In this document: piece after piece, positions 1 through 64,000 of the stretch
Position numbering within the stretch: the stretch's first letter is position 1
Layout of the letters: each line of letters starts with the position of its first letter
Assembly: GCF_028736035.1 (NCBI RefSeq)
Contig: NZ_CP117866.1
Location: 1,302,001 to 1,366,000 of the forward strand
DNA from: Streptomyces sp. T12
GTDB taxonomy: Bacteria; Actinomycetota; Actinomycetes; Streptomycetales; Streptomycetaceae
Length of the DNA stretch: 64,000 bases
Direction: 5' to 3'
The notes under the pieces: model-generated
What the model saw: only the letters and a program-made list of their open reading frames with translations
Databases searched by the model: none
Told to the model about the DNA's origin: nothing
Translations under genes and position numbers: made by a program

Positions 1-627
1 GTATGTCTCGATGATCCGCGCGTCACCGGCGAAGTCGTAGCTCCAGACGTGGTCGAGGATCTGGGCCTTGGTCACCACCTGGCCCGCGTTCGCCAGGAGG
101 TAGGCCAGGAGCTTGAACTCGGTCGGTGACAGTGCGACGTACTGCCCCGCGCGATGTACCTCGTGAGCGCCCTCGTCGAGTTCCAGGTCTGCGTAGCTCA
201 GGACGCTCAGCGAGGTCTGCGCGGCGATGGCCGGCGCCGTCCGGCGCAGGATGGCCTCGATGCGCAGCAGCACCTCCTCGATGCTGAATGGTTTGGAGAC
301 ATAGTCGTCTCCGCCGACGCTCAGGCCGCTGATGCGGTCGTCGGTGCCGGTGCGGGCGGTCAGGAACAGGATCGGACAGTCGTTGCCCGCCGCCCGCAGC
401 CTGCGGGTTACCTCGAAGCCGTCCAGGTCGGGCAGCATCACGTCGAGCAGCACCAGGTGCGGATCCAGGCGTTCGACCTCCAGGAGGGCCGACTGCCCGG
501 TGTCGGTGCTGCTCACCTCGTATCCGGTCAGACGAAGCGTCGCCTCCAGCAGGGTGCGGATGCTGGGCTCGTCCTCGACCACGAGGAGCCGATGTCGCGG
601 CCCCGCTGCTGCGGGCTGCTCGGTCAT
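1..627 (-). CDS. OmpR-family response regulator, cut at the window edge
   Basis: DNA-binding response regulator of a two-component system; the C-terminus lies beyond base 1. The 209 visible residues hold a receiver domain (about 14-125) with acidic pocket E18/D19/E20, phosphoacceptor D62 (LLDVMLPD), switch T90 (LFLTAR) and K112 (VSKPF), then most of an OmpR/PhoB winged helix (LSPTEFKLLAYLLANAG). The start is the ATG at 627, just before the conserved RLLVVEDEP strand. It lies 38 bp after the GT39 gene on the same strand, so it may be the third cistron of that operon. The partner kinase would be outside the window. The family call is firm; the regulated process is unknown. Confidence 0.9.
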   Translation of the reverse strand, partial: MTEQPAAAGPRHRLLVVEDEPSIRTLLEATLRLTGYEVSSTDTGQSALLEVERLDPHLVLLDVMLPDLDGFEVTRRLRAAGNDCPILFLTARTGTDDRISGLSVGGDDYVSKPFSIEEVLLRIEAILRRTAPAIAAQTSLSVLSYADLELDEGAHEVHRAGQYVALSPTEFKLLAYLLANAGQVVTKAQILDHVWSYDFAGDARIIETY

Positions 628-665
628 GACGTCTGTTGGTCCGTTCTGCGTCTGGCGGCCGTCGC

Positions 666-2909
666 TTACTTGGCGGCGCAGTCGTAGAGCACGTCGCCTC
701 CCCCGAATCCCATCGCACCGCCGTCGTCCGCCTGGGAGGACGTGCCGCCGTACGCCGACGCCGCAACCTTCGTGCAGTTGTCGGCGATCCAGTCGGAGCG
801 CTGCTCGGCGTATCCGCCGGACATCATCGGCCGGCCGCCGCCGTTGGTGTCGGAGCCCAGGATGTAGCGTAGTTCGCCGTTCTTGGTCCACTCCTTCAAC
901 TGGGCCACCGACGGCGCGTTGTCGCTGTTCGTGAAGCCGCCCATGCCGATGACGGTCTCGTCGGTGCCCAGGATGAAGGCGCTGGCGGAGAGGGCGCCGC
1001 CCTCGACGGCGAGCTTGATACGTGCGTCGGGTGCGTGCTCGACCGCGTACGTGAGGATCTTGCGCTGGTCGGCGGTGAGTTCCCCGCTGCCGAGACCGCC
1101 GCGCCCGCCCGGGGCACTTCCCGAGCCGCCACCGGGCATGCCGTTCGCTCCCCCCGTGGGCATGCCCGAAGGCATTCCTGAAGGCATTCCTGAAGGCATT
1201 CCGGAATGCGTCCCGCCGGACGAGGGCTCACCGGACTGGCCCGAAGAACCGTCACCGCCGGGGAAGCCAGGCATGTTCGACGGCATCCCGGACGGCATGC
1301 CCGACGGAAGGCCTCCGCCGTTCCCACTCGGCCGGGGCATGCCGCCGCCTCCGCCGAAGCCGAGCGTCTGCGGACCGGCCGTCGGGTTGGAGCCGCCCAT
1401 GTTGGTGGAACCGGGCACGCTCACCGCCCAGGCTCCCGGGGCCACCAGGACCGACGCCACGGCCGCGCCGACGGCGACCGTCAGCAACCGGCCCTGCCGT
1501 CGGGAGAGCACCAGCAGGACGACGGCGGCACAGCCCACGAGCAGCACCGGCCACACCAGCCAGCCGTTCCAGTCGGGTTCACGGCGGATCAGCACCACCG
1601 CCCAGATCGCGCTCACCGCGACCCCGGCCACACCGACCAGGGGCGCCCAGCGCGGGCCCGCACGGTGCACGCGCACCAGCCCGACCGTCAGCCCGCCGCA
1701 CAGAGCGCCGATGGCGGGCGCGAGTTGGGTGGTGTAGTAGGGGTGGAAGATGCCCTTCTGCGTCGAGTACACGGCGGCGCAGACCACCAGCCAGGTTCCC
1801 CACAGCAGCCAGCCGGAGGCCGGCAGCAGGGCGGAGGCGGGCAGCTTTCCTCGTCGGTGCAGGACCGCCACGGCGACGGCGACGGCCATGGCCACGGCGC
1901 ACAGGGGCAGCAGCCAGCTGATCTGGCCGCCCACCTGTGTGTCGAACATCCGGGTCGGGCCGGACTCACCGCCGAACCCGCCGGCGAACCCGCCGCCTCC
2001 GCCCCCCATGCCCTGGGGCGTTCCGTCACTGGAGCCGAAGACACGCCCCAGCCCGTTGTAGCCGATCACGAGGTCCCAGGCCGAGCCGTCCTTGCTGCCG
2101 CCGATGTACGGGCGGTCGCCGGGCCACAGGGCAACGAGGGCGACCCACCACAAGGAGGACGCCGCCAGGATGGCTCCCGCGCCCAGCAGACGCCGTACTC
2201 GCGGTATCCAGGGGCCGCTTCCTCCCACGAGCCAGGCGAGGGCGAACGCGGGGATGACCATCCAGGCGGCGAGCATTTTGGTGAGGAATCCGCACCCGAT
2301 CAGGAAGCCGCTCGCGCACAGCCACCAGGCCGCGGCCCTGCCCTGCGCCTGCAGCGCGCGGGTGAGCGCGTACGCCGCCGACACCAGCAGCAGCACCAAC
2401 AGCGTGTCGGGGTTGTTGTCCCGGTTGATGGCCACCGTGATGGGGGTGAGCGTCAGCACCAAGGCCGCGACCAGGCCCGCCCCCTCCCCCGCCCAACGGC
2501 GCACGGTGCGGTGCAGGACGAGGACCGCCGCTACGCCCTCGATCACCTGCGGCAGGAGCAGCGCCCAGCCGTGCATCCCGAAGATCTCGCTGCTGATCAC
2601 CTGTGGCCACAGGGCGGCCGGCGGCTTGTCGACCGTGACCACGCCCGCCGGGTCGAAGGAGCCGAAGAGGAAGTTGGTCCAGCTCGTCCCCATCGATTTC
2701 ACAGCCGCCGAGTAGTAGCTGTTGCCCCAGCCCAGGGAACCCAGTGCCCATCCGTACAGGACGGCCGCGAGCGCGAGGACGGCGCCGAGTGCCGCGGGGG
2801 CGGCCCAGGCGGGCAGCGAGCGGACGGAGGGACTCGTCCTGTCGGGTGTCGGGGTCGCCGATACGGTCTTGAGGTGCACGGAGTTGCTCATGTCGGGATT
2901 CGCTCTCAT
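666..2909 (-). CDS. GT39-family membrane glycosyltransferase (PMT/ArnT-like, YkcB type)
   Basis: Polytopic membrane glycosyltransferase expected to take a sugar from a polyprenyl-phosphate donor on the outer face of the membrane. The 747-aa protein has a cytoplasmic N-terminus, the conserved first loop (SYYSAAVKSMG, FDPAGVVTVDKPPAALWPQ), the NRDNNPDTLLVL motif, roughly a dozen hydrophobic segments to about residue 520, then a Gly/Met/Pro-rich linker with GMPS repeats and a globular C-terminal domain (about 600-747). The start at 2909 shares one base with the upstream stop (TGATG), so translation is probably coupled; a second ATG is at 2891. It pairs with the polyprenyl-phosphate glycosyltransferase upstream, as in ykcB-ykcC loci. 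The acceptor is unknown. Confidence 0.85.
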   Translation of the reverse strand: MRANPDMSNSVHLKTVSATPTPDRTSPSVRSLPAWAAPAALGAVLALAAVLYGWALGSLGWGNSYYSAAVKSMGTSWTNFLFGSFDPAGVVTVDKPPAALWPQVISSEIFGMHGWALLLPQVIEGVAAVLVLHRTVRRWAGEGAGLVAALVLTLTPITVAINRDNNPDTLLVLLLVSAAYALTRALQAQGRAAAWWLCASGFLIGCGFLTKMLAAWMVIPAFALAWLVGGSGPWIPRVRRLLGAGAILAASSLWWVALVALWPGDRPYIGGSKDGSAWDLVIGYNGLGRVFGSSDGTPQGMGGGGGGFAGGFGGESGPTRMFDTQVGGQISWLLPLCAVAMAVAVAVAVLHRRGKLPASALLPASGWLLWGTWLVVCAAVYSTQKGIFHPYYTTQLAPAIGALCGGLTVGLVRVHRAGPRWAPLVGVAGVAVSAIWAVVLIRREPDWNGWLVWPVLLVGCAAVVLLVLSRRQGRLLTVAVGAAVASVLVAPGAWAVSVPGSTNMGGSNPTAGPQTLGFGGGGGMPRPSGNGGGLPSGMPSGMPSNMPGFPGGDGSSGQSGEPSSGGTHSGMPSGMPSGMPSGMPTGGANGMPGGGSGSAPGGRGGLGSGELTADQRKILTYAVEHAPDARIKLAVEGGALSASAFILGTDETVIGMGGFTNSDNAPSVAQLKEWTKNGELRYILGSDTNGGGRPMMSGGYAEQRSDWIADNCTKVAASAYGGTSSQADDGGAMGFGGGDVLYDCAAK

Positions 2910-4198
2910 CAGCGGGTACGGCCACGGGGGCCGGCGAAGACGGCCAGCCGCAGCACGGCGAAGCGCACGCAGGTGACCGCGACGGACGCGGTGGCAAGGA
3001 CCGCGGTCTCCGCGGCCGGTGAGGCTCCGGGATCGAGCCACTTGAACCACAGCACCGCTCCGGAGGTGACCAGGTAGCCGAGGACGAACAGGCCCCCGGC
3101 ACCGAGGTGGGCACGGGCGGGCGGGGTGGTCGAGTGCCGGAAGGTGAGGCGCCGGTTCGCCTCGGTGTTGAGCACGGTGAGGACGAGCAGCGAGACGAGG
3201 TTGGCGACGGCCGGGCTCCACCAGCCGCGCAACAGCCAGTACAGCAGTGCCTGCCCGAGCGTGGAGAGGACGCCGATCGCGATGAAGCAGCCGACCTCCC
3301 ACGACAGCACGCCACGTCCCGTGGGGGGTGCGAGGACGGCGTCGGGGTGCTCGGCGGCCGGTGCGGGGCGCGGTCGTATGTCGACGCGGGCATCGCCGGA
3401 GGCCTTGAGGCGCGCCATGCGCCACAGGCCTCGCAGGTCGTCCGTGGCGGTGCTGACCACGTCCACCCGGGTGTCGACGTCCTCGACCCAGTCGACCGGC
3501 ACCTCGTGGACGCGCAGTCCGTTGTGCTCGGCGAGCAGGAGCAGTTCGGTGTCGAAGAACCACGCGTCGTCGCGGGTCACCTGCAGCAGCGGCCGGAGCA
3601 CCTCGGTGCGGGCCGCCTTGAACCCGCACTGGGCGTCGGTGAAGCGGACGCCGTGGGTGAGCCGGATGATGCCGTTGTAACAGCGGGAGATGAACTCGCG
3701 CCGCGGCCCGCGCACCGTACGCGCCCCGGGAGCCAGCCGGGAGCCGATCGCGAGGTCCGAGTGCCCGCTGGCCAGGGGCGCGACCAGCGGGAGCAGCCCG
3801 TCGAGGCCGGTGGACAGGTCCACGTCCATGTACGCCACGATGTCCGCGTCGCTGGCGCCCCAGACGGTGCGCAGGGCCAGCCCACGCCCCTTACGGTCCA
3901 GGTGGACGACGCCTACCCCGGGCAGCTCGTCGGCGAGGCGGCGGGCGGTGGCGAAAGTCTCGTCGGTGCTGGCGTTGTCGGCGACCGTGATCCGCCAGGG
4001 GAAGGGGAAACCCTCGGACAGACGCGCGTGGAGGGTGCGCAGGCACCCGGGCAGGGCGCGTTCCTCGTTGTAGACCGGCACGACGATGTCCACCGTCGCG
4101 GTACCGGCGTCCGGGAGAAGCGAACGGTCGACCGGCTGGAACGGGGCCGGCCGCTCCATGCGGGCGGCGAGTTCGATGAGGTGGGGGGTGGGAGTCAT
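2909..4198 (-). CDS. GT2 dolichyl-phosphate-mannose-synthase-like glycosyltransferase fused to a GtrA-like domain
   Basis: Likely makes or flips the polyprenyl-phosphate sugar used by the GT39 protein. The N-terminal GT2 domain starts at DIVVPVYNEERALPG, carries the metal-binding DXD in YMDVDLSTGL and the family motif QCGFKA. The C-terminal third, from about residue 295, has four hydrophobic helices of the GtrA/DPMS type ending in NTEANRRLTFRHS. I placed the start at ATG 4198 because GAGGA lies just upstream; an in-frame ATG at 4213 would add five residues. It is the first gene of the leftward operon with the GT39 gene. Family assignment is strong; sugar identity is not known. Confidence 0.85.
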   Translation of the reverse strand: MTPTPHLIELAARMERPAPFQPVDRSLLPDAGTATVDIVVPVYNEERALPGCLRTLHARLSEGFPFPWRITVADNASTDETFATARRLADELPGVGVVHLDRKGRGLALRTVWGASDADIVAYMDVDLSTGLDGLLPLVAPLASGHSDLAIGSRLAPGARTVRGPRREFISRCYNGIIRLTHGVRFTDAQCGFKAARTEVLRPLLQVTRDDAWFFDTELLLLAEHNGLRVHEVPVDWVEDVDTRVDVVSTATDDLRGLWRMARLKASGDARVDIRPRPAPAAEHPDAVLAPPTGRGVLSWEVGCFIAIGVLSTLGQALLYWLLRGWWSPAVANLVSLLVLTVLNTEANRRLTFRHSTTPPARAHLGAGGLFVLGYLVTSGAVLWFKWLDPGASPAAETAVLATASVAVTCVRFAVLRLAVFAGPRGRTR

Positions 4199-4351
4199 GG
4201 CTTCCTCAGGCATGAGGGGACGGCAGACTGCGGCTCACAGGTCCTGGTCCAGGGCCGCGGCCTCACTGTTGCCGCCCCGCCTGTGGGGGTGGGGGGAGGA
4301 CACCGAGAACTGACGGAGAGTCAGATCAATGGCCGAAAGCGCTCCCACCAT

Positions 4352-4925
4352 TCACAGGGTGACGACGGTGCTGACGTGCGCGATGACGGTGGCGACGTCG
4401 AAGAGCAGTTCCGAGGTGTTCGCCTTCTGCGTCACCTGCCCGTCGACGAGGCAGGTCACCGTCAGGCCGCGACCGCCCATCGGCACGTCGTCGGTGGCGA
4501 CCAGGGCCGGTCCCGTCGAGGTGGTGACGGCGGCGGACGGCCCGGGCGCGGGGATCCCGTCCGGGCGGCTCCACGCGGTGATGTTGTTGGTCACGGTATA
4601 TCCCGCGACGTGGCCCAAGGCCGTTTCAGCCGTCACTTCACGGACCCGGCGCCCTATCACCAGACCGAGCTCCACGCCCCGGTCCACGTCCTGCACCTCG
4701 CCCGGCAGGCAGATGTCGTCGTCGGCACCCACTGCGACATGGCCGCCGTACGACACCGAGAATTCCGAAGTCGCGGGAAGGGGTCACCCCAACTCCCGTG
4801 CACGGGCGGCATAGTCGGGATCAAGGCGAACGATCTCGCCCGGCCGGACGATCAGTGGCGCGTAGGAGACGTCCTCCAGCCGGTGGCGCTCACCGGTCTC
4901 GGCACCGGCCCGTTCCTGCCAGCCT
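4352..4925 (-). pseudogene. Remnant of a fumarylacetoacetate-hydrolase-family gene
   Basis: Reading leftward, the conceptual protein runs ERHRLEDVSYAPLIVRPGEI...AARARELG, meets an in-frame TGA at 4786-4784, then continues in the same frame as PLPATSEFSVSYGG...GADDDICLPGE...VELGLVIGRR...ALGHVAGYTVTNNI...GPALVATDDV...KANTSELLFDVA and stops after STVVTL. These are FAH-family landmarks in the right order. The usual 280-residue fold is truncated at both ends and has internal losses. It resembles the intact FAH hydrolase at 27882-28733 in family but looks like a different member. I read it as a dead relative of a sugar-acid hydrolase left beside the fucose genes. Confidence 0.7.
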
Positions 4926-4928
4926 TCA

Positions 4929-5181
4929 CGCGGTATCCGCCGCGTCCTGCTGTGGCGGACACTGACCGGCGACGACTCCTTCGACATCGACTACTGGGTG
5001 ACCAGGGTCTCCAACCACCCGCAGGAGGCCGCGGTATGACGAGCGAACCCATGTCCCGCGCCCAGTCCCCACAGACGGTCGTCACCCCGGTACTGCGGCG
5101 GCAGGTGCTGGTGCTGCACCTGGCCAACTCCGCCTTGGACTCGCACGTCGCCGGCTGGTCGCTGTACGACGGAAGCTGATC
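4929..5181 (+). other. Gene debris: two short overlapping coding-like fragments
   Basis: From 4929 the frame reads RGIRRVLLWRTLTGDDSFDI...NHPQEAAV and stops at 5038; an ATG overlapping that stop (ATGA) opens a 47-codon frame, MTSEPMSRAQ...AGWSLYDGS, ending at 5181. Codon use looks coding and the 4-bp overlap is operon-like, but I recognise neither product and both are too short to be whole. The left end abuts the broken FAH gene. Best read as the truncated ends of two adjacent genes. Confidence 0.35.
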
Positions 5182-5464
5182 CCGCCGTATCCGGGCCATG
5201 AGTACGACGCCTCCTTCCTCAAGCGGACATCCGGCGCTTGGGTAGGCGTCGGGTGCCGGGTGGAAGGCCGGGCCGAAGTGCAGGGAAGACGGGCCGGTAC
5301 GCAGGTGAGTTTGCGGCCAAGACACGTCATCCCCCTGCCCGGGCCACTGCCGCCCGGTACCGGCGGCTACCGCGTTCACGGACTGGCGGCGCCCGGCAGC
5401 GGTCCTGACGTCGCTCGCGCCGACGACCTGGAGTCGCATCCGCACTCGATCTACCTGGCCGAAC
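5182..5464. other. No recognisable gene
   Basis: No reading frame on either strand shows a recognisable family motif. It separates the gene debris on the left from the first fucose box and may be further decayed coding sequence. Confidence 0.4.
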
Positions 5465-5475
5465 ACATCCTATGT
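5465..5475. promoter_or_regulatory. Distal fucose box (imperfect)
   Basis: ACATCCTATGT differs at one base from the palindrome ACATC(C/G)GATGT that recurs in front of the fucose genes. It lies 120 bp centre to centre upstream of the perfect copy at 5585-5595, repeating the paired layout seen at other fucosidase promoters. Confidence 0.5.
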
Positions 5476-5553
5476 ATCGGGAACCCATCCTGAGGGTTGA
5501 GCGTATTCGCCGCCCGCAACTGCTGGGTTGATCTGGCGATTTCTGTCGACCCC

Positions 5554-5595
5554 CTAGACACACTGCTGACTGATGCCCGTTAATACATCCGATGT
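5554..5595 (+). promoter_or_regulatory. Fucosidase-type promoter with perfect fucose box
   Basis: CTAGACA (5554-5560), 19 nt, then TTAATACATCCGATGT (5580-5595). The final 11 bases are a perfect palindrome centred on 5590. The same arrangement with the same 19-nt gap lies upstream of the fucosidases at 18563 and 46498. TAGACA is a candidate -35 and TTAATA/TAATAC a candidate -10, so a protein on the palindrome would block the start. The gene it once served seems to be the fossil at 5684; the intact fucosidase at 6065 is now about 470 bp downstream. Confidence 0.7.
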
Positions 5596-5683
5596 TACTC
5601 GCCGAACACACGCTGTGTGTAAGCGAGCGGCGGCGCCTCTCTCGGGACGCCGAGTGCCGTCCTGCGAACCGCCAGGAGAATTC

Positions 5684-5735
5684 TTGTCAGAGCTGATCAC
5701 CTGCGAAGGGGCGCTCGTCGGCATGGCGGTCGCCG
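5684..5735 (+). pseudogene. Fossil 5' end of a further GH29 fucosidase gene
   Basis: AGGAGAATTC precedes TTG TCA GAG CTG ATC ACC, reading MSELITCEGALVGMA. This matches, base by base with a few changes, the leader of the fucosidase starting at 48837 (AGGAGAAGACC, TTG TCA GAG CCG ATC ACT, reading MSEPITRRRVLVGMA). The twin-arginine codons are lost and no fucosidase sequence follows. Together with the promoter at 5554-5595 this looks like the promoter, ribosome site and signal-peptide start of a lost paralogue. Confidence 0.55.
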
Positions 5736-6064
5736 ACGGCGGGCTCCGCCCTGCGCCCAGGGCCCTCTCCCAGCCTCGGGCGACACCACGTCCCGCGAGG
5801 CGGCTCTCGTCCCATGCCGATCACGCCTCCCAGGGAGGCCCGATCGCCAACCGTGGGTGGGCACCTTCCACATGGCACACGCCCTGCCGACAGGTCCCGC
5901 TGGAGGCACCGTTTTCATGACCCTTCAGACGGCCCCGGCCCCGGCCCCTGCCCCTTGCAGGGACACCTGCCGCCCTGCGCACACCCCGACACCCAGGCCG
6001 GCGTCAACAGCCCCAGGACGTCGTCGTCACAGCAACCAATGCCATCGATCCACAGGAGTGGGCC
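5736..6064. other. Leader region without a gene
   Basis: No convincing gene. It links the fossil fucosidase start to the intact fucosidase and could be transcribed as a long 5' leader from the promoter at 5554. CACAGGAGTGGGCC immediately before 6065 supplies the ribosome site of the next gene. Confidence 0.4.
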
Positions 6065-8017
6065 ATGTCCTCACCAAGAATGTCTCGCCGTACGTTTCTC
6101 GGCGCTGCGGGTGCGGCGACCGCCGCGACCGCCCTGCCACTCGTCCCCGGCTTCTCCGGCCTTCTGTCGCAAGCGTCCGCCGCGGACACACAGACCAACC
6201 TGAGCAAGATGGTCGACATGCGGTTCGGCATGTTCAACCACTTCAGCCTGGGCACGTTCACCAACGAGGAGTGGGCGGAACCCAACCAGAGCCCCACCCT
6301 CTTCGCTCCCCCGAGTGTCAACTGCGCGCAGTGGGCCGACGCGGCGGCCGCCGCGAAAATGAGCTACGGCATCCTGACCACCAGGCACCACGACGGCTTC
6401 GCCCTGTGGCCGAGCGCCCACGGCACCCAGAACGTCGCGAACAGCTCGTACAAACACGACGTCGTCCAGGCGTACTGCGACGCCTTCCGCGCGAAGGGGC
6501 TGAAGGTCGGGCTGTACTACTCGGTCTGGGACCGCACCTTCGGCGTCGAGGCATGGGAAAGCCGGCACAAGGTGTCCGGGCTCCAGATCACCGATGCCAT
6601 CCACCCCGCCCACATGACCTTCGTCCTCGGTCAGCTCCGCGAGCTGCTCACCAACTACGGCACCATCGACATTCTGATGACCGACGGCTACGCATGGCAG
6701 ATGGGGCAGCAGGCCGTCTCCTACCAGGCGATCCGTTCGCTGGTGAAGGAGCTGCAGCCGGACTGCGTCATGATCGACCTCGGCGCGCTGTCGGAGCCCT
6801 TCCTCGGCGACGCGATCTTCTTCGAGGAGCCGATGGGCATCACGGCGCCGGCGGGCAACACCTACGCCGCCACGCAGGGGCAGACCATCAGCAACGGCTG
6901 GTTCTGGCACCCCTCCACCCCGACCGAGAGCCTCATGAGCAAGGCCTCGATCCTCTCGCACCTGGCCGACCTGGAACCGAAGTACACCTCGTTCATCCTC
7001 AACTGCCCGCCCAACCGCAACGGCCTGCTGGACACCAACGTCGTCAACCGGCTCGCCGAGGTCGGCGCGGCCTGGAGCCCCAACACCTCCAGGCCGCCGC
7101 TGCCCACCCAGATACTGCGCGCCGAGCACCCGGTCACACCGGTCAACGCTTACGCCACCGGCTACCACACCGGCGAGGGCCCGTTCCACGCCATCGACGG
7201 ACTCAGCGACAACCGCTACGAGACCTGCTGGTCGACCTGGGGGCTGCCGGCGCCGCTGCCGCAGTCCATCACCATCGACCTCGGCGGCGTGTGGAGCAAC
7301 GTCTCCACCCTGGAGTACCTGCCCAAGCAGTGGGGCCGCAACAACTCCACCGACGGCGACATCACCTCGTACACCATCCTCACCAGCACCGACGGGGTCA
7401 ACTTCACCCAGGTCGCCACCGGCACCTGGGCCGGCAACCGCAAGACCAAGGTGGTCGAGTGGCCCAACCGGAACGTGGGCTTCGTACGGATCCAGGCCAA
7501 CGCGGCCACCGGCGGCTACGCCAACGTCAGCGGCCTCCGGATCGGCGGCCGGTCGGTCAGGCCGGCCCTGGTCTCCACCACGCTGCCCGGCGACGGCACG
7601 GTTTACCGCCTGGTCGCCCGGCACAGCGGCAAGTCCGTCGACGTGGAGGGCAGGCGCACCACCGACGGCACCAAGGTCCTGCAGTGGCCCTCGCTCGACC
7701 AGACGAACCAGAAGTGGACCTTCGTCAAGACCGGTGACGGCTACTACAAGATCAAGGGTGTGGGCAGCGGCAAGCTCCTGGAGGTCCAGGGTCTGTCCCG
7801 CGCGGAAGGCGGCACCGTCGGCATATGGGGAGACGCCAGCGCTCCCCAGCAGCACTGGGCCGTCACGCCCACCGGTGACGGGTACTACGTCCTCATCGAC
7901 CGCTACAGCGGACTCTGCCTCGCCGTCGACGAGGGCAGCACCGCCAACGGAGCCAACATCGAGCAGCAGCCGTACGCGTCACAGACGCACCAGCAATGGC
8001 AGATCGTCCCCTCCTGA
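6065..8017 (+). CDS. Secreted GH29 alpha-L-fucosidase with discoidin-like and ricin-B-like modules
   Basis: Exported glycosidase predicted to release terminal L-fucose from plant or other glycans. The 650-aa protein has a Tat signal (MSRRTFLGAAGAAT, cleavage near residue 40), a GH29 barrel (DMRFGMFNHFSLGTFTNEEW, TTRHHDGFALWP, LKVGLYYSVWDRTF) with candidate nucleophile D207 in LMTDGYAWQMG, a discoidin/F5-8C-like domain at about 350-495 (NVSTLEYLPKQW), and a ricin-B beta-trefoil at about 510-650 with QW repeats. Start ATG has AGGAG upstream. It is a near-collinear paralogue of the protein at 56646. The only fucose-type promoter nearby is 470 bp upstream. A reductase fossil follows. Substrate linkage cannot be read from sequence. 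Confidence 0.9.
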   Translation: MSSPRMSRRTFLGAAGAATAATALPLVPGFSGLLSQASAADTQTNLSKMVDMRFGMFNHFSLGTFTNEEWAEPNQSPTLFAPPSVNCAQWADAAAAAKMSYGILTTRHHDGFALWPSAHGTQNVANSSYKHDVVQAYCDAFRAKGLKVGLYYSVWDRTFGVEAWESRHKVSGLQITDAIHPAHMTFVLGQLRELLTNYGTIDILMTDGYAWQMGQQAVSYQAIRSLVKELQPDCVMIDLGALSEPFLGDAIFFEEPMGITAPAGNTYAATQGQTISNGWFWHPSTPTESLMSKASILSHLADLEPKYTSFILNCPPNRNGLLDTNVVNRLAEVGAAWSPNTSRPPLPTQILRAEHPVTPVNAYATGYHTGEGPFHAIDGLSDNRYETCWSTWGLPAPLPQSITIDLGGVWSNVSTLEYLPKQWGRNNSTDGDITSYTILTSTDGVNFTQVATGTWAGNRKTKVVEWPNRNVGFVRIQANAATGGYANVSGLRIGGRSVRPALVSTTLPGDGTVYRLVARHSGKSVDVEGRRTTDGTKVLQWPSLDQTNQKWTFVKTGDGYYKIKGVGSGKLLEVQGLSRAEGGTVGIWGDASAPQQHWAVTPTGDGYYVLIDRYSGLCLAVDEGSTANGANIEQQPYASQTHQQWQIVPS

Positions 8018-8120
8018 CCTGCCTTCCGCGGACGCGGGGCGCCCCGGCACCCCGCGCCCGCACGCGTGCCGGATTCCATGAGGCGTTGGGAGCAGCCCGG
8101 CCAACCTGTAGCCGCGTGGG

Positions 8121-8390
8121 GTCGACACCGAGGGCTTCGCTCTGTCGATCGCCGAGGTCTGCGAACGGCGCGGTACGACCTTCCGGCGGCGATCGCCTTC
8201 CCGCTCGCCCATCCGGCTATCATCAACGTCACCCTGGGTGTACGGAGTCCGGAACAGGCGGCACGGAACGTGGAACTCCACCGTCGGCACATCTCCGAAG
8301 GTCTCTGGGACGACCCTGGCGCCCAAGGACTCATCAGGTCGGACACACCGACGCGGAACGGTCACGGAAGGAGCTCGCGGTGTCCCTGAC
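8121..8390 (+). pseudogene. C-terminal remnant of an aldo/keto reductase (L-fucose dehydrogenase type)
   Basis: From 8121 the frame reads VDTEGFALSIAEVCERRGTT; one base is then missing near 8181, and the next frame continues PAAIAFPLAHPAIINVTLGV, RSPEQAARNVELH and GLWDDPGAQGLI. This matches in order the end of the intact reductase at 24732-25778 (AVCERHGVPLRAAALRFPFG, ARTPEEVRDTVEQL, LWDELRAEGLLD). Only the last 80 or so residues survive, and the tail runs into the GntR start. It suggests that a second set of fucose catabolic genes once lay here. Confidence 0.7.
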
Positions 8391-9081
8391 GGACAAGGCG
8401 ATTGAGCAGATCCGCGAGCTGATCCGCACCGGTGCGCTGCCCCCCGGCTCGAAGCTGCCGCCCGAGCAGGACCTGGCAGCCCAGCTGGGTCTGTCCCGCA
8501 ACCTGGCCCGTGAAGCGGTCAAGGCACTGGCCGTCGCGCGCATCCTGGAGGTGCGACGGGGCGACGGCACGTACGTGACCAGTCTGCAGCCGAGCCTGCT
8601 CCTGGAGGGACTGGGCGGAGCAGTGGAGCTGCTGCAGGGCGACTCGGCCGCCCTCCAGGACCTCATGGAGGTACGGCGGCTCCTCGAACCGGTCGCCACC
8701 GCGCTCGCCGCCACCCGGATCACCGACGCGCAGCTGGCCGAGGTGAAACGGCATCTGGACGCCATGCGCGAGGCACGCGAGGACGTCGAGCGCCTCAATG
8801 CCCACGATGCCGCCTTCCACCGTGCCGTCGTCTCCGCCACGGGGAACGAGACGCTGCTCACCCTGCTGGAGGGCATTTCCGGCCGCACGCTGCGCGCCCG
8901 TATCTGGCGCGGCCTGGTCGACACCCACGCCGCGGGCCGGACCCTGGCCGAGCACGAAGCGATCTTCTCGGCGCTCGCCACCCGCGACGCCCAGCTCAGC
9001 CATGCCGCCGCCTTGCTGCATGTGAGCAGCACCGAACAGTGGCTGCGCCAGCACCTGCAGTCCACGGAGGTCACTCGGTGA
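8380..9081 (+). CDS. FadR-subfamily GntR regulator (FCD domain), candidate fucose regulator A
   Basis: Cytoplasmic one-component repressor of about 233 aa. The N-terminal winged helix reads ALPPGSKLPPEQDLAAQLGLS with recognition helix SRNLAREAVKAL and wing GDGTYV; the all-helical FCD ligand domain follows, with the D-x3-H metal pair in AHDAAFHRAVVSATGN and H in AEHEAIFSAL. GTG start at 8380 has GGAAGGAG six bases upstream. It follows the reductase fossil and a fucosidase and is a paralogue of the regulator at 33530. FCD proteins usually sense sugar acids or organic acids and bind short palindromes, which fits the ACATC(C/G)GATGT boxes. The link is inferred. Confidence 0.85.
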   Translation: MSLTDKAIEQIRELIRTGALPPGSKLPPEQDLAAQLGLSRNLAREAVKALAVARILEVRRGDGTYVTSLQPSLLLEGLGGAVELLQGDSAALQDLMEVRRLLEPVATALAATRITDAQLAEVKRHLDAMREAREDVERLNAHDAAFHRAVVSATGNETLLTLLEGISGRTLRARIWRGLVDTHAAGRTLAEHEAIFSALATRDAQLSHAAALLHVSSTEQWLRQHLQSTEVTR

Positions 9082-9273
9082 CCGGGCCCACATTGCCCAT
9101 TACTTCCTGATCCCTGATTTCCTGAGCCCTGCGCCGTCCCTGAGGACGCCCGAATCAGCAGTCCGTTCCGACGTTCGGGCGCGCTCGACCGTGGAGCGCG
9201 GGAACCGCCGGAATCCGTCCCTCGGGCCTGCCGAGCGGGACTGACTCCGGCGGTCACGCACCCCGTCAGCAGG

Positions 9274-10992
9274 TCATGACAGCGGCGGGTACGCGTTCTG
9301 GATCAACTGCCGGAACTGGGCGGAGAACCAGTGTCCGGCCAGCGGCGAGTTCGGCAGTGCGCCCGTGGGGTTGTTGCCGTTGCGGGGGTTGCCCCCGTAC
9401 GTCGGGTCGCACATCCGGTCGAAGCCCTTGCCCTCGTCGTTGGGGATGGCGGCGCTGTTCCCGTCCGACTCCCCCGGCGGCTTGACCCACACGTAGGCGT
9501 CGATGCCGGAGGCCGGAGCAGCGGTCGGCCGTTCGCCGATGCCTGCGCCGCTCTGGTTGCACCAGTTGCCGGCGTGGATGCGCCGGTCGATGCGGCTGGC
9601 GTCGACGTAGCCGTCCACGGTGGTCTGCGCTCCGGGACCGGTGGGCCGGGCGGAGCCGCCCCAGCCGTTGCGCGAGGTGTCGATCAGCATGCCGAGTCCG
9701 GAGTCGAATCCGGCCGCGACGAGCTTGTCGCGCAGCGCCTGGGCGAAGGACTGCTCGTCCACGTACTGGTTCCAGTCCACCCACTTCGACTGACGTACGG
9801 TCTGACCGTTCACCGTGTCGGTGACCTTGAGGTAGGGCTCCTTGGTGGGGCTGTAGTTCGCGGTGTTGACGATGAAGCCGGCCACATCGTTCACGCTCGC
9901 GCCGTTCGTCGTCGCGACCTTGTGGAACTGCTGCACCGCGGGGCCGAGGTTGCTGTCCCAGCCGAGCCAGCCGTGGTGGGCGGCGTCGATGTAGTTGTAG
10001 ACGTTGGGGATGGCGCCCAGCTTGTCCAGGGCGTAGCTGACGCCCTTCTCGTAGTTGCCGTTGCTCTTCATGGTCACGCAGGCGTCGGTGGTGGTGGGGG
10101 TGCCGCCCGCATTGGTCACCAGGTTGGGCAGCGAGTCGGGCTCGATGACGGTGGCGATCCGCAGGCCCGCGTACTTGGACTCGGACAGGATCGACACGAT
10201 GGGGTCGATGTACTGGGACTTGTACTTGTCGATGTCGTTGGGCCCCAGCTCACCGTTGGAAGCGAGGGCGGCGCAGTCGCGGCCGGGCAGGTCGTAGATG
10301 ACGAGCTGGACGACGAGATCGCCGGAGCCCTTCTGCTTCAAGGCCTCGTCGAGGTGGGCGCGCAGTCCCATTCCGCCGCCGACGCCGTTGATGGCGGCGA
10401 TCCTGTCGAGCCAGACGGCGGTGGGCTGGCCCGCGATGCTACTGCCGCCCGGCTCGGCGGCGGCCTTGGCGGACCACTCGGGGTTCACGTAGGCCTTGGC
10501 GCCGGTGTAGGGGTTGTTGACCTTGCCGGAAGGGGTGCCGGGGTCGGTCGGTCCCGGGTCAGTGGGGCCGCCGCCGCCGACGTTGCAGACGACGCCGTCA
10601 AGCGTGAACGTGGCGGGTATCGCGTTGGTGCCGCTGTAGGAGCCGTTGAAGCCGAAGCTGACCGAACCGCCGCTCGCGAGAGTGCCGTTGTAGCTCTCGT
10701 TGGCGGCTGTGACGTCGGCACCGCTCTGGCTCACCTTCGCGTTCCAGCCGTTCGTGACCTTCTGGTTTCCGGCGTACGACCACTTCACCGACCAACCCGA
10801 CTTGGCTGCCGCGTTGTTGGTGATGGTCACCGCGGCGGTGAAGCCGGTGTCCCACTGGCTCTGCACCTTGTAGTCGACGGTGCAGGGGACGGCCGCGGTG
10901 GCAGCGCCCGCCTGACCGACGAGGAGCGCCGTCCCCGTCGTCCCGGCGACCAGCGCCAGGGCAGCGAGCAGCGATGTCCTGGTGTAACTCAT
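9274..10992 (-). CDS. Secreted GH6 cellulase (cellobiohydrolase type) with N-terminal CBM2
   Basis: Inverting exo-acting cellulase, 572 aa. A Sec signal peptide (cleaved after about residue 33) precedes a CBM2 cellulose-binding domain (about 35-136: CTVDYKVQSQWDTGFTAAV, GWSVKWSYAGNQ, GWNAKVSQSG), a short Gly/Pro linker with TDPGPTDPG, and a GH6 catalytic domain from about 160. Its signature VIYDLPGRDCAALASNGE carries the conserved aspartate; NWCNQSGAGIGERP and YVWVKPPGESDG are typical of the exo group. ATG 10992 has GAAGGAA upstream. It is divergent from the GH48 gene. I found no clear CebR box close to its start; the nearest, imperfect one is at 11532. Confidence 0.93.
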   Translation of the reverse strand: MSYTRTSLLAALALVAGTTGTALLVGQAGAATAAVPCTVDYKVQSQWDTGFTAAVTITNNAAAKSGWSVKWSYAGNQKVTNGWNAKVSQSGADVTAANESYNGTLASGGSVSFGFNGSYSGTNAIPATFTLDGVVCNVGGGGPTDPGPTDPGTPSGKVNNPYTGAKAYVNPEWSAKAAAEPGGSSIAGQPTAVWLDRIAAINGVGGGMGLRAHLDEALKQKGSGDLVVQLVIYDLPGRDCAALASNGELGPNDIDKYKSQYIDPIVSILSESKYAGLRIATVIEPDSLPNLVTNAGGTPTTTDACVTMKSNGNYEKGVSYALDKLGAIPNVYNYIDAAHHGWLGWDSNLGPAVQQFHKVATTNGASVNDVAGFIVNTANYSPTKEPYLKVTDTVNGQTVRQSKWVDWNQYVDEQSFAQALRDKLVAAGFDSGLGMLIDTSRNGWGGSARPTGPGAQTTVDGYVDASRIDRRIHAGNWCNQSGAGIGERPTAAPASGIDAYVWVKPPGESDGNSAAIPNDEGKGFDRMCDPTYGGNPRNGNNPTGALPNSPLAGHWFSAQFRQLIQNAYPPLS

Positions 10993-11531
10993 GAGTGCGG
11001 GTTTCCTTCTCTCGATGTGGACTTGCGGATGGAGGGCGCGCGAAGGGGCGCGCTGCCCGACGCTCTACGCGGTGGCTGCGCCGCCGCAGGCTGAGTTCAG
11101 GGAGGGACAGCAGGAGCAGTCCCGCGTGTTCGAGGTCCGGTCCGGACGGGACGGCGCGCGGTCGTCGAAGCACTTCACGCCCCGGTCGACGAAGGAGTGC
11201 GGCCCGTTCGTCTCAGCGGCGCCGCGTACGGCGCCGCGTCCGAGTAGCCGGCCGCTCGGCCCGTGTACTGACCGCGGGACCCATACGGTTCGAGCGGGGA
11301 CGTCCTGCCGGACGTCTCGATGTGGGCCGCCAAGACCTCGACGGTATTGATGGGCGCTACCGCGGGGTTCGCAGCGACACGCGGCCGTGGCTCCTCGGCC
11401 CGATGGCACCGGCAGGACCGCGCTCGGGACGAGCGCGACCGGACCGTCGCTGACTAAAAGTACTGAATGCGGGGGGTGTCGCATGAGCGAGTCCTTACAG
11501 CTTGGCGCGCCGCTACGGACGCGTCGAGTGA
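10993..11531. other. Divergent intergenic region, GH6 side
   Basis: Holds the leftward leader and promoter of the GH6 gene. I saw no reading frame with family motifs and no good CebR palindrome here. Confidence 0.4.
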
Positions 11532-11545
11532 TGGAACCGCTCCCA
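11532..11545. promoter_or_regulatory. Imperfect CebR-type box
   Basis: TGGAACCGCTCCCA matches the 14-bp palindrome TGGGAGCGCTCCCA at 12 positions. It lies between the divergent GH6 and GH48 genes, 143 bp from the perfect box, and could serve either gene. Confidence 0.55.
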
Positions 11546-11674
11546 CTGGTGAGGAGGAAGTTAGCGCCAACTGACGGGGTTTCATAGGGTCCTTGCGAAA
11601 CTTTCGCCCCCATCAGCTCAGTTCGAACTTTGAACTCCTCGACGCCTTGACGGCACTTGCCTCCATCCCCACGA

Positions 11675-11688
11675 TGGGAGCGCTCCCA
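11675..11688. promoter_or_regulatory. Perfect CebR-type operator upstream of GH48
   Basis: TGGGAGCGCTCCCA, a perfect 14-bp palindrome 57 bp before the GH48 start. In Streptomyces this sequence is the operator of the cello-oligosaccharide-responsive LacI repressor CebR; the LacI-family protein at 14904 is the local candidate reader. Confidence 0.9.
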
Positions 11689-11745
11689 CTGGATTCAGGC
11701 CTTGGCATCTCTCCGTGAGTCGCGTGACGCAAGGAGGAACAGCAC

Positions 11746-14664
11746 ATGGATCCCGGACGCAAACGCAGAGCCGTACGGCGGCTTTGGACCGCCGTCGCCG
11801 CCGCGTTCGCCCTACCCCTGTCGATGCTCGCCACCGGCACGACCACCGCGAACGCGGCGTCCGTGCAGTGCAGCGTCGACTACAAGACCAACGACTGGGG
11901 TTCCGGCTTCACCGCCGACCTCACCCTCACCAACCGCGGCACCACCGCGATCGACGGCTGGACGCTGACGTACGGCTACGCGGGCAACCAGAAGCTCAGC
12001 AACGGCTGGAACGGCACCTGGTCGCAGTCCGGCCAGGCGGTCACCGTGAAGGACGCCGGATACAACGGCAAGATCGCCGCGGGAGCCGCGGTATCCACCG
12101 GCGCGCAGTTCACCTACAGCGGCACCAACGCCGCCTCCACCAACTTCGCGATCAACGGCACCAGTTGCACCGGCGCCCACCAACCCCCCATCACCGTGCT
12201 GACCAGCCCGGCGGCGGGCGCCGTCTACACCCAGGGAAACGCGGTCCCGCTCGCGGCCACCGCCGCGGCCGCGGACAACGCCACCATCAGCAAGGTCGAG
12301 TTCTACGACGACACCACGCTGCTGGACACGGACACGACGGCGCCCTACTCGCTCTCGGCCTCAAGCTTGACCGTGGGCAGTCATTCGCTGCTCGCGAAGG
12401 CGTACGACAGCCTCGGCGCGTCCGGGGAGTCCACGCCGGTCGGTATCACGGTCGCCTCGGGTCCCGCCGTGGTGGCCTCGACGAACCAGCTGGCGGTGCA
12501 GCAGGGCAAGACGGGCACGTTCGAGGTGAAGCTGTCGACCCAGCCGTCGGCGAACGTCACCGTCACCACGGCCCGGGCGAGCGGCAATTCGGGGCTGTCG
12601 GTGACCGGCGGCGCCTCGCTCACCTTCACCCCCTCGAACTGGAGCACCGCGCAGAAGGTGACCATCACGGCAGACTCCTCCGGCACGGGGGCGGCGACCT
12701 TCGAGTCGACGGCCGCCGGGCACGGCAAGGCGACGGTGACGGTCACCCAGATCGCGGCGTCCAAGGCCTACGACGCCCGGTTCCTGGAGCTGTACGGCAA
12801 GATCACCAACCCGGCCAACGGCTACTTCTCCCCCGAGGGCATCCCCTACCACTCGGTCGAGACGCTGATCGTCGAGGCTCCGGACCACGGCCACGAGACC
12901 ACGTCGGAGGCGTACAGCTATCTGCTCTGGCTCCAGGCCATGTACGGGAAGATCACCGGCGACTGGGCCAAGTTCAACGGCGCCTGGGAGATCATGGAGA
13001 AGTACATGATCCCCACCCACGCCGACCAGCCCACCAACTCCTTCTACAGCCCCTCCAAGCCCGCGACCTACGCGCCCGAGGAGGACACGCCGAATCAGTA
13101 TCCGACCGCGCTCGACACGTCCGTACCCGTCGGCTCGGACCCGCTCGCCAGTGAGCTGAAGTCGGCCTACAACACGGACGACGTCTACGGCATGCACTGG
13201 ATCCAGGACGTCGACAACACCTACGGTTTCGGCAACACCCCGGGCGGCAAGTGCGAGGCCGGCCCGACGGAGACCGGGCCGTCGTACCTGAACACCTTCC
13301 AGCGCGGCCCGCAGGAATCGGTGTGGGAGACGGTGCCGCAGCCGACCTGCGACGCCTTCAAGTACGGCGGCAAGAACGGCTACCTGGACCTGTTCACCGG
13401 TGACGCCTCCTACGCCAAGCAGTGGAAGTACACCACCGCCCCGGACGCCGACGCCCGTGCGGTGCAGGCCGCGTACTGGGCGGACCTGTGGGCGAAGCAG
13501 CAGGGCAAGGGCTCGGCCGTGTCGGGCACGGTCGCCAAGGCGGCCAAGATGGGCGACTACCTGCGGTACGCCATGTACGACAAGTACTTCAAGAAGATCG
13601 GCAACTGCGTGGGAGCCTCGTCCTGCCCGGGCGGCACCGGCAAGGACGCCTCGCATTACCTGTTGTCCTGGTACTACGCCTGGGGCGGCTCCACCGACAC
13701 CAGTGGAGGCTGGGCCTGGCGGATCGGATCCAGCTACGCCCACAGCGGCTACCAGAACCCGCTGGCCGCCTACGCGCTCAGCAACCACGCCGACCTGAAG
13801 CCCAAGTCGTCGACCGGCGCGGCCGACTGGAGCAAGTCGCTCCAGCGGCAGATGGAGTTCTACCAATGGCTCCAGTCGGACGAGGGCGCCATCGCCGGCG
13901 GCTCGACCAACAGCTGGGCGGGCCGCTACGCGACTCCGCCGGCCGGGAAGTCGACGTTCTACGGCATGTACTACGACCAGCAGCCCGTCTACCACGACCC
14001 GCCGTCCAACCAGTGGTTCGGCTTCCAGGCGTGGTCCATGGAGCGGGTCGCCGAGTACTACCAGCAGACGGGGAACGCGCAGGCCAAGGCGGTCCTCGAC
14101 AAGTGGGTCAAGTGGGCGCTGTCCAAGACCACGATCAACCCGGACGGCAGCTACCAGATCCCCTCCACCCTCCAGTGGTCGGGCCAGCCCGACACCTGGA
14201 ACCCGTCAAGTCCGGGTGCCAACAGCGGACTTCACGTCACCGTCGCCGACTACACCAACGATGTCGGCGTGGCGGCCGCGTACGCCAAGACGCTCACGTA
14301 CTACGGCGCCAAGTCCGGTGACGCCGAGGCGAAGTCGACGGCGAAGGCGCTGCTGGACGGTATGTGGGGCAACTACCAGGACAGCCTCGGTATCGCTGTT
14401 CCCGAGACCCGCAGCGACTACGGCCGGTTCAACGACAGCGTCTACGTGCCGAGCGGCTGGACGGGCAAGATGCCGAACGGCGAGACCATCGACTCGTCCT
14501 CGACGTTCTCCTCGATCCGGGCCTTCTACAAGAACGACCCGGCCTGGTCGAAGATCGAGGCCTACCTCAAGGGCGGCGCCGCGCCCGTCTTCACCTACCA
14601 CCGGTTCTGGGCCCAGGCGGACATAGCCCTGGCCATGGGCTCGTACGCGGAACTCCTCGAGTAG
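11746..14664 (+). CDS. Secreted GH48 reducing-end cellobiohydrolase with CBM2 and two Ig-like domains
   Basis: Processive cellulase of 972 aa. Signal peptide about 1-38; CBM2 about 39-143 ([30 protein letters not shown]); a cadherin/Ig-like domain about 147-238 ([31 protein letters not shown]); a second beta-sandwich about 243-338 ([20 protein letters not shown]); the GH48 domain from about 342 to the end ([57 protein letters not shown]). AAGGAGG lies eight bases before the ATG. The length is usual for a multidomain actinobacterial GH48. A perfect CebR box sits 57 bp upstream. With GH6 it gives the two opposite exo-activities. Confidence 0.95.
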
Positions 14665-14719
14665 CCTCCGCCGGCGCTCCGCGTACGCGACCCCGTCACC
14701 AGGCGACGGGGTCACCCAG

Positions 14720-14753
14720 CCGGGCGGCCCCACCCGCACCAGGGGCCGCCCGG
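14720..14753 (+). terminator. Intrinsic terminator after GH48
   Basis: CCGGGCGGCCCC, a 10-nt loop, and GGGGCCGCCCGG form a perfect 12-bp stem 55 bp after the GH48 stop. No U-tract follows, as is common in Streptomyces. Confidence 0.75.
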
Positions 14754-14787
14754 CCCTCGCGCGCGCATCCCACACGACCAAGCAAAA

Positions 14788-14801
14788 CGGGAGCGCTCCC
14801 A
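14788..14801. promoter_or_regulatory. CebR-type operator upstream of the LacI gene
   Basis: CGGGAGCGCTCCCA (13 of 14 consensus bases) lies 102 bp before the LacI-family start, which suggests autoregulation. Confidence 0.85.
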
Positions 14802-14903
14802 ACCTTTGGGTGCAGCGCGACCGCCTGTAACCATGCCACTGGCGAAGTCATGTGCTCGATCACCTCCGGCCGGTAAGATCGGTGATCTCTTGGGGGAGGT
14901 GGC

Positions 14904-15926
14904 ATGGGCAGACGGCGCCCGGGGACACCGACGCTGGAGGAGGTGGCTGCCCACGCGCGGGTGGGACGGGGCACGGTCTCCCGCGTCATCAACAACGCGG
15001 CGGGCGTGAAGGAGTCGACGCGCCGGGCCGTGCAGCAGGCCATCGAGGAACTGGGTTACGTGCCCAATCTCGCAGCCCGTTCCCTGGCCGGGCGGCGCGC
15101 CGACGCCGTCGCCCTGGTCATGACGGAGCCGGACTGGCGGCAGTTCGCCGAGCCCTTTTTCTCCGAGATCGTCCGCTCGCTCGGAGACGCGCTGACAGAC
15201 ACCGGGCTCCAGCTGCTGCTGACCCTGGTCCGCTCGGACGCCGAGCGGCAGCGCTTCCTCGAGTACGCGCGCGGAGGCCGGGTCGACGGAGTCCTGCTGA
15301 TGTCCGTGCACGCCGGTGATCCGCTGCCGGACATGCTCGCCGAAGCCCGGTTGCCGACCGTGCTGCTGGGGCGCCGCTCGGGCGAGGAGTACGTCAGCTA
15401 CGTCGACGCGGACAACATCGGCGGAGCCCGCAGCGCAGTGTCCCACCTGCTGCGACAGGGCCGCAGAGTGATCGCGACCATCACCGGCCCGCTCGACCTG
15501 TACGCCGCCCAGTGCCGGCTGCGCGGCTATGAAGAGGCCCTGGCGTCGGCGGGCCTGGACGGCGAGCCGACCCGTGTCGCCGAAAGCGACTTCACGGCGG
15601 AGAGCGGACGCCGGGCCATGGCCGAGCTCATCGAACGACATCCGGATATCGACGGCGTCCTCGCCGCGTCCGACACCACGGCCGCGGGGGCCCTGGAGGC
15701 CCTGCGCGCGGCCGGACGCCGTGTGCCCGAGGATGTCGCCGTGATCGGCTTCGACGACTTTTCGCTGGCTCAGCGGACCGAACCACCGCTGACCACGGTG
15801 CGGCAGCCGATCGAGGAGATCGGGCGGGCCATGATCCGACTCCTCCTGGAGGAGATGGAGGAGGGCGCCGTGGCCTGGCGTCACGTCATCCTCCGTACGG
15901 AGCTGGTGGTACGCGAGTCGACCTGA
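14904..15926 (+). CDS. LacI-family transcriptional repressor, CebR-like
   Basis: DNA-binding repressor of 340 aa. The LacI helix-turn-helix is at residues 9-30 (TLEEVAAHARVGRGTVSRV), followed by the hinge (YVPNLAARSLAGRRADAVAL) and a periplasmic-binding-like effector domain (DGVLLMSVHAG, AVIGFDDFSLAQRTEPPLTTV). GGGGAGG lies four bases before the ATG. CebR boxes sit in front of this gene and of the GH48 and GH12 genes, so it probably senses cello-oligosaccharides and controls this island. No cebEFG transporter or bglC gene is nearby, so it may be a paralogue of the main CebR rather than CebR itself. Confidence 0.88.
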   Translation: MGRRRPGTPTLEEVAAHARVGRGTVSRVINNAAGVKESTRRAVQQAIEELGYVPNLAARSLAGRRADAVALVMTEPDWRQFAEPFFSEIVRSLGDALTDTGLQLLLTLVRSDAERQRFLEYARGGRVDGVLLMSVHAGDPLPDMLAEARLPTVLLGRRSGEEYVSYVDADNIGGARSAVSHLLRQGRRVIATITGPLDLYAAQCRLRGYEEALASAGLDGEPTRVAESDFTAESGRRAMAELIERHPDIDGVLAASDTTAAGALEALRAAGRRVPEDVAVIGFDDFSLAQRTEPPLTTVRQPIEEIGRAMIRLLLEEMEEGAVAWRHVILRTELVVREST

Positions 15927-15948
15927 CCTTCGTCGGCGAACTCGTCCA

Positions 15949-15962
15949 GGGGAGCGCTCCCG
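15949..15962. promoter_or_regulatory. CebR-type box (core perfect)
   Basis: GGGGAGCGCTCCCG keeps the 12-bp core GGGAGCGCTCCC and differs only at the outer bases. It lies 22 bp after the LacI stop and about 200 bp upstream of the GH12 start. Confidence 0.75.
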
Positions 15963-16087
15963 GAGTCGGCGCGCCGCGTCTCGGTGCCCGTGTCTGAACT
16001 GCGTCTCCGAAATCGTTTCGACAGGTTCTCGTCGACAGTCTTGTCATGGACCTGAACCATCCCTACAGTCCCTGCCGAACCCACGAA

Positions 16088-16127
16088 TGGGAGCGCTCCC
16101 ATTCGCAAGGTTGCGGGAGCGCTTCCC
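16088..16127. promoter_or_regulatory. Tandem CebR-type operators upstream of GH12
   Basis: A perfect TGGGAGCGCTCCCA (16088-16101) and a second copy CGGGAGCGCTTCCC (16114-16127), centres 26 bp apart, lie 35-75 bp before the GH12 start. A double operator this close should give tight repression. Confidence 0.88.
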
Positions 16128-16162
16128 CTACCCCACCCCCCATCCCTCTGAAGAGGATCCGC

Positions 16163-17302
16163 ATGCGTCCTTCACCGCACCATGCCCACAGCGCGCGTGG
16201 CCTGCTCGGCGCGCTGCTCACCTCGCTCGTCTCGCTCGCCGCGCTTCTGACCGCAGCGTCAGTGGCGCAGGCCGACACCACGATCTGCGAACCCTTCGGT
16301 TCAACGACCATCCAGGGCCGCTACGTGGTTCAGAACAACCGCTGGGGCACCAGCGCCACCCAGTGCATCGCCGTCACCGACTCGGGGTTCAGGATCACCC
16401 AGGCTGACGGATCCGTCCCCACGAACGGCGCTCCGAAGTCCTACCCGTCCGTCTACAACGGCTGCCACTACACCAACTGCTCGCCCGGCACCAAGCTTCC
16501 CGCCCAGCTCAGCACCATCTCCAGCGCGCCCACAAGCATCTCCTACAACTATGTGAACGACGCGGCGTACAACGCCTCGTACGACATCTGGCTCGACCCC
16601 ACGCCCCGCACCGACGGCGTGAACCGGACCGAGATCATGATCTGGCTCAACAAGGTCGGATCCATCCAGCCCATCGGTTCCCCGGTCGGCAACGCCAGCG
16701 TGGGCGGGCGCGACTGGCAGGTGTGGTCCGGCAGCAACGGCATGAACGACGTGCTGTCGTTCGTCGCTCCGTCGGCGATCAGCAGCTGGAGCTTCGACGT
16801 CATGGACTTCGCCCGGCAGGCCGTCTCCCGTGGACTCGCGCAGAACAACTGGTACATGACGAGTGTTCAGGCGGGGTTCGAGCCCTGGCAGAACGGTGCG
16901 GGCCTCGGCGTGAACTCGTTCTCCTCCACCGTCAACACGGGCTCCTCCAGTGACCCGGGCGGTCCGGGTGACCCCGGCGGCTCCACGGCCTGCAAGGTGG
17001 CGTACGGGGCGAACTCCTGGCAGGGCGGCTTCACCGCCGACGTCACCATCACCAACACCGGCTCCGCCCGCGTCAGCGGCTGGAAGCTCGCGTTCACCCT
17101 CCCCTCCGGGCAGCAGATCACCAATGCCTGGAACGCCAACCTGTCCGGGTCGTCGGGAGCCGTCACCGCGAGCAACGTGGCCCACAACGCAGAGCTGGCG
17201 GCCGGCGGCCAGGCGACCTTCGGGTTCCAGGGCACCTCCAGCGGCACCTTCACCAAGCCCTCGGGCTTCAGCCTGAACGGCACCGCCTGCACCACCGTGT
17301 GA
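16163..17302 (+). CDS. Secreted GH12 endoglucanase with C-terminal CBM2
   Basis: Retaining endo-beta-1,4-glucanase, 379 aa; GH12 members may also act on xyloglucan. A signal peptide (about 1-38, ending SVAQA) precedes the GH12 jelly-roll (about 40-260: TICEPFGSTTIQGRYVVQNN, YPSVYNGCHY). The nucleophile glutamate is in VNRTEIMIWLN and the acid/base glutamate in VQAGFEPWQNG. A SSSDPGGPGDPGGS linker leads to a CBM2 (about 285-379: CKVAYGANSWQGGFTADV, NAWNANLSGSSG). AGAGGA lies five bases before ATG 16163. Its architecture resembles Streptomyces CelB-type enzymes. Confidence 0.94.
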   Translation: MRPSPHHAHSARGLLGALLTSLVSLAALLTAASVAQADTTICEPFGSTTIQGRYVVQNNRWGTSATQCIAVTDSGFRITQADGSVPTNGAPKSYPSVYNGCHYTNCSPGTKLPAQLSTISSAPTSISYNYVNDAAYNASYDIWLDPTPRTDGVNRTEIMIWLNKVGSIQPIGSPVGNASVGGRDWQVWSGSNGMNDVLSFVAPSAISSWSFDVMDFARQAVSRGLAQNNWYMTSVQAGFEPWQNGAGLGVNSFSSTVNTGSSSDPGGPGDPGGSTACKVAYGANSWQGGFTADVTITNTGSARVSGWKLAFTLPSGQQITNAWNANLSGSSGAVTASNVAHNAELAAGGQATFGFQGTSSGTFTKPSGFSLNGTACTTV

Positions 17303-17310
17303 CACACGCT

Positions 17311-17365
17311 CACCTTCCGGGGCCCGACTGATTCCTCCACGCCGACCGGCGGGCCCTCGAAGGTG
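17311..17365. terminator. Bidirectional terminator between GH12 and expansin genes
   Basis: CACCTTCCGGGGCCCG pairs with CGGGCCCTCGAAGGTG (14 of 16 positions) around a 23-nt loop. It lies between two convergent stop codons (17302 and 17377). Confidence 0.6.
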
Positions 17366-17376
17366 GCACAGCGGGG

Positions 17377-18336
17377 TCAGTGCCGGGCGAACTGGACGCC
17401 CGTCGACTGCACCGCATCCGGCCGCAAATCGATCCCGTTGACGGTCAGTTGTTCTCCGTAGATGTCGGTGAGCCTGATCGCGCCGCCGCACCCGCTTCCG
17501 TCGGGGGAGAGGAAGTAGTTGTAGTCGGTGCGGGTCAGTTGGCGCCAGCCGCCGCCGGTGCGGACCTCCAGCCGAGCGAGCGGGTTGCGGTGGCCGATCG
17601 CCTGAATGCCGCACCAGTAGGGGCTGGACCCGTTCTTGTAGCGGATCGAGATCGTGCCCGCCGTGTCGGGGCTCAGCAGGCTCCAGGTGATCGCGATCCG
17701 GCCCGTCGAGACGGGAGTCAGTTTGGCGAAGGCCTGTTCGCTGAGGTCGAGTTGCCCCGGTGCACAGGGCAGAGGGCATTCGTTGGTGATCCGGACCGTG
17801 ACGGAGTTGCCGTTCGCCGCGCGGACGAGCACGTAGGCCCCACAGGCCGCGGACGTCTCGTAGTCGGTGGTGTTCATCGCCGCGATCATCATGTCGTCGC
17901 TCGGGCCGTACGAGCAGGCGCCGTCCCCGACCCCGGCCTTGTAGACGGTGGCGACTCCCTGGTAGGTGCTCTTGGGTCGGATCCGTCCGGCCAGGGATGA
18001 CGTGGCAGGAGCCGTCCGCGGGGAGGCCGATGACGGCGACGCCGACGGGGTCGGTGAAGCCTTCGGGGTCGTAGCGCCGGCCGACGGGGACGCGGAGCCT
18101 GCGGACGGGGAAGGGGTAGGGGACTTCTTCCCCGGCGATGTCGGCGGGAGAGTTTCCTCGGAGTTGGCGACGGCCGTGGCCGGGGCCCGCCCGGCATCCT
18201 CCTTGCGGTCGGATTGCATCGTCATGACCAGGCAGACCAGAAGACCTGTGACGACCAGCCCCGCGGTGGTGCCCACCATCAGCCGGCGTCTGTGCCTGCG
18301 CTGCCGCGCGGCCTGGCGTGTCTCTCGCATGTTCAT
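17377..18336 (-). CDS. Membrane-anchored expansin-like protein
   Basis: Predicted to loosen cellulose without hydrolysis. After a basic start (RQRRHRRR), one transmembrane helix (LMVGTTAGLVVTGLLVCLVM) anchors it; a Ser/Pro/Thr-rich spacer of about 80 residues leads to a two-domain expansin: a double-psi barrel (GVATVYKAGVGDGACSYGP, AACGAYVLVRAANG, VTNECPLPCAPGQLDLSE-type surface) and a beta-sandwich cellulose-binding domain (ISIRYKNGSSPYWCGIQAI, VRTGGGWRQLTRTDYNYFL). Paired cysteines match the family. ATGs at 18336 and 18330 are both possible. It is convergent with GH12. No CebR box was found upstream. Confidence 0.85.
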   Translation of the reverse strand: MNMRETRQAARQRRHRRRLMVGTTAGLVVTGLLVCLVMTMQSDRKEDAGRAPATAVANSEETLPPTSPGKKSPTPSPSAGSASPSAGATTPKASPTPSASPSSASPRTAPATSSLAGRIRPKSTYQGVATVYKAGVGDGACSYGPSDDMMIAAMNTTDYETSAACGAYVLVRAANGNSVTVRITNECPLPCAPGQLDLSEQAFAKLTPVSTGRIAITWSLLSPDTAGTISIRYKNGSSPYWCGIQAIGHRNPLARLEVRTGGGWRQLTRTDYNYFLSPDGSGCGGAIRLTDIYGEQLTVNGIDLRPDAVQSTGVQFARH

Positions 18337-18481
18337 CCGTTCGGAAGAGCGTGTCGGTGTTGCACTGCTCAGTTGCCGCAGGTGGCGAAAAGGTTGCCGC
18401 CGATTTTTCGATCGGGTCGGGTCACCGGACATGAACAGCCGGACGCAAGTGCGGGGCACGGTCTCAGTGACGTCAGACGCC

Positions 18482-18520
18482 GCCGTGCTCCCACCCAAAA
18501 CCCTCGGGTGGGAGCACGGC
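18482..18520 (-). terminator. Strong terminator after the fucosidase at 18563
   Basis: GCCGTGCTCCCACCC, a 9-nt loop, then GGGTGGGAGCACGGC: a perfect 15-bp stem 42 bp beyond the fucosidase stop, separating it from the expansin gene downstream. Confidence 0.85.
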
Positions 18521-18562
18521 CTGCTTCGGGCGCAGGTCACCGCTTCTGTGGGGAGGGGCCGC

Positions 18563-20332
18563 TCAGCCGACCTTGGTCATGTTCCACTGCTGCGGGGCAC
18601 CGCCGTTGGGGGTCCACTGGATCATCTGGGTGTTGTCCGCGGCGTTGTTGGCGTTGTCCAGCGCCTTTCCGCTGTGCCGGTTGATGAGCCGGAACGCGCC
18701 GTTGCCCAGCGCGGTGACGGCCCACTGCTGCTGACGACTGCCGTTGTCGGTGCGCTGCACCATCACCGCGCTGTCGGCGGTGCTGTTGTTGTCATCGAGG
18801 GCCTTGCCGCTGCGCACGCAGACCAGCTTGTAGTAGCCGTGGCCCAGGTCGGTGACCGTCCACTGCTGCGGCGTGCCACCGTTGGCGGTCCACTGGATGA
18901 TCGCGGTGCCGTCGCTGCCGGTGTTGCCGTTGTCGAGGGCCTTGCCGCTCTGGGCGCAGACCAGCCGGTATACACCGCCTGCCAGGACGGCCGGCATGCC
19001 GTTGACCTCCACGCAGACCACGGAGTCGTTCGCGTTGGGCGCTGTGCTCGGCACGCTGACGTTGATCTGCCCGCCGCTGACCCAGTAGTTGAGGTTGGTG
19101 CCGGGGTTGTTCATCAGGTAGACGCGGTTGATCGTGTTGTACACCGCCGGGATCTGCAGGGTGCCGCCCGTGGGCCAGTTGAAGACGTGGGCGAAGAGCT
19201 TGCCGTTCTTCTTGGTGATCCTGCCCCAGGAGGGCCCGGTGGCGAAGGGGCTGCCGCTGGTGCCGTGGATGCTGTCGCTGTGGGTGGCCATCCACGAGGC
19301 CAGGCCGTTCAGAATGGTCACGGATCCGGCGGTCACGGAGCCGTCGCCCTTGGGGCCGATGTTGAGCAGGTAGTTGCCGTCCCGGGAGACGACGGTGACC
19401 ATCTCCTGGATGATGTCCTTGACGGGACGGTAGAGGCCCTCCGCCCAGTCGGTGTAGCCCCAGTTGCCGTTCATGGTGGCGCAGGTCTCCCACGGCCGGT
19501 CCATCGGCTCGGCGGGAACCGTCTGCTCCGGGGTGACGAAGTCACCGAGACCCTGGTCCCGCTTGACACGTTCGTTGACGACGAGGCCGGGCTTGCGCTG
19601 CATCAGCCAGTTGTACAGGTCCTCGCCGTCGGCCTTGGTCCACCAGCCGCACCAGTCGCCGTCGAACCACAGGACGGCCGGGTCGTAGCGGTCCAGCAGT
19701 TCCTGCAGCTGGCCCTTCATGTCGTTGATGTAGCCGGTGCGGGCCGCCGGGTCGATGGTGGAGTCGTAGAAGGGGCCGGGACGACAGGTCTGCGAGGGGT
19801 GGTTCCAGTCCATGATCGAGTAGTAGAGCCCGAACTTGACGCCCCGGTTCGTGCACTCGGTCTTCAGCTGGGCCAGCAGGTCGGGCTGGAAGTTGTTGTA
19901 GTCGTGCAGGTTGTACTGCTTGGTGCCGGTGGTGTCTTTGAAGCCCGCGACGTCGGAGTCCCACATCGCGTAGCCCTCGTGGTGCTTGGCGGTGATCACG
20001 AGGTACTTCATGCCGGCGTTCTTGGCCAGCTCGGCGATCTGGGCGGCGTTGAAGGTCGTCGGGTTGAACTGCTTGGTCACATTGTTCTGCCAGTCGGCCT
20101 TGGACCAGTTGTTCTGGCTGAACTCCCACTCGCCCTTGCCGTAGTAGGAGTAGGACCCGAAGTGGATGAACATCCCGAACCGGGCCTGGTACCACCAGTC
20201 CAGCTTCGCATCGACGGTGTAGGCCTCGGCCGTCGTGGGCCACAGGGCCTGCGGCAGACCGAACGCCACGGTACCGCCGGCGAGGGCTGCGGCCTTGATG
20301 AGGGAGCGCCTGCTGAGGGGTGCGGAGGACAT
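18563..20332 (-). CDS. Secreted GH29 alpha-L-fucosidase with ricin-B-like module
   Basis: Exported fucosidase of 589 aa. The Tat signal reads LSRRSLIKAAALAGG, with cleavage near TAEA. The GH29 barrel carries LDWWYQARFGMFIHFGSYS, VITAKHHEGYAMWDS, VKFGLYYSIMDWNHPSQ and candidate nucleophile D224 in LWFDGDW, then a C-terminal beta-sandwich. The last 130 residues are a ricin-B trefoil with three SGKALD/QQW repeats. ATG 20332 has AGGAG seven bases upstream; a longer in-frame ORF reaches 20419 but lacks a ribosome site. It has its own fucose-box promoter and lies head-to-tail after the lut end of the fucose operon. Closest local relative is the protein at 44134. Confidence 0.92.
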   Translation of the reverse strand: MSSAPLSRRSLIKAAALAGGTVAFGLPQALWPTTAEAYTVDAKLDWWYQARFGMFIHFGSYSYYGKGEWEFSQNNWSKADWQNNVTKQFNPTTFNAAQIAELAKNAGMKYLVITAKHHEGYAMWDSDVAGFKDTTGTKQYNLHDYNNFQPDLLAQLKTECTNRGVKFGLYYSIMDWNHPSQTCRPGPFYDSTIDPAARTGYINDMKGQLQELLDRYDPAVLWFDGDWCGWWTKADGEDLYNWLMQRKPGLVVNERVKRDQGLGDFVTPEQTVPAEPMDRPWETCATMNGNWGYTDWAEGLYRPVKDIIQEMVTVVSRDGNYLLNIGPKGDGSVTAGSVTILNGLASWMATHSDSIHGTSGSPFATGPSWGRITKKNGKLFAHVFNWPTGGTLQIPAVYNTINRVYLMNNPGTNLNYWVSGGQINVSVPSTAPNANDSVVCVEVNGMPAVLAGGVYRLVCAQSGKALDNGNTGSDGTAIIQWTANGGTPQQWTVTDLGHGYYKLVCVRSGKALDDNNSTADSAVMVQRTDNGSRQQQWAVTALGNGAFRLINRHSGKALDNANNAADNTQMIQWTPNGGAPQQWNMTKVG

Positions 20333-20449
20333 CGTGCGGCTCCTGGAGGGTGAAGGACACAGGGTGTCGGTAACGGCTCGTCCGCGACACCACACAGACG
20401 GCGGAGTACGGCGGCTCATGTCCGGCCGGGGCTCAGACAGCTCCCAGGG

Positions 20450-20491
20450 ACATCGGATGTATTAACAGACACCGCCGCGCCCCTTGTCTAG
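20450..20491 (-). promoter_or_regulatory. Fucosidase promoter with perfect fucose box
   Basis: On the minus strand: CTAGACA (20491-20485), 19 nt, then TTAATACATCCGATGT (20465-20450), whose last 11 bases are the perfect palindrome centred on 20455. It lies 118 bp before the fucosidase start. Confidence 0.8.
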
Positions 20492-20555
20492 AGCAGAAGA
20501 AAGGGAATTAAAAAAGGCCAGCTCATCGCCGCTCCACCAATTCTGAGGACCGAAG

Positions 20556-20566
20556 ACATCGGAGGT
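20556..20566. promoter_or_regulatory. Distal fucose box (imperfect)
   Basis: ACATCGGAGGT has one mismatch to the palindrome. It is centred exactly 106 bp upstream of the proximal box, the same spacing as at the 48.9 kb promoter. Confidence 0.5.
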
Positions 20567-20598
20567 ATATCGGGTCTGGTCAGCTGTCGAAAACGGGC

Positions 20599-20640
20599 AC
20601 GCCTTCGCGGCGCGGCCACCCTGCCGCGCTGCGAAGGCGT
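20599..20640 (-). terminator. Terminator of the fucose/lactate operon
   Basis: ACGCCTTCGCGGCGCGG pairs with CCGCGCTGCGAAGGCGT around an 8-nt loop, giving a 17-bp stem with one G-U pair, 20 bp beyond the lutC stop. Confidence 0.8.
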
Positions 20641-20659
20641 ACGGTCCCGGCGCCGTCGG

Positions 20660-21301
20660 CTACACGTCCCCCACCACGACGATGTCGAGAGTCCTGGGCC
20701 CGTGCACGCCCTCGACACGGTCCAGTTCGATGTCGCTGGTGGCCGAGGGGCCGGAGATCAGAGTCAGCGGGCGGTAGGGATCGAGCAGGCGCAGGGCCTC
20801 GGGTACGTCGGGAGCGATCTGGTCCGCCCGGACCACGCAGATGTGCTGGTCCGGAAGCAGGGTCAGGACCCGCCGCCCCTGGCCCGGACCGTGGTCGAGG
20901 GTCACGGTGCCGGTGACGGCGATGGCGGTGGCGACGGTGGTGACCACGGCGTCCGCCGCGTCGAGTTGTCCGACGGTCAGCGGCGGGACGTCCGTCAGCA
21001 GGGACCAAGGACCCTCCGGGACCAGGTCCTCGGGAAGCCCGGGCGGCACCACCAGGGACCGTGCCCCGGTGCGGGCCAGCGCGCGACCGACCGCCGCCGC
21101 GGCATCGGCCGCCGGAACACGGACCACCGTGGCGCGGTACTCGGCGGCACGCTCGGCGAACAGCCCGACCACGTCCGGTCCGGCGTGGTCGGCACGGCGG
21201 CCCTGCGAAGGAGGTGCGTCGTCGGGGCGCTCGGAATCCGGCACGCCGGACAGCGCTCCTTTGACCGCGCTCAGGACGGTCTCGCGGCCGTTCATCGTCA
21301 T
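20660..21301 (-). CDS. lutC: LutC, L-lactate utilisation protein C
   Basis: Third subunit of the LutABC L-lactate oxidation complex (lactate to pyruvate), 213 aa, LUD/DUF162 fold. Visible family features are GARSLVVPPGLPEDLVP, AAVTTVATAIAVTGTVTLDHGPGQGRR-type strand pair (DAVVTTVATAIAVTGTVTL) and the C-terminal LISGPSATSDIELDRVEGVHG, where SATSDIE is highly conserved. ATG 21301 overlaps the lutB stop by four bases (ATGA); a second ATG at 21295 has GGAAGG at better spacing. It is the last of nine overlapping cistrons. Its place here fits disposal of the L-lactate made by the fucose pathway. Confidence 0.92.
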   Translation of the reverse strand: MTMNGRETVLSAVKGALSGVPDSERPDDAPPSQGRRADHAGPDVVGLFAERAAEYRATVVRVPAADAAAAVGRALARTGARSLVVPPGLPEDLVPEGPWSLLTDVPPLTVGQLDAADAVVTTVATAIAVTGTVTLDHGPGQGRRVLTLLPDQHICVVRADQIAPDVPEALRLLDPYRPLTLISGPSATSDIELDRVEGVHGPRTLDIVVVGDV

Positions 21302-22791
21302 CCCTTCCTCTCCGTCGTCGTACGGCTGTCTTCGCCCGTGGGCGGTCGCGTACGGCGCCACCAGGCGCGCAGGGACTCGCGGGCCGGCGCCGGGGTGTCC
21401 CGGGTGCCGGACCAGCGGGCGAACGGGCCGGGCAGGGCGCCGATCCTGCCGTCACGTGCCACCAGCCGGGCTCCCAGGGCGGCCAGCCGCTGTACGGCGG
21501 CCAGTCGCCGCGGTGAGTTCAGGACGGCGCCCGCGGCCTTCATGGCGAGTGCCTCGGTCGTGGGGAGCAGTCGGTCCCGGCGTTTGGCCTCCACGGCCTC
21601 GGCGCGCAGATGGACCAGCACCTCGGGAATGTTGATCTTGACGGGGCAGGCGTCGTAACAGGCGCCGCACAGGGTCGAGGCGAAGGGCAGCGAGGCCGCG
21701 TTCTCGATGCCGACGAGCTGCGGGGTCAGGACGGCGCCGATCGGCCCGGGGTAGACCGAGCCGTAGGCGTGGCCCCCCGTGCGCTCGTACACCGGGCAGA
21801 CGTTGAGGCACGCCGAGCAGCGGATGCAGGCGAGGGCCTGGCGGCCCACCTCGTCGGCGAGGGTGGCGGTGCGGCCGTTGTCGAGCAGCACCAGGTGGAA
21901 GTTCCGGGGACCGTCGCCCTCGGTGACGCCGGTCCACAGGGAGGTGTACGGGTTCATCCGCTCGCCGGTCGACGAGCGGGGCAGGAGCTGGAGGAAGACG
22001 TCCAGGTCGACGAAGGACGGCAGGACCTTCTCGATGCCCATGACGGTGATCAGGGTCTGAGGCAGGGTCAGGCACATCCGCCCGTTGCCCTCCGACTCCA
22101 CCACCGCCACCGTTCCGGTGTCGGCGGCCGCGAAGTTGGCGCCGGAGACGGCGACCTTGGCCCGCAGGAACTTCTCCCGCAGGTGGAGCCGGGCCGCCTC
22201 GGCGAGGTCGCGGGGCTCGTCGGTGAGGTCCTCGGGGGCGGGTCTGCCCCACTCCCCCATCTCCCGGCGGAAGATCTCCCGGATCTCGGAGCGGCCCCGG
22301 TGGATGGCGGGTACGAGGATGTGCGAGGGGCGGTCGCCGCCCAACTGCACGATGAGTTCCGCGAGATCGGTCTCGTAGGCACGGATGCCCGCGTCCGCGA
22401 GCGCCTCGTTGAGGCCGATCTCCTGGGTCGCCATCGACTTGACCTTGACGACCTCGTCCTCGCCGGTCGCCTTCACCAGGGCGGTCACGATGCGGTTGGC
22501 GTCGGCGGCGTCCGCGGCCCAGTGCACCACTCCGCCCGCGGCGGTCACCGCCTTCTCCAGGCGCAGGAGATGGTGGTCGAGGTGGCGGAGGGTGTGACGC
22601 TTGATCGTCGCGGCCGTCTCCCGCAGTTCCTCCCAGTCCTCCAGTTCGGCGGCGACCGCGAGCCGTTTGTCCCGGATGGTGCCGGTCGCGCGGCGCAGGT
22701 TCGCCCGTAGCCGGGTGTCGGCGAGCGCGGTGCGCGCCGCCTCGGGGAAGGGCGGGGTGCCCAGCCATACGACGTTGTCGGCGCCGCTCAC
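21298..22791 (-). CDS. lutB: LutB, iron-sulfur L-lactate utilisation protein
   Basis: Electron-transfer subunit of LutABC, 497 aa. An N-terminal LUD domain (VVKVKSMATQEIGLNEAL, SGANFAAADTGTVAVVESEG, LPRSSTGERMNPYTSLWTG) is followed by two cysteine clusters, CIRCSACLNVCPVY and CGACYDACPVKI, that bind [4Fe-4S] centres, and a C-terminal DUF3390-like tail. GTG 22791 shares GTGA with the lutA stop and has AAGGGG seven bases upstream. Length and motifs are typical. Confidence 0.94.
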   Translation of the reverse strand: MSGADNVVWLGTPPFPEAARTALADTRLRANLRRATGTIRDKRLAVAAELEDWEELRETAATIKRHTLRHLDHHLLRLEKAVTAAGGVVHWAADAADANRIVTALVKATGEDEVVKVKSMATQEIGLNEALADAGIRAYETDLAELIVQLGGDRPSHILVPAIHRGRSEIREIFRREMGEWGRPAPEDLTDEPRDLAEAARLHLREKFLRAKVAVSGANFAAADTGTVAVVESEGNGRMCLTLPQTLITVMGIEKVLPSFVDLDVFLQLLPRSSTGERMNPYTSLWTGVTEGDGPRNFHLVLLDNGRTATLADEVGRQALACIRCSACLNVCPVYERTGGHAYGSVYPGPIGAVLTPQLVGIENAASLPFASTLCGACYDACPVKINIPEVLVHLRAEAVEAKRRDRLLPTTEALAMKAAGAVLNSPRRLAAVQRLAALGARLVARDGRIGALPGPFARWSGTRDTPAPARESLRAWWRRTRPPTGEDSRTTTERKG

Positions 22792-23528
22792 CGTACGTCC
22801 CCTTCTGTTGAGGCCAGGATCTCGGCCAGGTGCATCGTGCCGACGCCGGTACGGAGCCGGGACAGGCCGCCGCCGATGTGGGTGAGGCAGGAGTTGTCGC
22901 CCGCGCACAGGATCTCGGCGCCGGTGTCCTGCACATGGCGCATCTTGTCGGCCAGCATCGCGTTGGAGACCTCCGCGTTCTTCAGGGCGAAGGTGCCGCC
23001 GAAGCCGCAGCAGGACTGCGCGTCGGGCAGTTCGACGAGGTCGATGCCCTTCACGGCGCGCAGCAGCTTCAGCGGCCGGTCGCCGACGCGGAGCATGCGC
23101 AGCGAGTGGCAGGTCGGGTGGTAGGTGACGCGGTGCGGGAAGTAGGCGCCGACATCGGTGACGCCGAGGACGTCGACGAGGAGCTCCGACAGCTCGTACA
23201 CCGTCGGGACGACGTGCTCGACCGCCTCGGCGAGCGCGGCGTCGCCGTACTGGGCCGCCACCACGCGGTGGTGGTCGCGCACCATGCCCGCGCAGGACCC
23301 GGAGGGGGCGACGACGGCGTCGTAGCCCGCGAAGACCTCGGCGAAGCGGCGGACCATGGGGAGGGTCTCGGGGCGGTAGCCGGTGTTGAAGTGCATCTGG
23401 CCGCAGCAGGTCTGGCCCTGCGGGAACTCCACGGTGTGGCCGAGGCGTTCCAGCAGTGTGGTCACGGCCTGACCGGTGCGGGGGAACATGGTGTCGTTGA
23501 AGCAGGTGATGAAGAGGGCTATGCGCAT
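22788..23528 (-). CDS. lutA: LutA, CCG-domain L-lactate utilisation protein
   Basis: Cysteine-rich subunit of LutABC, 246 aa, related to glycolate oxidase GlcF/heterodisulfide reductase. Two CCG domains are clear: QTCCGQMHFNTGY near residue 40 and SCCGFGGTFALKN near residue 172, with further conserved cysteines (SGSCAGMV, YHPTCHSLR, AGDNSCLTHIGGGL). Its ATG lies inside the end of the lactonase gene (10-bp overlap), so lut expression is tied to fucose catabolism. Confidence 0.94.
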   Translation of the reverse strand: MRIALFITCFNDTMFPRTGQAVTTLLERLGHTVEFPQGQTCCGQMHFNTGYRPETLPMVRRFAEVFAGYDAVVAPSGSCAGMVRDHHRVVAAQYGDAALAEAVEHVVPTVYELSELLVDVLGVTDVGAYFPHRVTYHPTCHSLRMLRVGDRPLKLLRAVKGIDLVELPDAQSCCGFGGTFALKNAEVSNAMLADKMRHVQDTGAEILCAGDNSCLTHIGGGLSRLRTGVGTMHLAEILASTEGDVR

Positions 23529-24427
23529 GGGGTTTCCTGGGGCGGGGACGGCCGCGCGGTGACAGGCAGGTCGTAGGTCCGCACGGCCGTACCGGCGAAG
23601 ACGTCGTGACGCTCGGCCGACCCGAGCCCGGCAGTCAACTCGCGTGCGAGGGCGATCACTTCGGTGTACGTGGCGGCGAGCCGGCAGACCGGCCAGTCCG
23701 AGCCGAACATCAGCCGCTCGGGTCCGAAGGCGTCGAGCACGGTGTCGGCGTACGGCGTGAGGGCCGCGACGGTCCAGGAGTCCCAGTCGGCTTCGGTGAC
23801 CATGCCGGAGAGTTTGCAGACGGTGTTGGGGAGGGCGGCCAGGCTCCTGATCTGCTGCGCCCAGGGGGCGAGTTCGCCGGACGCGATGTGCGGCTTGCCG
23901 ATGTGGTCGAGGACGAAGGTGAGGCCGGGGAGGCGCTGTGCGGCCTCGACGGCCGCGGCGAGCTGGTGGGGCTTCACCACGAGGTCGTAGACGAGTCCCG
24001 CCTCGGCGACCGCGGCCAAGCCGCGCAGTACCTCGGGGCGGACGAGCCAGCGCGGGTCCGGCTCGCCCTGCACCTGGTGGCGGATGCCCACCAGGTGCTC
24101 CCCGCCGGGGCCCGCGCGCAGCTCCGCGAGGGTCTCGGCGACGTCGGGGGCGGTCAGGTCGGTCCAGCCGACGACCCCGGCGACCAGGTCGCTGTCGGCG
24201 GCCAGGGCCAGGAACTCCGGGGTCTCCTCCGGCACGGTGATCGTCTGCACCAGCACGGTGGCGGTGACACCGGCCGCGCGGGCCTCCGGTGCCAGGTCCG
24301 CGATGGTGAAGTCGCTTTGTAGCGGGGCGAGTTCGTCTCCGCTGATCCAGTCCTGGTCACGGACGGACAGGTCCCACACATGGTGGTGGGCGTCCACGAT
24401 GCCGGGCCCGGTTTCCGCTCCGGTCAC
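23519..24427 (-). CDS. Amidohydrolase-family lactonase, predicted L-fucono-1,5-lactonase
   Basis: Predicted to open the lactone made by fucose dehydrogenase to L-fuconate. The 302-aa protein begins with the metal-binding HxH of the amidohydrolase_2 family (GIVDAHHHVWD), has VLDHIGKPHI and ends with the metal-ligand aspartate in LMFGSDWPVC. GTG 24427 overlaps the mutarotase stop (GTGA); the ORF is open to 24619 but the family starts at the HxH strand. Function is inferred from operon position and from the analogous Xanthomonas fucose pathway. 4-sulfomuconolactonase-type enzymes share the fold, so sequence alone would not fix the substrate. Confidence 0.85.
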   Translation of the reverse strand: MTGAETGPGIVDAHHHVWDLSVRDQDWISGDELAPLQSDFTIADLAPEARAAGVTATVLVQTITVPEETPEFLALAADSDLVAGVVGWTDLTAPDVAETLAELRAGPGGEHLVGIRHQVQGEPDPRWLVRPEVLRGLAAVAEAGLVYDLVVKPHQLAAAVEAAQRLPGLTFVLDHIGKPHIASGELAPWAQQIRSLAALPNTVCKLSGMVTEADWDSWTVAALTPYADTVLDAFGPERLMFGSDWPVCRLAATYTEVIALARELTAGLGSAERHDVFAGTAVRTYDLPVTARPSPPQETPCA

Positions 24428-24735
24428 AGTTCCCACACCACCGGCAGCGAGGCGTCCGCGCCCTGCGCGGAGTAGTCGTGGACGACGTCGAGGAGGTCGG
24501 CCATCCGGGCCTGCCAGGTGATGTTGACGGGCAGCTTGTCGAGTTCGGCGATCATCGCCTGGTAGTCCTCGACCTCCAGCACATGGAACAGGTCCGTGCC
24601 GCTTCGCCAGATCGTCCACTCGCTCACCCCCGCGGCGCGGATCGCGGCGGTGAGTTCCTCGGGCACCTCGCGGTGCGCGGCCTCGTACTCCTCGATGCGG
24701 TCGGCGCGGACCTTGGTGTGCAGGGCGACCCTCAT
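24424..24735 (-). CDS. RhaM-type L-fucose/L-rhamnose mutarotase
   Basis: Small (103 aa) dimeric alpha/beta-barrel mutarotase that should interconvert the anomers of a 6-deoxyhexose. Family features: VALHTKVRADRIEEYEAAHR, SEWTIWRSGTDLFHVLEVED and LPVNITWQARMADLLDV. It is not related to FucU. ATG 24735 overlaps the reductase stop (ATGA). Between a fucose dehydrogenase and a lactonase, it most likely supplies the anomer that the dehydrogenase uses. Confidence 0.88.
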   Translation of the reverse strand: MRVALHTKVRADRIEEYEAAHREVPEELTAAIRAAGVSEWTIWRSGTDLFHVLEVEDYQAMIAELDKLPVNITWQARMADLLDVVHDYSAQGADASLPVVWEL

Positions 24736-25778
24736 GACGGCTCCTTCGGCGGCATGGCTTGCCCGGTCGGCGCGGCTTTGCCGACCGGTGTAGCTGCGGG
24801 GATGGGGGTGTCCGGGTCCAGCAGGCCCTCGGCGCGCAGCTCGTCCCACAGGGCGTCCGGGATCGGGCGCCGCAGCTGCTCCACCGTGTCGCGCACCTCC
24901 TCGGGAGTGCGCGCGCCGGTCAGGACGCTCGCGACCGCGGGATGGCCGAACGGGAAGCGCAGCGCCGCGGCCCGCAGCGGCACACCATGGCGTTCGCAGA
25001 CCGCGAGGAGCCGCAGCGCCCGGTCGAGGACCTGCTGCGGAGCGGGTGCGTAGTCGTACGTGGCGCCGGGCCGGGGGGCCGTCAGCAGCCCGGAGTTGAA
25101 CACTCCGCCGATGACCACGCTCCGGCCGCGGGCTGCTGCCTCCGGGAGCAGTTCGGTGAGCGAGTCCTGTTCCAGGAGGGTGTAGCGGCCGGCCAGCAGC
25201 ACCACGTCGAGGTCGGTCTCACGCAGGAACCGGGCGGGCAGGGCGGACTGGTTCATCCCGACGCCGATCGCTCCGATGACGCCTTCCGCGCGCAGCCGCT
25301 CCAGCGCCGGGTACGCCTCGCGCAAGGCCTGGTCGGCGTGGTCGTCGGGGTCGTGCAGCAGGGCGATGTCGACGCGGTCGAGGCCGAGGCGTTCCAGGCT
25401 GGCCTCCAGGGAGCGCAGCACTCCGTCGGCGCTGAAGTCCCAGACGCGGCGGTGGGTGGCCGGGACGGCGAAGCCGTCGGCCAGGTCGTCGCCGGCGCCG
25501 CCCTCCGGATTCGGCACGAGAAACCGGCCCACCTTGGTGGAGAGGGTGTAGGCGTCACGGGGGCGGTCGCGCAGCGCGGCGCCGAGCCGCCGTTCCGACA
25601 GGCCGAGACCGTAGTGCGGCGCGGTGTCGAAGGTGCGGACACCGGCGTCCCAGGCCGCCTCCACCGTGGCGTGGGCGGCCTCGTCGGTGACCGGGTGGAA
25701 GAGGTTGCCGAGGGCGGCACAGCCCAGGGCCAGTTCCGAGACCGGTACGGCGCTGCCGCCCAGCGTGGTGGTCCTCAC
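24732..25778 (-). CDS. Aldo/keto reductase, predicted L-fucose dehydrogenase
   Basis: NAD(P)-dependent oxidoreductase predicted to oxidise L-fucose to L-fuconolactone. The 348-aa TIM barrel shows the AKR tetrad: D and Y in TFDTAPHYGLGLSERRLG, K in LSTKVGRFLVPNP, H in DIALLHDPDDH. The C-terminal third contains VLTGARTPEEVRDTVEQL and an Ala/Pro-rich tail. GTG 25778 overlaps the SDR stop (GTGA). Two fossils of the same family occur in this window (8121 and 58618). Related AKRs oxidise D-threo-aldoses such as L-fucose; cofactor choice is not evident. Confidence 0.85.
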   Translation of the reverse strand: MRTTTLGGSAVPVSELALGCAALGNLFHPVTDEAAHATVEAAWDAGVRTFDTAPHYGLGLSERRLGAALRDRPRDAYTLSTKVGRFLVPNPEGGAGDDLADGFAVPATHRRVWDFSADGVLRSLEASLERLGLDRVDIALLHDPDDHADQALREAYPALERLRAEGVIGAIGVGMNQSALPARFLRETDLDVVLLAGRYTLLEQDSLTELLPEAAARGRSVVIGGVFNSGLLTAPRPGATYDYAPAPQQVLDRALRLLAVCERHGVPLRAAALRFPFGHPAVASVLTGARTPEEVRDTVEQLRRPIPDALWDELRAEGLLDPDTPIPAATPVGKAAPTGQAMPPKEPS

Positions 25779-26533
25779 GACCGGTCCACCGGGCGCAGCC
25801 TGAGTCCCTGCATACCGCCGTCCACCGCGAGCGCGGTGCCGGTGACGGACGCAGCTGCCGGACTCGCCAAGTAGACGATGGCGGCGGCGACTTCGTCGGC
25901 GGTCACCAGGCGGCCCATCGGCTGACGGGCATTGAGGGCGGCACGCTCGGCCTCGGGATCGTCGGCCGCGTCCAGCAGCCGGGAGACCCAGGGTGTGTCG
26001 GCGGTGCCGGGGTTGACGCAGTTGACGCGGATGCCCTCGCGGACGTGGTCGGCGGCCATGGCCAGGGTGAGCGACAGCACGGCGCCTTTGCTGGCGGAGT
26101 ACAGGGCACGCTGGGGCAGTCCCGCGGTGGCCGCGATGGAACAGGTGTTGACGACGGACGCGTGCGCGGAGCGGCGCAGGTGGGGCAGGGCGGCGCGGGT
26201 GGTGCGGACCATGCCGAGGACGTTGACGTCCAGGACTCGGTGCCACTGTTCGTCGGGGTTGTCCTCTACGGTGCCCGCCGCGCCGATGCCCGCGTTGTTG
26301 ACGAGGATGTCGATGCCGCCGAGCTGCGTCGCCGCCGCATCCACGGCGGCACGTACGGAGGCGTCGTCGCTGACGTCGGCCTTGAAACCGAGCAGCGGTT
26401 CGCCGGCGCCGCCCGGGTCGAGGTCGAGCACGGCGACCGCCGCGCCCTGCGCCGCCAGCGCGCGGGCCGTGGCCAGCCCGATGCCGGACGCGCCGCCGGT
26501 GACGACGGCCCTGAGCCCTGACAGACCGGTCAT
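25775..26533 (-). CDS. SDR oxidoreductase, predicted 2-keto-3-deoxy-L-fuconate dehydrogenase
   Basis: Classical short-chain dehydrogenase of 252 aa. Cofactor loop TGGASGIG, acidic residues after strand 2 (AVLDLDPGG, favouring NAD), NNAG motif, and catalytic S, Y and K in [21 protein letters not shown]. The C-terminus has [15 protein letters not shown] 26533 overlaps the dehydratase stop (ATGA). In the Xanthomonas pathway an SDR oxidises C4 of 2-keto-3-deoxy-L-fuconate to the 2,4-diketo acid cut by the FAH enzyme; both neighbours are present here in order. Confidence 0.86.
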
Positions 26534-27885
26534 GCCGCTTCCTCCCGTCCAGCGAGGTCGGCGGCCCAGAAGGTGCCGTCCGGGTAACGGTATTCGGTGA
26601 GGGACTCGGGGTGCATGGTGGCGGAGAAGCCCGGGGTCAGCGGCGCGGTGTAGTGGCCGTCGCGCATCACCACGGGGGCGGTGAAGTGCTCGTGAAGGTG
26701 GTCGACGAACTCGATGACGCGGTTCTCGGTCGTGCCGGACAGCGCCAGGTAGTCGAACATCGACAGGTGCTGCACCAGCTCGCACAGGCCCACACCGCCG
26801 GCGTGCGGGCACACCGGCACCCCGAACTTCGCGGCGAGCAGCAGGATCGCGAGGTTCTCGTTGACGCCGCCGACCCGGGCCGCGTCGATCTGGAGGACGT
26901 CGATGGCGCCGGCCTGGAGGAGCTGCTTGAAGACGATGCGGTTCTGCACGTGTTCGCCGGTGGCGACCTTCACGGGGGCGACGCCCCGGCGGACGGCGGC
27001 GTGGCCGAGGATGTCGTCGGGGCTGGTGGGCTCCTCGATCCAGTACGGGTCGAACTCGGCGAGCGCCTTGGTCCATTCGACCGCCTCGTCCACGTTCCAG
27101 CGCTGGTTGGCGTCGATGGCGATGCGGATCTCCTCGCCGACGGCGGCGCGGGCGGTGCGCATGCGGCGGATGTCGTCGGCGAGGTCGGCGCCGACCTTCA
27201 GCTTGATCTGGGTGAAGCCGTCGGCGACCGCCTGCTTGGCCAGCCGGGTGAGCTTGTCGTCGGAGTAGCCGAGCCAGCCCGGAGAGGTGGTGTAGCCGGG
27301 GTAGCCGCGCTCCAGCAGGACGGCCTCGCGCTCCGCGAGCCCGGTGCGGCCCTCGCGCAGCAGTTGGAGGGCGTCCTCGGGGGTGAGGGCGTCGGCGATG
27401 TAGCGGAAGTCGACCTGGGAGACCAGCCACTCGGGTTCGGCGTGGGCGAGCAGCCGCCACAGGGGCTGTCCGGCGCGCTTGGCGGCCAGGTCCCACACGG
27501 CGTTGACGACGGCACCGATGGCCATGTGCATCACGCCCTTCTCGGGGCCGAGCCAGCGCAGCTGGCTGTCCCCGATCAGGTCGCGGTTGACCGAGCCCGG
27601 GTCGGCGCACAGCTCCTCCACGGAGCGGCCCACGAGGTGGGGCCGCAGGGCGCCGATCGCGGCGACCTGGACATCGTTGCCGCGTCCGATGGTGAAGGTG
27701 AAGCCGTGGCCCTCGTGCCCGTCGCCGGCGTCGGTGCGCAGCACGACATAGGCGGCGGAGTAGTCGGGATCCGGGTTCATCGCGTCGGAGCCGTCCAGTT
27801 CCCGCGAGGTGGGGAAACGGACGTCGTAGGTGTCGACGGCGGTGATCCGGGCGGAGGTTGTAGTCAAGGTGGTGCTGCCTTTCAC
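26530..27885 (-). CDS. L-fuconate dehydratase (enolase superfamily)
   Basis: Dehydrates L-fuconate to 2-keto-3-deoxy-L-fuconate. The 451-aa protein carries the enolase-superfamily set: the KxK base in [11 protein letters not shown], metal ligands D, E and E in [20 protein letters not shown] and ATGEHVQNR, and the histidine base in [19 protein letters not shown]. It also has the fuconate-specific N-terminal stretch [20 protein letters not shown] and the loop [16 protein letters not shown]. This stretch agrees with characterised FucD enzymes far better than with other acid-sugar dehydratases, so it anchors the pathway assignment. GTG 27885 overlaps the FAH stop. Confidence 0.93.
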
Positions 27886-28733
27886 GCTTGGGCGAAGGTC
27901 TGGCGCTGGCTGCCGAGGCCGTCGACAGAAAGCTCGACGGTGTCGCCGGGGCGCAGGAAGGGAGTGCCGGGAAGACCCAGAGCCACGCCCGCGGGCGTAC
28001 CGGTGTTGATCACGTCGCCCGGTTCCAGAACCATGTACTGGCTCAGGTACGACACGATGTGGTCGACCGGGAAGATCATGTCGCCGGTGTGGCCGTCCTG
28101 CCGCTTCACGCCGTTGACGCTCAGGTGCAGGCCGAGGTTCTGCGGGTCACCGGCCTCGTCGGCGGTGACCAGCCACGGGCCGAGCGGGTTGAAGGTCTCG
28201 CAGGACTTGCCCAGGTCCCACTGCGGCGAGTACTCCAGCTGGAACTCGCGCTCCGAGACGTCATGGCTGATCGCATAGCCCGCGATCACGGCCCGCGCTG
28301 CCTCAGGACCGTCGAGGTAGCGAGCCCGCCGTCCGATGACGACCGCCAGCTCGACCTCCCAGTCGGTCTTCACCGACCCCCGCGGGATCAGTACCTCGTC
28401 GTAGGGGCCGACGACCGTGCCCGGGTCCTTCATGAACACCACTGGGCGGGGCGGGATCGCGGCGCCGGTCTCGGCGGCGTGGTCGCGGTAGTTCAGCCCG
28501 ACGCAGATGACCTTGCCGGGGCGCGTGACGGGTGCGCCGATCCGCAGGCCGTCCTGGTCGAGCTCGGTCAGCTCTCCCGCCGTGACAGCCGCGCGGGCCC
28601 GGTCCACTCCTCCGGAGGCGAGGAAGACGCCGTCGATGTCCGGGGTCACGGAGGACAGGTCCAGCAGTCGGCCGTCGTCGGTACGGACCGCCGGCCGCTC
28701 CTCACCGGGGGCGCCGACTCGTAGCAGTTTCAC
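27882..28733 (-). CDS. FAH-family hydrolase, predicted 2,4-diketo-3-deoxy-L-fuconate hydrolase
   Basis: Predicted to split 2,4-diketo-3-deoxy-L-fuconate into pyruvate and L-lactate. The 283-aa protein has the FAH fold landmarks: [32 protein letters not shown], metal ligands E, E and D near [15 protein letters not shown] and [26 protein letters not shown] and [15 protein letters not shown] place the start at GTG 28733 because AAGGGAG lies six bases upstream; the ATG at 28751 would put that sequence inside the gene. It is the first cistron of the operon, behind the promoter with two fucose boxes. Confidence 0.9.
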
Positions 28734-28847
28734 TGGGGGCTCCCTTGCCATGCGGGTTTCGTCTGAGGGGTGGTCGGCCGTAGGGCTGGGCCGCCTGCGG
28801 TGCGCCGGGCCGGACCTGTCGGCGGGCTTCGCTCATCCGCATCACAG

Positions 28848-28917
28848 TCATCGGATGTATGGCGGCACAGTGACCTTAGACGCGAGGATCGCGCCTGACA
28901 ATGGATTCCTCGGATGT
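28848..28917 (-). promoter_or_regulatory. Promoter and two fucose boxes of the nine-gene operon
   Basis: On the minus strand TTGTCA (28901-28896), 17 nt, TAAGGT (28878-28873) forms a good vegetative promoter. One box (TCATCGGATGT, 28848-28858, one mismatch) lies just downstream of the predicted start and another (TCCTCGGATGT, 28907-28917, two mismatches) lies just upstream of the -35; centres are 59 bp apart. Confidence 0.7.
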
Positions 28918-29301
28918 ATTTCGTCGGCCATGCCGGTCAAGCGCTCACAACGGCAAATTCCCCGTGGTCACGCATGGCCACGGGGCCGACACGTGACCCG
29001 CCATCCGATGAATCCAATGCGGGTCGCAGGACCACTCCTCCCCTGGTGAGAGCGAGACCGGCGGGCATCCACCGGCCACCCCGAGAGGGGTACGGCCCCC
29101 CGAGGACACGCCCTGCCACCGCCCCCCACCGGTCCAAGAGGGCCCCGTTGTCGAATTGTGAGCTGCCGCAGCGCATCGCCCGTCACCCACGGAGGCCGGA
29201 ACTCTGCAGGTCGTAGGGGGTGTCAGCACGGAGTCACGAGGTCGGGACGGCACCTCGGCGCCCTACGGCGTGACGTCCCGCAAATCTCTGGCGGCGAACT
29301 C
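28918..29301. other. Divergent intergenic region of the fucose locus
   Basis: Separates the operon promoter from the transporter promoter. Short minus-strand frames here carry no recognisable motif. I see no further perfect fucose box. Confidence 0.4.
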
Positions 29302-29358
29302 TTGTCAACGTCGGCAACGCCGTCGTAACGTCCTCGACGTCCGGGATACATCGGAGGA
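29302..29358 (+). promoter_or_regulatory. Promoter of the ABC transporter operon with a weak fucose box
   Basis: TTGTCA (29302-29307), 18 nt, TAACGT (29326-29331), then ATACATCGGAGGAAT; its 11-bp core at 29348-29358 has two mismatches to the fucose palindrome and sits about where transcription would begin. Confidence 0.55.
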
Positions 29359-29595
29359 ATGGTTGCACCATCCAGTGCGTCCATTCGGCTCACATCCGTG
29401 CGGTCGCTCCGCCTCCGCATCCTCGGTCCCCGGCTGACCCTCACACCCACCCCTCCCAGGGCACGATCCACGCGTTTTCCGCGCCGGATCGGCAACTGCC
29501 CGTCCGGCGACCTCGCCCCTCCCCCCGCAGGCAGGTACGCCCTTCCACCGTTGCCCTGCGGCCCCAAGTGCCCTGGCTAAGGAGAGAACACGGCC

Positions 29596-30645
29596 ATGAA
29601 CCTCGCTCGCACCCGCTCCACCGCCGCAGCCGCCACCGCCGTCCTCGCGGTACTGGCCCTCGCCACCGCGTGCAACCGCGAGAGCGCCGACTCGGTCGCA
29701 TCGGGCGGCGACAAGCCCGCCATCGGGATCGACCTGCCGCGCTCCGACTCCGACTTCTGGAACTCCTACGCCGAGTACATGAAGAAGGACATCAAGTCCG
29801 ACGGCATCAACGCGCTGCCGCTCAGCAACTCGCAGAACGACGTCACCAAGCTGGTCGCCAACGTGCAGGTGTTCCAGAACACCGGCGCCAAGGCCGTGGT
29901 CATGGCCCCCCAGGACACCGGCGCCATCGCCTCCACCCTCGACACGCTCGCGTCGAAGAAGATCCCCGTGGTCAGCGTCGACACCAGGCCCGACAAGGGC
30001 GACGTCTACATGGTGGTCCGTGCCGACAACCGGGCGTACGGCACCCAGGCCTGCGAGTTCCTCGGGAAGCAGCTGGGCGGGAAGGGCAAGGTCGCCGAGT
30101 TCCAGGGCGCTCTGGACTCGATCAATGGACGCGACCGCTCCGAGGCTTTCGCGGAGTGCATGAAGACGAAGTTCCCGAAGATCAAGGTGTTCGAGCTGCC
30201 CACCGACTGGAAGGGCGACGTGGCCTCCGCCAAGCTGCAGAGCCTGCTCGCCCAGCACCCCGACCTGAACGGCATCTACATGCAGGCCGGCGGTGTGTTC
30301 CTGCAGCCGACCCTGGCCCTGCTGGAGCAGAAGGGCCTGCTGAAGCCGGCCGGCCAGAAGGGGCACATCTCGATCGTCTCCAACGACGGCATCCCGCAGG
30401 AGTTCGACGCCATCCGCAAGGGCCAGATCGACGCCACGATCTCCCAGCCCGCCGACCTCTACGCCAAGTACGCGCTGTACTACGCCGAGGCCGCGGCCGA
30501 GGGCAAGACCTTCAAGCCGGGTGCGACCGACCACGACTCCACGATCATCAAGCTGCCCAACGGCCTCGAGGACCAGCTCCCCGCGCCGCTGGTCACCAAG
30601 GACAACGTCGACGACAAGACCCTGTGGGGCAACAACGTCGGCTGA
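29596..30645 (+). CDS. Sugar-binding lipoprotein of a carbohydrate ABC transporter (predicted L-fucose)
   Basis: Extracellular solute-binding protein, 349 aa, of the RbsB/periplasmic-binding type I class. A signal peptide ends in lipobox LATAC, followed by N-lobe IGIDLPRSDSDFWNSYAEYM, AVVMAPQDTGAIASTL, VVSVDTRPD, and C-lobe GIYMQAGGVFLQPTLALLEQ, IVSNDGIPQEFDAIRKGQI. AAGGAG lies upstream of ATG 29596. It is the first gene of a binding protein/ATPase/permease operon divergent from the fucose catabolic operon and sharing its box. Fucose specificity is inferred from context only. Confidence 0.87.
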   Translation: MNLARTRSTAAAATAVLAVLALATACNRESADSVASGGDKPAIGIDLPRSDSDFWNSYAEYMKKDIKSDGINALPLSNSQNDVTKLVANVQVFQNTGAKAVVMAPQDTGAIASTLDTLASKKIPVVSVDTRPDKGDVYMVVRADNRAYGTQACEFLGKQLGGKGKVAEFQGALDSINGRDRSEAFAECMKTKFPKIKVFELPTDWKGDVASAKLQSLLAQHPDLNGIYMQAGGVFLQPTLALLEQKGLLKPAGQKGHISIVSNDGIPQEFDAIRKGQIDATISQPADLYAKYALYYAEAAAEGKTFKPGATDHDSTIIKLPNGLEDQLPAPLVTKDNVDDKTLWGNNVG

Positions 30646-30667
30646 TGACCGCCGGTTCCCACCGCCA

Positions 30668-30704
30668 CGTCGGGGGACGGGAGCACACCCCCCGTCCCCC
30701 GACG
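30668..30704 (+). terminator. Intercistronic hairpin after the binding-protein gene
   Basis: CGTCGGGGGACGGG, a 9-nt loop and CCCGTCCCCCGACG form a perfect 14-bp stem in the 137-bp gap before the ATPase gene. It probably acts as a partial terminator or 3' RNA stabiliser, raising binding protein over the membrane parts. Confidence 0.75.
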
Positions 30705-30782
30705 CCCACCCCGCACCGCCGGCCCGGGCGCACGCCCGCGCCCCTCGGCTCCAGCCTCCGTACACGAAGGACGGTATCCACC

Positions 30783-32396
30783 ATGGCGGACACCGCGACC
30801 GCCCGGGCGACCGGCCCCGGCACCCCGGCCCCTGTGGTCGAGGCGACCGGCATCAGCAAACGATTCGGCGCGACCGTAGCGCTGCGCGACGCCCGGATCA
30901 CCGTCGCCCCCGGCGAGGCGCACGCCCTGGTCGGACGCAACGGCGCCGGCAAGTCGACGCTCGTGTCCATCCTCACCGGCCTCCAGCAACCCGACACCGG
31001 CACCCTGCACTTCTCCGGCGAGCCGGCGCCCGCCTTCGGCGACATCGACGCCTGGCGCTCCCGCGTGGCCTGCGTCTATCAGCGCTCCACGATCATCGGT
31101 GACCTGACCGTCGCCGAGAACCTCTTCCTGAACCGGCAGAGCGCCGGGGCGGTGCAGCCCATCCGCTGGAAGCAACTGCGCCGGCGTGCCGAGGAGTTGC
31201 TCGGCGAGTACGGCGTGGCCGTCGATGCCGCCGCGCGGGCCAGGGACCTCACCGTCGAGCAGCGGCAGTTCGTCGAGATCGCACGGGCCCTGTCGTTCGG
31301 GGCGCGGTTCATCATCCTCGACGAGCCGACCGCGAAACTCGACGCCCGCGGCATCGACCGGCTGTTCGACAAGCTCCACGACCTCCAGCGTCAGGGCGTC
31401 GCCTTCCTCTTCATCTCCCACCACCTGCAAGAGGTGTACGACCTGTGCACCACGGTCACGGTCTACCGTGACGCGGCCCACATCCTCACCGCGCCCGTCG
31501 CCGAACTCGGCCACCAGGCGCTGGTGGAGACCATGACCGGCGAGTCGGCCTCCGCGGTCGCCGCCGCCGTCGGCCGGTCTCCCCTCGCGCGGGCGGATGC
31601 CCCGCAAGTGCTGGCGATCGACGGCCTGACACTGCCCGGCGTCTGCGAGGACATCTCCCTGGCGGTCCGCTCCGGCGAGGTCGTCGGGCTCGCCGGCGCC
31701 ACCGCAAGCGGCAATGTGCAGGTGGGCGAGGCGATCGCCGGTCTGCACCGGGCCAAGGACGGCCGGATCACGGTCGGGGGCAGGAGCGTGCGCACCGGCA
31801 GTGTGCCGTCCGCGCTCACCGCCGGAGTCGGTCTGGTCCCCGAGGACCGCCACCTCCAGGGGCTGGTCAACAACCGCAGCGTGGCGGAGAACGCGACGCT
31901 CACCGTCACCGACCAGCTCGGTCCGTTCGGCACGGTGCTGCCGGCCCGCACCAAGGCCTTCGCCGGACGCATGATCCGGGACCTCGACATCAAGACCCCG
32001 GGAGCCGCCACCCCGGTCTCCGCCCTCTCGGGCGGCAACCAGCAGAAGGTCGTCGTCGCCCGTGCCCTGGCCACCGACCCGCACGTCCTGGTGGCCATCC
32101 GCCCCACCAACGGGGTCGACGTCAAGTCCAAGGAGTTCCTCCTCGGCCGCATCCGGCAGGTCGCGGACGGCGGCAAGGCCGCACTGATCGTCTCCGACGA
32201 ACTGGACGACCTGAAGGTCTGTGACCGGGTCGTCGTCATGTTCCACGGGCGCGTGGTCGCCGAGTTCGACCGCGGCTGGAAGGACGAGGTCGTCGTCGCC
32301 GCCATCGAGGGCGTCAGCGGCGACAAGGCCCCCGCCACCGCGTCCCCCGCATCCGCCGTACCCGCCTCAACCGGCGCAGACGAGCACGGAAGGTAG
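30783..32396 (+). CDS. Tandem-ATPase subunit of a sugar ABC transporter (RbsA/MglA type)
   Basis: Energises uptake of the sugar bound by the upstream lipoprotein. The 537-aa protein fuses two ATP-binding domains. NBD1 (about 18-245) has Walker A GRNGAGKST, a Walker B-type strand FIILDEPTAKLD and switch H in FISHH, but its signature is weak (LTVEQRQFVEIAR). NBD2 (about 265-510) has a good signature LSGGNQQKV but a Walker A without lysine (GATASGNVQ) and a broken Walker B (VLVAIRPTNGVD). The pattern implies one working composite site. The stop lies two bases before the permease start. Confidence 0.88.
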   Translation: MADTATARATGPGTPAPVVEATGISKRFGATVALRDARITVAPGEAHALVGRNGAGKSTLVSILTGLQQPDTGTLHFSGEPAPAFGDIDAWRSRVACVYQRSTIIGDLTVAENLFLNRQSAGAVQPIRWKQLRRRAEELLGEYGVAVDAAARARDLTVEQRQFVEIARALSFGARFIILDEPTAKLDARGIDRLFDKLHDLQRQGVAFLFISHHLQEVYDLCTTVTVYRDAAHILTAPVAELGHQALVETMTGESASAVAAAVGRSPLARADAPQVLAIDGLTLPGVCEDISLAVRSGEVVGLAGATASGNVQVGEAIAGLHRAKDGRITVGGRSVRTGSVPSALTAGVGLVPEDRHLQGLVNNRSVAENATLTVTDQLGPFGTVLPARTKAFAGRMIRDLDIKTPGAATPVSALSGGNQQKVVVARALATDPHVLVAIRPTNGVDVKSKEFLLGRIRQVADGGKAALIVSDELDDLKVCDRVVVMFHGRVVAEFDRGWKDEVVVAAIEGVSGDKAPATASPASAVPASTGADEHGR

Positions 32397-32398
32397 TC

Positions 32399-33442
32399 AT
32401 GTCCGCCACCACAGATCTCACCGAGCCCGCAGTGAGCAAGGCCGAGCCGGCCGCCGCGGACACCACGCGCCGCCGGGTCGACCTCGGGCGCTTCCGTGAA
32501 CTGTCCCTGGTCCCGGCGATCCTCGTCCTCGGCCTGATCGGGTTCATCGTCTCGCCGGCCTTCCTGACCGCCGACAACCTCATCGGTGTGGCCCAGCAGT
32601 CCACCGAACTGAGCCTGCTGGTGCTCGCCACGACCTTCATCCTGATCGCCGGACGGATGGACCTCTCGCTCGAGTCCACCATCGGTGTGGCGCCCGTCAT
32701 CGCCGTGTGGCTCGTCCTGCCGACCAGCGGCGGCCGATTCAACGGGCTCGGTCTCTTTCCCGAGTGGACGGCAATTCCCCTCTGTCTGCTGGTCGGCGTG
32801 GTGATCGGTGCCGTCAACGGCTTCCTCATCCTCAAGCTGCGCCTCAACGGCTTCATCGTCACCCTCGGCGCCCTGACCATGCTGCGAGGCCTCCAGGTCG
32901 CCCTCTCCGAGGGCCAGTCGATCGTCGAACTGCCCTCCTCCTTCACCTACTTGGGCAAGGCGTCCTGGCTGGGCGTACCCGCCGCCATCTGGGTGTGCGC
33001 GCTGCTCTTCGCCGTCGGCGGCAGTGCACTGGCCTGGCTCCGGCACGGCCGGGCGCTGTACGCGATCGGCGGCAACGCGGAGGCGGCCCGTACCGCGGGC
33101 ATCCGCGTCGACCGCATCGTGTGGATCGTCCTCATCATCGGCAGCGTCCTCGCCGCGTTCGCCGGCATCCTCTACAGCGGCCACTACGGCTCCATCTCCG
33201 CCACCCAGGGCAGCGGCTGGATCTTCCAGGTCTTCGCCGCGACCGTCATCGGCGGGGTCAGCCTCAACGGCGGCAAGGGCTCCGTGTTCGGCGCCCTCAC
33301 CGGCGTCCTCACCCTCCAGCTGGTCGTGAACGTCATGACCCTGGCGGGCGTACCTCCGCTGTGGAACCAGTTCCTCAACGGAGCCATCATCATCGTCGCC
33401 TTGATCATCTCCCGGTTCGCCTCGGGCGAGAAGCAGGAATAA
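32399..33442 (+). CDS. Permease of the sugar ABC transporter (RbsC type)
   Basis: Inner-membrane channel subunit, 347 aa. After a 35-residue cytoplasmic N-terminus, eight to ten hydrophobic helices can be counted. Family motifs are TTFILIAGRMDLSLESTIG (the RbsC IAGGIDLSVGS region), LRLNGFIVTLGALTMLRG and the EAA-like loop YAIGGNAEAARTAGIRVDRI. GGAAGGTAG precedes ATG 32399, and the ATPase stop lies inside that ribosome site, so the two are tightly coupled. Confidence 0.9.
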   Translation: MSATTDLTEPAVSKAEPAAADTTRRRVDLGRFRELSLVPAILVLGLIGFIVSPAFLTADNLIGVAQQSTELSLLVLATTFILIAGRMDLSLESTIGVAPVIAVWLVLPTSGGRFNGLGLFPEWTAIPLCLLVGVVIGAVNGFLILKLRLNGFIVTLGALTMLRGLQVALSEGQSIVELPSSFTYLGKASWLGVPAAIWVCALLFAVGGSALAWLRHGRALYAIGGNAEAARTAGIRVDRIVWIVLIIGSVLAAFAGILYSGHYGSISATQGSGWIFQVFAATVIGGVSLNGGKGSVFGALTGVLTLQLVVNVMTLAGVPPLWNQFLNGAIIIVALIISRFASGEKQE

Positions 33443-33455
33443 CCGCGCACCGCAC

Positions 33456-33493
33456 GCGGCTCCGCCGGCCCGCGTCAGGCCCGGCGGAGCCGC
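33456..33493 (+). terminator. Terminator after the ABC transporter operon
   Basis: GCGGCTCCGCCGG pairs with CCGGCGGAGCCGC around a 12-nt loop, a perfect 13-bp stem 14 bp after the permease stop and 37 bp before the regulator gene. Confidence 0.75.
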
Positions 33494-33529
33494 CGGGCCG
33501 GCGGGTCCCCGACTCAGAGAGGCACTCTC

Positions 33530-34231
33530 GTGGCACTGACGGACGAGGCGATCGACAAGATCAAGGCGATGATCGTCGCCGGTGAACTCGCGCCCGGCTC
33601 GCGGCTCCCCAAGGAGGAGATCCTCGCCAGACAGCTCGGCCTGTCCCGGAACTCCCTGCGCGAGGCAGTCCGGGCGCTGACGGCCATGCGCATTCTGGTC
33701 ACCCGGCAGGGCGACGGCACGTACGTCTCCAGTCTGGAGCCCCATCTCCTGCTGGAGAGCCTCTCCTTCGCCGCGGATGTCTCCCAGGGCCATACGGCTC
33801 TGCAGTTGCTCCAGGTACGACGACTGCTCGAACCGCAGGCGACGGGGCTGGCCGCCGCGCTGCTCAAGCCGAAGGATCTCCAGGAACTGCGCAACATCCT
33901 CGACCGGTCCCGGACCGTCGCCACCGTGGAGGAGTTCGTCGCCCACGACATCGCCTTCCACCTCAGGATCGTCGAAGCGGTCGGCAACCCCGTGCTGTCG
34001 ATGCTGCTGCAAGTGCTCTCCACCCGCACCCAGCGTGTCCGCATCGTCCGCGGCAGCCAGGCCAGTCACGCCCTGAACAGCGCCCATGAGGACCACGAGC
34101 AGATCCTCAGCGCGCTTCAGTCACGCGACGCCCTGCTCGCCACCGCTGCGGCGACCGTCCACATCACGGCCGTGGAGCAGTGGCTGGCCACGAGTCTGTC
34201 CGACGACCCGATACGAGCGATCGACGACTGA
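33530..34231 (+). CDS. FadR-subfamily GntR regulator (FCD domain), candidate fucose regulator B
   Basis: Repressor of 233 aa, paralogous over its length to the protein at 8380. The winged helix reads ELAPGSRLPKEEILARQLGLS with recognition helix SRNSLREAVRAL and GDGTYVSSL; the FCD domain has D-x3-H in AHDIAFHLRIVEAVGN and H in HEDHEQILSAL. GTG 33530 follows AGAGAGG by seven bases. It is downstream of the transporter behind a hairpin, which makes it the best-placed reader of the fucose boxes. The two recognition helices are close enough that both proteins may bind the same site. Confidence 0.87.
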   Translation: MALTDEAIDKIKAMIVAGELAPGSRLPKEEILARQLGLSRNSLREAVRALTAMRILVTRQGDGTYVSSLEPHLLLESLSFAADVSQGHTALQLLQVRRLLEPQATGLAAALLKPKDLQELRNILDRSRTVATVEEFVAHDIAFHLRIVEAVGNPVLSMLLQVLSTRTQRVRIVRGSQASHALNSAHEDHEQILSALQSRDALLATAAATVHITAVEQWLATSLSDDPIRAIDD

Positions 34232-34368
34232 CCTCGCACGCTCCCCCTTGACCCCGCACGCTCCCCCGCCGCCCTCCGGTCTCCCCCTCAGCCCCCGCCG
34301 CCATCCGGTCACCCCCTCCCATGCCCCCGACCGGGTGGCGGCGGGCCATTTCGATCACGGGTCAGGAA

Positions 34369-34420
34369 CAGACCAAGGCCCCGGCCGGCGACTGCGTCCT
34401 GTGGCCGGGGCCTTGGTCTG
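34369..34420. terminator. Long bidirectional terminator
   Basis: CAGACCAAGGCCCCGGCC pairs perfectly with GGCCGGGGCCTTGGTCTG (18-bp stem, 16-nt loop) between the convergent GntR and MMPL genes. Confidence 0.85.
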
Positions 34421-34450
34421 GTGGGGAGGATTCCGCCAGGTGGGAGCCTG

Positions 34451-36649
34451 TCAGCAGACTCGCTCAGGCTCCTTGTGCTCCACCTCGGGGGCCTTCTGGA
34501 GAGACGTGCCCTCGACGTCGAGATCGGGCAGGACCCGGTCCAGCCAGGCAGGGAGCCACCAGGCATGTCGTCCGGCGAGGGCGAGGACCGCCGGTACGAG
34601 GGTCATGCGGACGGCGAAGGCGTCGATGGCCACGCCGACGGCCAGCGCGAAGGCGATGGGCTTGATCAGGGCGTCGTCGAGGGGGAAGAACCCGGCGAAG
34701 ACGGTGAACATGATCAGGGCCGCCGCGGTGACGACCCGCACGCTGTGCCGCGCGCCGTCGATCACGGACCGGCGTGCCCTGCCGGTGTGGACCCATTCCT
34801 CGCGCATCCCGGAGACGAGGAACACCTCGTAGTCCATGGCGAGTCCGAAGAGCACGCCGATCAGGATGATCGGCAGGAAGCTCACGACGGGACCGGTGTG
34901 GGCCAGGCCGAAGAGGTCCGCCAGCCAGCCCCACTGGAACAGGGCGACGACCGTGCCGAGCGAGGCGGCCACCGACAACAGGAATCCGACGGCGGCCTTG
35001 AGGGGGATGACCAGCGAGCGGAACACCATGGTCAGCAGGATCAGGCTGAGGCCCACGACGATGGCCATGAACGGCAGCAGGGAGTCGCTGAGCCGGTTGG
35101 AGACATCGATGTTGACGGCGGTGGTTCCGGTGACCGCGACGGAGGCTCCGGTGGTCTCACGGATGTCCGGCGCGGCGGCACGGATGTCACGGACGAGCCG
35201 GTCGGTGCGGGCGCTGTCGGGACCGGTCTCGGGGATGACCTGGATGACGGTCTGCGCGGGGTCGCGGGTGGGCTGGGGCGGCAGCACCGCCTTGACTCCC
35301 TTCAGGTCCCGCAGCTCTTGCGCGGCCTGAGTGCCTGCCTGCGCACCGGGACCGTCATGGGTCTCCGTCAGCACCAGGAGCGGGCCGTTGAAGCCGGGGC
35401 CGAACTTGTCGCTGACCACGTCGTACGCCTTGCGCTCGGTGGAGCTGACCGGGGCCGAGGCGTTGTCCGGCAGGGCGAGGCGCAGATCTGCCGCCGGGAG
35501 GGCGAGCGCGACGAGGATGCCGGCGACGGCCAGGACGGTCAGCCATGGCTTGGCGACGGCCGTCTTCACCCAGCGGGCGCCCAGGGTGGCCCTTCCGGTG
35601 GACGCGTCGGGGTCAGCGGCCGGCCGAGCCGCCTTGCTGCCGGGCTTGGGAGTCAGCCGAGCACCGGCGAATCCGGCGATGGCCGGGAGCAGGGTGATCG
35701 CGGCCAGGACGGCGATGAGGACGGCTCCGGCGGCGCCGAGGCCCATCGTGGTCAGGAACGGGATGCCGATGACCCCGAGTGCGGCGAGAGCGATGATCAC
35801 GGTGCTGCCGGCGAAGACCACGGCGCTGCCGGCTGTGCCGTTGGCCAGCGCCATGGACTCCTGCGGGTCCGTCCCGCGGGCGAGTTGCTGGCGGTGGCGG
35901 GAGAGGATGAACAGGACGTAGTCGATTCCCACGGCCAGACCCAGCATCAGCGCGAGGGTGACCGCCGTGGAGGAGATGCTGACCGCCGGGGCGAGGGCGA
36001 GCAGCCCGGTCAGTCCCACCGCCACACCGAGCAGGGCCGGCAGCAGCGACATGCCGGCAGTGAGCAGCGAGCCGAACGTGACGACGAGGACGAGCAGGGC
36101 GATGACGACGCCGATGATCTCCGACGGGCCGATGTGGACGCCGTTGCTGCCGAAGACAGTGCCGCCCACATGGTTCCCCAGCCCGCTCTGCTCGGCCGCC
36201 TCTGCCTCCTGCTCGATCGCGTCGAGCGATGAGGCGCGCACCTCGGCCCGCTGCGCCGAGTACTGCACCTGCACGATCGCCGTGGTCCGGTCGGCCGAGA
36301 CGGCACCGGAGGCGCTCGGGCCTATGACGGCACTGACCTGGGGCGCCTTCGCGGCCGCCGACTCGAATCCGGCGATGACCGTCCCGTAGGACTTCTCGGT
36401 GACGTGGTGGCCCTCGGGTGCGGTGAAGACGATCTGGGCGCCCGCTCCGGAGGCCTCGGGCAGTGTCTTGCCGAGCGTGTCCAACGCCCGCTGCGACTCG
36501 GTGCCCGGCACGGTGAAGCGGTCGTCGAGCTTGGCGCCGAAGACGCTGACGCAGGTGACGAGCGCGGCAAAGACCACGAGCCAGATGCCTAGCACCAGCT
36601 TGCGGTGACGGTAGGCACCGCGGCCCAGCCGATGGAGCAGGACAGCCAT
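34451..36649 (-). CDS. MMPL-family (RND-type) transporter
   Basis: Membrane exporter of lipids or hydrophobic compounds, 732 aa, usual length for actinobacterial MMPL proteins. Two repeats are visible: an N-terminal helix, an extracytoplasmic loop (about 40-175), five helices with the signature GLAVGIDYVLFILSRHR, then a second loop and helices with GVLFGLAMDYEVFLVSGMR. The paired aspartates of these signatures are the proton-relay positions. GGGAG lies six bases before ATG 36649. It is divergent from the amine oxidase operon across 285 bp that hold inverted repeats. Its cargo is unknown. Confidence 0.9.
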   Translation of the reverse strand: MAVLLHRLGRGAYRHRKLVLGIWLVVFAALVTCVSVFGAKLDDRFTVPGTESQRALDTLGKTLPEASGAGAQIVFTAPEGHHVTEKSYGTVIAGFESAAAKAPQVSAVIGPSASGAVSADRTTAIVQVQYSAQRAEVRASSLDAIEQEAEAAEQSGLGNHVGGTVFGSNGVHIGPSEIIGVVIALLVLVVTFGSLLTAGMSLLPALLGVAVGLTGLLALAPAVSISSTAVTLALMLGLAVGIDYVLFILSRHRQQLARGTDPQESMALANGTAGSAVVFAGSTVIIALAALGVIGIPFLTTMGLGAAGAVLIAVLAAITLLPAIAGFAGARLTPKPGSKAARPAADPDASTGRATLGARWVKTAVAKPWLTVLAVAGILVALALPAADLRLALPDNASAPVSSTERKAYDVVSDKFGPGFNGPLLVLTETHDGPGAQAGTQAAQELRDLKGVKAVLPPQPTRDPAQTVIQVIPETGPDSARTDRLVRDIRAAAPDIRETTGASVAVTGTTAVNIDVSNRLSDSLLPFMAIVVGLSLILLTMVFRSLVIPLKAAVGFLLSVAASLGTVVALFQWGWLADLFGLAHTGPVVSFLPIILIGVLFGLAMDYEVFLVSGMREEWVHTGRARRSVIDGARHSVRVVTAAALIMFTVFAGFFPLDDALIKPIAFALAVGVAIDAFAVRMTLVPAVLALAGRHAWWLPAWLDRVLPDLDVEGTSLQKAPEVEHKEPERVC

Positions 36650-36782
36650 GGCTAACTCCCAGAGTCGGTGAGGGGATTCCCGGACGTCTCGACGCGGACG
36701 CGGGCTGACAGCGGCTCGGAACCGCTTCGATCACCAGACTTTATCAGTCGCTCAAGTCACCCGAACATGTCGACTGCGCAAC

Positions 36783-36845
36783 TTGGGTCACCCCCCTGCC
36801 AAAACCCGCCCTGAGCGGCACTTTCACAGAAGTCAAGTGACCCAA
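36783..36845. repeat. Inverted repeat in the MMPL/amine-oxidase divergent region
   Basis: TTGGGTCAC (36783-36791) and GTGACCCAA (36837-36845) are exact inverse copies 45 bp apart; a related CAAGTCACCC lies at 36753-36762. These could be half-sites for a regulator of the MMPL gene. Confidence 0.4.
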
Positions 36846-36863
36846 TCAAACGACATGACCAAC

Positions 36864-36887
36864 CGACATTGTCAAACGACAATGTCG
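36864..36887. promoter_or_regulatory. Perfect palindromic operator over the amine-oxidase promoter
   Basis: CGACATTGTC, 4 nt, GACAATGTCG: two perfect 10-bp arms. On the plus strand TTGTCA (36870-36875), 17 nt, TATGGT (36893-36898) is a good promoter whose -35 and spacer lie inside the palindrome. This layout is typical of TetR/MarR-class operators; no such regulator gene is adjacent. Confidence 0.75.
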
Positions 36888-36934
36888 TCTGTATGGTGAG
36901 GAGCACCCAGTACGACCGACGACAGGGAGTGATC

Positions 36935-38341
36935 ATGAGCAGCACGCAGACCACGGACGCCACCACCTCACGTCACAGCCGCAGGGCGGACGTCGTGGTG
37001 ATCGGTGCGGGGTTGGCCGGTCTGACCGCGGCACGGGAGCTCATCGCGGCGGGCAAGTCGGTGGCCGTCCTGGAGGCCCGTGACCGGGTCGGCGGCCGAC
37101 TGCTCAACCACGACCTCGGCGACGGCCAAGTCACGGAGATCGGCGGACAGTTCGTCGGCCCCACCCAGGACCACATCCTGGCGCTGGCCAAGGAGGTCGG
37201 CGTGGACACCTACCAGGCAGCCGTGCCCGGCGAGACCGTCTACGTCCACGACGGCAGGGCCAAGCGCTTCTCCGGCCACACCCCGCCGGACCTGTTCGCC
37301 CTGCCGGACATGGGCATCGCCCTGGCTCGCATCGCCAGGGAGGCAGCCAAGGTGGACCCGGCGGCCCCGTGGCGGGCCCCGCACGCCCGCGAACTCGACG
37401 GCATGACCTACGAGACGTGGCTGCGCAAGGCCGAAATCACCGGCGATGCCGTCGACATGATCAGCCTCTTCCTCAACTCCGCCTACGGCGGCGAGGCACG
37501 CGACGCGTCCGCCCTGTTCAGCCTCTGGTACGTCGCCACGTTCGGCAACGAGACCCACCCCGGCACCATGGAACGCGGCACCGGCACCACCGGCGGCGCC
37601 CAGGACAGCCGGTTCGTCGGCGGCTCGCAGCTCGTCGCGCAGCGGCTGGCCGAGGAACTCGACGGCCGCGTCCACCTGTCCGCCCCGGTACGGCGCATCA
37701 GTCAGGACTCCACAGGCGTCACCGTCGTCTCCGACGCCGGAGACTGGCGGGCCGACCAGGTCATCGTCGCCATCCCACCCCTGCTCGCCGCGCGGATCGT
37801 GTGGGACCCGCTGCTGCCGCCCCAGCAGGACCAGCTCTTCCAGCGGCTGCCGTTCGGCACCCTCATGAAGTGCGTCGCCGTCTACGACACGCCGTTCTGG
37901 CGCGAGGACGGCCTGTCCGGCATGGGCTTGCTGCGCGGCGGCTCCCCCATCCGCGAGATGTTCGACAACACTCCGCCCGACGGTGGACCGGGCGTCCTCA
38001 TGGGCTTCCTCGGCGGCCGGGAATGGCGCAAGTGGGCCCACCGCCCGGCCGCCGAGCGCCGTGGAGCGGTGCTGCGCTCCTTCGCCCAGGTCGTCGGGGA
38101 CCGGGCCTTCGACACCGTCGACTACGTCGAGCAGGACTGGACCGCCGAGCAATGGACCCAGGGCGGCCCCACGTCCGTGGCAGCCCCCGGCGTGCTCACC
38201 GACTTCGGCCAGTGGATGGGTCGCCCCTTCGGCCGTGTGCACTGGGCGGGCGCCGAATTCTCCCCGTACTGGAACGGCTTCATGGACGGCGCTGTCCGCT
38301 CCGGCAAGCACACCGCCACCGAAGTCCTGGACCGGGACTGA
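36935..38341 (+). CDS. Flavin monoamine-oxidase-family protein
   Basis: FAD-dependent amine oxidase, 468 aa. N-terminal dinucleotide fold VVVIGAGLAGLTAARELIAAG followed by LEARDRVGGR; substrate-domain features YGGEARDASALFSLWYVATF and RFVGGSQLVAQRLAEEL; C-terminal FAD motif VHWAGAEFSPYWNGFMDGAVRSG. GGGAG precedes ATG 36935; an upstream in-frame ATG at 36869 would fall inside the operator and is rejected. The substrate amine cannot be inferred. It is followed 36 bp later by the SRPBCC gene, probably cotranscribed. Confidence 0.88.
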   Translation: MSSTQTTDATTSRHSRRADVVVIGAGLAGLTAARELIAAGKSVAVLEARDRVGGRLLNHDLGDGQVTEIGGQFVGPTQDHILALAKEVGVDTYQAAVPGETVYVHDGRAKRFSGHTPPDLFALPDMGIALARIAREAAKVDPAAPWRAPHARELDGMTYETWLRKAEITGDAVDMISLFLNSAYGGEARDASALFSLWYVATFGNETHPGTMERGTGTTGGAQDSRFVGGSQLVAQRLAEELDGRVHLSAPVRRISQDSTGVTVVSDAGDWRADQVIVAIPPLLAARIVWDPLLPPQQDQLFQRLPFGTLMKCVAVYDTPFWREDGLSGMGLLRGGSPIREMFDNTPPDGGPGVLMGFLGGREWRKWAHRPAAERRGAVLRSFAQVVGDRAFDTVDYVEQDWTAEQWTQGGPTSVAAPGVLTDFGQWMGRPFGRVHWAGAEFSPYWNGFMDGAVRSGKHTATEVLDRD

Positions 38342-38377
38342 GCGCAAGAAGCACCGACAAGAAAAGGGAACACTCCG

Positions 38378-38863
38378 ATGAACATGTACGTGGTCACCGA
38401 GCAGGCCGTCATCAACGCACCCGTAGGACGCGTCTGGGACGTCATCTCCCGCACCGACCGATACGCCGAGTGGGTCGCCGGAGCGATCGAGGTCACCGAC
38501 CACCACGGCGTCGCCACCGTCGGCAAGACCTACGCCGAACGCAACCGCACTCTCGGCCCCCTGAAGACCGACTCGGTGTGGACGGTCAGGGAGATCGAGC
38601 CCTTCAAGCGCCGCGTCGACACGGGCACCGGATTCGCCCCGCTCCAGAACGTGACCAACGTCTTCGAGTTCCGGCCGATGCAGAGCGGGGACGGCCGGGA
38701 GACGACAGAGATGGTCTACCAGGTCGAGTACACCATCGGGCTGGGACCGCTGGGGGACTTGCTGAACCGCATCCAGGAGCCGGCGATGCGGGCCGCGATG
38801 CGCACCTCCATGACCAACCTCGACAGGTTGCTCCGTTCGGAGAGGTCGACGACCGCCCGGTGA
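38378..38863 (+). CDS. SRPBCC/START-like polyketide-cyclase-family protein
   Basis: Small hydrophobic-ligand-binding protein, 161 aa. It begins TEQAVINAPVGRVWDVISRT and continues YAEWVAGAIEV, both characteristic of the helix-grip fold, with a long C-terminal helix (PAMRAAMRTSMTNLDRLL). AAAAGGGAA lies before ATG 38378. Second gene of the amine-oxidase operon; it could bind or process the oxidation product, but no catalytic residues can be assigned. Confidence 0.78.
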   Translation: MNMYVVTEQAVINAPVGRVWDVISRTDRYAEWVAGAIEVTDHHGVATVGKTYAERNRTLGPLKTDSVWTVREIEPFKRRVDTGTGFAPLQNVTNVFEFRPMQSGDGRETTEMVYQVEYTIGLGPLGDLLNRIQEPAMRAAMRTSMTNLDRLLRSERSTTAR

Positions 38864-38869
38864 CGGGCG

Positions 38870-39133
38870 CCAGTCAACCCCAGTCATTGGGAGATGTCGC
38901 CAGATGCGGCGGGAGCGGCACCACCCGTGTCTCTCCCGACGGGCGGTTCTTCAGCCGGCGCCACCGTGACCGTCGGCTTGGGCACCCGCCAGCGAACCCT
39001 GTTCATCGGGTGACTGCCCAACTCTCCCCGCTCCACGGCGTAGTGGAGCGCGTGCACCAGCAAAGCCCAGTCCCACAGGACACGGCGTAGCAGCTGCCCG
39101 TTGGGTCGGCCAGGAAGGTCCCAGAGCATCGCC
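38870..39133 (-). pseudogene. Fragment of a tyrosine-recombinase (integrase) gene
   Basis: Reading leftward, one frame gives LLVHALHYAVERGELGSHPM then NRVRWRVPKP, the end of an integrase core-binding domain; after a frameshift another frame gives SGETRVVPLPPHLATSPND, the start of the catalytic domain. Flanking integrase sequence is absent. It directly abuts the C-terminal end of the SDR at 39147. A dead mobile-element integrase here would explain import or rearrangement of the neighbouring cluster. Confidence 0.5.
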
Positions 39134-39146
39134 ATCGTGATGGTGG

Positions 39147-39893
39147 TCAGGCCAGGCCCGCGCAGATGGCCCGTACCAGCTCCGCACCGGATGGTCGGAT
39201 GTTCGGCATGACTTCCGTCGACGCGGACTCCGGCTGGATCGCCGTTTCGTGCAGGCCGGCCTCCGCGGTGGCGCCCGGCGTGTGCGGCCGTGGCTCGCCA
39301 GGGGGCGGTGGTCCGTTGTGGATGTTGGTTCGGACCATTCCCGGCGTCAGGACGGAGACGTTCACCGGGGTGTCCCTGAGTTCGGCTGCCAGCGCCTCCA
39401 TCAGCCCGACCACACCGAATTTCGCGGCCACGTAGAGCGCTCCCGGTGTGCCGAGCAGACCGCCGATCGACGCGGTCGAGACGATGTGTCCCGGGCGGCC
39501 GGAGGCCGGCATGCACGGCAGGAAGGTCCGGATGCCGTTGAACACACCCGTGAGGTTGATGTCGAGGACCCAGTCCCACTGTTCGAAGGTCGCCTCGGCC
39601 ACCGGCGCGAGGAATCCGACCCCGGCATTGTTGACCAGCACGTCCACGCCGCCGTAGTCAAGGTCGAGGTGGTCGGCGACGGCGGTGAACTCCTCACGGT
39701 CGCGCACGTCGAGCTGAGTTGCTTCGGCCCTGCCGATGCGCGCGAGTTCGCGTTGCGCGCTCGCGAGCGTCTCGGTGACGACTCCGCAGATGACCACGTT
39801 CATGCCGGCGTGGCACAGGACCTGCGCCACGCCGAAACCGATGCCGCTGTCCCCGCCGGTGATGAAGGCGGTCCTGCCCGCCAGGTCTTGCAT
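39147..39893 (-). CDS. Short-chain dehydrogenase, C-terminus possibly truncated
   Basis: SDR of 248 aa with cofactor loop TGGDSGIG, NNAG, catalytic S in VSTASIGG, and Y/K in ALYVAAKFG. AAAGGAA lies upstream of ATG 39893. The protein ends ELVRAICAGLA exactly where the integrase fragment begins; relatives usually continue for some 20-30 residues, so the end may have been replaced. It is last in the leftward group hydroxylase/ALDH/carotenoid-oxygenase-like/SDR. The active site is intact, so it could still work. Confidence 0.75.
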   Translation of the reverse strand: MQDLAGRTAFITGGDSGIGFGVAQVLCHAGMNVVICGVVTETLASAQRELARIGRAEATQLDVRDREEFTAVADHLDLDYGGVDVLVNNAGVGFLAPVAEATFEQWDWVLDINLTGVFNGIRTFLPCMPASGRPGHIVSTASIGGLLGTPGALYVAAKFGVVGLMEALAAELRDTPVNVSVLTPGMVRTNIHNGPPPPGEPRPHTPGATAEAGLHETAIQPESASTEVMPNIRPSGAELVRAICAGLA

Positions 39894-39952
39894 GGTGGGT
39901 GTTTCCTTTCCCCGTGGCAGGCCGCGGGTGTCTTTGGCGCCGGCCAGGGCGG

Positions 39953-41473
39953 TCAGTCGTTGCTGCGGTGGGCGGCGATGGCTCGGTCCAGGGTGGCGTG
40001 GTCGGCCCAGCTGCCGTGGAAGCCGAACGGCACCCGGCTGGGGAGCTTGACCCGGGCCAGCGGGGTCCGGCGCAGGTCGGCGGCGTCGTGGATGAGCAGT
40101 TCGCTGAGGTTGGTGGTGCGGTTCCACCACAGGGAGAGCAGGTAGCCGTCGTCCTCGGCGCGGGCGTTCTCGCGGGGGACGAAGGTCGGTTCGCCGGGGC
40201 TGGTCAGGCCGTCCGGGCCTTCGACGACGGTGGTGCGGTCGAGGAGGTAGTCGTGGCGGGCCAGTCCGTCGGACATGATGTCGTCGGCCAGGCCGCGCGT
40301 GGTGACGAAGTAGCCGTAGCGGTTCGGCCGGCCCGTGAACGCGTCGTTGATCTTCGGGAATTCGCCGAAGATGCCGCTGATCATCTCCTCCGAGGCCCGT
40401 CCGGTCGCCAGGTCGACGCGCCACCGGTAGGGCTGGGCCGGGGGGAACCACTCGTGGGAGCTCAGCGGCGTGGAGATGCGGTCGATGGGGGTGCCGAGCC
40501 GGTTGATGCGGTGCCCGTCGATGACCAGCTCGTCGTCCTGCTCGTAGGCGTTGAAGAAGTGGGTGTTGGCCCAGTGGCCGCCGAGCTCGTGCCAGGTGAC
40601 CTCGTGGGTGTGACGGTTCATCAGGACGATCTGGACGCCGTGTTCGAGGGAGTTCTCGTCCCAGACCACACCGGGCCTGCTCTGGGCCACCAGGTCGAAG
40701 CGGAACTGGGCGGGGGTGACGAAGAAGATGGCGTAGGTGTCGCTGACGGCGAAGTCGTGCATGAGGACCGGCACGCCGATGTCGAAGGAGTGCGAGTCGA
40801 TGATCTCGGCGGTCTTCACGTCGGCGCGGTACCAGGTGATGGTCGCTCCGGTGGCGGCGAAGAAGAGCATGTCGCCGGTGTCCGGGTCGGTCTTGTAGTG
40901 GCCGGTGCACAGGACGTCGATGCCGCCGTGGAAGTCGTACGTGCCGAGGGTGCGCAGGGTCTCGGGGTCCAGCGCGTGCGGCAGCCCGCCCTCGAAGTAG
41001 ACGATCAGGTGGTCGTCGAAAAGGCCGGCGTTGATGTTGGCCAGGTTCTTGGCGGGCGGGGCGCCCTCGGGCAGCCGGCCCGGGGTGCCGCCGTTGACGA
41101 AGCCGCTGTAGATCGCTTCCCCGGCCTCCACCTCGACCTTCATCGAGTCGGTCTCGACCCAGCGGGTGCGGTAGGCGGCCCGGCCCTCGCGCAGGTAGAT
41201 GCCGCACACCATGCCGTCGCCCTCCCACCAGTGGTAGCGGTCGGTGTTGCGCGGCTCGAAGCGGGGGTTGGAGAAGACGCGGAACAGTGCGCCCGCGAGG
41301 TCGGACGGTATTTCGCCGTCCACCTCCAGGTCGTACGCCTCGTTCTCCTCCGTCCACGGCGCGAAGGGGCCGCTGAGGAACTTGTTGTCGGTGGACCAGC
41401 CGGCTTCCGCGTTCGAGGGGGCGGCGGCCTGTTCGGTCTGGCGGGGGACGACGGTCATCGGGTTCGCGGGCAT
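39953..41473 (-). CDS. Carotenoid-cleavage-oxygenase family protein (lignostilbene/isoeugenol dioxygenase-like)
   Basis: Non-haem iron oxygenase that splits a carbon-carbon double bond, 506 aa. All four iron-binding histidines of the beta-propeller family can be placed: CTGHYKTDPDTG, LMHDFAVSDTY, ANTHFFNAYEQDDEL and GFHGSWADHA. FRVFSNPRFEP and YHWWEGDGMVCG are also typical. GGAGA lies five bases before ATG 41473. The neighbouring aldehyde dehydrogenase fits a product aldehyde such as a vanillin-type compound, which argues for a phenylpropanoid or stilbene substrate, but this is inference. It appears intact although its upstream neighbours are broken. Confidence 0.82.
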   Translation of the reverse strand: MPANPMTVVPRQTEQAAAPSNAEAGWSTDNKFLSGPFAPWTEENEAYDLEVDGEIPSDLAGALFRVFSNPRFEPRNTDRYHWWEGDGMVCGIYLREGRAAYRTRWVETDSMKVEVEAGEAIYSGFVNGGTPGRLPEGAPPAKNLANINAGLFDDHLIVYFEGGLPHALDPETLRTLGTYDFHGGIDVLCTGHYKTDPDTGDMLFFAATGATITWYRADVKTAEIIDSHSFDIGVPVLMHDFAVSDTYAIFFVTPAQFRFDLVAQSRPGVVWDENSLEHGVQIVLMNRHTHEVTWHELGGHWANTHFFNAYEQDDELVIDGHRINRLGTPIDRISTPLSSHEWFPPAQPYRWRVDLATGRASEEMISGIFGEFPKINDAFTGRPNRYGYFVTTRGLADDIMSDGLARHDYLLDRTTVVEGPDGLTSPGEPTFVPRENARAEDDGYLLSLWWNRTTNLSELLIHDAADLRRTPLARVKLPSRVPFGFHGSWADHATLDRAIAAHRSND

Positions 41474-41507
41474 GGAAATCTCCGTGCGGTTCTGTGGGGG
41501 CCGGCCG

Positions 41508-42989
41508 TCAGAAGGGGTAGTGCGGAAGCTCGCCCCGTACGGTGACCCACTGCTGTTCGGTGAAGGCTTCGAGGTTGGCGGCGCTGCCGCCGTGGCGGGA
41601 ACCGGTGCCGGAGTCGCCGACTCCGCCAAACGGGATGAGCGCCTCGTCGTTGACGGTCTGGTCGTTGATGTGGACGAGGCCGCTGGGGACGCGCTCCGCC
41701 AGGGCGAGGCCCTTCATGACGTCCCGGGTGAGGATGCCGAGGGACAGCCCGTACTCGGTCCCGGCGGCCAGGCGGGCCGCCTCGTCCAGGTCCTGGAACG
41801 GGACGACGGGCGCCACGGGCCCGAAGATCTCCTGCGCGTAGGCGGGCGCGGTCAGCGGTACGTCGGTGAGCACGGTCGGCCGGTAGAACAGGTCCTGGTA
41901 GGTACCGCCCGCGGCCAGCCGGGCACCGGCCTCGACCGTCTCGGTGACGATGCGGTGGATGTTGTCGCGCTGGCCGGCGTCGATGATCGGTCCGAGGGCG
42001 ACGGCCTCGGTGGTCGGGTCGCCCACCGGAAGGGCCTCGGCGTGCTGGGCGAGCAGGGCGGTGTAGTCGTCGGCGACCGAGGCATGGACGAGGTGACGGC
42101 TGCTGGCCATGCAGATCTGGCCGGCGTGGACGAAGGATCCCCAGGCGCCCACCGAGGCGGCCTTCTCCAGGTCGACGTCGTCCATGATGACGAGCGCGGA
42201 GTTCCCGCCCAGTTCCAGGTGGACCCGCTTGAGGTGCTGGGCGGCGGCGACACCGATGGCGCGTCCGGCCCGGGTGGAGCCGGTGAACGCGATGACGAGG
42301 ACCTGCGGGTGCTCGACCACGGCCGCCCCCACGTCCGCGCCGCCGGGCAGGACGTGCAGCAACCCGGCAGGCAGGCCCGCCTCTTCGAAGACGCGGGCGA
42401 ATACGACGCCGCCGCTGATCGCGGTGCGGGGGTCCGGCTTGAGGACGACCGCGTTGCCGAGGGCGAGCGCCGGGGCGACCGCCCGCATGGCCAGGACGAT
42501 CGGCACGTTGAACGGGGCGATGACGCCGACGACCCCGACGGGGACACGGCGGGGAGAAGGACAGCCGCTGTTGCCCGGAGCGCAGCAGCTCACCGTAGAG
42601 GGCCCCGGCGAGGGCGGCGGCTTCGTGGCACTCCTCCGCACCGCCGCTGCTGACCTGCAGGGCGGCGAACGGGCGGATCGCGCCGGACTCCCGTATCAGC
42701 CAGGTCTCGATCTCCTGCTGGTGCTCCTCGAAGAGGCGCGCGGCGCGGCGCAGCACGGCGGCACGGTCGGAGTACGGCCGGGCGGCCCACTCCCGCTGGG
42801 CCCGTACCGCCTGCTCAACCGCCTTGTCCACATCAGCCGGTGTGGCGGAGCCGACGCGGCAGCCGTCGGGCGTCGGGCGTCGGCGGGGTCCATGCCGCAG
42901 TCGGTGAGCCGGGTGAAGGGCATGGCCCGGTGCTGGGCGGCGACCAGCGGCGGCAACTCGGCCCCCGCTCCATGATCTCCGGTCGTCAT
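41508..42989 (-). pseudogene. Aldehyde dehydrogenase gene with two frameshifts (benzaldehyde/vanillin type)
   Basis: The family can be followed through three frames: from ATG 42989 MTTGDHGAGAELPPLV...DPADARR, a shift near 42870, then VGSATPADVDKAVEQAV...GELLRSGQQRLSFSP, a one-base loss near 42552, then RRVPVGVVGVIAPFNVP to the end. The last section keeps the NAD site FTGSTRAGR, E in HLELGGNSAL and catalytic C in HAGQICMASSR. Total length (about 490 codons) is normal, so the decay is recent, or could be sequencing error. ATGA overlap with the upstream hydroxylase shows operon origin. Confidence 0.75.
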
Positions 42990-44037
42990 ACGGCCGCACC
43001 CACTGTTCCGGACAGCGCGGCGTCGAGATCGTCCACCAGCGCGCCCAGGTCCGTACGGTCGGACGCCGTACCGAACAGCGCGAAGTCGGGACGCGCCAGA
43101 TACGCGACCGCGCCGAGCAGGTGGAGGTACTCCCGGTGCCGTCAAGGTGAAGCCGTATCCGGTGAGGTCGTCGAGGCGTCCGGTGCGGCCGTCGGCCAGA
43201 CGGATGCGGCCCTGGGGGGGTGAGGGTGCCGACCGGTGTGCCGGCTTCCGTGCGCAGCACTCCGCCGCTCAGCGGTGGGAACGGCGGCGGCGGGGGCACC
43301 TTGCCGGCGAAGAAGGCCGCGTCCCGGGCCGCGGCGGCTTCGGTGTCGTGCGTGTTGGCGACCTTGCCGAGGCCGATCGCCGCGTGGGTGATCGCGGTGA
43401 CGTGCGGGCGGCGCTCGCTCTCGTAGGTGTCCAGGAGCGCGTCCGGTGCCAGGCCCCGGAGCACGAGGTCCAGCTTCCAGGCGAGGTTGGTGGCGTCGCG
43501 CAGGCCGCTGCACGCGCCCTGGCCGAGGTAGGGCGGCATGGTGTGGGCGGCGTCGCCGGCGAGGAAGACCCTGCCGGTGCGCCAGCGGGTGGCGATGCGG
43601 GGCCTCGCGGGTCTCGCCCGGCAGCAGGGCCCCGCTGACATGGCGTCGGCGTTCCAGCCGCGCAGCCGCAGGGTGACACCGTCGTCGTCCTGGTCGAGGC
43701 CGGTGACCGCCCAGCCCTGACGGACGTCGACCGTGCCGTAGCCGCGCAACCGCCTGTCGATCGCGTTCTCCACATCCGGCTGGTACATGGAGATGTGATC
43801 CGGATACCCCATCGGGCCATCGGGGTTCGCCGGGATGTTCACCAGGTTCTCGCCCTTGCCGTTGACCCACACGTAATGGCACAGCGACGAGTCCCGCAGC
43901 GCCTCGTCGACATCGCCGGCCGCTTGGACGGTCCGGGCGGTCTCGTCGTCGATGTGGGTGAGTCTGGGCAGCCCCTGCAGGCCGGGCCAGCGCTCGCAGA
44001 CCACCACGCGGTGGCCGAACCGGCCGAGCAGGGGTGG
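42986..44037 (-). pseudogene. Truncated FAD aromatic hydroxylase (MhpA-like)
   Basis: Reads leftward RVVVCERWPGLQGLPRLTHID...HISMYQPDVENAIDRRL...AVTGLDQDDDGVTLRLRG, then loses the middle domain and resumes at RVFLAGDAAHTMPPYLGQG, NLAWKLDLVL and TYESERRPHV; a further shift leads to a thioredoxin-like C-terminus ending AALSGTVGAAV. The N-terminal FAD-binding GxGxxG strand and start are missing: similarity ends at about 44037, next to the fucosidase terminator. Group A flavin hydroxylases of this type act on hydroxyphenylpropionates. Not functional. Confidence 0.75.
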
Positions 44038-44059
44038 TGACCTTTCTCCACGCAGGCAA

Positions 44060-44113
44060 CGGAGCTCCCGTCAACAGGCCATCTCGGCGGACTGCCTGTT
44101 GACGGGAGCTCCG
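44060..44113 (-). terminator. Terminator after the fucosidase at 44134 (20-bp perfect stem)
   Basis: Arms 44060-44079 and 44094-44113 are perfect 20-bp inverse copies (CGGAGCTCCC... against ...GGGAGCTCCG) around a 14-nt loop, 20 bp beyond the fucosidase stop. Confidence 0.8.
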
Positions 44114-44133
44114 CCTGACTACCCGGCCTTGGG

Positions 44134-46182
44134 TCAAGCCCTGAACGTCCACAGCAGGTTGGTGCTGTTCTGCCACGTCCACTGCTTGGCCACGGCCCCT
44201 TCGGCGACCATGCCGCCGCCGTCGAGGACCAGTCCCGTGCTGCGGTTGGCGATCGAGTACCGGCCGTTGCCGCGGTCGGTGATCTGCCACTGCTGGTTGG
44301 TGCCGCCGTTCCAGGGGGCCTGCCGGGCCGGGTCGCCGTTGCCGGTAGCGCCCCAGCCGTCGGCGGCCATGCCGTTGCCACGGTTGACGAGCCGGTAGTA
44401 GCCGTTTCCGAGTTCGATCGCCTGCCACTGGACATTGGGGTGGTCTATCGGCTCCCACTGCTTCAGGTTCGAGCCGCTGGAGGAACTGCCGCCGCTGTCC
44501 AGCACCAGGCCGCTCGTGACGTTGCCCAGGCGGAAGTACGTGGCCGGGTTGAACGTCACCTTCAGCGAGGCGATGGCGTCATTGTTACCGGTCACCCGAA
44601 GGTCGGCGGCGTTCGAGGTGAACGTCCAGGCGGTGCCGGTGAAGTTGTCGCCGGAGTAGCCCGTCACCTGGTAGCCGTCGGGCACCAGGATGGAGGAGGC
44701 CATGGCGGGCCCCAGACCGGCGGCGGACAGCTGGGAGGAGGTGTAGCTGCCCAGCTGCAGAACGGCGCGGGTGCCTTGGTAGTCGACGTTCTGGAACACC
44801 GTCGGCGAGACCCTCGTGGGCATGCCCTGGACCTCGACGCACACCACGGGGAGGGTGGCGTTCGGCGCGGTGGCCGGCACGGTGACGTTGATCTGGTCGG
44901 TGACGGTGTACGGGAGCGAGACCGAGGGGTTGTTCAACAGATAGACGCGGCTGATCGTGTTGTCGATCCTCGGGATCCGCAGCTGGCCGTTCGTGGGCCA
45001 GGTGAAGACATGGGCGAAGAGCTTGCCGTTCCTCTTGGTGAGCTTCCCCCATGCGGGTTCGCTGGTGAACGGGCTGCCGCTGGTGCCGTGGATGCTGTCG
45101 CTGTGCGTCGACATCCATGAGGCCAGGCCGTTCAGGACGGTCTGGGTGCCCGATGTGACCGAGCCATCGCCCTTGGGGCCGATGTTCAACAGGAGGTTGC
45201 CGTCCCGGGAAACAACCGTGACGAGCTCTTGGACGATGTCCTTGACGGATCTGTAGGAGTTCTCCCTCGACGCGTTGTAACCCCAGGCGCCGTTCATGGT
45301 GGCGCACCGCTCCCAGGGGCGGCCCATCGGCTCACCGGGTATGTCGAACTCCGCGACCGCGTAGTCGCCGAGACGGTGGTCCCGCTTGACCCGTTCGTTG
45401 ACGATGAGGTTGGGCTTGCGGGCGATCAGCCAGTTGTAGAGGTCGACGCCGTCCGATGACAGCCACCAGTCCTCCAGGGTGGGGCTGGACGGCTCGTCGA
45501 ACCAGTCGCCGTCGAACCACAGCAGTGCCGGGTCGTAGCGGTCCAGCAGTTCCTGAAGCTGCGCCTTCATGTCGGCGATGTAGCCCGTGCGGGCGGCCTG
45601 TGACGACATCGTCGTGAGGCCGACCTCGTGGCGGTCGGTCTGGGAAGGGTGGTTCCAGTCGAGGATCGAGTAGTACAGGCAGAACTTGATCCCGCGGCTC
45701 TCGCACTCGGTCTTGAGGTTCATGAGCGGGTCGGTCTGGACGCCGCCGAAGTCGTGCAGGTTGTACAGCTTGGTGCCGGTGGTGTTGGTGAAGCCCGCGA
45801 CGTTGGAATCCCACATCGCGTAGCCCTCGTGGTGCTTGGCGGTGATCACGAGGTACTTCATGCCGGCGTTCTTGGCCAGCTCGGCGATCTGGGCGGCGTT
45901 GAACTGGCTCGGGTTGAAGTTCTGGGTGACCTGGGTCTGGTAGTTCGCCTTGCTCCACTGCGAGTTGGTGAACGCCCACTCGCCCTGGCCGAGCTGCGAG
46001 TAGGACCCGAAGTGGATGAACATCCCGAACCTGGCCTGGTACCACCAGTCCATCTTCGAGGGGACGGTATACGCCTCGGCGGTGGCGGGCCACAGGACCT
46101 GCGGCAGTCCGAAGGTCGCGATTCCTCCGGCCAGGGCGGCGGCCTTCATCAGGGAGCGTCGGCTGAGGGGGGCTGAGGACAT
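44134..46182 (-). CDS. Secreted GH29 alpha-L-fucosidase with a crystallin-like and a ricin-B-like module
   Basis: Exported fucosidase, 682 aa. Tat signal LSRRSLMKAAALAGG; GH29 domain with MDWWYQARFGMFIHFGSYS, ITAKHHEGYAMWDS, CLYYSILDWNHPSQ and candidate nucleophile D224 in LWFDGDWFDE. After the barrel, about residues 460-545 look like a beta/gamma-crystallin-type fold (VFQNVDYQGTRAVLQLGSYT, ILVPDGYQVTGYSGDNFTG), then a ricin-B trefoil to the end (GLVLDSGG, GTNQQWQI). GGAG lies before ATG 46182. Its first 30 residues and barrel closely follow the protein at 18563; the tail differs. It has its own paired fucose boxes. Confidence 0.92.
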   Translation of the reverse strand: MSSAPLSRRSLMKAAALAGGIATFGLPQVLWPATAEAYTVPSKMDWWYQARFGMFIHFGSYSQLGQGEWAFTNSQWSKANYQTQVTQNFNPSQFNAAQIAELAKNAGMKYLVITAKHHEGYAMWDSNVAGFTNTTGTKLYNLHDFGGVQTDPLMNLKTECESRGIKFCLYYSILDWNHPSQTDRHEVGLTTMSSQAARTGYIADMKAQLQELLDRYDPALLWFDGDWFDEPSSPTLEDWWLSSDGVDLYNWLIARKPNLIVNERVKRDHRLGDYAVAEFDIPGEPMGRPWERCATMNGAWGYNASRENSYRSVKDIVQELVTVVSRDGNLLLNIGPKGDGSVTSGTQTVLNGLASWMSTHSDSIHGTSGSPFTSEPAWGKLTKRNGKLFAHVFTWPTNGQLRIPRIDNTISRVYLLNNPSVSLPYTVTDQINVTVPATAPNATLPVVCVEVQGMPTRVSPTVFQNVDYQGTRAVLQLGSYTSSQLSAAGLGPAMASSILVPDGYQVTGYSGDNFTGTAWTFTSNAADLRVTGNNDAIASLKVTFNPATYFRLGNVTSGLVLDSGGSSSSGSNLKQWEPIDHPNVQWQAIELGNGYYRLVNRGNGMAADGWGATGNGDPARQAPWNGGTNQQWQITDRGNGRYSIANRSTGLVLDGGGMVAEGAVAKQWTWQNSTNLLWTFRA

Positions 46183-46274
46183 GGTGCGGCTCCATGTGTC
46201 AGGGGGAGGGAAGGCAGGGCGTTACGAGCGGAACGTCGGCCTGGGCACTCTGCTCCGCGTAGAGCCAAGAGGAG

Positions 46275-46317
46275 ACATCGGATGGATTTATATTAGTGGG
46301 GCGATAGCCACGTCTAG
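46275..46317 (-). promoter_or_regulatory. Fucosidase promoter with fucose box (one mismatch)
   Basis: Minus strand: CTAGACG (46317-46311), then 25 nt that include TATAAAT, then CCATCCGATGT (46285-46275), one mismatch to the palindrome. The gap is one base longer than at the other two copies. Confidence 0.65.
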
Positions 46318-46414
46318 AGGCGCGACGAAAATCCCTGCCAGAAGGGACCATTTGAAGGATTCTCGAAGGCGGCGGGAGCCCAGAGGGGCAGCTACGCCGA
46401 CGAGGTCACGCTAT

Positions 46415-46425
46415 ACATCGGATCT
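46415..46425. promoter_or_regulatory. Distal fucose box (one mismatch)
   Basis: ACATCGGATCT, centred 140 bp upstream of the proximal box at 46280, in the gap between two leftward fucosidase genes. Confidence 0.5.
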
Positions 46426-46448
46426 CTTAGGGGTGGAGCGTGGCCGAG

Positions 46449-46488
46449 GGCGAGGGGGCCGCGCCCCAGTGGCACGGGCCCCCTCGCC
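46449..46488 (-). terminator. Terminator after the fucosidase at 46498
   Basis: GGCGAGGGGGCC and GGCCCCCTCGCC form a perfect 12-bp stem around a 16-nt loop, 10 bp beyond the stop codon. Confidence 0.75.
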
Positions 46489-46497
46489 GGAACGCCG

Positions 46498-48837
46498 TCA
46501 CAGGGCGATGAGTTGCCAGTCCTGGTTCGACCCGTCGGTGGTGGGCCACTGGATGACCTTGACACCGTCCGTGGTGGCGGCGTCCTTGACGTCGGCGCAC
46601 CAGCCGTTGCGGACGTTGACCAGCCGGTAGTAGCCGCTGGTCTGGGAGGGGACCAGCTTCCACCACTGGTTGTCGCCGCCGTCGTCGGTCGACTGGTCGA
46701 GGGCCGCGCCCTGGGCGGAATTGTCCGGGCTCTGAAGGACCTTGCCACTGCGGACGTTGACCAGCCGGTAGGAGCCGTCGGCATTCGGCAGCAGCTTCCA
46801 CTGCTGGTTGGTGCCGCCGGTCGAGGGCCACTGGATGATGGCGGCGCCGTCGGCGCTGGAGGCGTCGCTGACGTCCATGACCTTGCCGCTCTTGCGGTTC
46901 ACCAGCCGGTAGGTGCCCAGATCCGCGGTGAAGGGCCGGTCGTAGACCTCCAGGCTGCGGATGGACGCCCATACCGTGGCAGGGAGCCCGGTGACCGTCA
47001 CCCGTATGTAGCGGGCCTGCGCCCGGAAGGCGGAGACCTGTACCTGACTGGTGCTGGTCGTGGCGGTGCGGTCGGCGAGCGTGGTCCAGGTGCTGTTGTC
47101 GGTGGAGCCCTCGATCCGGTAGCGGTAGTTCGTTGCGTCCAGCTCCCAGGCGATACGGGTGCCGGTGAGGGACTTGGTGGTCCCCAGGTCCACCTTCAGC
47201 CAGTGTCCGGTGTTGCCGTTGCTCGCGCACCAGCGCGTCGCGGTGGATCCGTCCACGGCCTTCGCCGCGGTGTTCCCCTTGGAGGTCTCCTCGCTGCTGG
47301 CGGTGACCGTCCTGCCGGCGGCAACGTCAGCGGGCTGCACGGAGCGGTCCAGTGTCACGCCGACGACGCTGTCCTCGGGAATGCGGGTGCGGTTGATACC
47401 GGTGATCGTCACCTTCCCGTCCGCGTCCACGGTGTACGACAGGTCGGCACCCGACGCGACATCGAAGACGCGAGTCACCTTCGCGTCCCCGGTCGAGGGT
47501 GTCGTGAAGCCGGTGCCGCTGTAGCCGGGCAGCAGGTGGATGTAGAAGGTGCTGCCCTTGTACGTGTAGCCGTACTGGCCGTCGACAGGCTGCCAGGGGC
47601 CGCCGCTGGTGCCGTAGACGGCGTCGCCGCAGGTGGTCATGAAGGAGCCGATCCGGCGCACCAGGTCGGCCTGGTTGGCGGGTACCACACCGGTGCGGTC
47701 CGGTCCGACGTTGACCAGGCAGGTCATGTTCCGCACCCAGGCGTTGACCAAGATGTTCATGGCCGTGCCGAAGCTCATCACGGGCGCGCCGGCCTTGTAG
47801 CCCCAGGCGCCGCCGATGGTGAAGCACTTCTCGGCCACCTTGCCGGTACGGATCGCACCGGACGGGACGGAGGGGCCCTCCTCACTGGTGAAGTCGCCGA
47901 TCCAGCCCGAACGCAGGGTGGTGACGATGTCCGGCTGGTGCTTGCGCACCAGCCCGGTCAGGCCCAGCGGCTTGCCGGTGGCGGGATCGGTCTCGCTGTA
48001 GGCGGAATCCACCGGCCACTCGTTCGCCGGGTCGCGGAACTTGCCCGGCTCCCAGAAGAAGGCGGCGGACGCGTCGGAGCCCTGCTGGCCGAGCCAGCCG
48101 CCGTCCCACCACAGGTCGTCGATCTTGCCGTACTGGGTGACCAGCTCCCTGACCTGCTGGTACAACTCGTTCTTCATGATCCGCGCGTTCTCCTTGTGCG
48201 CGGGATCCGTGACGTAACCCCACTTGTTGGGCAGGCAGTTGGTGCCGCGGACGTCGTAATAGCCCGGGTAGCGCCAGCTCAACGGCGAGCAGTACAGGCC
48301 CACCTTCAGCCCGGCGTTGCGCACGGCGGTGACGTACTGGCTGATGAAGTCCTTCTGGAGCGGGGCCTGCCCGGCGTGCCAGGCGTTCGGGTGGGTGGAC
48401 GGCCACAGCGCGAAGCCGTCGTGGTGGCGGGCCGTGAGCACCGTGTACTTCGCACCCATGTCCTTGGCCAACTGGGCCCAGTCGGCCGGGTTGTAGGCGC
48501 TGGCGGTGAACTGCTCGCCGGTGGCGTCGGTGACGTACTTCTTGTAGTTCTCCGGGGTGACGGCGGCGTTCTCCATGTACCACTCGCCCTTGGCCGGGCC
48601 GGAGTAGACGCCCCAGTGGATGAACATGCCGAGCTTGGCGTCCTGCAACCACTGGATCTTGTCGTCGGGCTGCTGTTCGACCCCCAGGTCGATCTTGGGG
48701 ATCCGCAGCGGGGGGAGCGGGAGCGGCTGGGGAGCGGCGGCGTAGGCGGGGGTCGCGCATGTGGGGGTGATGGCTGCGGCGGCCGTCATGGCCGCCATGC
48801 CGACAAGCACTCTTCGGCGAGTGATCGGCTCTGACAA
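46498..48837 (-). CDS. Secreted multi-domain GH29 alpha-L-fucosidase with discoidin and ricin-B-like modules
   Basis: Largest fucosidase here, 779 aa. Tat signal SEPITRRRVLVGMAAM; GH29 barrel with DAKLGMFIHWGVYSGPAKGEW, LTARHHDGFALWPS, KVGLYCSPLSW and candidate nucleophile D245 in DDLWWDGGWLG; a C-terminal sandwich; a discoidin (F5/8C) domain at about 505-635 (AAKAVDGSTATRWCASNG, WLKVDLGTTKSLTG); and a ricin-B trefoil at about 645-779. I chose TTG 48837 because AGGAG lies seven bases upstream; a GTG at 48870 is open but has no such site. Its leader is copied in the fossil at 5684. Confidence 0.9.
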   Translation of the reverse strand: MSEPITRRRVLVGMAAMTAAAAITPTCATPAYAAAPQPLPLPPLRIPKIDLGVEQQPDDKIQWLQDAKLGMFIHWGVYSGPAKGEWYMENAAVTPENYKKYVTDATGEQFTASAYNPADWAQLAKDMGAKYTVLTARHHDGFALWPSTHPNAWHAGQAPLQKDFISQYVTAVRNAGLKVGLYCSPLSWRYPGYYDVRGTNCLPNKWGYVTDPAHKENARIMKNELYQQVRELVTQYGKIDDLWWDGGWLGQQGSDASAAFFWEPGKFRDPANEWPVDSAYSETDPATGKPLGLTGLVRKHQPDIVTTLRSGWIGDFTSEEGPSVPSGAIRTGKVAEKCFTIGGAWGYKAGAPVMSFGTAMNILVNAWVRNMTCLVNVGPDRTGVVPANQADLVRRIGSFMTTCGDAVYGTSGGPWQPVDGQYGYTYKGSTFYIHLLPGYSGTGFTTPSTGDAKVTRVFDVASGADLSYTVDADGKVTITGINRTRIPEDSVVGVTLDRSVQPADVAAGRTVTASSEETSKGNTAAKAVDGSTATRWCASNGNTGHWLKVDLGTTKSLTGTRIAWELDATNYRYRIEGSTDNSTWTTLADRTATTSTSQVQVSAFRAQARYIRVTVTGLPATVWASIRSLEVYDRPFTADLGTYRLVNRKSGKVMDVSDASSADGAAIIQWPSTGGTNQQWKLLPNADGSYRLVNVRSGKVLQSPDNSAQGAALDQSTDDGGDNQWWKLVPSQTSGYYRLVNVRNGWCADVKDAATTDGVKVIQWPTTDGSNQDWQLIAL

Positions 48838-48971
48838 GGTCTTCTCCTGACTGTCCACAAGACAGCACACAGGTGCTGCGGCTCAGCGTCGGGGCCGAAC
48901 AGATCGGATGGGTCACCACAAGACGGCGAGACACAGGGGAGCCGCACGGAGGCGCGTGTTTCGCCTAGATG

Positions 48972-49013
48972 ACATCGGATGTATTAATCAGCAACAGACC
49001 ATGCCGTGTCTAG
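48972..49013 (-). promoter_or_regulatory. Fucosidase promoter with perfect fucose box
   Basis: Minus strand: CTAGACA (49013-49007), 19 nt, TTAATACATCCGATGT (48987-48972). Identical in every fixed base and in gap length to the promoters at 5554 and 20450. Confidence 0.82.
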
Positions 49014-49077
49014 GGGGCGGTCGAAAGCTCGCGTAAATCGCAGGAAGTCGGATCAGAGGGAAGGCGCGACGCCGAAG

Positions 49078-49135
49078 ACATCGGATGTGTAATCCGGATC
49101 AGAGTGTTGACGAAGCCTCATTTCCCACCTACCGT
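49078..49135 (+). promoter_or_regulatory. Perfect fucose box and promoter of the GH43-like gene
   Basis: ACATCGGATGT (49078-49088) is a perfect palindrome, centred 106 bp from the fucosidase box at 48977. On the plus strand TTGACG (49107-49112), 17 nt, TACCGT (49130-49135) is a candidate promoter for the galactanase, so the box may serve both divergent genes. Confidence 0.65.
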
Positions 49136-49193
49136 CCTCAAACGGAGTCGCACACAACCAAACAAATTGCAAGCCTCGTTGAGGTGAATCCAG

Positions 49194-50633
49194 ATGCTCC
49201 AACGCGCCCTCACCTGCGTGCTGGCCGCCCTCCTGAGCGTGACGGCACTCCTTGTCACCGGCTCCCCCGCCCAGGCGGCCACGGTCACCATCACCAACGC
49301 CACCCAGTTCACCGACACCACCGGCGCCGTCGTCCACGCCCACGGCGGCGGGGTGATCAAAGTCGGCTCGTACTACTACTGGTTCGGCGAGAACCGCAAC
49401 GCCGACAACACCTTCAGAGCCGTCTCCGCCTACCGCTCGTCCGACCTGAAGACCTGGGAGTTCAGACGCAACGTCCTGACCCAGGCCAGCGACCCGGAGC
49501 TGGCGGTCGCCAACATCGAGCGGCCCAAGGTCATCTACAACTCCACCACCGGCACGTTCGTGATGTGGATGCACAAGGAGAACGGCGCCGACTACACCCA
49601 GGCCCGCGCGGCCGTCGCCGTCTCCGACACCATCGACGGCGCCTACACCTGGAAGGGCAGCTTCCGGCCCCCGTCCGGCACCACGTCCCGCGACATGACC
49701 CTGTTCAAGGACGACGACGGCACCGGCTACCAGATCACCTCTGCCGCCGGCAACGCCGACCTGCAGATCTGGAAACTCAGCGCCGACTACACGGCCTACG
49801 ACAGTCTGACCGCCAACCCCTGGGCCGGTACCTTCCGTGAGGCTCCGGCGCTGTTCAAGCGCGACGGCGTCTACTTCATGCTGACCTCCGGCAACAGCGG
49901 CTGGAAGCCCAACCAGCAGAAGTACGCCACCGCCGGCAGCATCGCCGGCCCGTGGACGGCCATGACCGACATCGGTGACGACACCGGCTACGGATCCCAG
50001 ACCACGTTCGTGCTGCCCGTGCAGGGAAGCTCGGGCACCTCCTACCTCTACATGGGCGACCGCTGGGGCAACTCCATGGGCGGCACCGTCAACGACTCCC
50101 AGTACGTCTGGCTTCCGCTGACCTTCCCGACCCGGACCACCATGAACCTGCCGTGGTCCCCGCAGATCGCCCTCGACACCGAGGCCGGCACGGTGGCCGG
50201 CGTGGGCGGCGGCCCGTACTACAACCTGGTGGCCCGGCACAGCGGCAAGTGCCTCGACGTCTCCGACAACTCCGCCGCCGACGGTGCGGTCGCCCTCCAG
50301 TACACCTGCCTCGGCGGCCTCAACCAGCAGTGGCGGCTCAAGGACGCCGGCAACGGGTACGTCCAGATCCTCGCCCAGCACAGCGGCAAGTGCCTCGATG
50401 TCGCGAACGGCTCCACCGCCGACGGCGCCTTCGTGAACCAGTACCGCTGCACCACCGGCACCAATCAGCAGTGGCAGTTCCAGGACCAGGGCGGTGGCTA
50501 CTACCGGCTCGTCGCCCGGCACAGCGGCAAGTGCCTCGACGTGAAGGACGCGTCCACCACCAACGGCGCACGCCTCATCCAGTGGCCCTGCGGCACCGGC
50601 GACAACCAGAAGTTCCAGCGGCGCGCGGCGTGA
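49194..50633 (+). CDS. Secreted GH43-like exo-beta-1,3-galactanase with ricin-B-like CBM13 module
   Basis: Predicted to trim beta-1,3-galactan of arabinogalactan side chains, 479 aa. Sec signal 1-28 (SPAQA); five-bladed propeller typical of GH43 subfamily 24, with VVHAHGGGVIKVGSYYYWFG, VANIERPKVIYNSTTGTFVM and REAPALFKRDGVYFMLTSGN, the region bearing the acidic catalytic residues. The last 135 residues form a CBM13 trefoil with three near-identical HSGKCLDV repeats. GAGGTGA precedes ATG 49194. It is divergent from a fucosidase and shares a fucose box, pointing to fucosylated arabinogalactan proteins as a target. GH43 subfamily and substrate are inferred. Confidence 0.87.
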   Translation: MLQRALTCVLAALLSVTALLVTGSPAQAATVTITNATQFTDTTGAVVHAHGGGVIKVGSYYYWFGENRNADNTFRAVSAYRSSDLKTWEFRRNVLTQASDPELAVANIERPKVIYNSTTGTFVMWMHKENGADYTQARAAVAVSDTIDGAYTWKGSFRPPSGTTSRDMTLFKDDDGTGYQITSAAGNADLQIWKLSADYTAYDSLTANPWAGTFREAPALFKRDGVYFMLTSGNSGWKPNQQKYATAGSIAGPWTAMTDIGDDTGYGSQTTFVLPVQGSSGTSYLYMGDRWGNSMGGTVNDSQYVWLPLTFPTRTTMNLPWSPQIALDTEAGTVAGVGGGPYYNLVARHSGKCLDVSDNSAADGAVALQYTCLGGLNQQWRLKDAGNGYVQILAQHSGKCLDVANGSTADGAFVNQYRCTTGTNQQWQFQDQGGGYYRLVARHSGKCLDVKDASTTNGARLIQWPCGTGDNQKFQRRAA

Positions 50634-50640
50634 CGACCGT

Positions 50641-50676
50641 CCGGGCCCGGCGCACGACGACGTCCGCCGGGCCCGG
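50641..50676 (+). terminator. Terminator after the GH43-like gene
   Basis: CCGGGCCCGGCG and CGCCGGGCCCGG form a perfect 12-bp stem around a 12-nt loop, 7 bp after the stop. Confidence 0.8.
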
Positions 50677-50721
50677 GCACTGAAGGACCGAAAGAGGCTA
50701 CGAGCACGGCAGGAACGGGGG

Positions 50722-51123
50722 TCATGCGGTTCGGCACCGCCGTGCCCCTCCGTCGTCGACGGCCAAGCCCGGACGCTGCTGGGTGAAATGGCGGGCGACG
50801 GCCGGCAGAAGAACCGCCAGGGCGGCCGGTGCCGCGTAGGCGAGACGGAACTGGCCGGTGGAGCCGAGGAGTCCGCTCACCGCGCCACCGGTGATGACGC
50901 CCACGTAGTTGAAGAGGTTCAGCCGCGCCAGGACCGCTTCCGAGGCAGCGGGACGCAGCCGCGCGGCGGAGGCCAGACACAGCGGAGCCAGGACGGACGC
51001 CCCCAGGCCCACCGTCCCGGCCGCGAGAACGGCGAACGGCCAGCTCGGTGCGGCGGCCATACCTGCCAGGGCGCCCGCGACCAGCACCCCGGCCCCCGCC
51101 CGGGCTGGAGCATGGAAGGACAT
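50722..51123 (-). pseudogene. C-terminal fragment of an MFS transporter
   Basis: A 133-codon frame with four hydrophobic helices typical of the last third of a major-facilitator drug efflux protein: WPFAVLAAGTVGLGASVLAP, NLFNYVGVITGGAVSGLLG, FRLAYAAPAALAVLLPAV. Full-length MFS proteins have about 400 residues, and nothing upstream of 51123 supplies the missing helices. A short ATG start exists, so it might still be translated, but it cannot form a transporter. Confidence 0.6.
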
Positions 51124-51331
51124 GATGCTGTCGCGCCCTCATTTCCTGTGTGCGCTGGAGTGACCAGTCGAGGACCAGCGAGTCGAATGCCGTGCGGGCT
51201 ACCGAAACCGTATGCAGGCGCGGCAGGCAGGCTCAGGACGCCAGGGGCCGTACAGGGGACTTCGGGGGCCGGTGCCGGCGACCGGTGACGCCCGTTGCCT
51301 AGGGTGATCGTTCGAGGAGAAGGTGAGTGCG

Positions 51332-52405
51332 ATGTCCCTTGGCCCCGGCCCGGCAGAACCTCCCGGGACCAGCCGCAGCACGTCGGCGACGATCCAGCCG
51401 AACATCCTGCGCTGTCTCGTCGTGGTCGCAGACGAGCGCGGCGTCGATCTGCGCCCCCTGCTCAAGCAGATGGGACTGGACGAGACCGTCATGCGCTCCG
51501 CCGCGCTGCGGGTGTCGTACCGGCAGGGCAGCGCGGTGATCCGTCGTGCGCTGGAGCTCACCAGGGACGAGCGCCTGGGGCTGAAGGTCGGCGCGGCGCA
51601 GCACCTGACCGCGTGGGGCCTGCTCGGCTTCGCCCTGATGGCCGACGACACGCTGCAGCACGCCATCGAGACCGGGGTGAAGTACCAGAACCTGTCCGGG
51701 GCGATGGTGGTGTGGTCGGCCGGTGTGAGTGAGGAGGACGACGCCTTCGTGCTGCGCGCCGATCTTCCCGATCCCGCCATGGACCCGGCCGTGGCCTCCT
51801 TCCTGAGCGAGGAGGCGTTCGCCTCCGTGGTCACCCTGTCCCGGCTGGCCGTCGACCCGGCCTTCGCGCCGCGGGCAGTGGAGTTCTCTTTTCCGCCACC
51901 GCGCCAACGCGACCTGTACGACGCCCTGTTCCGCTGTCCGGTCCGCTTCGGCGCCCCCGTGAACCGCATGGTCATCGACGCCGCGTGGGCCCGTACCCGG
52001 ATGCCCGGCCGGGACCCGGTGAGCTACGCGTCGACGCTGGAGATGCTCGACGCGCAGATGGCTTCCCGCCGTGACCAGCAGGATCTGCTGGAGGTGCTGG
52101 AGATCTCCGTCGCGCAGAGCCTCCCGGTGGTGCCTTCGTTCGGCGAGCAGGCGCGGCGGCATGCGACGAGCGAGCGGACGCTGCGCCGTCGACTGGCCGA
52201 CTGCGGCACGACGTACGAGGCACTCGTCGAGGGAGTGCGCCGGGAACGCGTCGAACAGCTGTTGCTCCGCCCGGAACTGACACTGCGCGACATCGCCCGC
52301 CGGGCGGGATTCTCCGACGAACGGGCGCTGCGCCGCGCGGTACGCCGCTGGCACGGCACTTCCCCGGCCCAGCTGCGGGAGCGGATGCGTACAGCTCGCC
52401 TTTGA
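51332..52405 (+). CDS. AraC-family regulator with Arabinose_bd/OruR-type sensor domain
   Basis: Transcriptional activator of about 357 aa. The N-terminal two-thirds (VDLRPLLKQMGLDETVM, RRALELTRDERLGLKVGAAQ, LLGFALMADDTLQHAIETGV) is the ArgR/OruR-type sensor; the C-terminal domain holds two helix-turn-helices (EQARRHATSERTLRRRL and LRDIARRAGFSDERALRRAVRRW). ATG 51332 has AAGGTGA five bases upstream; GTG 51323 is an alternative. It is convergent with the ALDH/SDR/FMO operon, eight bases from its end, and is the likely local regulator. Confidence 0.87.
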   Translation: MSLGPGPAEPPGTSRSTSATIQPNILRCLVVVADERGVDLRPLLKQMGLDETVMRSAALRVSYRQGSAVIRRALELTRDERLGLKVGAAQHLTAWGLLGFALMADDTLQHAIETGVKYQNLSGAMVVWSAGVSEEDDAFVLRADLPDPAMDPAVASFLSEEAFASVVTLSRLAVDPAFAPRAVEFSFPPPRQRDLYDALFRCPVRFGAPVNRMVIDAAWARTRMPGRDPVSYASTLEMLDAQMASRRDQQDLLEVLEISVAQSLPVVPSFGEQARRHATSERTLRRRLADCGTTYEALVEGVRRERVEQLLLRPELTLRDIARRAGFSDERALRRAVRRWHGTSPAQLRERMRTARL

Positions 52406-52413
52406 GGCCGAGG

Positions 52414-53826
52414 TCAGCGGGTACGGATCCAGATCGTCTTCTCCCGGGTCCACTGGTCGAAGGCGTCGGTGGACTTCTCCACGCCACCGAATCCGGACTG
52501 CTTCCAGCCGCCGAACGGTGTGGTGATGTCGCCCTCGCTGTAGGCGTTGACGGAGACCACGCCGGCCTCGATGCCTCGGGCCAGCCGCAGCGCGGTGTCG
52601 AGGTCGCGGGTCCAGACCGAGGCGGCGAGACCGTACTCGGTGGCGTTGGCCATACGTACCGCCTCGTCCTCGGTGGTGAAGGTCTGGACGGTGACGACGG
52701 GACCGAACAACTCCTTGGTGAGGACGTCGCTGCCGTCGGGGGCTCGGGTGATCACGGTGGGCGGGTAGTAGGCGCCGCGCGGAGGCAGCCCGTGGGGCAG
52801 TCCCCCGGTGTGGATCTGGGCTCCGCCGGCCCGGGCGGCCTCCACGGCTCCCGCGACCCGGTCGAAGGCGGCGTGATTGATGAGCGGCCCCATCTGCGTG
52901 CGCGGGTCTGCCGGATCGCCGATGGCGAGCTCTCTCGCCGCGGCCGTGAACCGCTCCAGGACCTCCTCGGCGATACCGCGGTGAACCAGGACCCGGGAGC
53001 CGGCCGTGCAGTTCTGCCCCATGGTCAGGAACGCGGCCTCGATCATGTTGTCGATGAGCTCGTCGCCGTAGGAGAGCGCGTCGGCCATCAGCACCTGGGG
53101 GCTCTTGCCGCCCATCTCCAGCGAGACGCGCTTGAAGTTGCTCTCGGCGGCGTCCTTGAGGATGCGGCGGCCGGTCGCGGTGGACCCGGTGAAGGAGAGC
53201 GCCCCCACGAGGGGGTTACGGGCGAGGGCCGCCCCGGCCTCCTCGCCATACCCGGGCAGTACCGTGAGTACGCCGTCGGGCAGGCCTGCCTCCGCGGCGA
53301 GTGCGGCCAGGTGCAGGGCCGAGCGCGGGGTCGCCTCGGCGGGCTTGACCAGCAGACAGTTGCCTGCGACCAGGGCCGGTCCGACCTTCCAGGCGGTCAT
53401 GGCCAGCGGGTAGTTCCACGGCAGGATCGCCGCGACGACCCCGACCGGTTCGCGGCTCATGAGACCGAGGCCGTCGGGCCCGCCTGGCGCGATGCGGCCG
53501 AAGACCTTGTCGGCCGCCTCGGCGAACCAGCGGATCGACTCGATCGCGCCCGGTACATCGCCCGTACGGCACTCCGTGATCGGCTTTCCCGCGTCCTCGC
53601 TGTCCAGCCGGGCGAGGATCTCCGCGTCGCGTTCCATGAGGTCGGCCAGCCGTAGGAGCACCGCGCCTCGTTCCCGGACCGGCAGGCGCGACCACACCCC
53701 GGCCTCGTGGACCTGCCGGGCCTGCTCGGCGGCCTTGGCGACGTCGTCGGCGCTCGCGGCGGGCAGGGTGGTGATCGGCTCACCGGTGGCGGGGTTGACG
53801 ACCTGCAGCGTCTCGTTCGTGGTCAT
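52414..53826 (-). CDS. NAD(P)-dependent aldehyde dehydrogenase
   Basis: Full-length (470 aa) ALDH. Rossmann and catalytic features: ILPWNYPLAMTAWKVGPALV, LSFTGSTATGRRIL, catalytic base E in VSLEMGGKSPQV and nucleophile C in MGQNCTAGSRVLV; TKELFGPVVTVQTF and the C-terminal PFGGWKQSGFGG. Overall it resembles the gamma-aminobutyraldehyde/betaine-aldehyde group, but the substrate is open. Its ATG overlaps the SDR stop by four bases (ATGA), so it is third in the FMO/SDR/ALDH operon, where it could oxidise an aldehyde made by the first two enzymes. Confidence 0.92.
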   Translation of the reverse strand: MTTNETLQVVNPATGEPITTLPAASADDVAKAAEQARQVHEAGVWSRLPVRERGAVLLRLADLMERDAEILARLDSEDAGKPITECRTGDVPGAIESIRWFAEAADKVFGRIAPGGPDGLGLMSREPVGVVAAILPWNYPLAMTAWKVGPALVAGNCLLVKPAEATPRSALHLAALAAEAGLPDGVLTVLPGYGEEAGAALARNPLVGALSFTGSTATGRRILKDAAESNFKRVSLEMGGKSPQVLMADALSYGDELIDNMIEAAFLTMGQNCTAGSRVLVHRGIAEEVLERFTAAARELAIGDPADPRTQMGPLINHAAFDRVAGAVEAARAGGAQIHTGGLPHGLPPRGAYYPPTVITRAPDGSDVLTKELFGPVVTVQTFTTEDEAVRMANATEYGLAASVWTRDLDTALRLARGIEAGVVSVNAYSEGDITTPFGGWKQSGFGGVEKSTDAFDQWTREKTIWIRTR

Positions 53827-54701
53827 GCTTCCTCCACCAGCTCCCAGCGCCCGTCGGTCCGGCGGGCCAGTCCGCGTCGGCGGAGTTCCTCCAGATAGCG
53901 GGCCATGCCGCGGTCACCGCGCTTGCGGAACAGCGGGAAGACCCGGGGCAGCAGGTTCGGCATGAGCATCGCGAACCGCACCAGACGGGACTCACCGGCC
54001 CGGGGGTAGGCCTCCAGTCGGGGCTTGTCCAACAGGCTCACCACGGCCGCGACGACGTCGGCGGGCTGCTGCGGGGGATCCTGGAACTGCATGGAGTTCC
54101 CGCCTTCCACGGCCTCTTGGCGCAGCATCCGGGTGTCGGTCGCCGAGGGCAGCACCGACCCGGCCAGGATTCCCTTGCTCCTCAGGTCGAGCCCGATGGC
54201 CAGCATCGCGCCACGCAGCCCGAACTTGGAAGCGGTGTAGATCGGGGTCTCGCCCAGCGGGAAGATCCCGCCGAGGGAGACCGTGGTGACCACCCTGGCG
54301 TCCCGGGAAGCCATGAGAAGAGGGATGGCGATCCGGGTCGCGACCAGCGGTGAGGTCAGGTTGAGGGTGATCTCCCGCTCGATGCTCTCGACGCTGCGGA
54401 CGTCGAAGCGTTCCGCGCTGGTCATGCCGACGTTGTTGACGAGTACGTCGAGGCGGCCGTGGTCATCGGCGACCACCTCGAACAACCGCTCCACCTGGGC
54501 GCGGTCCATGAGGTCACAGCCGATGCCCGTATGCCCGGCGCCCGGAAGGTCCGCGGCCACCTTCATGGCGCGGACCCCGTCGATGTCGACGACGATGCAG
54601 CGGGCGCCGCCGGAGGCGAACCGACGGCACAGCGCACTGCCGATGCCGCCCGCGCCGCCGGTCACCAGGATGACTTTGTCGGTGAAGTCGAACCCGCTCA
54701 C
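53823..54701 (-). CDS. Short-chain dehydrogenase/reductase
   Basis: SDR of 292 aa: TGGAGGIG cofactor loop, acidic D after strand 2 (VVDIDGVRAM), NNVG, catalytic S in TTVSLGGIFP and Y/K in PIYTASKFGLRG, then an extended basic C-terminus (RKRGDRGMARYLEELRRRG). GTG 54701 overlaps the FMO stop (GTGA). Middle gene of an operon with a flavin monooxygenase and an ALDH, suggesting sequential oxidation of an alcohol or ketone substrate. Confidence 0.88.
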   Translation of the reverse strand: MSGFDFTDKVILVTGGAGGIGSALCRRFASGGARCIVVDIDGVRAMKVAADLPGAGHTGIGCDLMDRAQVERLFEVVADDHGRLDVLVNNVGMTSAERFDVRSVESIEREITLNLTSPLVATRIAIPLLMASRDARVVTTVSLGGIFPLGETPIYTASKFGLRGAMLAIGLDLRSKGILAGSVLPSATDTRMLRQEAVEGGNSMQFQDPPQQPADVVAAVVSLLDKPRLEAYPRAGESRLVRFAMLMPNLLPRVFPLFRKRGDRGMARYLEELRRRGLARRTDGRWELVEEA

Positions 54702-56044
54702 GCCGCCGCCTCCGCGCCTCGCAGGGACCGCACCCGGGGAGGCTGCCCCTCGGTACGCCAGCCCATCTGCCCCGCGACCTTGGCGAGGTACTTCACGAAG
54801 GCCCCGCTGTCGACGTAGCCGGTGTGCCGGGGCGAGTCGACGAACTTCAGCCCGCCGGTCAGGTCCGGCCGGTCGTCGCGGATCATGCGGGCGAAGCGCT
54901 CCGCGTTCGGCAAGCGGTGCCGCGCGTCGTGGAGGTACCCGGCGATCAGCTGCGCCTGAGTGTCGAAGAGCTGGTACGCACCGGAGTTGGTCTCCACGAA
55001 GCCGGTGCCGAACAGGCCCTCGTGCTCGCGCGAGAACGACGACAGGTACAGGTCCGGGTGCTGCTCGTCGCCGAAGTACTTCTGTGCGACCGGCACTTTG
55101 TGGACGTAGCCCGTGGCCAGCAGCACGAGATCGAAGTCGTCGCTCGTGCCGTCGGTGAAGTACACGGTCCGGCCCTCGGCGCGGGCGATCCCGGGCCGGG
55201 CGGTGATGTCGCCGTGCTGGAGGTGGTGGATCAGCATCGAGTTGATGGCCGGGTGGGTCTCGAACAGCTTGTGGTCCGGCTTCGGCAGCCCCAGCCGCGT
55301 CGGGTCGCCGTTGAGGATCCGCAGGAGGGCACCGAAGACCCGCTGTGCCAGCCACATCGGCAGGTGCGGCCCGCTGTTGGCGATGGTGTCCACCGGCCGG
55401 CCGAAGAGATGCTTGGGGATGAACCAGTACCCGCGCCGCATGCTGATCACCGCGTGCTCCGCGCTCCGGGCCGCGTCGCAGGCTATGTCGCAGCCGGAGT
55501 TCCCCGCGCCCACGACCAGGACCCGCTTGCCCCGCAGCTCCTCCGCGCTGCGGTAGCCGACGGTGTGCCAGACCTCCCCGCTGAACTCCCCCGGCAGTTC
55601 GGGGATGTTGGGGTGCCACTGCGAGCCCGTACACACCACGACCTGCCCGTGCACGCTTGCCCGGCCGTCGGCCCGGGTGACCGTCCAGGTGCCGTCCGCG
55701 TTCTTCTCGACGTTTTCGACCTCGACGCCGAACTCGATGCGGTCGGTCAGCCCATAGGCGTCGGCGAAGGACGTCAGATACGACAGGATCTGCCGGTGCG
55801 GCGGGTAGTCCGCGAAGTGGTCGGGCATCGGGAAACCGCCGAACCCGGACAGGGTCCTGCTCGAAATGAAGTGGGCCGACTCGTACATCGGGCTGCCGGG
55901 ATTGTCTATGTCCCAGATACCGCCGGGCCCGGTGTGCCGCTCCAGGTGCGTGTACGGCAGATTCCGCTCCGCCAGGGCCCTGGCGACCGCCAGCCCGGCC
56001 GGTCCCGCCCCGATCACACACGTATCCAACTGGCTTTCCTTCAC
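54698..56044 (-). CDS. Flavin-containing monooxygenase
   Basis: NADPH- and FAD-dependent monooxygenase, 448 aa. FAD site VIGAGPAGLAVARAL; FMO fingerprint FSGEVWHTVGY; NADPH site VVGAGNSGCDIA; LLATGYVHKVPV towards the C-terminus. GTG 56044 has GAGGAGG seven bases upstream; the longer frame to 56200 lacks a ribosome site and runs through gene debris. The FxGxxxHxxxY motif marks an N- or S-oxygenating FMO or a related Baeyer-Villiger enzyme. First gene of the operon with SDR and ALDH. Confidence 0.9.
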   Translation of the reverse strand: MKESQLDTCVIGAGPAGLAVARALAERNLPYTHLERHTGPGGIWDIDNPGSPMYESAHFISSRTLSGFGGFPMPDHFADYPPHRQILSYLTSFADAYGLTDRIEFGVEVENVEKNADGTWTVTRADGRASVHGQVVVCTGSQWHPNIPELPGEFSGEVWHTVGYRSAEELRGKRVLVVGAGNSGCDIACDAARSAEHAVISMRRGYWFIPKHLFGRPVDTIANSGPHLPMWLAQRVFGALLRILNGDPTRLGLPKPDHKLFETHPAINSMLIHHLQHGDITARPGIARAEGRTVYFTDGTSDDFDLVLLATGYVHKVPVAQKYFGDEQHPDLYLSSFSREHEGLFGTGFVETNSGAYQLFDTQAQLIAGYLHDARHRLPNAERFARMIRDDRPDLTGGLKFVDSPRHTGYVDSGAFVKYLAKVAGQMGWRTEGQPPRVRSLRGAEAAA

Positions 56045-56145
56045 GGGCCTGCCTCCTCGTTCATCCCGCTTCACGGGCTTGGAGGAAACGTATTCACCCG
56101 CCGCCCTGCAGGAACTGACCCGCGCGGCCACGGACCGGACCTCAG

Positions 56146-56235
56146 CGGCCTCGCGACATGGGGGCGTTGCCGTAACGGATGGCGTCGGTGACCAACTCAC
56201 TGACCCTCAGCTCGGTGGCGGACTCCAGCTTCACC
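56146..56235 (-). pseudogene. Fossil of an ATP-binding (HATPase, anti-sigma/SpoIIE-associated) regulator
   Basis: Reads VKLESATELRVSELVTDA then IRYGNAPMSRGR and stop. The SELVTNAIRYG-type N-box is diagnostic of the RsbW-like ATPase proteins abundant in Streptomyces. Only about 30 codons remain, without G-boxes. Confidence 0.45.
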
Positions 56236-56645
56236 TGCGCGATAAGAGCGCAGCTAATGACGAATTCAAGGGCCCGCATTTGATCGCCTCGCGGAGGAAC
56301 TCATCCCCGCGTCACGTCCTCCACCCGCCGCGAGGCGAAGGCAAACATGCCATGTCTGCCCATGAATAAACGGCGTGATACGCCACATAGCGGCCAAAGC
56401 AGCCTCCATGTTCGGCTTTTCATCCCTCCACACCGTTGACATTCCGGTGCCACATGCCCGAAATTCATGCGTAACATCTGGCGCCCGAGGCCCGTGAATT
56501 CCGCAGCACCACTGCCTTCTCCGTACCAAGGATGTCCTCACGCACTTCGGCGGGCATGCGCTGTCTCTCTCCCCGCAGCCGGAGAGGATTCGGCTCCTTC
56601 GGAACGGTCCTATGGCGCCGAAGCCACCGAAATGGGAGCGAGAGC
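56236..56645. other. Intergenic region before the fifth fucosidase
   Basis: No gene recognised. TTGACA occurs at 56437-56442. Unlike the other fucosidase promoters I find no ACATC(C/G)GATGT copy and no CTAGACA element. A GGGAGCG sequence just before 56646 serves as the ribosome site. Confidence 0.4.
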
Positions 56646-58589
56646 ATGTCGCCAGGAAACCTGTCCCGCCGAACGCTGCTCGGGGCCGCCGGCGCCGCTG
56701 CCGCCGCGACTGTGCTGCCCGTGGTCCCCGCCTTCTCGGGCCTCGTGTCCGAGGCGGTGGCCGCCGCCCCCCAGACCAACCTGAGCAACATGGTGGACAT
56801 GCGGTTCGGCATGTTCAACCACTTCAACATGGGCACGTTCACCAACGAGGAGTGGGCCGCCCCGAACCACGACCCCGCCCTGTTCGCCCCGCCGGCCGTG
56901 GACTGCGCCCAGTGGGCAGCCGCCGCCGCGGCGGCGAAGATGAGCTACGGCGTGCTGACGACCAAGCACCACGACGGCTTCTGCCTCTGGCCGACCGCGT
57001 ACAACAACTACAACGTCTCCAACAGCGCCTACAAGCAGGACATCGTCGCCCAATACGTCAACGCGTTCCGGGCCAAGGGCCTGAAGGTGGGCCTGTACTA
57101 CTCGATCTGGGACCGCACCTACAGCGTGGAGGCGTACGACACCCGGCACGGCGTCGCCGCCAACCAGGTAATCCAGCCCGGTGACCTCACCTACATGCTG
57201 AACCAGATCACCGAGTTGCTGACCAACTACGGCACCATCGACATGTTCATCACCGATGGCTATGCGTGGCAGATGGGCCAGCAGGCCGTCTCCTACCAGC
57301 GGATCCGCGAGCACGTGAAATCGCTTCAGCCGGACATCGTCATGATTGACCACGGTGGGCTGTCGGTACCGTTCCTCGGCGATGCGATCTTTTTCGAGGA
57401 GCCGCTGGGCATCACCTCGCCGACCGGAAACACCTACGCCTCCATGCAGGGGCAGACGATCAGCAACGGATGGTTCTGGCATCCGTCCACGCCGACCGAA
57501 GGCCTGGTGAGCAAGGCGTCGATCCTGTCCCACCTGGCGGACCTGGAACCGAAGTACACCTCGTTCATCCTCAATTGCCCGCCCAACCGCAACGGCAAGC
57601 TGGATACCAACGTCGTCACGCGACTCGCCGAAGTCGGGGCGGCATGGAGCCCCGACACCTCCAGGGCACCGTTGCCGACGCAGATGCCACGCGCCGAGCA
57701 CCCCGTGACACCCGTCAGTGCCTACGCGACCGGATTCCACACCGGTGAGGGCCCGATGAACGCGATTGACGGGCTGAGCGACAAAGGCTTCGAGACCTGC
57801 TGGTCGACATGGGGACTGCCCTCATCCCTGCCTCACTCGATCACGATCGACCTGGGTGGGGTGTGGAGCAACGTCTCCACCCTGGAGTACCTGCCCAAGC
57901 AGTGGAACCGCAACAACTCCACCGACGGCGACATCACTTCGTACACCATCTCCACCAGTACCGACGGTTCGACCTTCACCCAGGTCGCCACCGGTTCCTG
58001 GGCCGGCGACCGCGTCACCAAGGTGGCCGAGTGGAGCGCCAGGAATGTTGGTTTCGTGCGGATTCAGGCCTCTGCCAGCACCGGCGGATACGTCAACGTG
58101 GGCGCCATCCGGATAGGCGGCAGGACCGCCAAGCCGGCCCTGGTGTCGCGAGTCCTGCCGGGCAACGGAACGGTCTATCGCCTGGTCAACCGCAACAGCG
58201 GCCTGGTAGCCGACGTGAGCGGGAACGGAACCACCAACGGCACCAAGATCCTCCAGTGGCCCTGGCTGAGCCAGGCCAACCAAAAGTGGACCTTCACCTC
58301 CACCGGCGACGGCTACTACAAGATCAAGAGCGTCAGTAGCGGCAAACTCATGGAAGTGGCCGACCTCTCGCGTGCAGACGGCGGCAGGGTGGGCATCTGG
58401 TCGGACGACAGCGTTTTCCAACAGCACTGGGCTGTGACGCCCACGGGTGACGGCGACTACTACCTCACCAACCGGCTCAGCGGACTGTCACTCAATGTCG
58501 ACGGCGCCTCCACCGCCAACGGCGCCGACGTCGAGCAGGAGACGTACAACCGGGCAACCCAGCAGCACTGGCAGATCATCGCCGTGTGA
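56646..58589 (+). CDS. Secreted GH29 alpha-L-fucosidase, paralogue of the 6065 gene
   Basis: Exported fucosidase, 647 aa, collinear with the 6065 protein throughout: Tat signal LSRRTLLGAAGAAAAAT, DMRFGMFNHFNMGTFTNEEW, TTKHHDGFCLWP, candidate nucleophile D204 in FITDGYAWQMG, discoidin-like domain about 350-495 with the same NVSTLEYLPKQW, and a ricin-B trefoil. ATG 56646 is preceded by GGGAGCG. The gene uses more A/T at third positions than its paralogue (for example gatcttttttcgag), and lacks a fucose box, which suggests a separate origin or relaxed constraint. A reductase fossil lies directly downstream on the other strand. Confidence 0.9.
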   Translation: MSPGNLSRRTLLGAAGAAAAATVLPVVPAFSGLVSEAVAAAPQTNLSNMVDMRFGMFNHFNMGTFTNEEWAAPNHDPALFAPPAVDCAQWAAAAAAAKMSYGVLTTKHHDGFCLWPTAYNNYNVSNSAYKQDIVAQYVNAFRAKGLKVGLYYSIWDRTYSVEAYDTRHGVAANQVIQPGDLTYMLNQITELLTNYGTIDMFITDGYAWQMGQQAVSYQRIREHVKSLQPDIVMIDHGGLSVPFLGDAIFFEEPLGITSPTGNTYASMQGQTISNGWFWHPSTPTEGLVSKASILSHLADLEPKYTSFILNCPPNRNGKLDTNVVTRLAEVGAAWSPDTSRAPLPTQMPRAEHPVTPVSAYATGFHTGEGPMNAIDGLSDKGFETCWSTWGLPSSLPHSITIDLGGVWSNVSTLEYLPKQWNRNNSTDGDITSYTISTSTDGSTFTQVATGSWAGDRVTKVAEWSARNVGFVRIQASASTGGYVNVGAIRIGGRTAKPALVSRVLPGNGTVYRLVNRNSGLVADVSGNGTTNGTKILQWPWLSQANQKWTFTSTGDGYYKIKSVSSGKLMEVADLSRADGGRVGIWSDDSVFQQHWAVTPTGDGDYYLTNRLSGLSLNVDGASTANGADVEQETYNRATQQHWQIIAV

Positions 58590-58617
58590 TACACGGTGAG
58601 GCATCACCCAGTCACGA

Positions 58618-58740
58618 AGTCACATGTGCGGCCAGGTCCGGCTCCGGAGGGAGCATCGAGCCGGACAGTGCTCGTCACGGTCGTGCGGGTACACGATGTC
58701 CAGCCTGTCCAAGCCGGTGCGCTCAAGCGTCATGCCCGCC
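58618..58740 (-). pseudogene. Internal fragment of an aldo/keto reductase (L-fucose dehydrogenase type)
   Basis: Reads AAGMTLERTGLDRLDIVYPH then DRDEH. It aligns with SLERLGLDRVDIALLHDPDDH of the intact reductase at 24732, the segment with the catalytic histidine. The sequence then stops at 58618. About 20 residues are recognisable; the rest is unalignable by eye. Confidence 0.45.
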
Positions 58741-58786
58741 GCCTCGACAACGGGCGGGCCCGCGTTGCGCCGGAACGGCTTCGCGG

Positions 58787-59416
58787 TCAGCCTGCCTTGG
58801 CGGGAATCGCGGTGGGGTGCAGCCGGCCGTCGGCGAGCGCCAGCACGGCGGAGACGAGGGCTCGCAGGCAGATCTGCTCGGCCTCCTCGTCGGGCAGCGA
58901 CAGGTGCTGCATCACGAGGCCGTCGAATCCGGCGAGGAAGTAACGCGCAAGGGTCTCGGCAGGCTGGGCGAGCGTCTGCCCCGTTCGCTCGGCCGCCTCC
59001 GCCACGATCCTCGCCGCCACTTCGGTCACGTCGCGGTAGTGACCTTGCCGTGCCTCGGCAAGAGAGGGTGTGCGCAATGCGAGCATCATCAGTTCCGTCA
59101 GCAACTGGTGGCTCGCAGGCTGTTCGCGCACGGTGTGCCACAGGGCGGCTGCCAGAGTGCCGATGGTCTCCTCGAATCCCACCCCCTCGGGCGTGGCCTG
59201 CTCGACCTGCGAGATCAGCTCTGCGGTGAGCTTCTCCATGACGGCGCGGTACAGTCCCTCCTTCGTGCCGAAGGTGTAGTGCACGGTGGCCTGTGCCACG
59301 CCGAGCTCGGCCGCGATGGCCCGGGTACTTCCGGCCGCGACACCCTCCCTGGTCATGAGGTCGATAGCCGCTTTGATCAGCTGGGGGCGGCGCTCAGCCG
59401 CGGAAACGTGAGCCAT
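58787..59416 (-). CDS. TetR-family transcriptional regulator
   Basis: Repressor of 209 aa. The N-terminal helix-turn-helix reads TREGVAAGSTRAIAAELGVA then QATVHYTFGTKEGLYRAVME; the C-terminal ligand domain is helical and unassignable. ATG 59416. A palindromic element lies 16 bp upstream over its own promoter, which suggests autoregulation. The neighbouring rifamycin phosphotransferase points the same way but has its own upstream element, so a link is not shown. Confidence 0.88.
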   Translation of the reverse strand: MAHVSAAERRPQLIKAAIDLMTREGVAAGSTRAIAAELGVAQATVHYTFGTKEGLYRAVMEKLTAELISQVEQATPEGVGFEETIGTLAAALWHTVREQPASHQLLTELMMLALRTPSLAEARQGHYRDVTEVAARIVAEAAERTGQTLAQPAETLARYFLAGFDGLVMQHLSLPDEEAEQICLRALVSAVLALADGRLHPTAIPAKAG

Positions 59417-59431
59417 GAAGCGATTATATCG

Positions 59432-59451
59432 ACTTAGTCTACCGATTAAGT
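59432..59451. promoter_or_regulatory. Candidate TetR operator
   Basis: ACTTAGTCTACCGATTAAGT has perfect 5-bp arms (ACTTA/TAAGT) and partly matched inner bases. It lies in an unusually A/T-rich stretch just upstream of the TetR start. Confidence 0.5.
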
Positions 59452-59591
59452 TGGGCGACCATATGCCCGTCCGGATGCTCGGACTGTCCCGCGGCGACTT
59501 CGTCCGGCGCCTGCGCCGATCCCCCGGGCCTGGCGATCGGCGGGAAGGTCGCCATGACTTCTGACGGCGCTTACATGACCGGTGTGGTCGG

Positions 59592-62189
59592 TCAGGGCAG
59601 GATCTCGACGTACCCGTCGGTTCCGTGCACGCGGATGCGCTGGCCGTCCCGGATCAGCCGGGTGGCCTGCTCCACGCCCACGACGGCCGGCAAGCCGTAC
59701 TCCCGGGCGATGACTGCGCCATGCGTCATCAGGCCGCCCACCTCCGTCACCAGGCCCGCGATTCCGACGAACAGCGGCGACCAGCTGGGGTCCGTGAAGG
59801 GCGTGACCAGGATGTCGCCCGCTTCGAGATCGGCCTCCGCCATGTCGAGGATGACGCGGGCCCTTCCCTCGATGGTCCCGGCGGACACCGGTACGCCGAT
59901 CAGGGCGCCGGCCGGCACGTCGTCGCGCCGGTACGCGCCGGTGAGGGCCTCACCATCCGATGTGAGGACGCGGGGCGGTGTGAGCGCGTGGTACGACCGG
60001 AAGGCGTCCTTGCGCTGCTGGATGAGCTGGTCATCCACCTGGTTCGAGCGCACGACGTCGTGGAACTCCTGGAACGTGAGGTGGAAGACGTCCTCCTTCT
60101 CAGGAAGCACACCTGCCTGCACAAGGCGCTCGGCCTCCCCCAGCAGGGCCTGCTTGTAGACGAAGTAGCGGCTGACGATGCCGTACTTCGGGTACTCCCG
60201 GTACCCGATGAAGGTTCGGACCCGGTCGATCATCCGCTTGGCCTCGTCGGCTTTCTGGTCCCCGTCCGGCAGGGCCCGCAAGCGTGACAGCACGTCCTGT
60301 TCCTTCTGCTGCGCCTTCTGCCGCCCTTGCTCGAAGCGCCGCTCGGCGGCGCCCGGCTCGAAGTTCCTGACATTGTCGAGGATCACGGGCACGAGCGTGG
60401 TGGGGCGCTCGCGCCAACGTGGCCTCGTGATGTCGATCTCGCCGACGCAGCGCATGCCGTACCGGTCGAGGTAGGCCTCGATGGCGTCGCGCGCTTCGGT
60501 CCCGCCCGGGAGCTTCACCAACTCGTCCAGGAAGTCCTCGCCCTCGACGCCCTGCAGGAACGCCACCACCTCCGGATGCGGGCGGATCACGTCCGCGACG
60601 TCGAGCAGTGCCAGTCCCATCTCGGACGTGACGTTGTCGGGGGCGGACAGCGTGAGCGTGTCAGCCGCGTTCTTCTCGCCCAGCCACTCCTGCAGCTTGT
60701 CGTTGAGCCACCACGTGGCCTCCATCCCCGCCATGATCGCCTGAACGTTCAGCGGATCGCTGAGGACTCGCTTGTGCTCCGCGAAGGCCTCCAGCAGGAA
60801 GTCGAACAGAGCCGGTCCGGTCTTCGTCCGGATGTCGCGCTCCAGGGCGGCGATGGACGCCTGGCTGCGCTCGATCAGCTCGGTGACGATGGCCGGATCG
60901 GTCTCGACCGGGGCGGACGCACCGCCGGCCGGCCGCCCGCCGGGACCCGCGTCCGGGAGCGACGGGACGAAATCGTCGCGGGCGAGTACGGTCTCCAGCG
61001 CGTCCCTGACCAGCGGATCGCCTCTCCCCATGACGTCCAGGAGGCCGGCGCGGCTCGCGGGCGAGGCCAGGCGGCGGGTGACGTCGACGAACAGCCTCCC
61101 GCCGGCCTCGTGCATCGGCACCATGGCCGTCAGCTGCCACATGGAGAACCCGAGGGGCTTCATGGGGTCGGTCATCATCTGCTGATGACCGACGGAGACG
61201 TAGACGTGATTCTCCTGGTCGCCGGTGTCGGGGATGGGGAACAGCGTCGTGATCGGCCGGCTCTGAACGATCCGGAAGTCATCGTCGACCAGGCACCATT
61301 CGATGTCCTGCGGGCGGCCGAAGTGCGCTTCGATACGCCGCCCGAGCTGCACGAGCCGCACGACCTGCGCATCCGTCAGCGCCGGCTGCTCCTGCCGCTG
61401 CGAGTCGATCGCCACTTCCTGCGTACCGCCGGCCGGCAGGGCCTGCACGGCACGCTGTTTGGCGGCGATCGCCTTGGCGACGACTTCGCCATGTCGCACC
61501 TTGTAGACGTCCGGGTTCACCAGGCCGGAGACCAGTGCCTCGCCGAGGCCGAAGCCGGCGTCCACGGTGGCGACCTTCCGGTTGCCCGTGACGGGGTCGG
61601 CCGTGAACAGGACGCCGGCCGCTTGCGGGAAGACCATCTGCTGCACGACCACGGCCATGTGGACCGTACGGTGGTCGATGCCGTTGCGTTGGCGGTAGGT
61701 CACGGCCCGTTCGGTGAACAGCGAGGCCCAGCACCGGCTGACGTGCTGGAGGATCGCCGTCGGCCCCACGACGTTGAGGTACGTGTCCTGCTGGCCGGCA
61801 AAGGAGGCCGTCGGCAGGTCCTCCGCCGTCGCGCTGGATCGGACGGCGTAGGCGGCCTGCTCGCCGAGCTGGGCGAGCGCCCGGGTGATCGCCGCCGCGA
61901 GATCGCCCGGGATGGCGGTCCCTTCGATGGTCCGACGGATCTGCGAGCTGAGCGTGCGGATCGCCTCCCGGTCGTCCGGTTTCAACCGCGACAACTCATC
62001 GAGCTGATCGTCGATCGACGGCGCTTGCGCCGTGATCCGCCGGAAGGCGTCCGTCGTCACGCAGAAACCACCCGGCACGCGGATGCCTTCGATCCGCGAC
62101 AGCCCGCCTAGCTGCGCGCCCTTGCCGCCAACGGCCGCGACCTGCGTCTCATCAACCTCTTGAAGGTCCAACACGTACCGCTCGATCAT
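59592..62189 (-). CDS. rph: Rifamycin-inactivating phosphotransferase
   Basis: Inactivates rifamycins by transferring the beta-phosphate of ATP to the ansa chain; built like PEP synthase but shorter. The 865-aa protein has an ATP-grasp domain (AAVGGKGAQLGGLSRIEG, AYAVRSSATAEDLPTASFAG, GVLFTADPVTGNRKVATV), a rifamycin-binding helical domain (about 325-750), and a swivelling phosphohistidine domain with candidate His823 in GGLMTHGAVIARE. Length matches characterised RPH enzymes (about 867 aa). ATG 62189 has GGAGG seven bases upstream. The rifamycin-associated element at 62375 supports rph rather than ppsA, as does the missing C-terminal PEP-binding barrel. Confidence 0.92.
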   Translation of the reverse strand: MIERYVLDLQEVDETQVAAVGGKGAQLGGLSRIEGIRVPGGFCVTTDAFRRITAQAPSIDDQLDELSRLKPDDREAIRTLSSQIRRTIEGTAIPGDLAAAITRALAQLGEQAAYAVRSSATAEDLPTASFAGQQDTYLNVVGPTAILQHVSRCWASLFTERAVTYRQRNGIDHRTVHMAVVVQQMVFPQAAGVLFTADPVTGNRKVATVDAGFGLGEALVSGLVNPDVYKVRHGEVVAKAIAAKQRAVQALPAGGTQEVAIDSQRQEQPALTDAQVVRLVQLGRRIEAHFGRPQDIEWCLVDDDFRIVQSRPITTLFPIPDTGDQENHVYVSVGHQQMMTDPMKPLGFSMWQLTAMVPMHEAGGRLFVDVTRRLASPASRAGLLDVMGRGDPLVRDALETVLARDDFVPSLPDAGPGGRPAGGASAPVETDPAIVTELIERSQASIAALERDIRTKTGPALFDFLLEAFAEHKRVLSDPLNVQAIMAGMEATWWLNDKLQEWLGEKNAADTLTLSAPDNVTSEMGLALLDVADVIRPHPEVVAFLQGVEGEDFLDELVKLPGGTEARDAIEAYLDRYGMRCVGEIDITRPRWRERPTTLVPVILDNVRNFEPGAAERRFEQGRQKAQQKEQDVLSRLRALPDGDQKADEAKRMIDRVRTFIGYREYPKYGIVSRYFVYKQALLGEAERLVQAGVLPEKEDVFHLTFQEFHDVVRSNQVDDQLIQQRKDAFRSYHALTPPRVLTSDGEALTGAYRRDDVPAGALIGVPVSAGTIEGRARVILDMAEADLEAGDILVTPFTDPSWSPLFVGIAGLVTEVGGLMTHGAVIAREYGLPAVVGVEQATRLIRDGQRIRVHGTDGYVEILP

Positions 62190-62374
62190 TGCGATACCTC
62201 CGAGGCGGCCGTGCTCCGTTGCACTGCGGCGGCCGATCGAATCACCGGCGCCTCCAACTCTGTCGTACCTCTTGTCGAGCACGTCCTCGTCCCCCCATAC
62301 GCCGACAACACACGCACGTCGTGCCCCCGTTTCCGCAGGTTGTGACCTCGGCGAATGATTTTGCGCCCCCACCC

Positions 62375-62393
62375 GGGTCTTGCCGCAAGCCCC
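62375..62393 (-). promoter_or_regulatory. Rifamycin-associated element (RAE) upstream of rph
   Basis: On the minus strand GGGGCTTGCGGCAAGACCC, a 19-bp near-palindrome (GGGGCTTGC against GGGTCTTGC) 186 bp before the rph start. It matches, as far as I recall, the element reported upstream of rph and other rifamycin-inactivation genes in actinomycetes. The rest of 62190-62605 holds no recognisable gene. Confidence 0.82.
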
Positions 62394-62605
62394 CCAGCGC
62401 GCTATAAGTTGAGAGTGGCAAGGAGAGAGTTCTCCTTGCCTTTGCTTTTTGCGCCGTCCGCACATACGGGTACGCGTCGTTGGCCCTGGCGGATGCCCCA
62501 CCGGCCTACGGATGCAGCCGCAACTTTGCAACCTGGCCTCGCTTGTTGGAGCCAACGGGTCTCAACGCGGCCCGGCGATTGCGGCTTTCGCGTGGTGGGC
62601 GGACC

Positions 62606-63127
62606 TCAACGCTTGACGGCCTCCGCGATCTGCAGGGCGACCTGGGCGGGCGTGAGGTGCGTGGTGTCGACGACCTCGGCCTCGCCGTGCAGCCACGTGC
62701 GGGCCGCCTCGGCGTAGGGCTCGAGGTATTTGAGGCGGAACGGGGAGGGGCCGAGAAGGGTGTCCCCCTCGATGCGTCCGCGGAGGGTGTCCTGGTCGGC
62801 GTGGAGGACGAAGTGCCGTACCGGGATGGCATGTTGGGCGAGGCCCGTACTGATCTCGCGCCAGTACTGCTCGACCAGGACGGTCATGGGCATCACCAGA
62901 GTGCCGCCGGTGTATTCGAGTACGCGGCGGGCGGTTTCGACGACGAGCGGCCGCCACGGCGGCCAGTGCTGGAAGTTGTCCGTCCCGGGCAGCCCGGGCG
63001 TGATGTCCATGAGTGTCTCGCCGACCTTCTCGGCGTCGAACACCCGTGAATCCGGGATCAGTGGCTGCACGAGTGCACTGGTCGTCGTCTTGCCTGCGCC
63101 GTGGGTGCCATTGAGCCATACGATCAT
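62606..63127 (-). CDS. P-loop NTPase, AAA/TmrB-like (kinase-like fold)
   Basis: Cytoplasmic nucleotide-binding protein of 173 aa. It starts MIVWLNGTHGAGKTTTSALV, where GTHGAGKTT is the Walker A loop; VFDAEKVGETL and VLHADQDTLRGRIEGD are consistent with a small kinase or TmrB-type resistance ATPase, with a LID-like arginine region. I used ATG 63127; the open frame extends to 63214 but the P-loop strand begins here. Proteins of this kind are often annotated as tunicamycin-resistance-like in Streptomyces, without proof of that activity. Confidence 0.75.
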   Translation of the reverse strand: MIVWLNGTHGAGKTTTSALVQPLIPDSRVFDAEKVGETLMDITPGLPGTDNFQHWPPWRPLVVETARRVLEYTGGTLVMPMTVLVEQYWREISTGLAQHAIPVRHFVLHADQDTLRGRIEGDTLLGPSPFRLKYLEPYAEAARTWLHGEAEVVDTTHLTPAQVALQIAEAVKR

Positions 63128-63292
63128 GGGACCCAACGCTAGCGCCGTGCGGGCAGCGAAATCGGGCACAGCAGAAATCCGGAACGTCTCCGGTGTTTCC
63201 CAGCGTGGTGCCAACCACCAAGATCAGGCGTCACCTATCTCGAAAAGCCGCCGACCGCAGCCGTCAACAGGCCGCAGCGTTCAGTTCAGTGA

Positions 63293-63745
63293 TCAGTCGA
63301 ACCAGACCACGAGTCGCACGTGCTCTGGTCCATGCAGCTCGGCCAGCGTCCGCATCACGTCCCAGACCGGCGCCCAATGGGTCTCTGCCCCGGCAACAGC
63401 GCTTCGGCTGAGCGTGCCGGATCGATCGGTCTCGTCCCAATCAGCGGCTACCAACTCGGCCCAGCTGATCCACGTCGTTCCGTGCGCGTCCTGTGGCCCG
63501 CCCCACGCGTTGAACGCCTCACGTAGTCCGTCCGAGGCGTCCTCCGGCAGGCCGCGGTCCTCGGTCAGCGGGCGGAACCCGAAGGAGTTGCGGACGCCGA
63601 AGAGGCAGGCGAGGGCGTCATAGGCGTTTCCGGTATTGAGGAGGAAGAGATCAATGGCGGCGTGCCATACCGCGTCCTCGTCGTCCTCTCCCCAAATCCG
63701 GGCCAGGGGTCTGCACTCGACCATTCCGCTCACGTCGGTGGACAT
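63293..63745 (-). CDS. Hypothetical protein
   Basis: A 150-aa acidic, tryptophan-rich protein starting MSTDVSGMVECRPLARIWG, with GNAYDALACLFGVRNSFGF, AWGGPQDAHGTTWISWAEL and a C-terminal VMRTLAELHGPEHVRLVVWF. No family motif was recognised; composition suggests a soluble cytoplasmic protein. Codon use is convincing. ATG 63745 is one choice: the frame is open to 63859 and homologues may start earlier. No operon partner is evident. Confidence 0.65.
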   Translation of the reverse strand: MSTDVSGMVECRPLARIWGEDDEDAVWHAAIDLFLLNTGNAYDALACLFGVRNSFGFRPLTEDRGLPEDASDGLREAFNAWGGPQDAHGTTWISWAELVAADWDETDRSGTLSRSAVAGAETHWAPVWDVMRTLAELHGPEHVRLVVWFD

Positions 63746-64000
63746 GTCCGCATGTCTGCCGAGCGAGGGCAAGGCTCGTCGCCTCGATTTCGATGCCGAG
63801 CTTCGCCAGTGAGCGGTGGCTCGGCTTGGTGGGGACGACGGTCCCGGATCAAGGCCCACAGGACGTTGACTCGGCTACGCCCTCGAAAGTCCGCGATCAG
63901 CCATGTGTATCCAAGCCGTGGCGACCGAGTGCTGCTCGGATCTGGCTGAGCCACTCCATGCCCAGCCGGCGCCCGTTCGGGAATTGGTCTCCTCGATCCC
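63746..64000 (-). other. Unresolved coding-like sequence entering from the right edge
   Basis: Two minus-strand frames look coding: one ends EWLSQIRAALGRHGLDTHG at about 63900; another runs through GYTWLIADFRGRSRVNVLW, then ALIRDRR, and stops at 63730. They may be parts of one frameshifted gene or the tail of a gene beyond the window. I do not recognise a family. Confidence 0.3.

Follow-up and report, generated by a model that had tools for sequence, protein, structure and literature searches.

The window analysed here, a stretch of 64,000 nt, carries four genes for GH29 fucosidases, each preceded by a putative promoter (P1 to P4), together with a fucose divergon and two genes for GntR/FCD regulators, named 8380 and 33530 after their first positions:

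5465..5475 (+), upstream operator O2 of P1, ACATCCTATGT, 120 bp from O1
5554..5560 (+), CTAGACA of P1, -35-like box
5580..5584 (+), TTAAT of P1, -10-like box
5585..5595 (+), operator O1 of P1, ACATCCGATGT
6065..8017 (+), GH29 alpha-L-fucosidase downstream of P1, leader of about 475 nt
8380..9081 (+), GntR/FCD regulator of clade A, 51% identical paralogue of 33530, favoured candidate for binding the ATCCCATGT form
18563..20419 (-), GH29 fucosidase downstream of P2
20450..20460 (-), operator O1 of P2, with TTAAT at 20461-20465
20485..20491 (-), CTAGACA of P2, -35-like box
20556..20566 (-), upstream operator O2 of P2, ACCTCCGATGT, 106 bp from O1
28848..28858 (-), operator of the fucose divergon, 1 mismatch; other Streptomyces loci have like sites about as far ahead of the regulator
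28907..28917 (-), weaker operator-like site of the fucose divergon, 2 mismatches
29001..29011 (+), weaker operator-like site of the fucose divergon, 2 mismatches
29348..29358 (+), weaker operator-like site with 2 mismatches, ahead of the sugar ABC operon
33530..34231 (+), GntR/FCD regulator of clade B, favoured candidate for binding the fucose operators
44134..46182 (-), GH29 fucosidase downstream of P4
46275..46317 (-), P4, CTAGACG-N18-TATAAA-TCCATCCGATGT, a canonical-looking -35/-10 form, with O1 at 46275-46285
46415..46425 (-), upstream operator O2 of P4, AGATCCGATGT, 140 bp from O1
46498..48870 (-), GH29 fucosidase downstream of P3
48972..48982 (-), operator O1 of P3
49007..49013 (-), CTAGACA of P3, -35-like box
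49078..49088 (-), upstream operator O2 of P3, ACATCCGATGT, 106 bp from O1; the divergent GH43 gene at 49194 has it upstream as well

The pattern CTAGACA-N19-TTAATACATCCGATGT occurs at three exact places in the window, where none is expected by chance. With a variable gap, CTAGACA-N(17-21)-TTAATACATC matched exactly at 5554-5589 (+), 20456-20491 (-) and 48978-49013 (-), every time with N19, and gave no match in 100 dinucleotide shuffles of the window. The first-pass annotation had described three promoters with the same 23 fixed bases and 19-nt gap but different spacers, and a fourth, at 46275, one base longer with small changes. The present results confirm this description: the fixed bases (CTAGACA plus TTAATACATCCGATGT) are common to the three N19 promoters, whose spacers are identical pairwise at only 6, 7 and 8 of 19 bases, and the fourth site (46275-46317, -) reads CTAGACG-N20-TAAATCCATCCGATGT, with 3 mismatches and one additional base. 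Matches to ACATCCGATGT with at most 1 mismatch amount to 14 strand-hits at 10 places, against 0.69 expected, and no shuffle reached 14. The site at 59953 (1 mismatch) falls within the gene 59592-62555, which has a PPDK_N domain, and was taken as chance.

The proposal that this signature could be searched genome-wide held in 295 Streptomyces genomes, which presented 54 promoter sites against 2 matches for a reversed-pattern control. One of the sites, L164 (CTAGATA..., genome G058), is followed by neither an operator nor a hydrolase; it is retained in the counts of 54 promoters and 29 genomes and absent from those of 53 promoters and 28 genomes. The genes behind the 54 promoters encode GH29 (29), GH127 (14), GH62 (5) and GH95 (2) enzymes and one sugar-binding protein, with none of these in 3 cases; the earlier name of fucosidase promoter is too narrow for this class. 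In the genome of the window, a GH127 promoter has its operator at 675867. Among 394 genomes of the class, the strict pattern was present in 2, both Streptomyces, and in none outside the genus. Looser relatives of the promoter adjoin clade A regulators in other genera; L143 was excluded from this set, since the regulator about 7 kb away from its promoter-like site belongs to clade B.

The spacing of these promoters is highly conserved. When N17-21 was allowed, N19 was found in 10 of 10 exact sites, and when N10-30 was allowed the 6 matches, 4 of them from the genome of the window, all had N19. A search for CTAGAC-N(17-47)-ATCCSATGT, with TTAAT unspecified, returned 48 matches, of which 37 had a gap of 27, 4 a gap of 28 and 7 the other 29 gaps, and TTAAT was present in 32 of the 37 gap-27 matches. 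This concentration, with 41 of 48 matches at two of 31 gaps, and the constant N19 of the exact sites support the first-pass claim of selection on fixed bases and spacing. ATGT is found in the 3′ half of O1 in 50 of 53 promoters, though the pattern used to search for them did not include it, and TGTC is found at -10..-7 (N6 before CTAGACA) in 30 of 53, where 0.18 is expected. Chance is excluded as the source of the promoter pattern. By its distribution, the CTAGACA-N19 pattern is a predicted genus-level promoter class of Streptomyces, and the secreted fucose- and arabinose-releasing enzymes of this genus appear to run from one rigidly spaced pattern.

Promoters of the HrdB/sigma-70 type have a TTGACN-like -35 box and a TANNNT-like -10 box, 16-19 bp apart. 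In the N19 form, (g)TTAAT is located 18 bp from TAGACA and is without the TA of TANNNT, while the TAGACG-N18-TATAAA form has 4 sites and its N17 variant 1 site. The palindrome, previously described as overlapping the probable -10 box, indeed borders on or overlaps the probable -10 region, but the (g)TTAAT of the N19 form is not a canonical -10 box. The putative anatomy shown by comparison is O2, about 50 bp, and TTnnTGTC-N6-CTAGACA-N19-TTAAT-O1, in which O1 is NNATCC[G/C]ATGT, with CTAGACG-N18-TATAAA-O1 as a minority form. Of this, the TGTC-N6 element and the upstream operator had been missed in the first pass.

All four window promoters have an extra copy of the palindrome (at most 1 mismatch) upstream, at 5465, 20556, 46415 and 49078. 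An O2 scoring at least 8/10 is present in 36 of 53 promoters, with about 2.2 expected from a control that shuffled bases within 37-nt blocks, which is not a dinucleotide shuffle; the other 17 of 53 have no O2 at 8/10. The distance from O1 to O2 is 106-112 bp in 26 of the 36 and ranges from 66 to 196 bp overall. Helical phasing at 10.5 bp gave p=0.0003 over all 36 rows (at least 8/10) and 0.058 over unique distances. The first phase test had used a hand-picked list, which left out the O2 distances 66, 66, 73 and 196 and took in some 7/10 sites plus the 140 of the window, and the signal was weaker when it was repeated with all 36 rows. The phasing is only suggestive.

The domains of 33530 (FCD 2.7e-25, GntR 2.2e-17) and 8380 (FCD 4.8e-26, GntR 3.1e-18) place both proteins in the FadR/FCD subfamily of the GntR family. 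LldR and NanR are the two best NCBIfam models for both, far below cut-off; the LldR equivalog cut-off is 311 bits, and 33530 and 8380 score 91.6 and 102.5 bits. In 80 loci around relatives of 33530, exact ACATCSGATGT has 17 matches in 14 loci, against 0-4 for 29 permuted palindromes. With at most 1 mismatch, 48 close-relative loci gave 45 matches (permuted mean 3.7, highest 20), and 28 of the 45 sit 4.1-4.7 kb before the regulator. Exact operators at a similar distance in two loci (L087 and L088) were taken as equivalents of the site at 29348..29358.

Clade A or clade B regulators occur in 26 of 28 promoter-positive genomes, the two clades between them being present in 54 of 295, and 17 of 54 promoters are less than 20 kb from such a gene, where about 0.5 is expected. 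There is no promoter match in 11 of 26 clade B genomes and in 21 of 45 clade A genomes, clade A comprising, in the 295 genomes, only best matches at E<1e-110. Fifteen further genomes have a best clade A match at E 1e-105 to 1e-79 (61-77% identity), and none has the promoter; counting them as clade A would weaken the association between clade A and the promoter. Relatives with 60-69% identity from other genera were assigned to clade A by their HTH and wing residues. Among distant loci, other genera included, 15 of the 30 scanned have the palindrome shortly upstream of the regulator gene; the sites have ATC[C/G]GATG in 8 of 8 cases for clade B and ATCCCATG in 6 of 7 for clade A.

The operator base G is present in 24 of 29 GH29 promoters versus 1 of 22 others (p=1e-8, our own tally of promoter rows). 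Seven of the 29 GH29 promoters are in genomes without a clade B match (E<=1e-80), and four of these carry G (L151, L161, L029 and L169); the GH127 promoter L170 is in a genome (G243) without clade A or B. At the wing position that aligns with FadR His65, 33530 has Gln60 and 8380 has Arg60. We infer that the 33530 clade is paired with ATCCGATGT (fucose), and that ATCCCATGT (arabinose enzymes) belongs with the 8380 clade. The two proteins are probably not interchangeable, and one operator letter may separate these sister regulators.

With a probability of about two in three, we propose a stereotyped promoter class that serves secreted fucosidases and arabinofuranosidases and is controlled by a loop and two regulators; the binding, the loop, the effector and the start of transcription are predicted elements of this scheme. 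CTAGACA would serve as -35 box, and the -10 box would be either (g)TTAAT or TATAAA. Bound at O1, a GntR/FCD dimer would block the -10/start region, and a second dimer at O2, mostly 106-112 bp upstream, would contact it, forming a loop that keeps the promoter off. Release would come from a sugar-acid intermediate of fucose breakdown, with fuconate, or a product after it, as a guess. The 33530-clade protein would read ATCCGATGT both in its own divergon for fucose catabolism and transport and at the promoters of fucosidases, and the 8380-clade paralogue ATCCCATGT at GH127, GH62 and GH95 promoters, with the base beside the operator centre keeping the two regulons apart. A stricter version is tentative and somewhat doubtful: a modular core frozen except for one operator base, Gln60/Arg60 paralogues sorting the fucose and arabinose regulons by G/C, and repression of both via a helically phased loop of about 10 turns.

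The GntR/FCD protein could instead have a dual role, as in LldR, activating from O2 and repressing from O1. Here the poor -10 box and the TGTC-N6-CTAGACA context would make the promoter need the regulator, or a second activator at TGTC-N6-CTAGACA. The non-canonical (g)TTAAT, the conserved TGTC-N6, the frequent 106-112 bp distance of O2 and the LldR and NanR models agree with this idea; we consider it unlikely, since the N18-TATAAA form has a normal -10 box yet the same operators, and the full range of O2 distances is wider than a classical activator site would normally allow. Less probable still is that unrelated factors act on CTAGACA-N19-TTAAT and on the palindrome, or that an alternative sigma factor is used, the GntR proteins being mere neighbours by synteny. 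CTAGACA and CCGTTAAT are indeed not textbook HrdB boxes, but the palindrome tracks GntR relatives into other genera and the operator base tracks the regulator clade. Recent duplication of promoters, with likeness by ancestry and without function, would suit the paralogy of several downstream enzymes and is very improbable: the spacers are as dissimilar as described, clustering the 53 promoter regions at 70% identity, ungapped and over 306 bp, leaves 51 clusters (indels lower this measure), and the class covers unrelated enzyme families.

The proposed loop-and-two-regulator control resembles that of DasR/dre and CebR, in which one repressor serves many scattered genes for extracellular Streptomyces hydrolases. 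Those regulators belong to other families (HutC-type GntR and LacI) and have other operators, and we know of no stereotyped promoter core in these systems. A DasR dre site (TGGTCTAGACCA) with CTAGACA as one of its halves was considered; by eye, its left half is absent.

The lldPRD system of Escherichia coli is similar in its GntR and FCD regulator, in its two operators, which reportedly flank the promoter (as do those of all four window promoters) with looping proposed, and in its related chemistry, the fucose operon here ending in lactate-use genes. It differs in that O1 here adjoins the -10 region, the operator is ACATCNGATGT and not TKGT-N3-ACMA, and both proteins score far under the LldR model. 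In a lacUV5 reporter, according to the available part of the report, proximal LldR sites were ineffective and distal sites did not boost repression (PMC7804116), which we count against the proposed scheme. The available part of the study of FadR-subfamily regulons gives TKGT-N3-ACMA as the operator consensus, with exceptions (Suvorova et al. 2015, PMC4494728). The palindrome enriched near the present regulators, ACATCSGATGT, is outside that consensus as given there. It shares the 3-nt centre, the common double sites and the autoregulated divergons, but its AC/GT pairs are outside the centre (ACAT-N3-ATGT), and a fixed coupling of operator and promoter core is not described in that part of the article (PMC4494728).

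No publication on this promoter or its regulator was found in titles and abstract openings, a coverage mostly outside subscription journals. The series offers natural dual-operator promoters with several spacings, on which looping could be tested in a Gram-positive of high GC content, and a single operator base in it is a candidate switch between paralogous GntR proteins, their motif lying beyond the subfamily consensus as far as the available text of that source gives it. It is also a sequence-only handle on putatively co-controlled secreted Streptomyces enzymes that cleave fucose and arabinofuranose. The palindrome alone is a weaker regulon marker than the whole promoter, with 53 strand-hits in the genome of the window (1 mismatch) against 6 for the control. 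Two exact palindromes of this genome are outside the window: that at 1221698 is in no ORF passing the filter and is without the stereotyped promoter, and that at 1560411 is inside an ORF.

The window forms part of an 11.36-Mb contig, in an assembly totalling 11.46 Mb. Between 5 and 59 kb it carries five genes for GH29 alpha-L-fucosidases with ricin-type lectin domains and one for a GH43 enzyme, together with a divergon for catabolism of the fucose type. The catabolic and regulatory genes are:

Left side of the divergon: FAA hydrolase, enolase-family dehydratase, aldo-keto reductase, amidohydrolase and LutA/B/C-like lactate genes
Right side of the divergon: sugar ABC transporter and the GntR/FCD regulator 33530
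8380–9081: second GntR/FCD protein, 51% identical to the 33530 protein

The 33530 protein has its nearest relatives, among named genomes, almost wholly in Streptomyces, which points to this genus as that of the window. A cellulase cluster (9274–17302; GH6, GH48 and GH12 with CBM2, and a LacI-type regulator) adjoins the fucosidase region.

The first-pass annotation described a stereotyped promoter, CTAGACA-N19-TTAAT followed by a palindrome (here called operator O1), at 5554 (P1), 20450 (P2) and 48972 (P3), with a longer fourth copy at 46275 (P4); all four match this description, and the signature is searchable beyond the window, as had been proposed. A search of 295 genomes of the genus, with gaps of 17–21 permitted, returned 10 exact sites in six genomes, all with N19 spacing, and none in the control. 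Allowing up to two mismatches raised this to 54 sites, spread over 29 genomes; the control gave 2. A chance origin of the motif is excluded, both in the window and over the 295 genomes. A literature search found no account of it; subscription journals lay mostly outside the coverage, hence novelty is not proven.

A pattern of fewer assumptions, CTAGAC-N(17–47)-ATCCSATGT, specifies neither TTAAT nor an exact gap. It gave 48 sites (control, 2 matches), of which 37 have a gap of 27 and four a gap of 28, the remaining 29 allowed gaps together holding seven. TTAAT stands at one constant position in 32 of the 37 gap-27 sites, though absent from the pattern. The gap-28 sites, P4 included, read CTATAAATCC in three cases and AATATAAATCC in one, and are of the form TAGACG-N18-TATAAA; mainly for this reason we take CTAGACA to be a putative −35 box, with TTAAT or TATAAA in the role of −10 box. 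At equal distance the N19 form has (g)TTAAT, without the TA of a canonical −10 box. Conservation was counted over 53 promoters in 28 genomes, after removal of the chance match L164. Two features that the search did not specify are conserved as well: ATGT completes O1 in 50 of the 53, and TGTC lies six bases 5′ of CTAGACA in 30 (0.18 expected). The flanks have diverged: when regions of 306 bp were clustered at 70% ungapped identity, the 53 promoters gave 51 clusters. The promoter class is real and strongly selected.

The class has a second, upstream operator (O2), which the first-pass annotation overlooked. The best upstream match to ACATCNGATGT reaches at least 8/10 in 36 of the 53 promoters, against about 2.2 in block-shuffled sequence. 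The O1–O2 distance is 106–112 bp in 26 of these, and 66, 66, 73, 120, 122, 129, 130, 141, 141 and 196 bp in the other ten; the window promoters have 106, 106, 120 and 140 bp. Tested against helical periods of 10, 10.5 and 11 bp, the distances gave p=0.022, 0.0003 and 1.3e-5 with all 36 rows, but p=0.31, 0.058 and 0.008 with unique distances. This phasing hints at DNA looping, short of proof. Four clade A loci (8380-type regulators) of other genera also have paired sites, spaced 108 (L145), 118 (L141), 142 (L146) and 142 bp (L147), as obtained by subtracting listed site positions. In the interval 49078–49194 the O2 of P3 also lies upstream of a TTGACG-N17-TACCGT promoter-like stretch, seen by eye, of the divergent GH43 gene, and may be shared by both genes.

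By tblastn with reference enzymes, the genes behind the 54 sites encode 29 GH29, 14 GH127, 5 GH62 and 2 GH95 enzymes and 1 sugar-binding protein, and three (L164, L180, L172) fall outside these kinds. Pfam, applied to the downstream gene of 27 loci, placed 26 in the same five kinds; that of L180 has a weak match to an ABC-2 membrane protein. The label of fucosidase promoter is too narrow for the class. Beside the operator centre, 24 of the 29 GH29 promoters have G, 4 have A and 1 has C, whereas of the 22 others 19 have C, 2 have T and 1 has G (p=1e-8 for G, from a tally of the tblastn rows). The leader of P1 (5596–6064) measures about 475 nt up to a TAT-type start of the GH29 gene 6065, and in orthologues of that gene its length varies between about 150 and about 720 nt. 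The fifth GH29 gene (56532) showed no stereotyped promoter; in its upstream region, at 56345–56355, lies ACATGCCATGT, with centre GCC and not CCG.

This one-base operator code likely separates two paralogous regulators, those of clade B (33530) and clade A (8380). In 80 loci around 33530 relatives, ACATCSGATGT has 17 exact matches (14 loci), against 0–4 for 29 permuted palindromes. With at most one mismatch, 48 close-relative loci gave 45 matches (control mean 3.7, highest 20); 28 of them, in 24 loci, sit 4.1–4.7 kb before the regulator, where the window has its equivalent at 28848. A scan of 30 further, more distant loci, reaching up to 700 bp from the regulator, detected a site in 15 and none in the other 15; in five relatives, four from Micromonospora and one from S. 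luteolifulvus, its centre is 21–28 nt 5′ of the regulator start. Every site-bearing clade B locus among them (L118, L125–L130, L138) reads ATC[C/G]GATG. Six of seven site-bearing clade A loci, from Plantactinospora, Herbidospora and Microbispora (63–69% identical to 8380), present CTAGAC[A/G] or CTGGACA, 17–18 bp, TATAAA or TAGAAA, then ATCCCATG, on the divergent strand. L132 (Virgisporangium, 60%) has the deviating site ATCAGACGT, and some clade A loci have second sites with other centres (CAC, CGC). Residue 60, which corresponds to FadR His65 of the PMC4494728 contact table, is Arg in clade A and Gln in clade B; as this is a correlation with clade, it is only a candidate specificity determinant. 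L111 is clade B by identity (72%) yet has Arg60.

Of the 295 genomes, 26 carry clade B (E≤1e-80), including 15 of the 28 promoter-positive ones (p=3e-11), and 45 carry clade A (E<1e-110), including 24 of the 28 (p=5e-19); both values ignore phylogeny. Genomes without a promoter match account for 11 of the 26 and 21 of the 45. For 17 of the 54 promoters a gene of clade A or B stands no more than 20 kb away (about 0.5 expected). Two promoter-positive genomes, one of them 79% complete, have neither clade. Against control by these regulators stand seven of the 29 GH29 promoters, whose genomes show no clade B (the G base is present in four of the seven: L151, L161, L029, L169), the GH127 promoter L170 in a genome with neither clade, and an operator that departs from the published FadR consensus. 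In E. coli, LldR exerts dual-operator control, and control of the present promoters would be most like that type, although by model score neither regulator is an LldR, and the operator differs. In a lacUV5 reporter, E. coli LldR sites neither repressed nor looped (PMC7804116), which also counts against control by these regulators.

Around 8380-type regulators, five of 30 loci (L054, L055, L056, L061, L063) carry a ACATCGCATGT or ACATGCGATGT palindrome, flanked by CAG...CTG in four; one of this type is also found at 665233 of the own genome, 2–3 kb from a paralogue at 662191. It is possibly a third operator flavour. GACATCAGATGTC precedes a distant GntR/FCD gene (L027 1490–1530; own genome 3567500), which suggests operators of the ATCNGAT type for related regulators. 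GACGTCGGATGTC occurs twice in tandem at a spacing of 13 bp (L025/L026; own genome 2054411–2054434), outside ORFs passing the filter, and would represent either an unrelated regulon or chance. The 295 genomes hold further GntR/FCD groups, one 72–77% and a widespread one about 54% identical to 8380, and 178 of them have a match at E≤1e-60.
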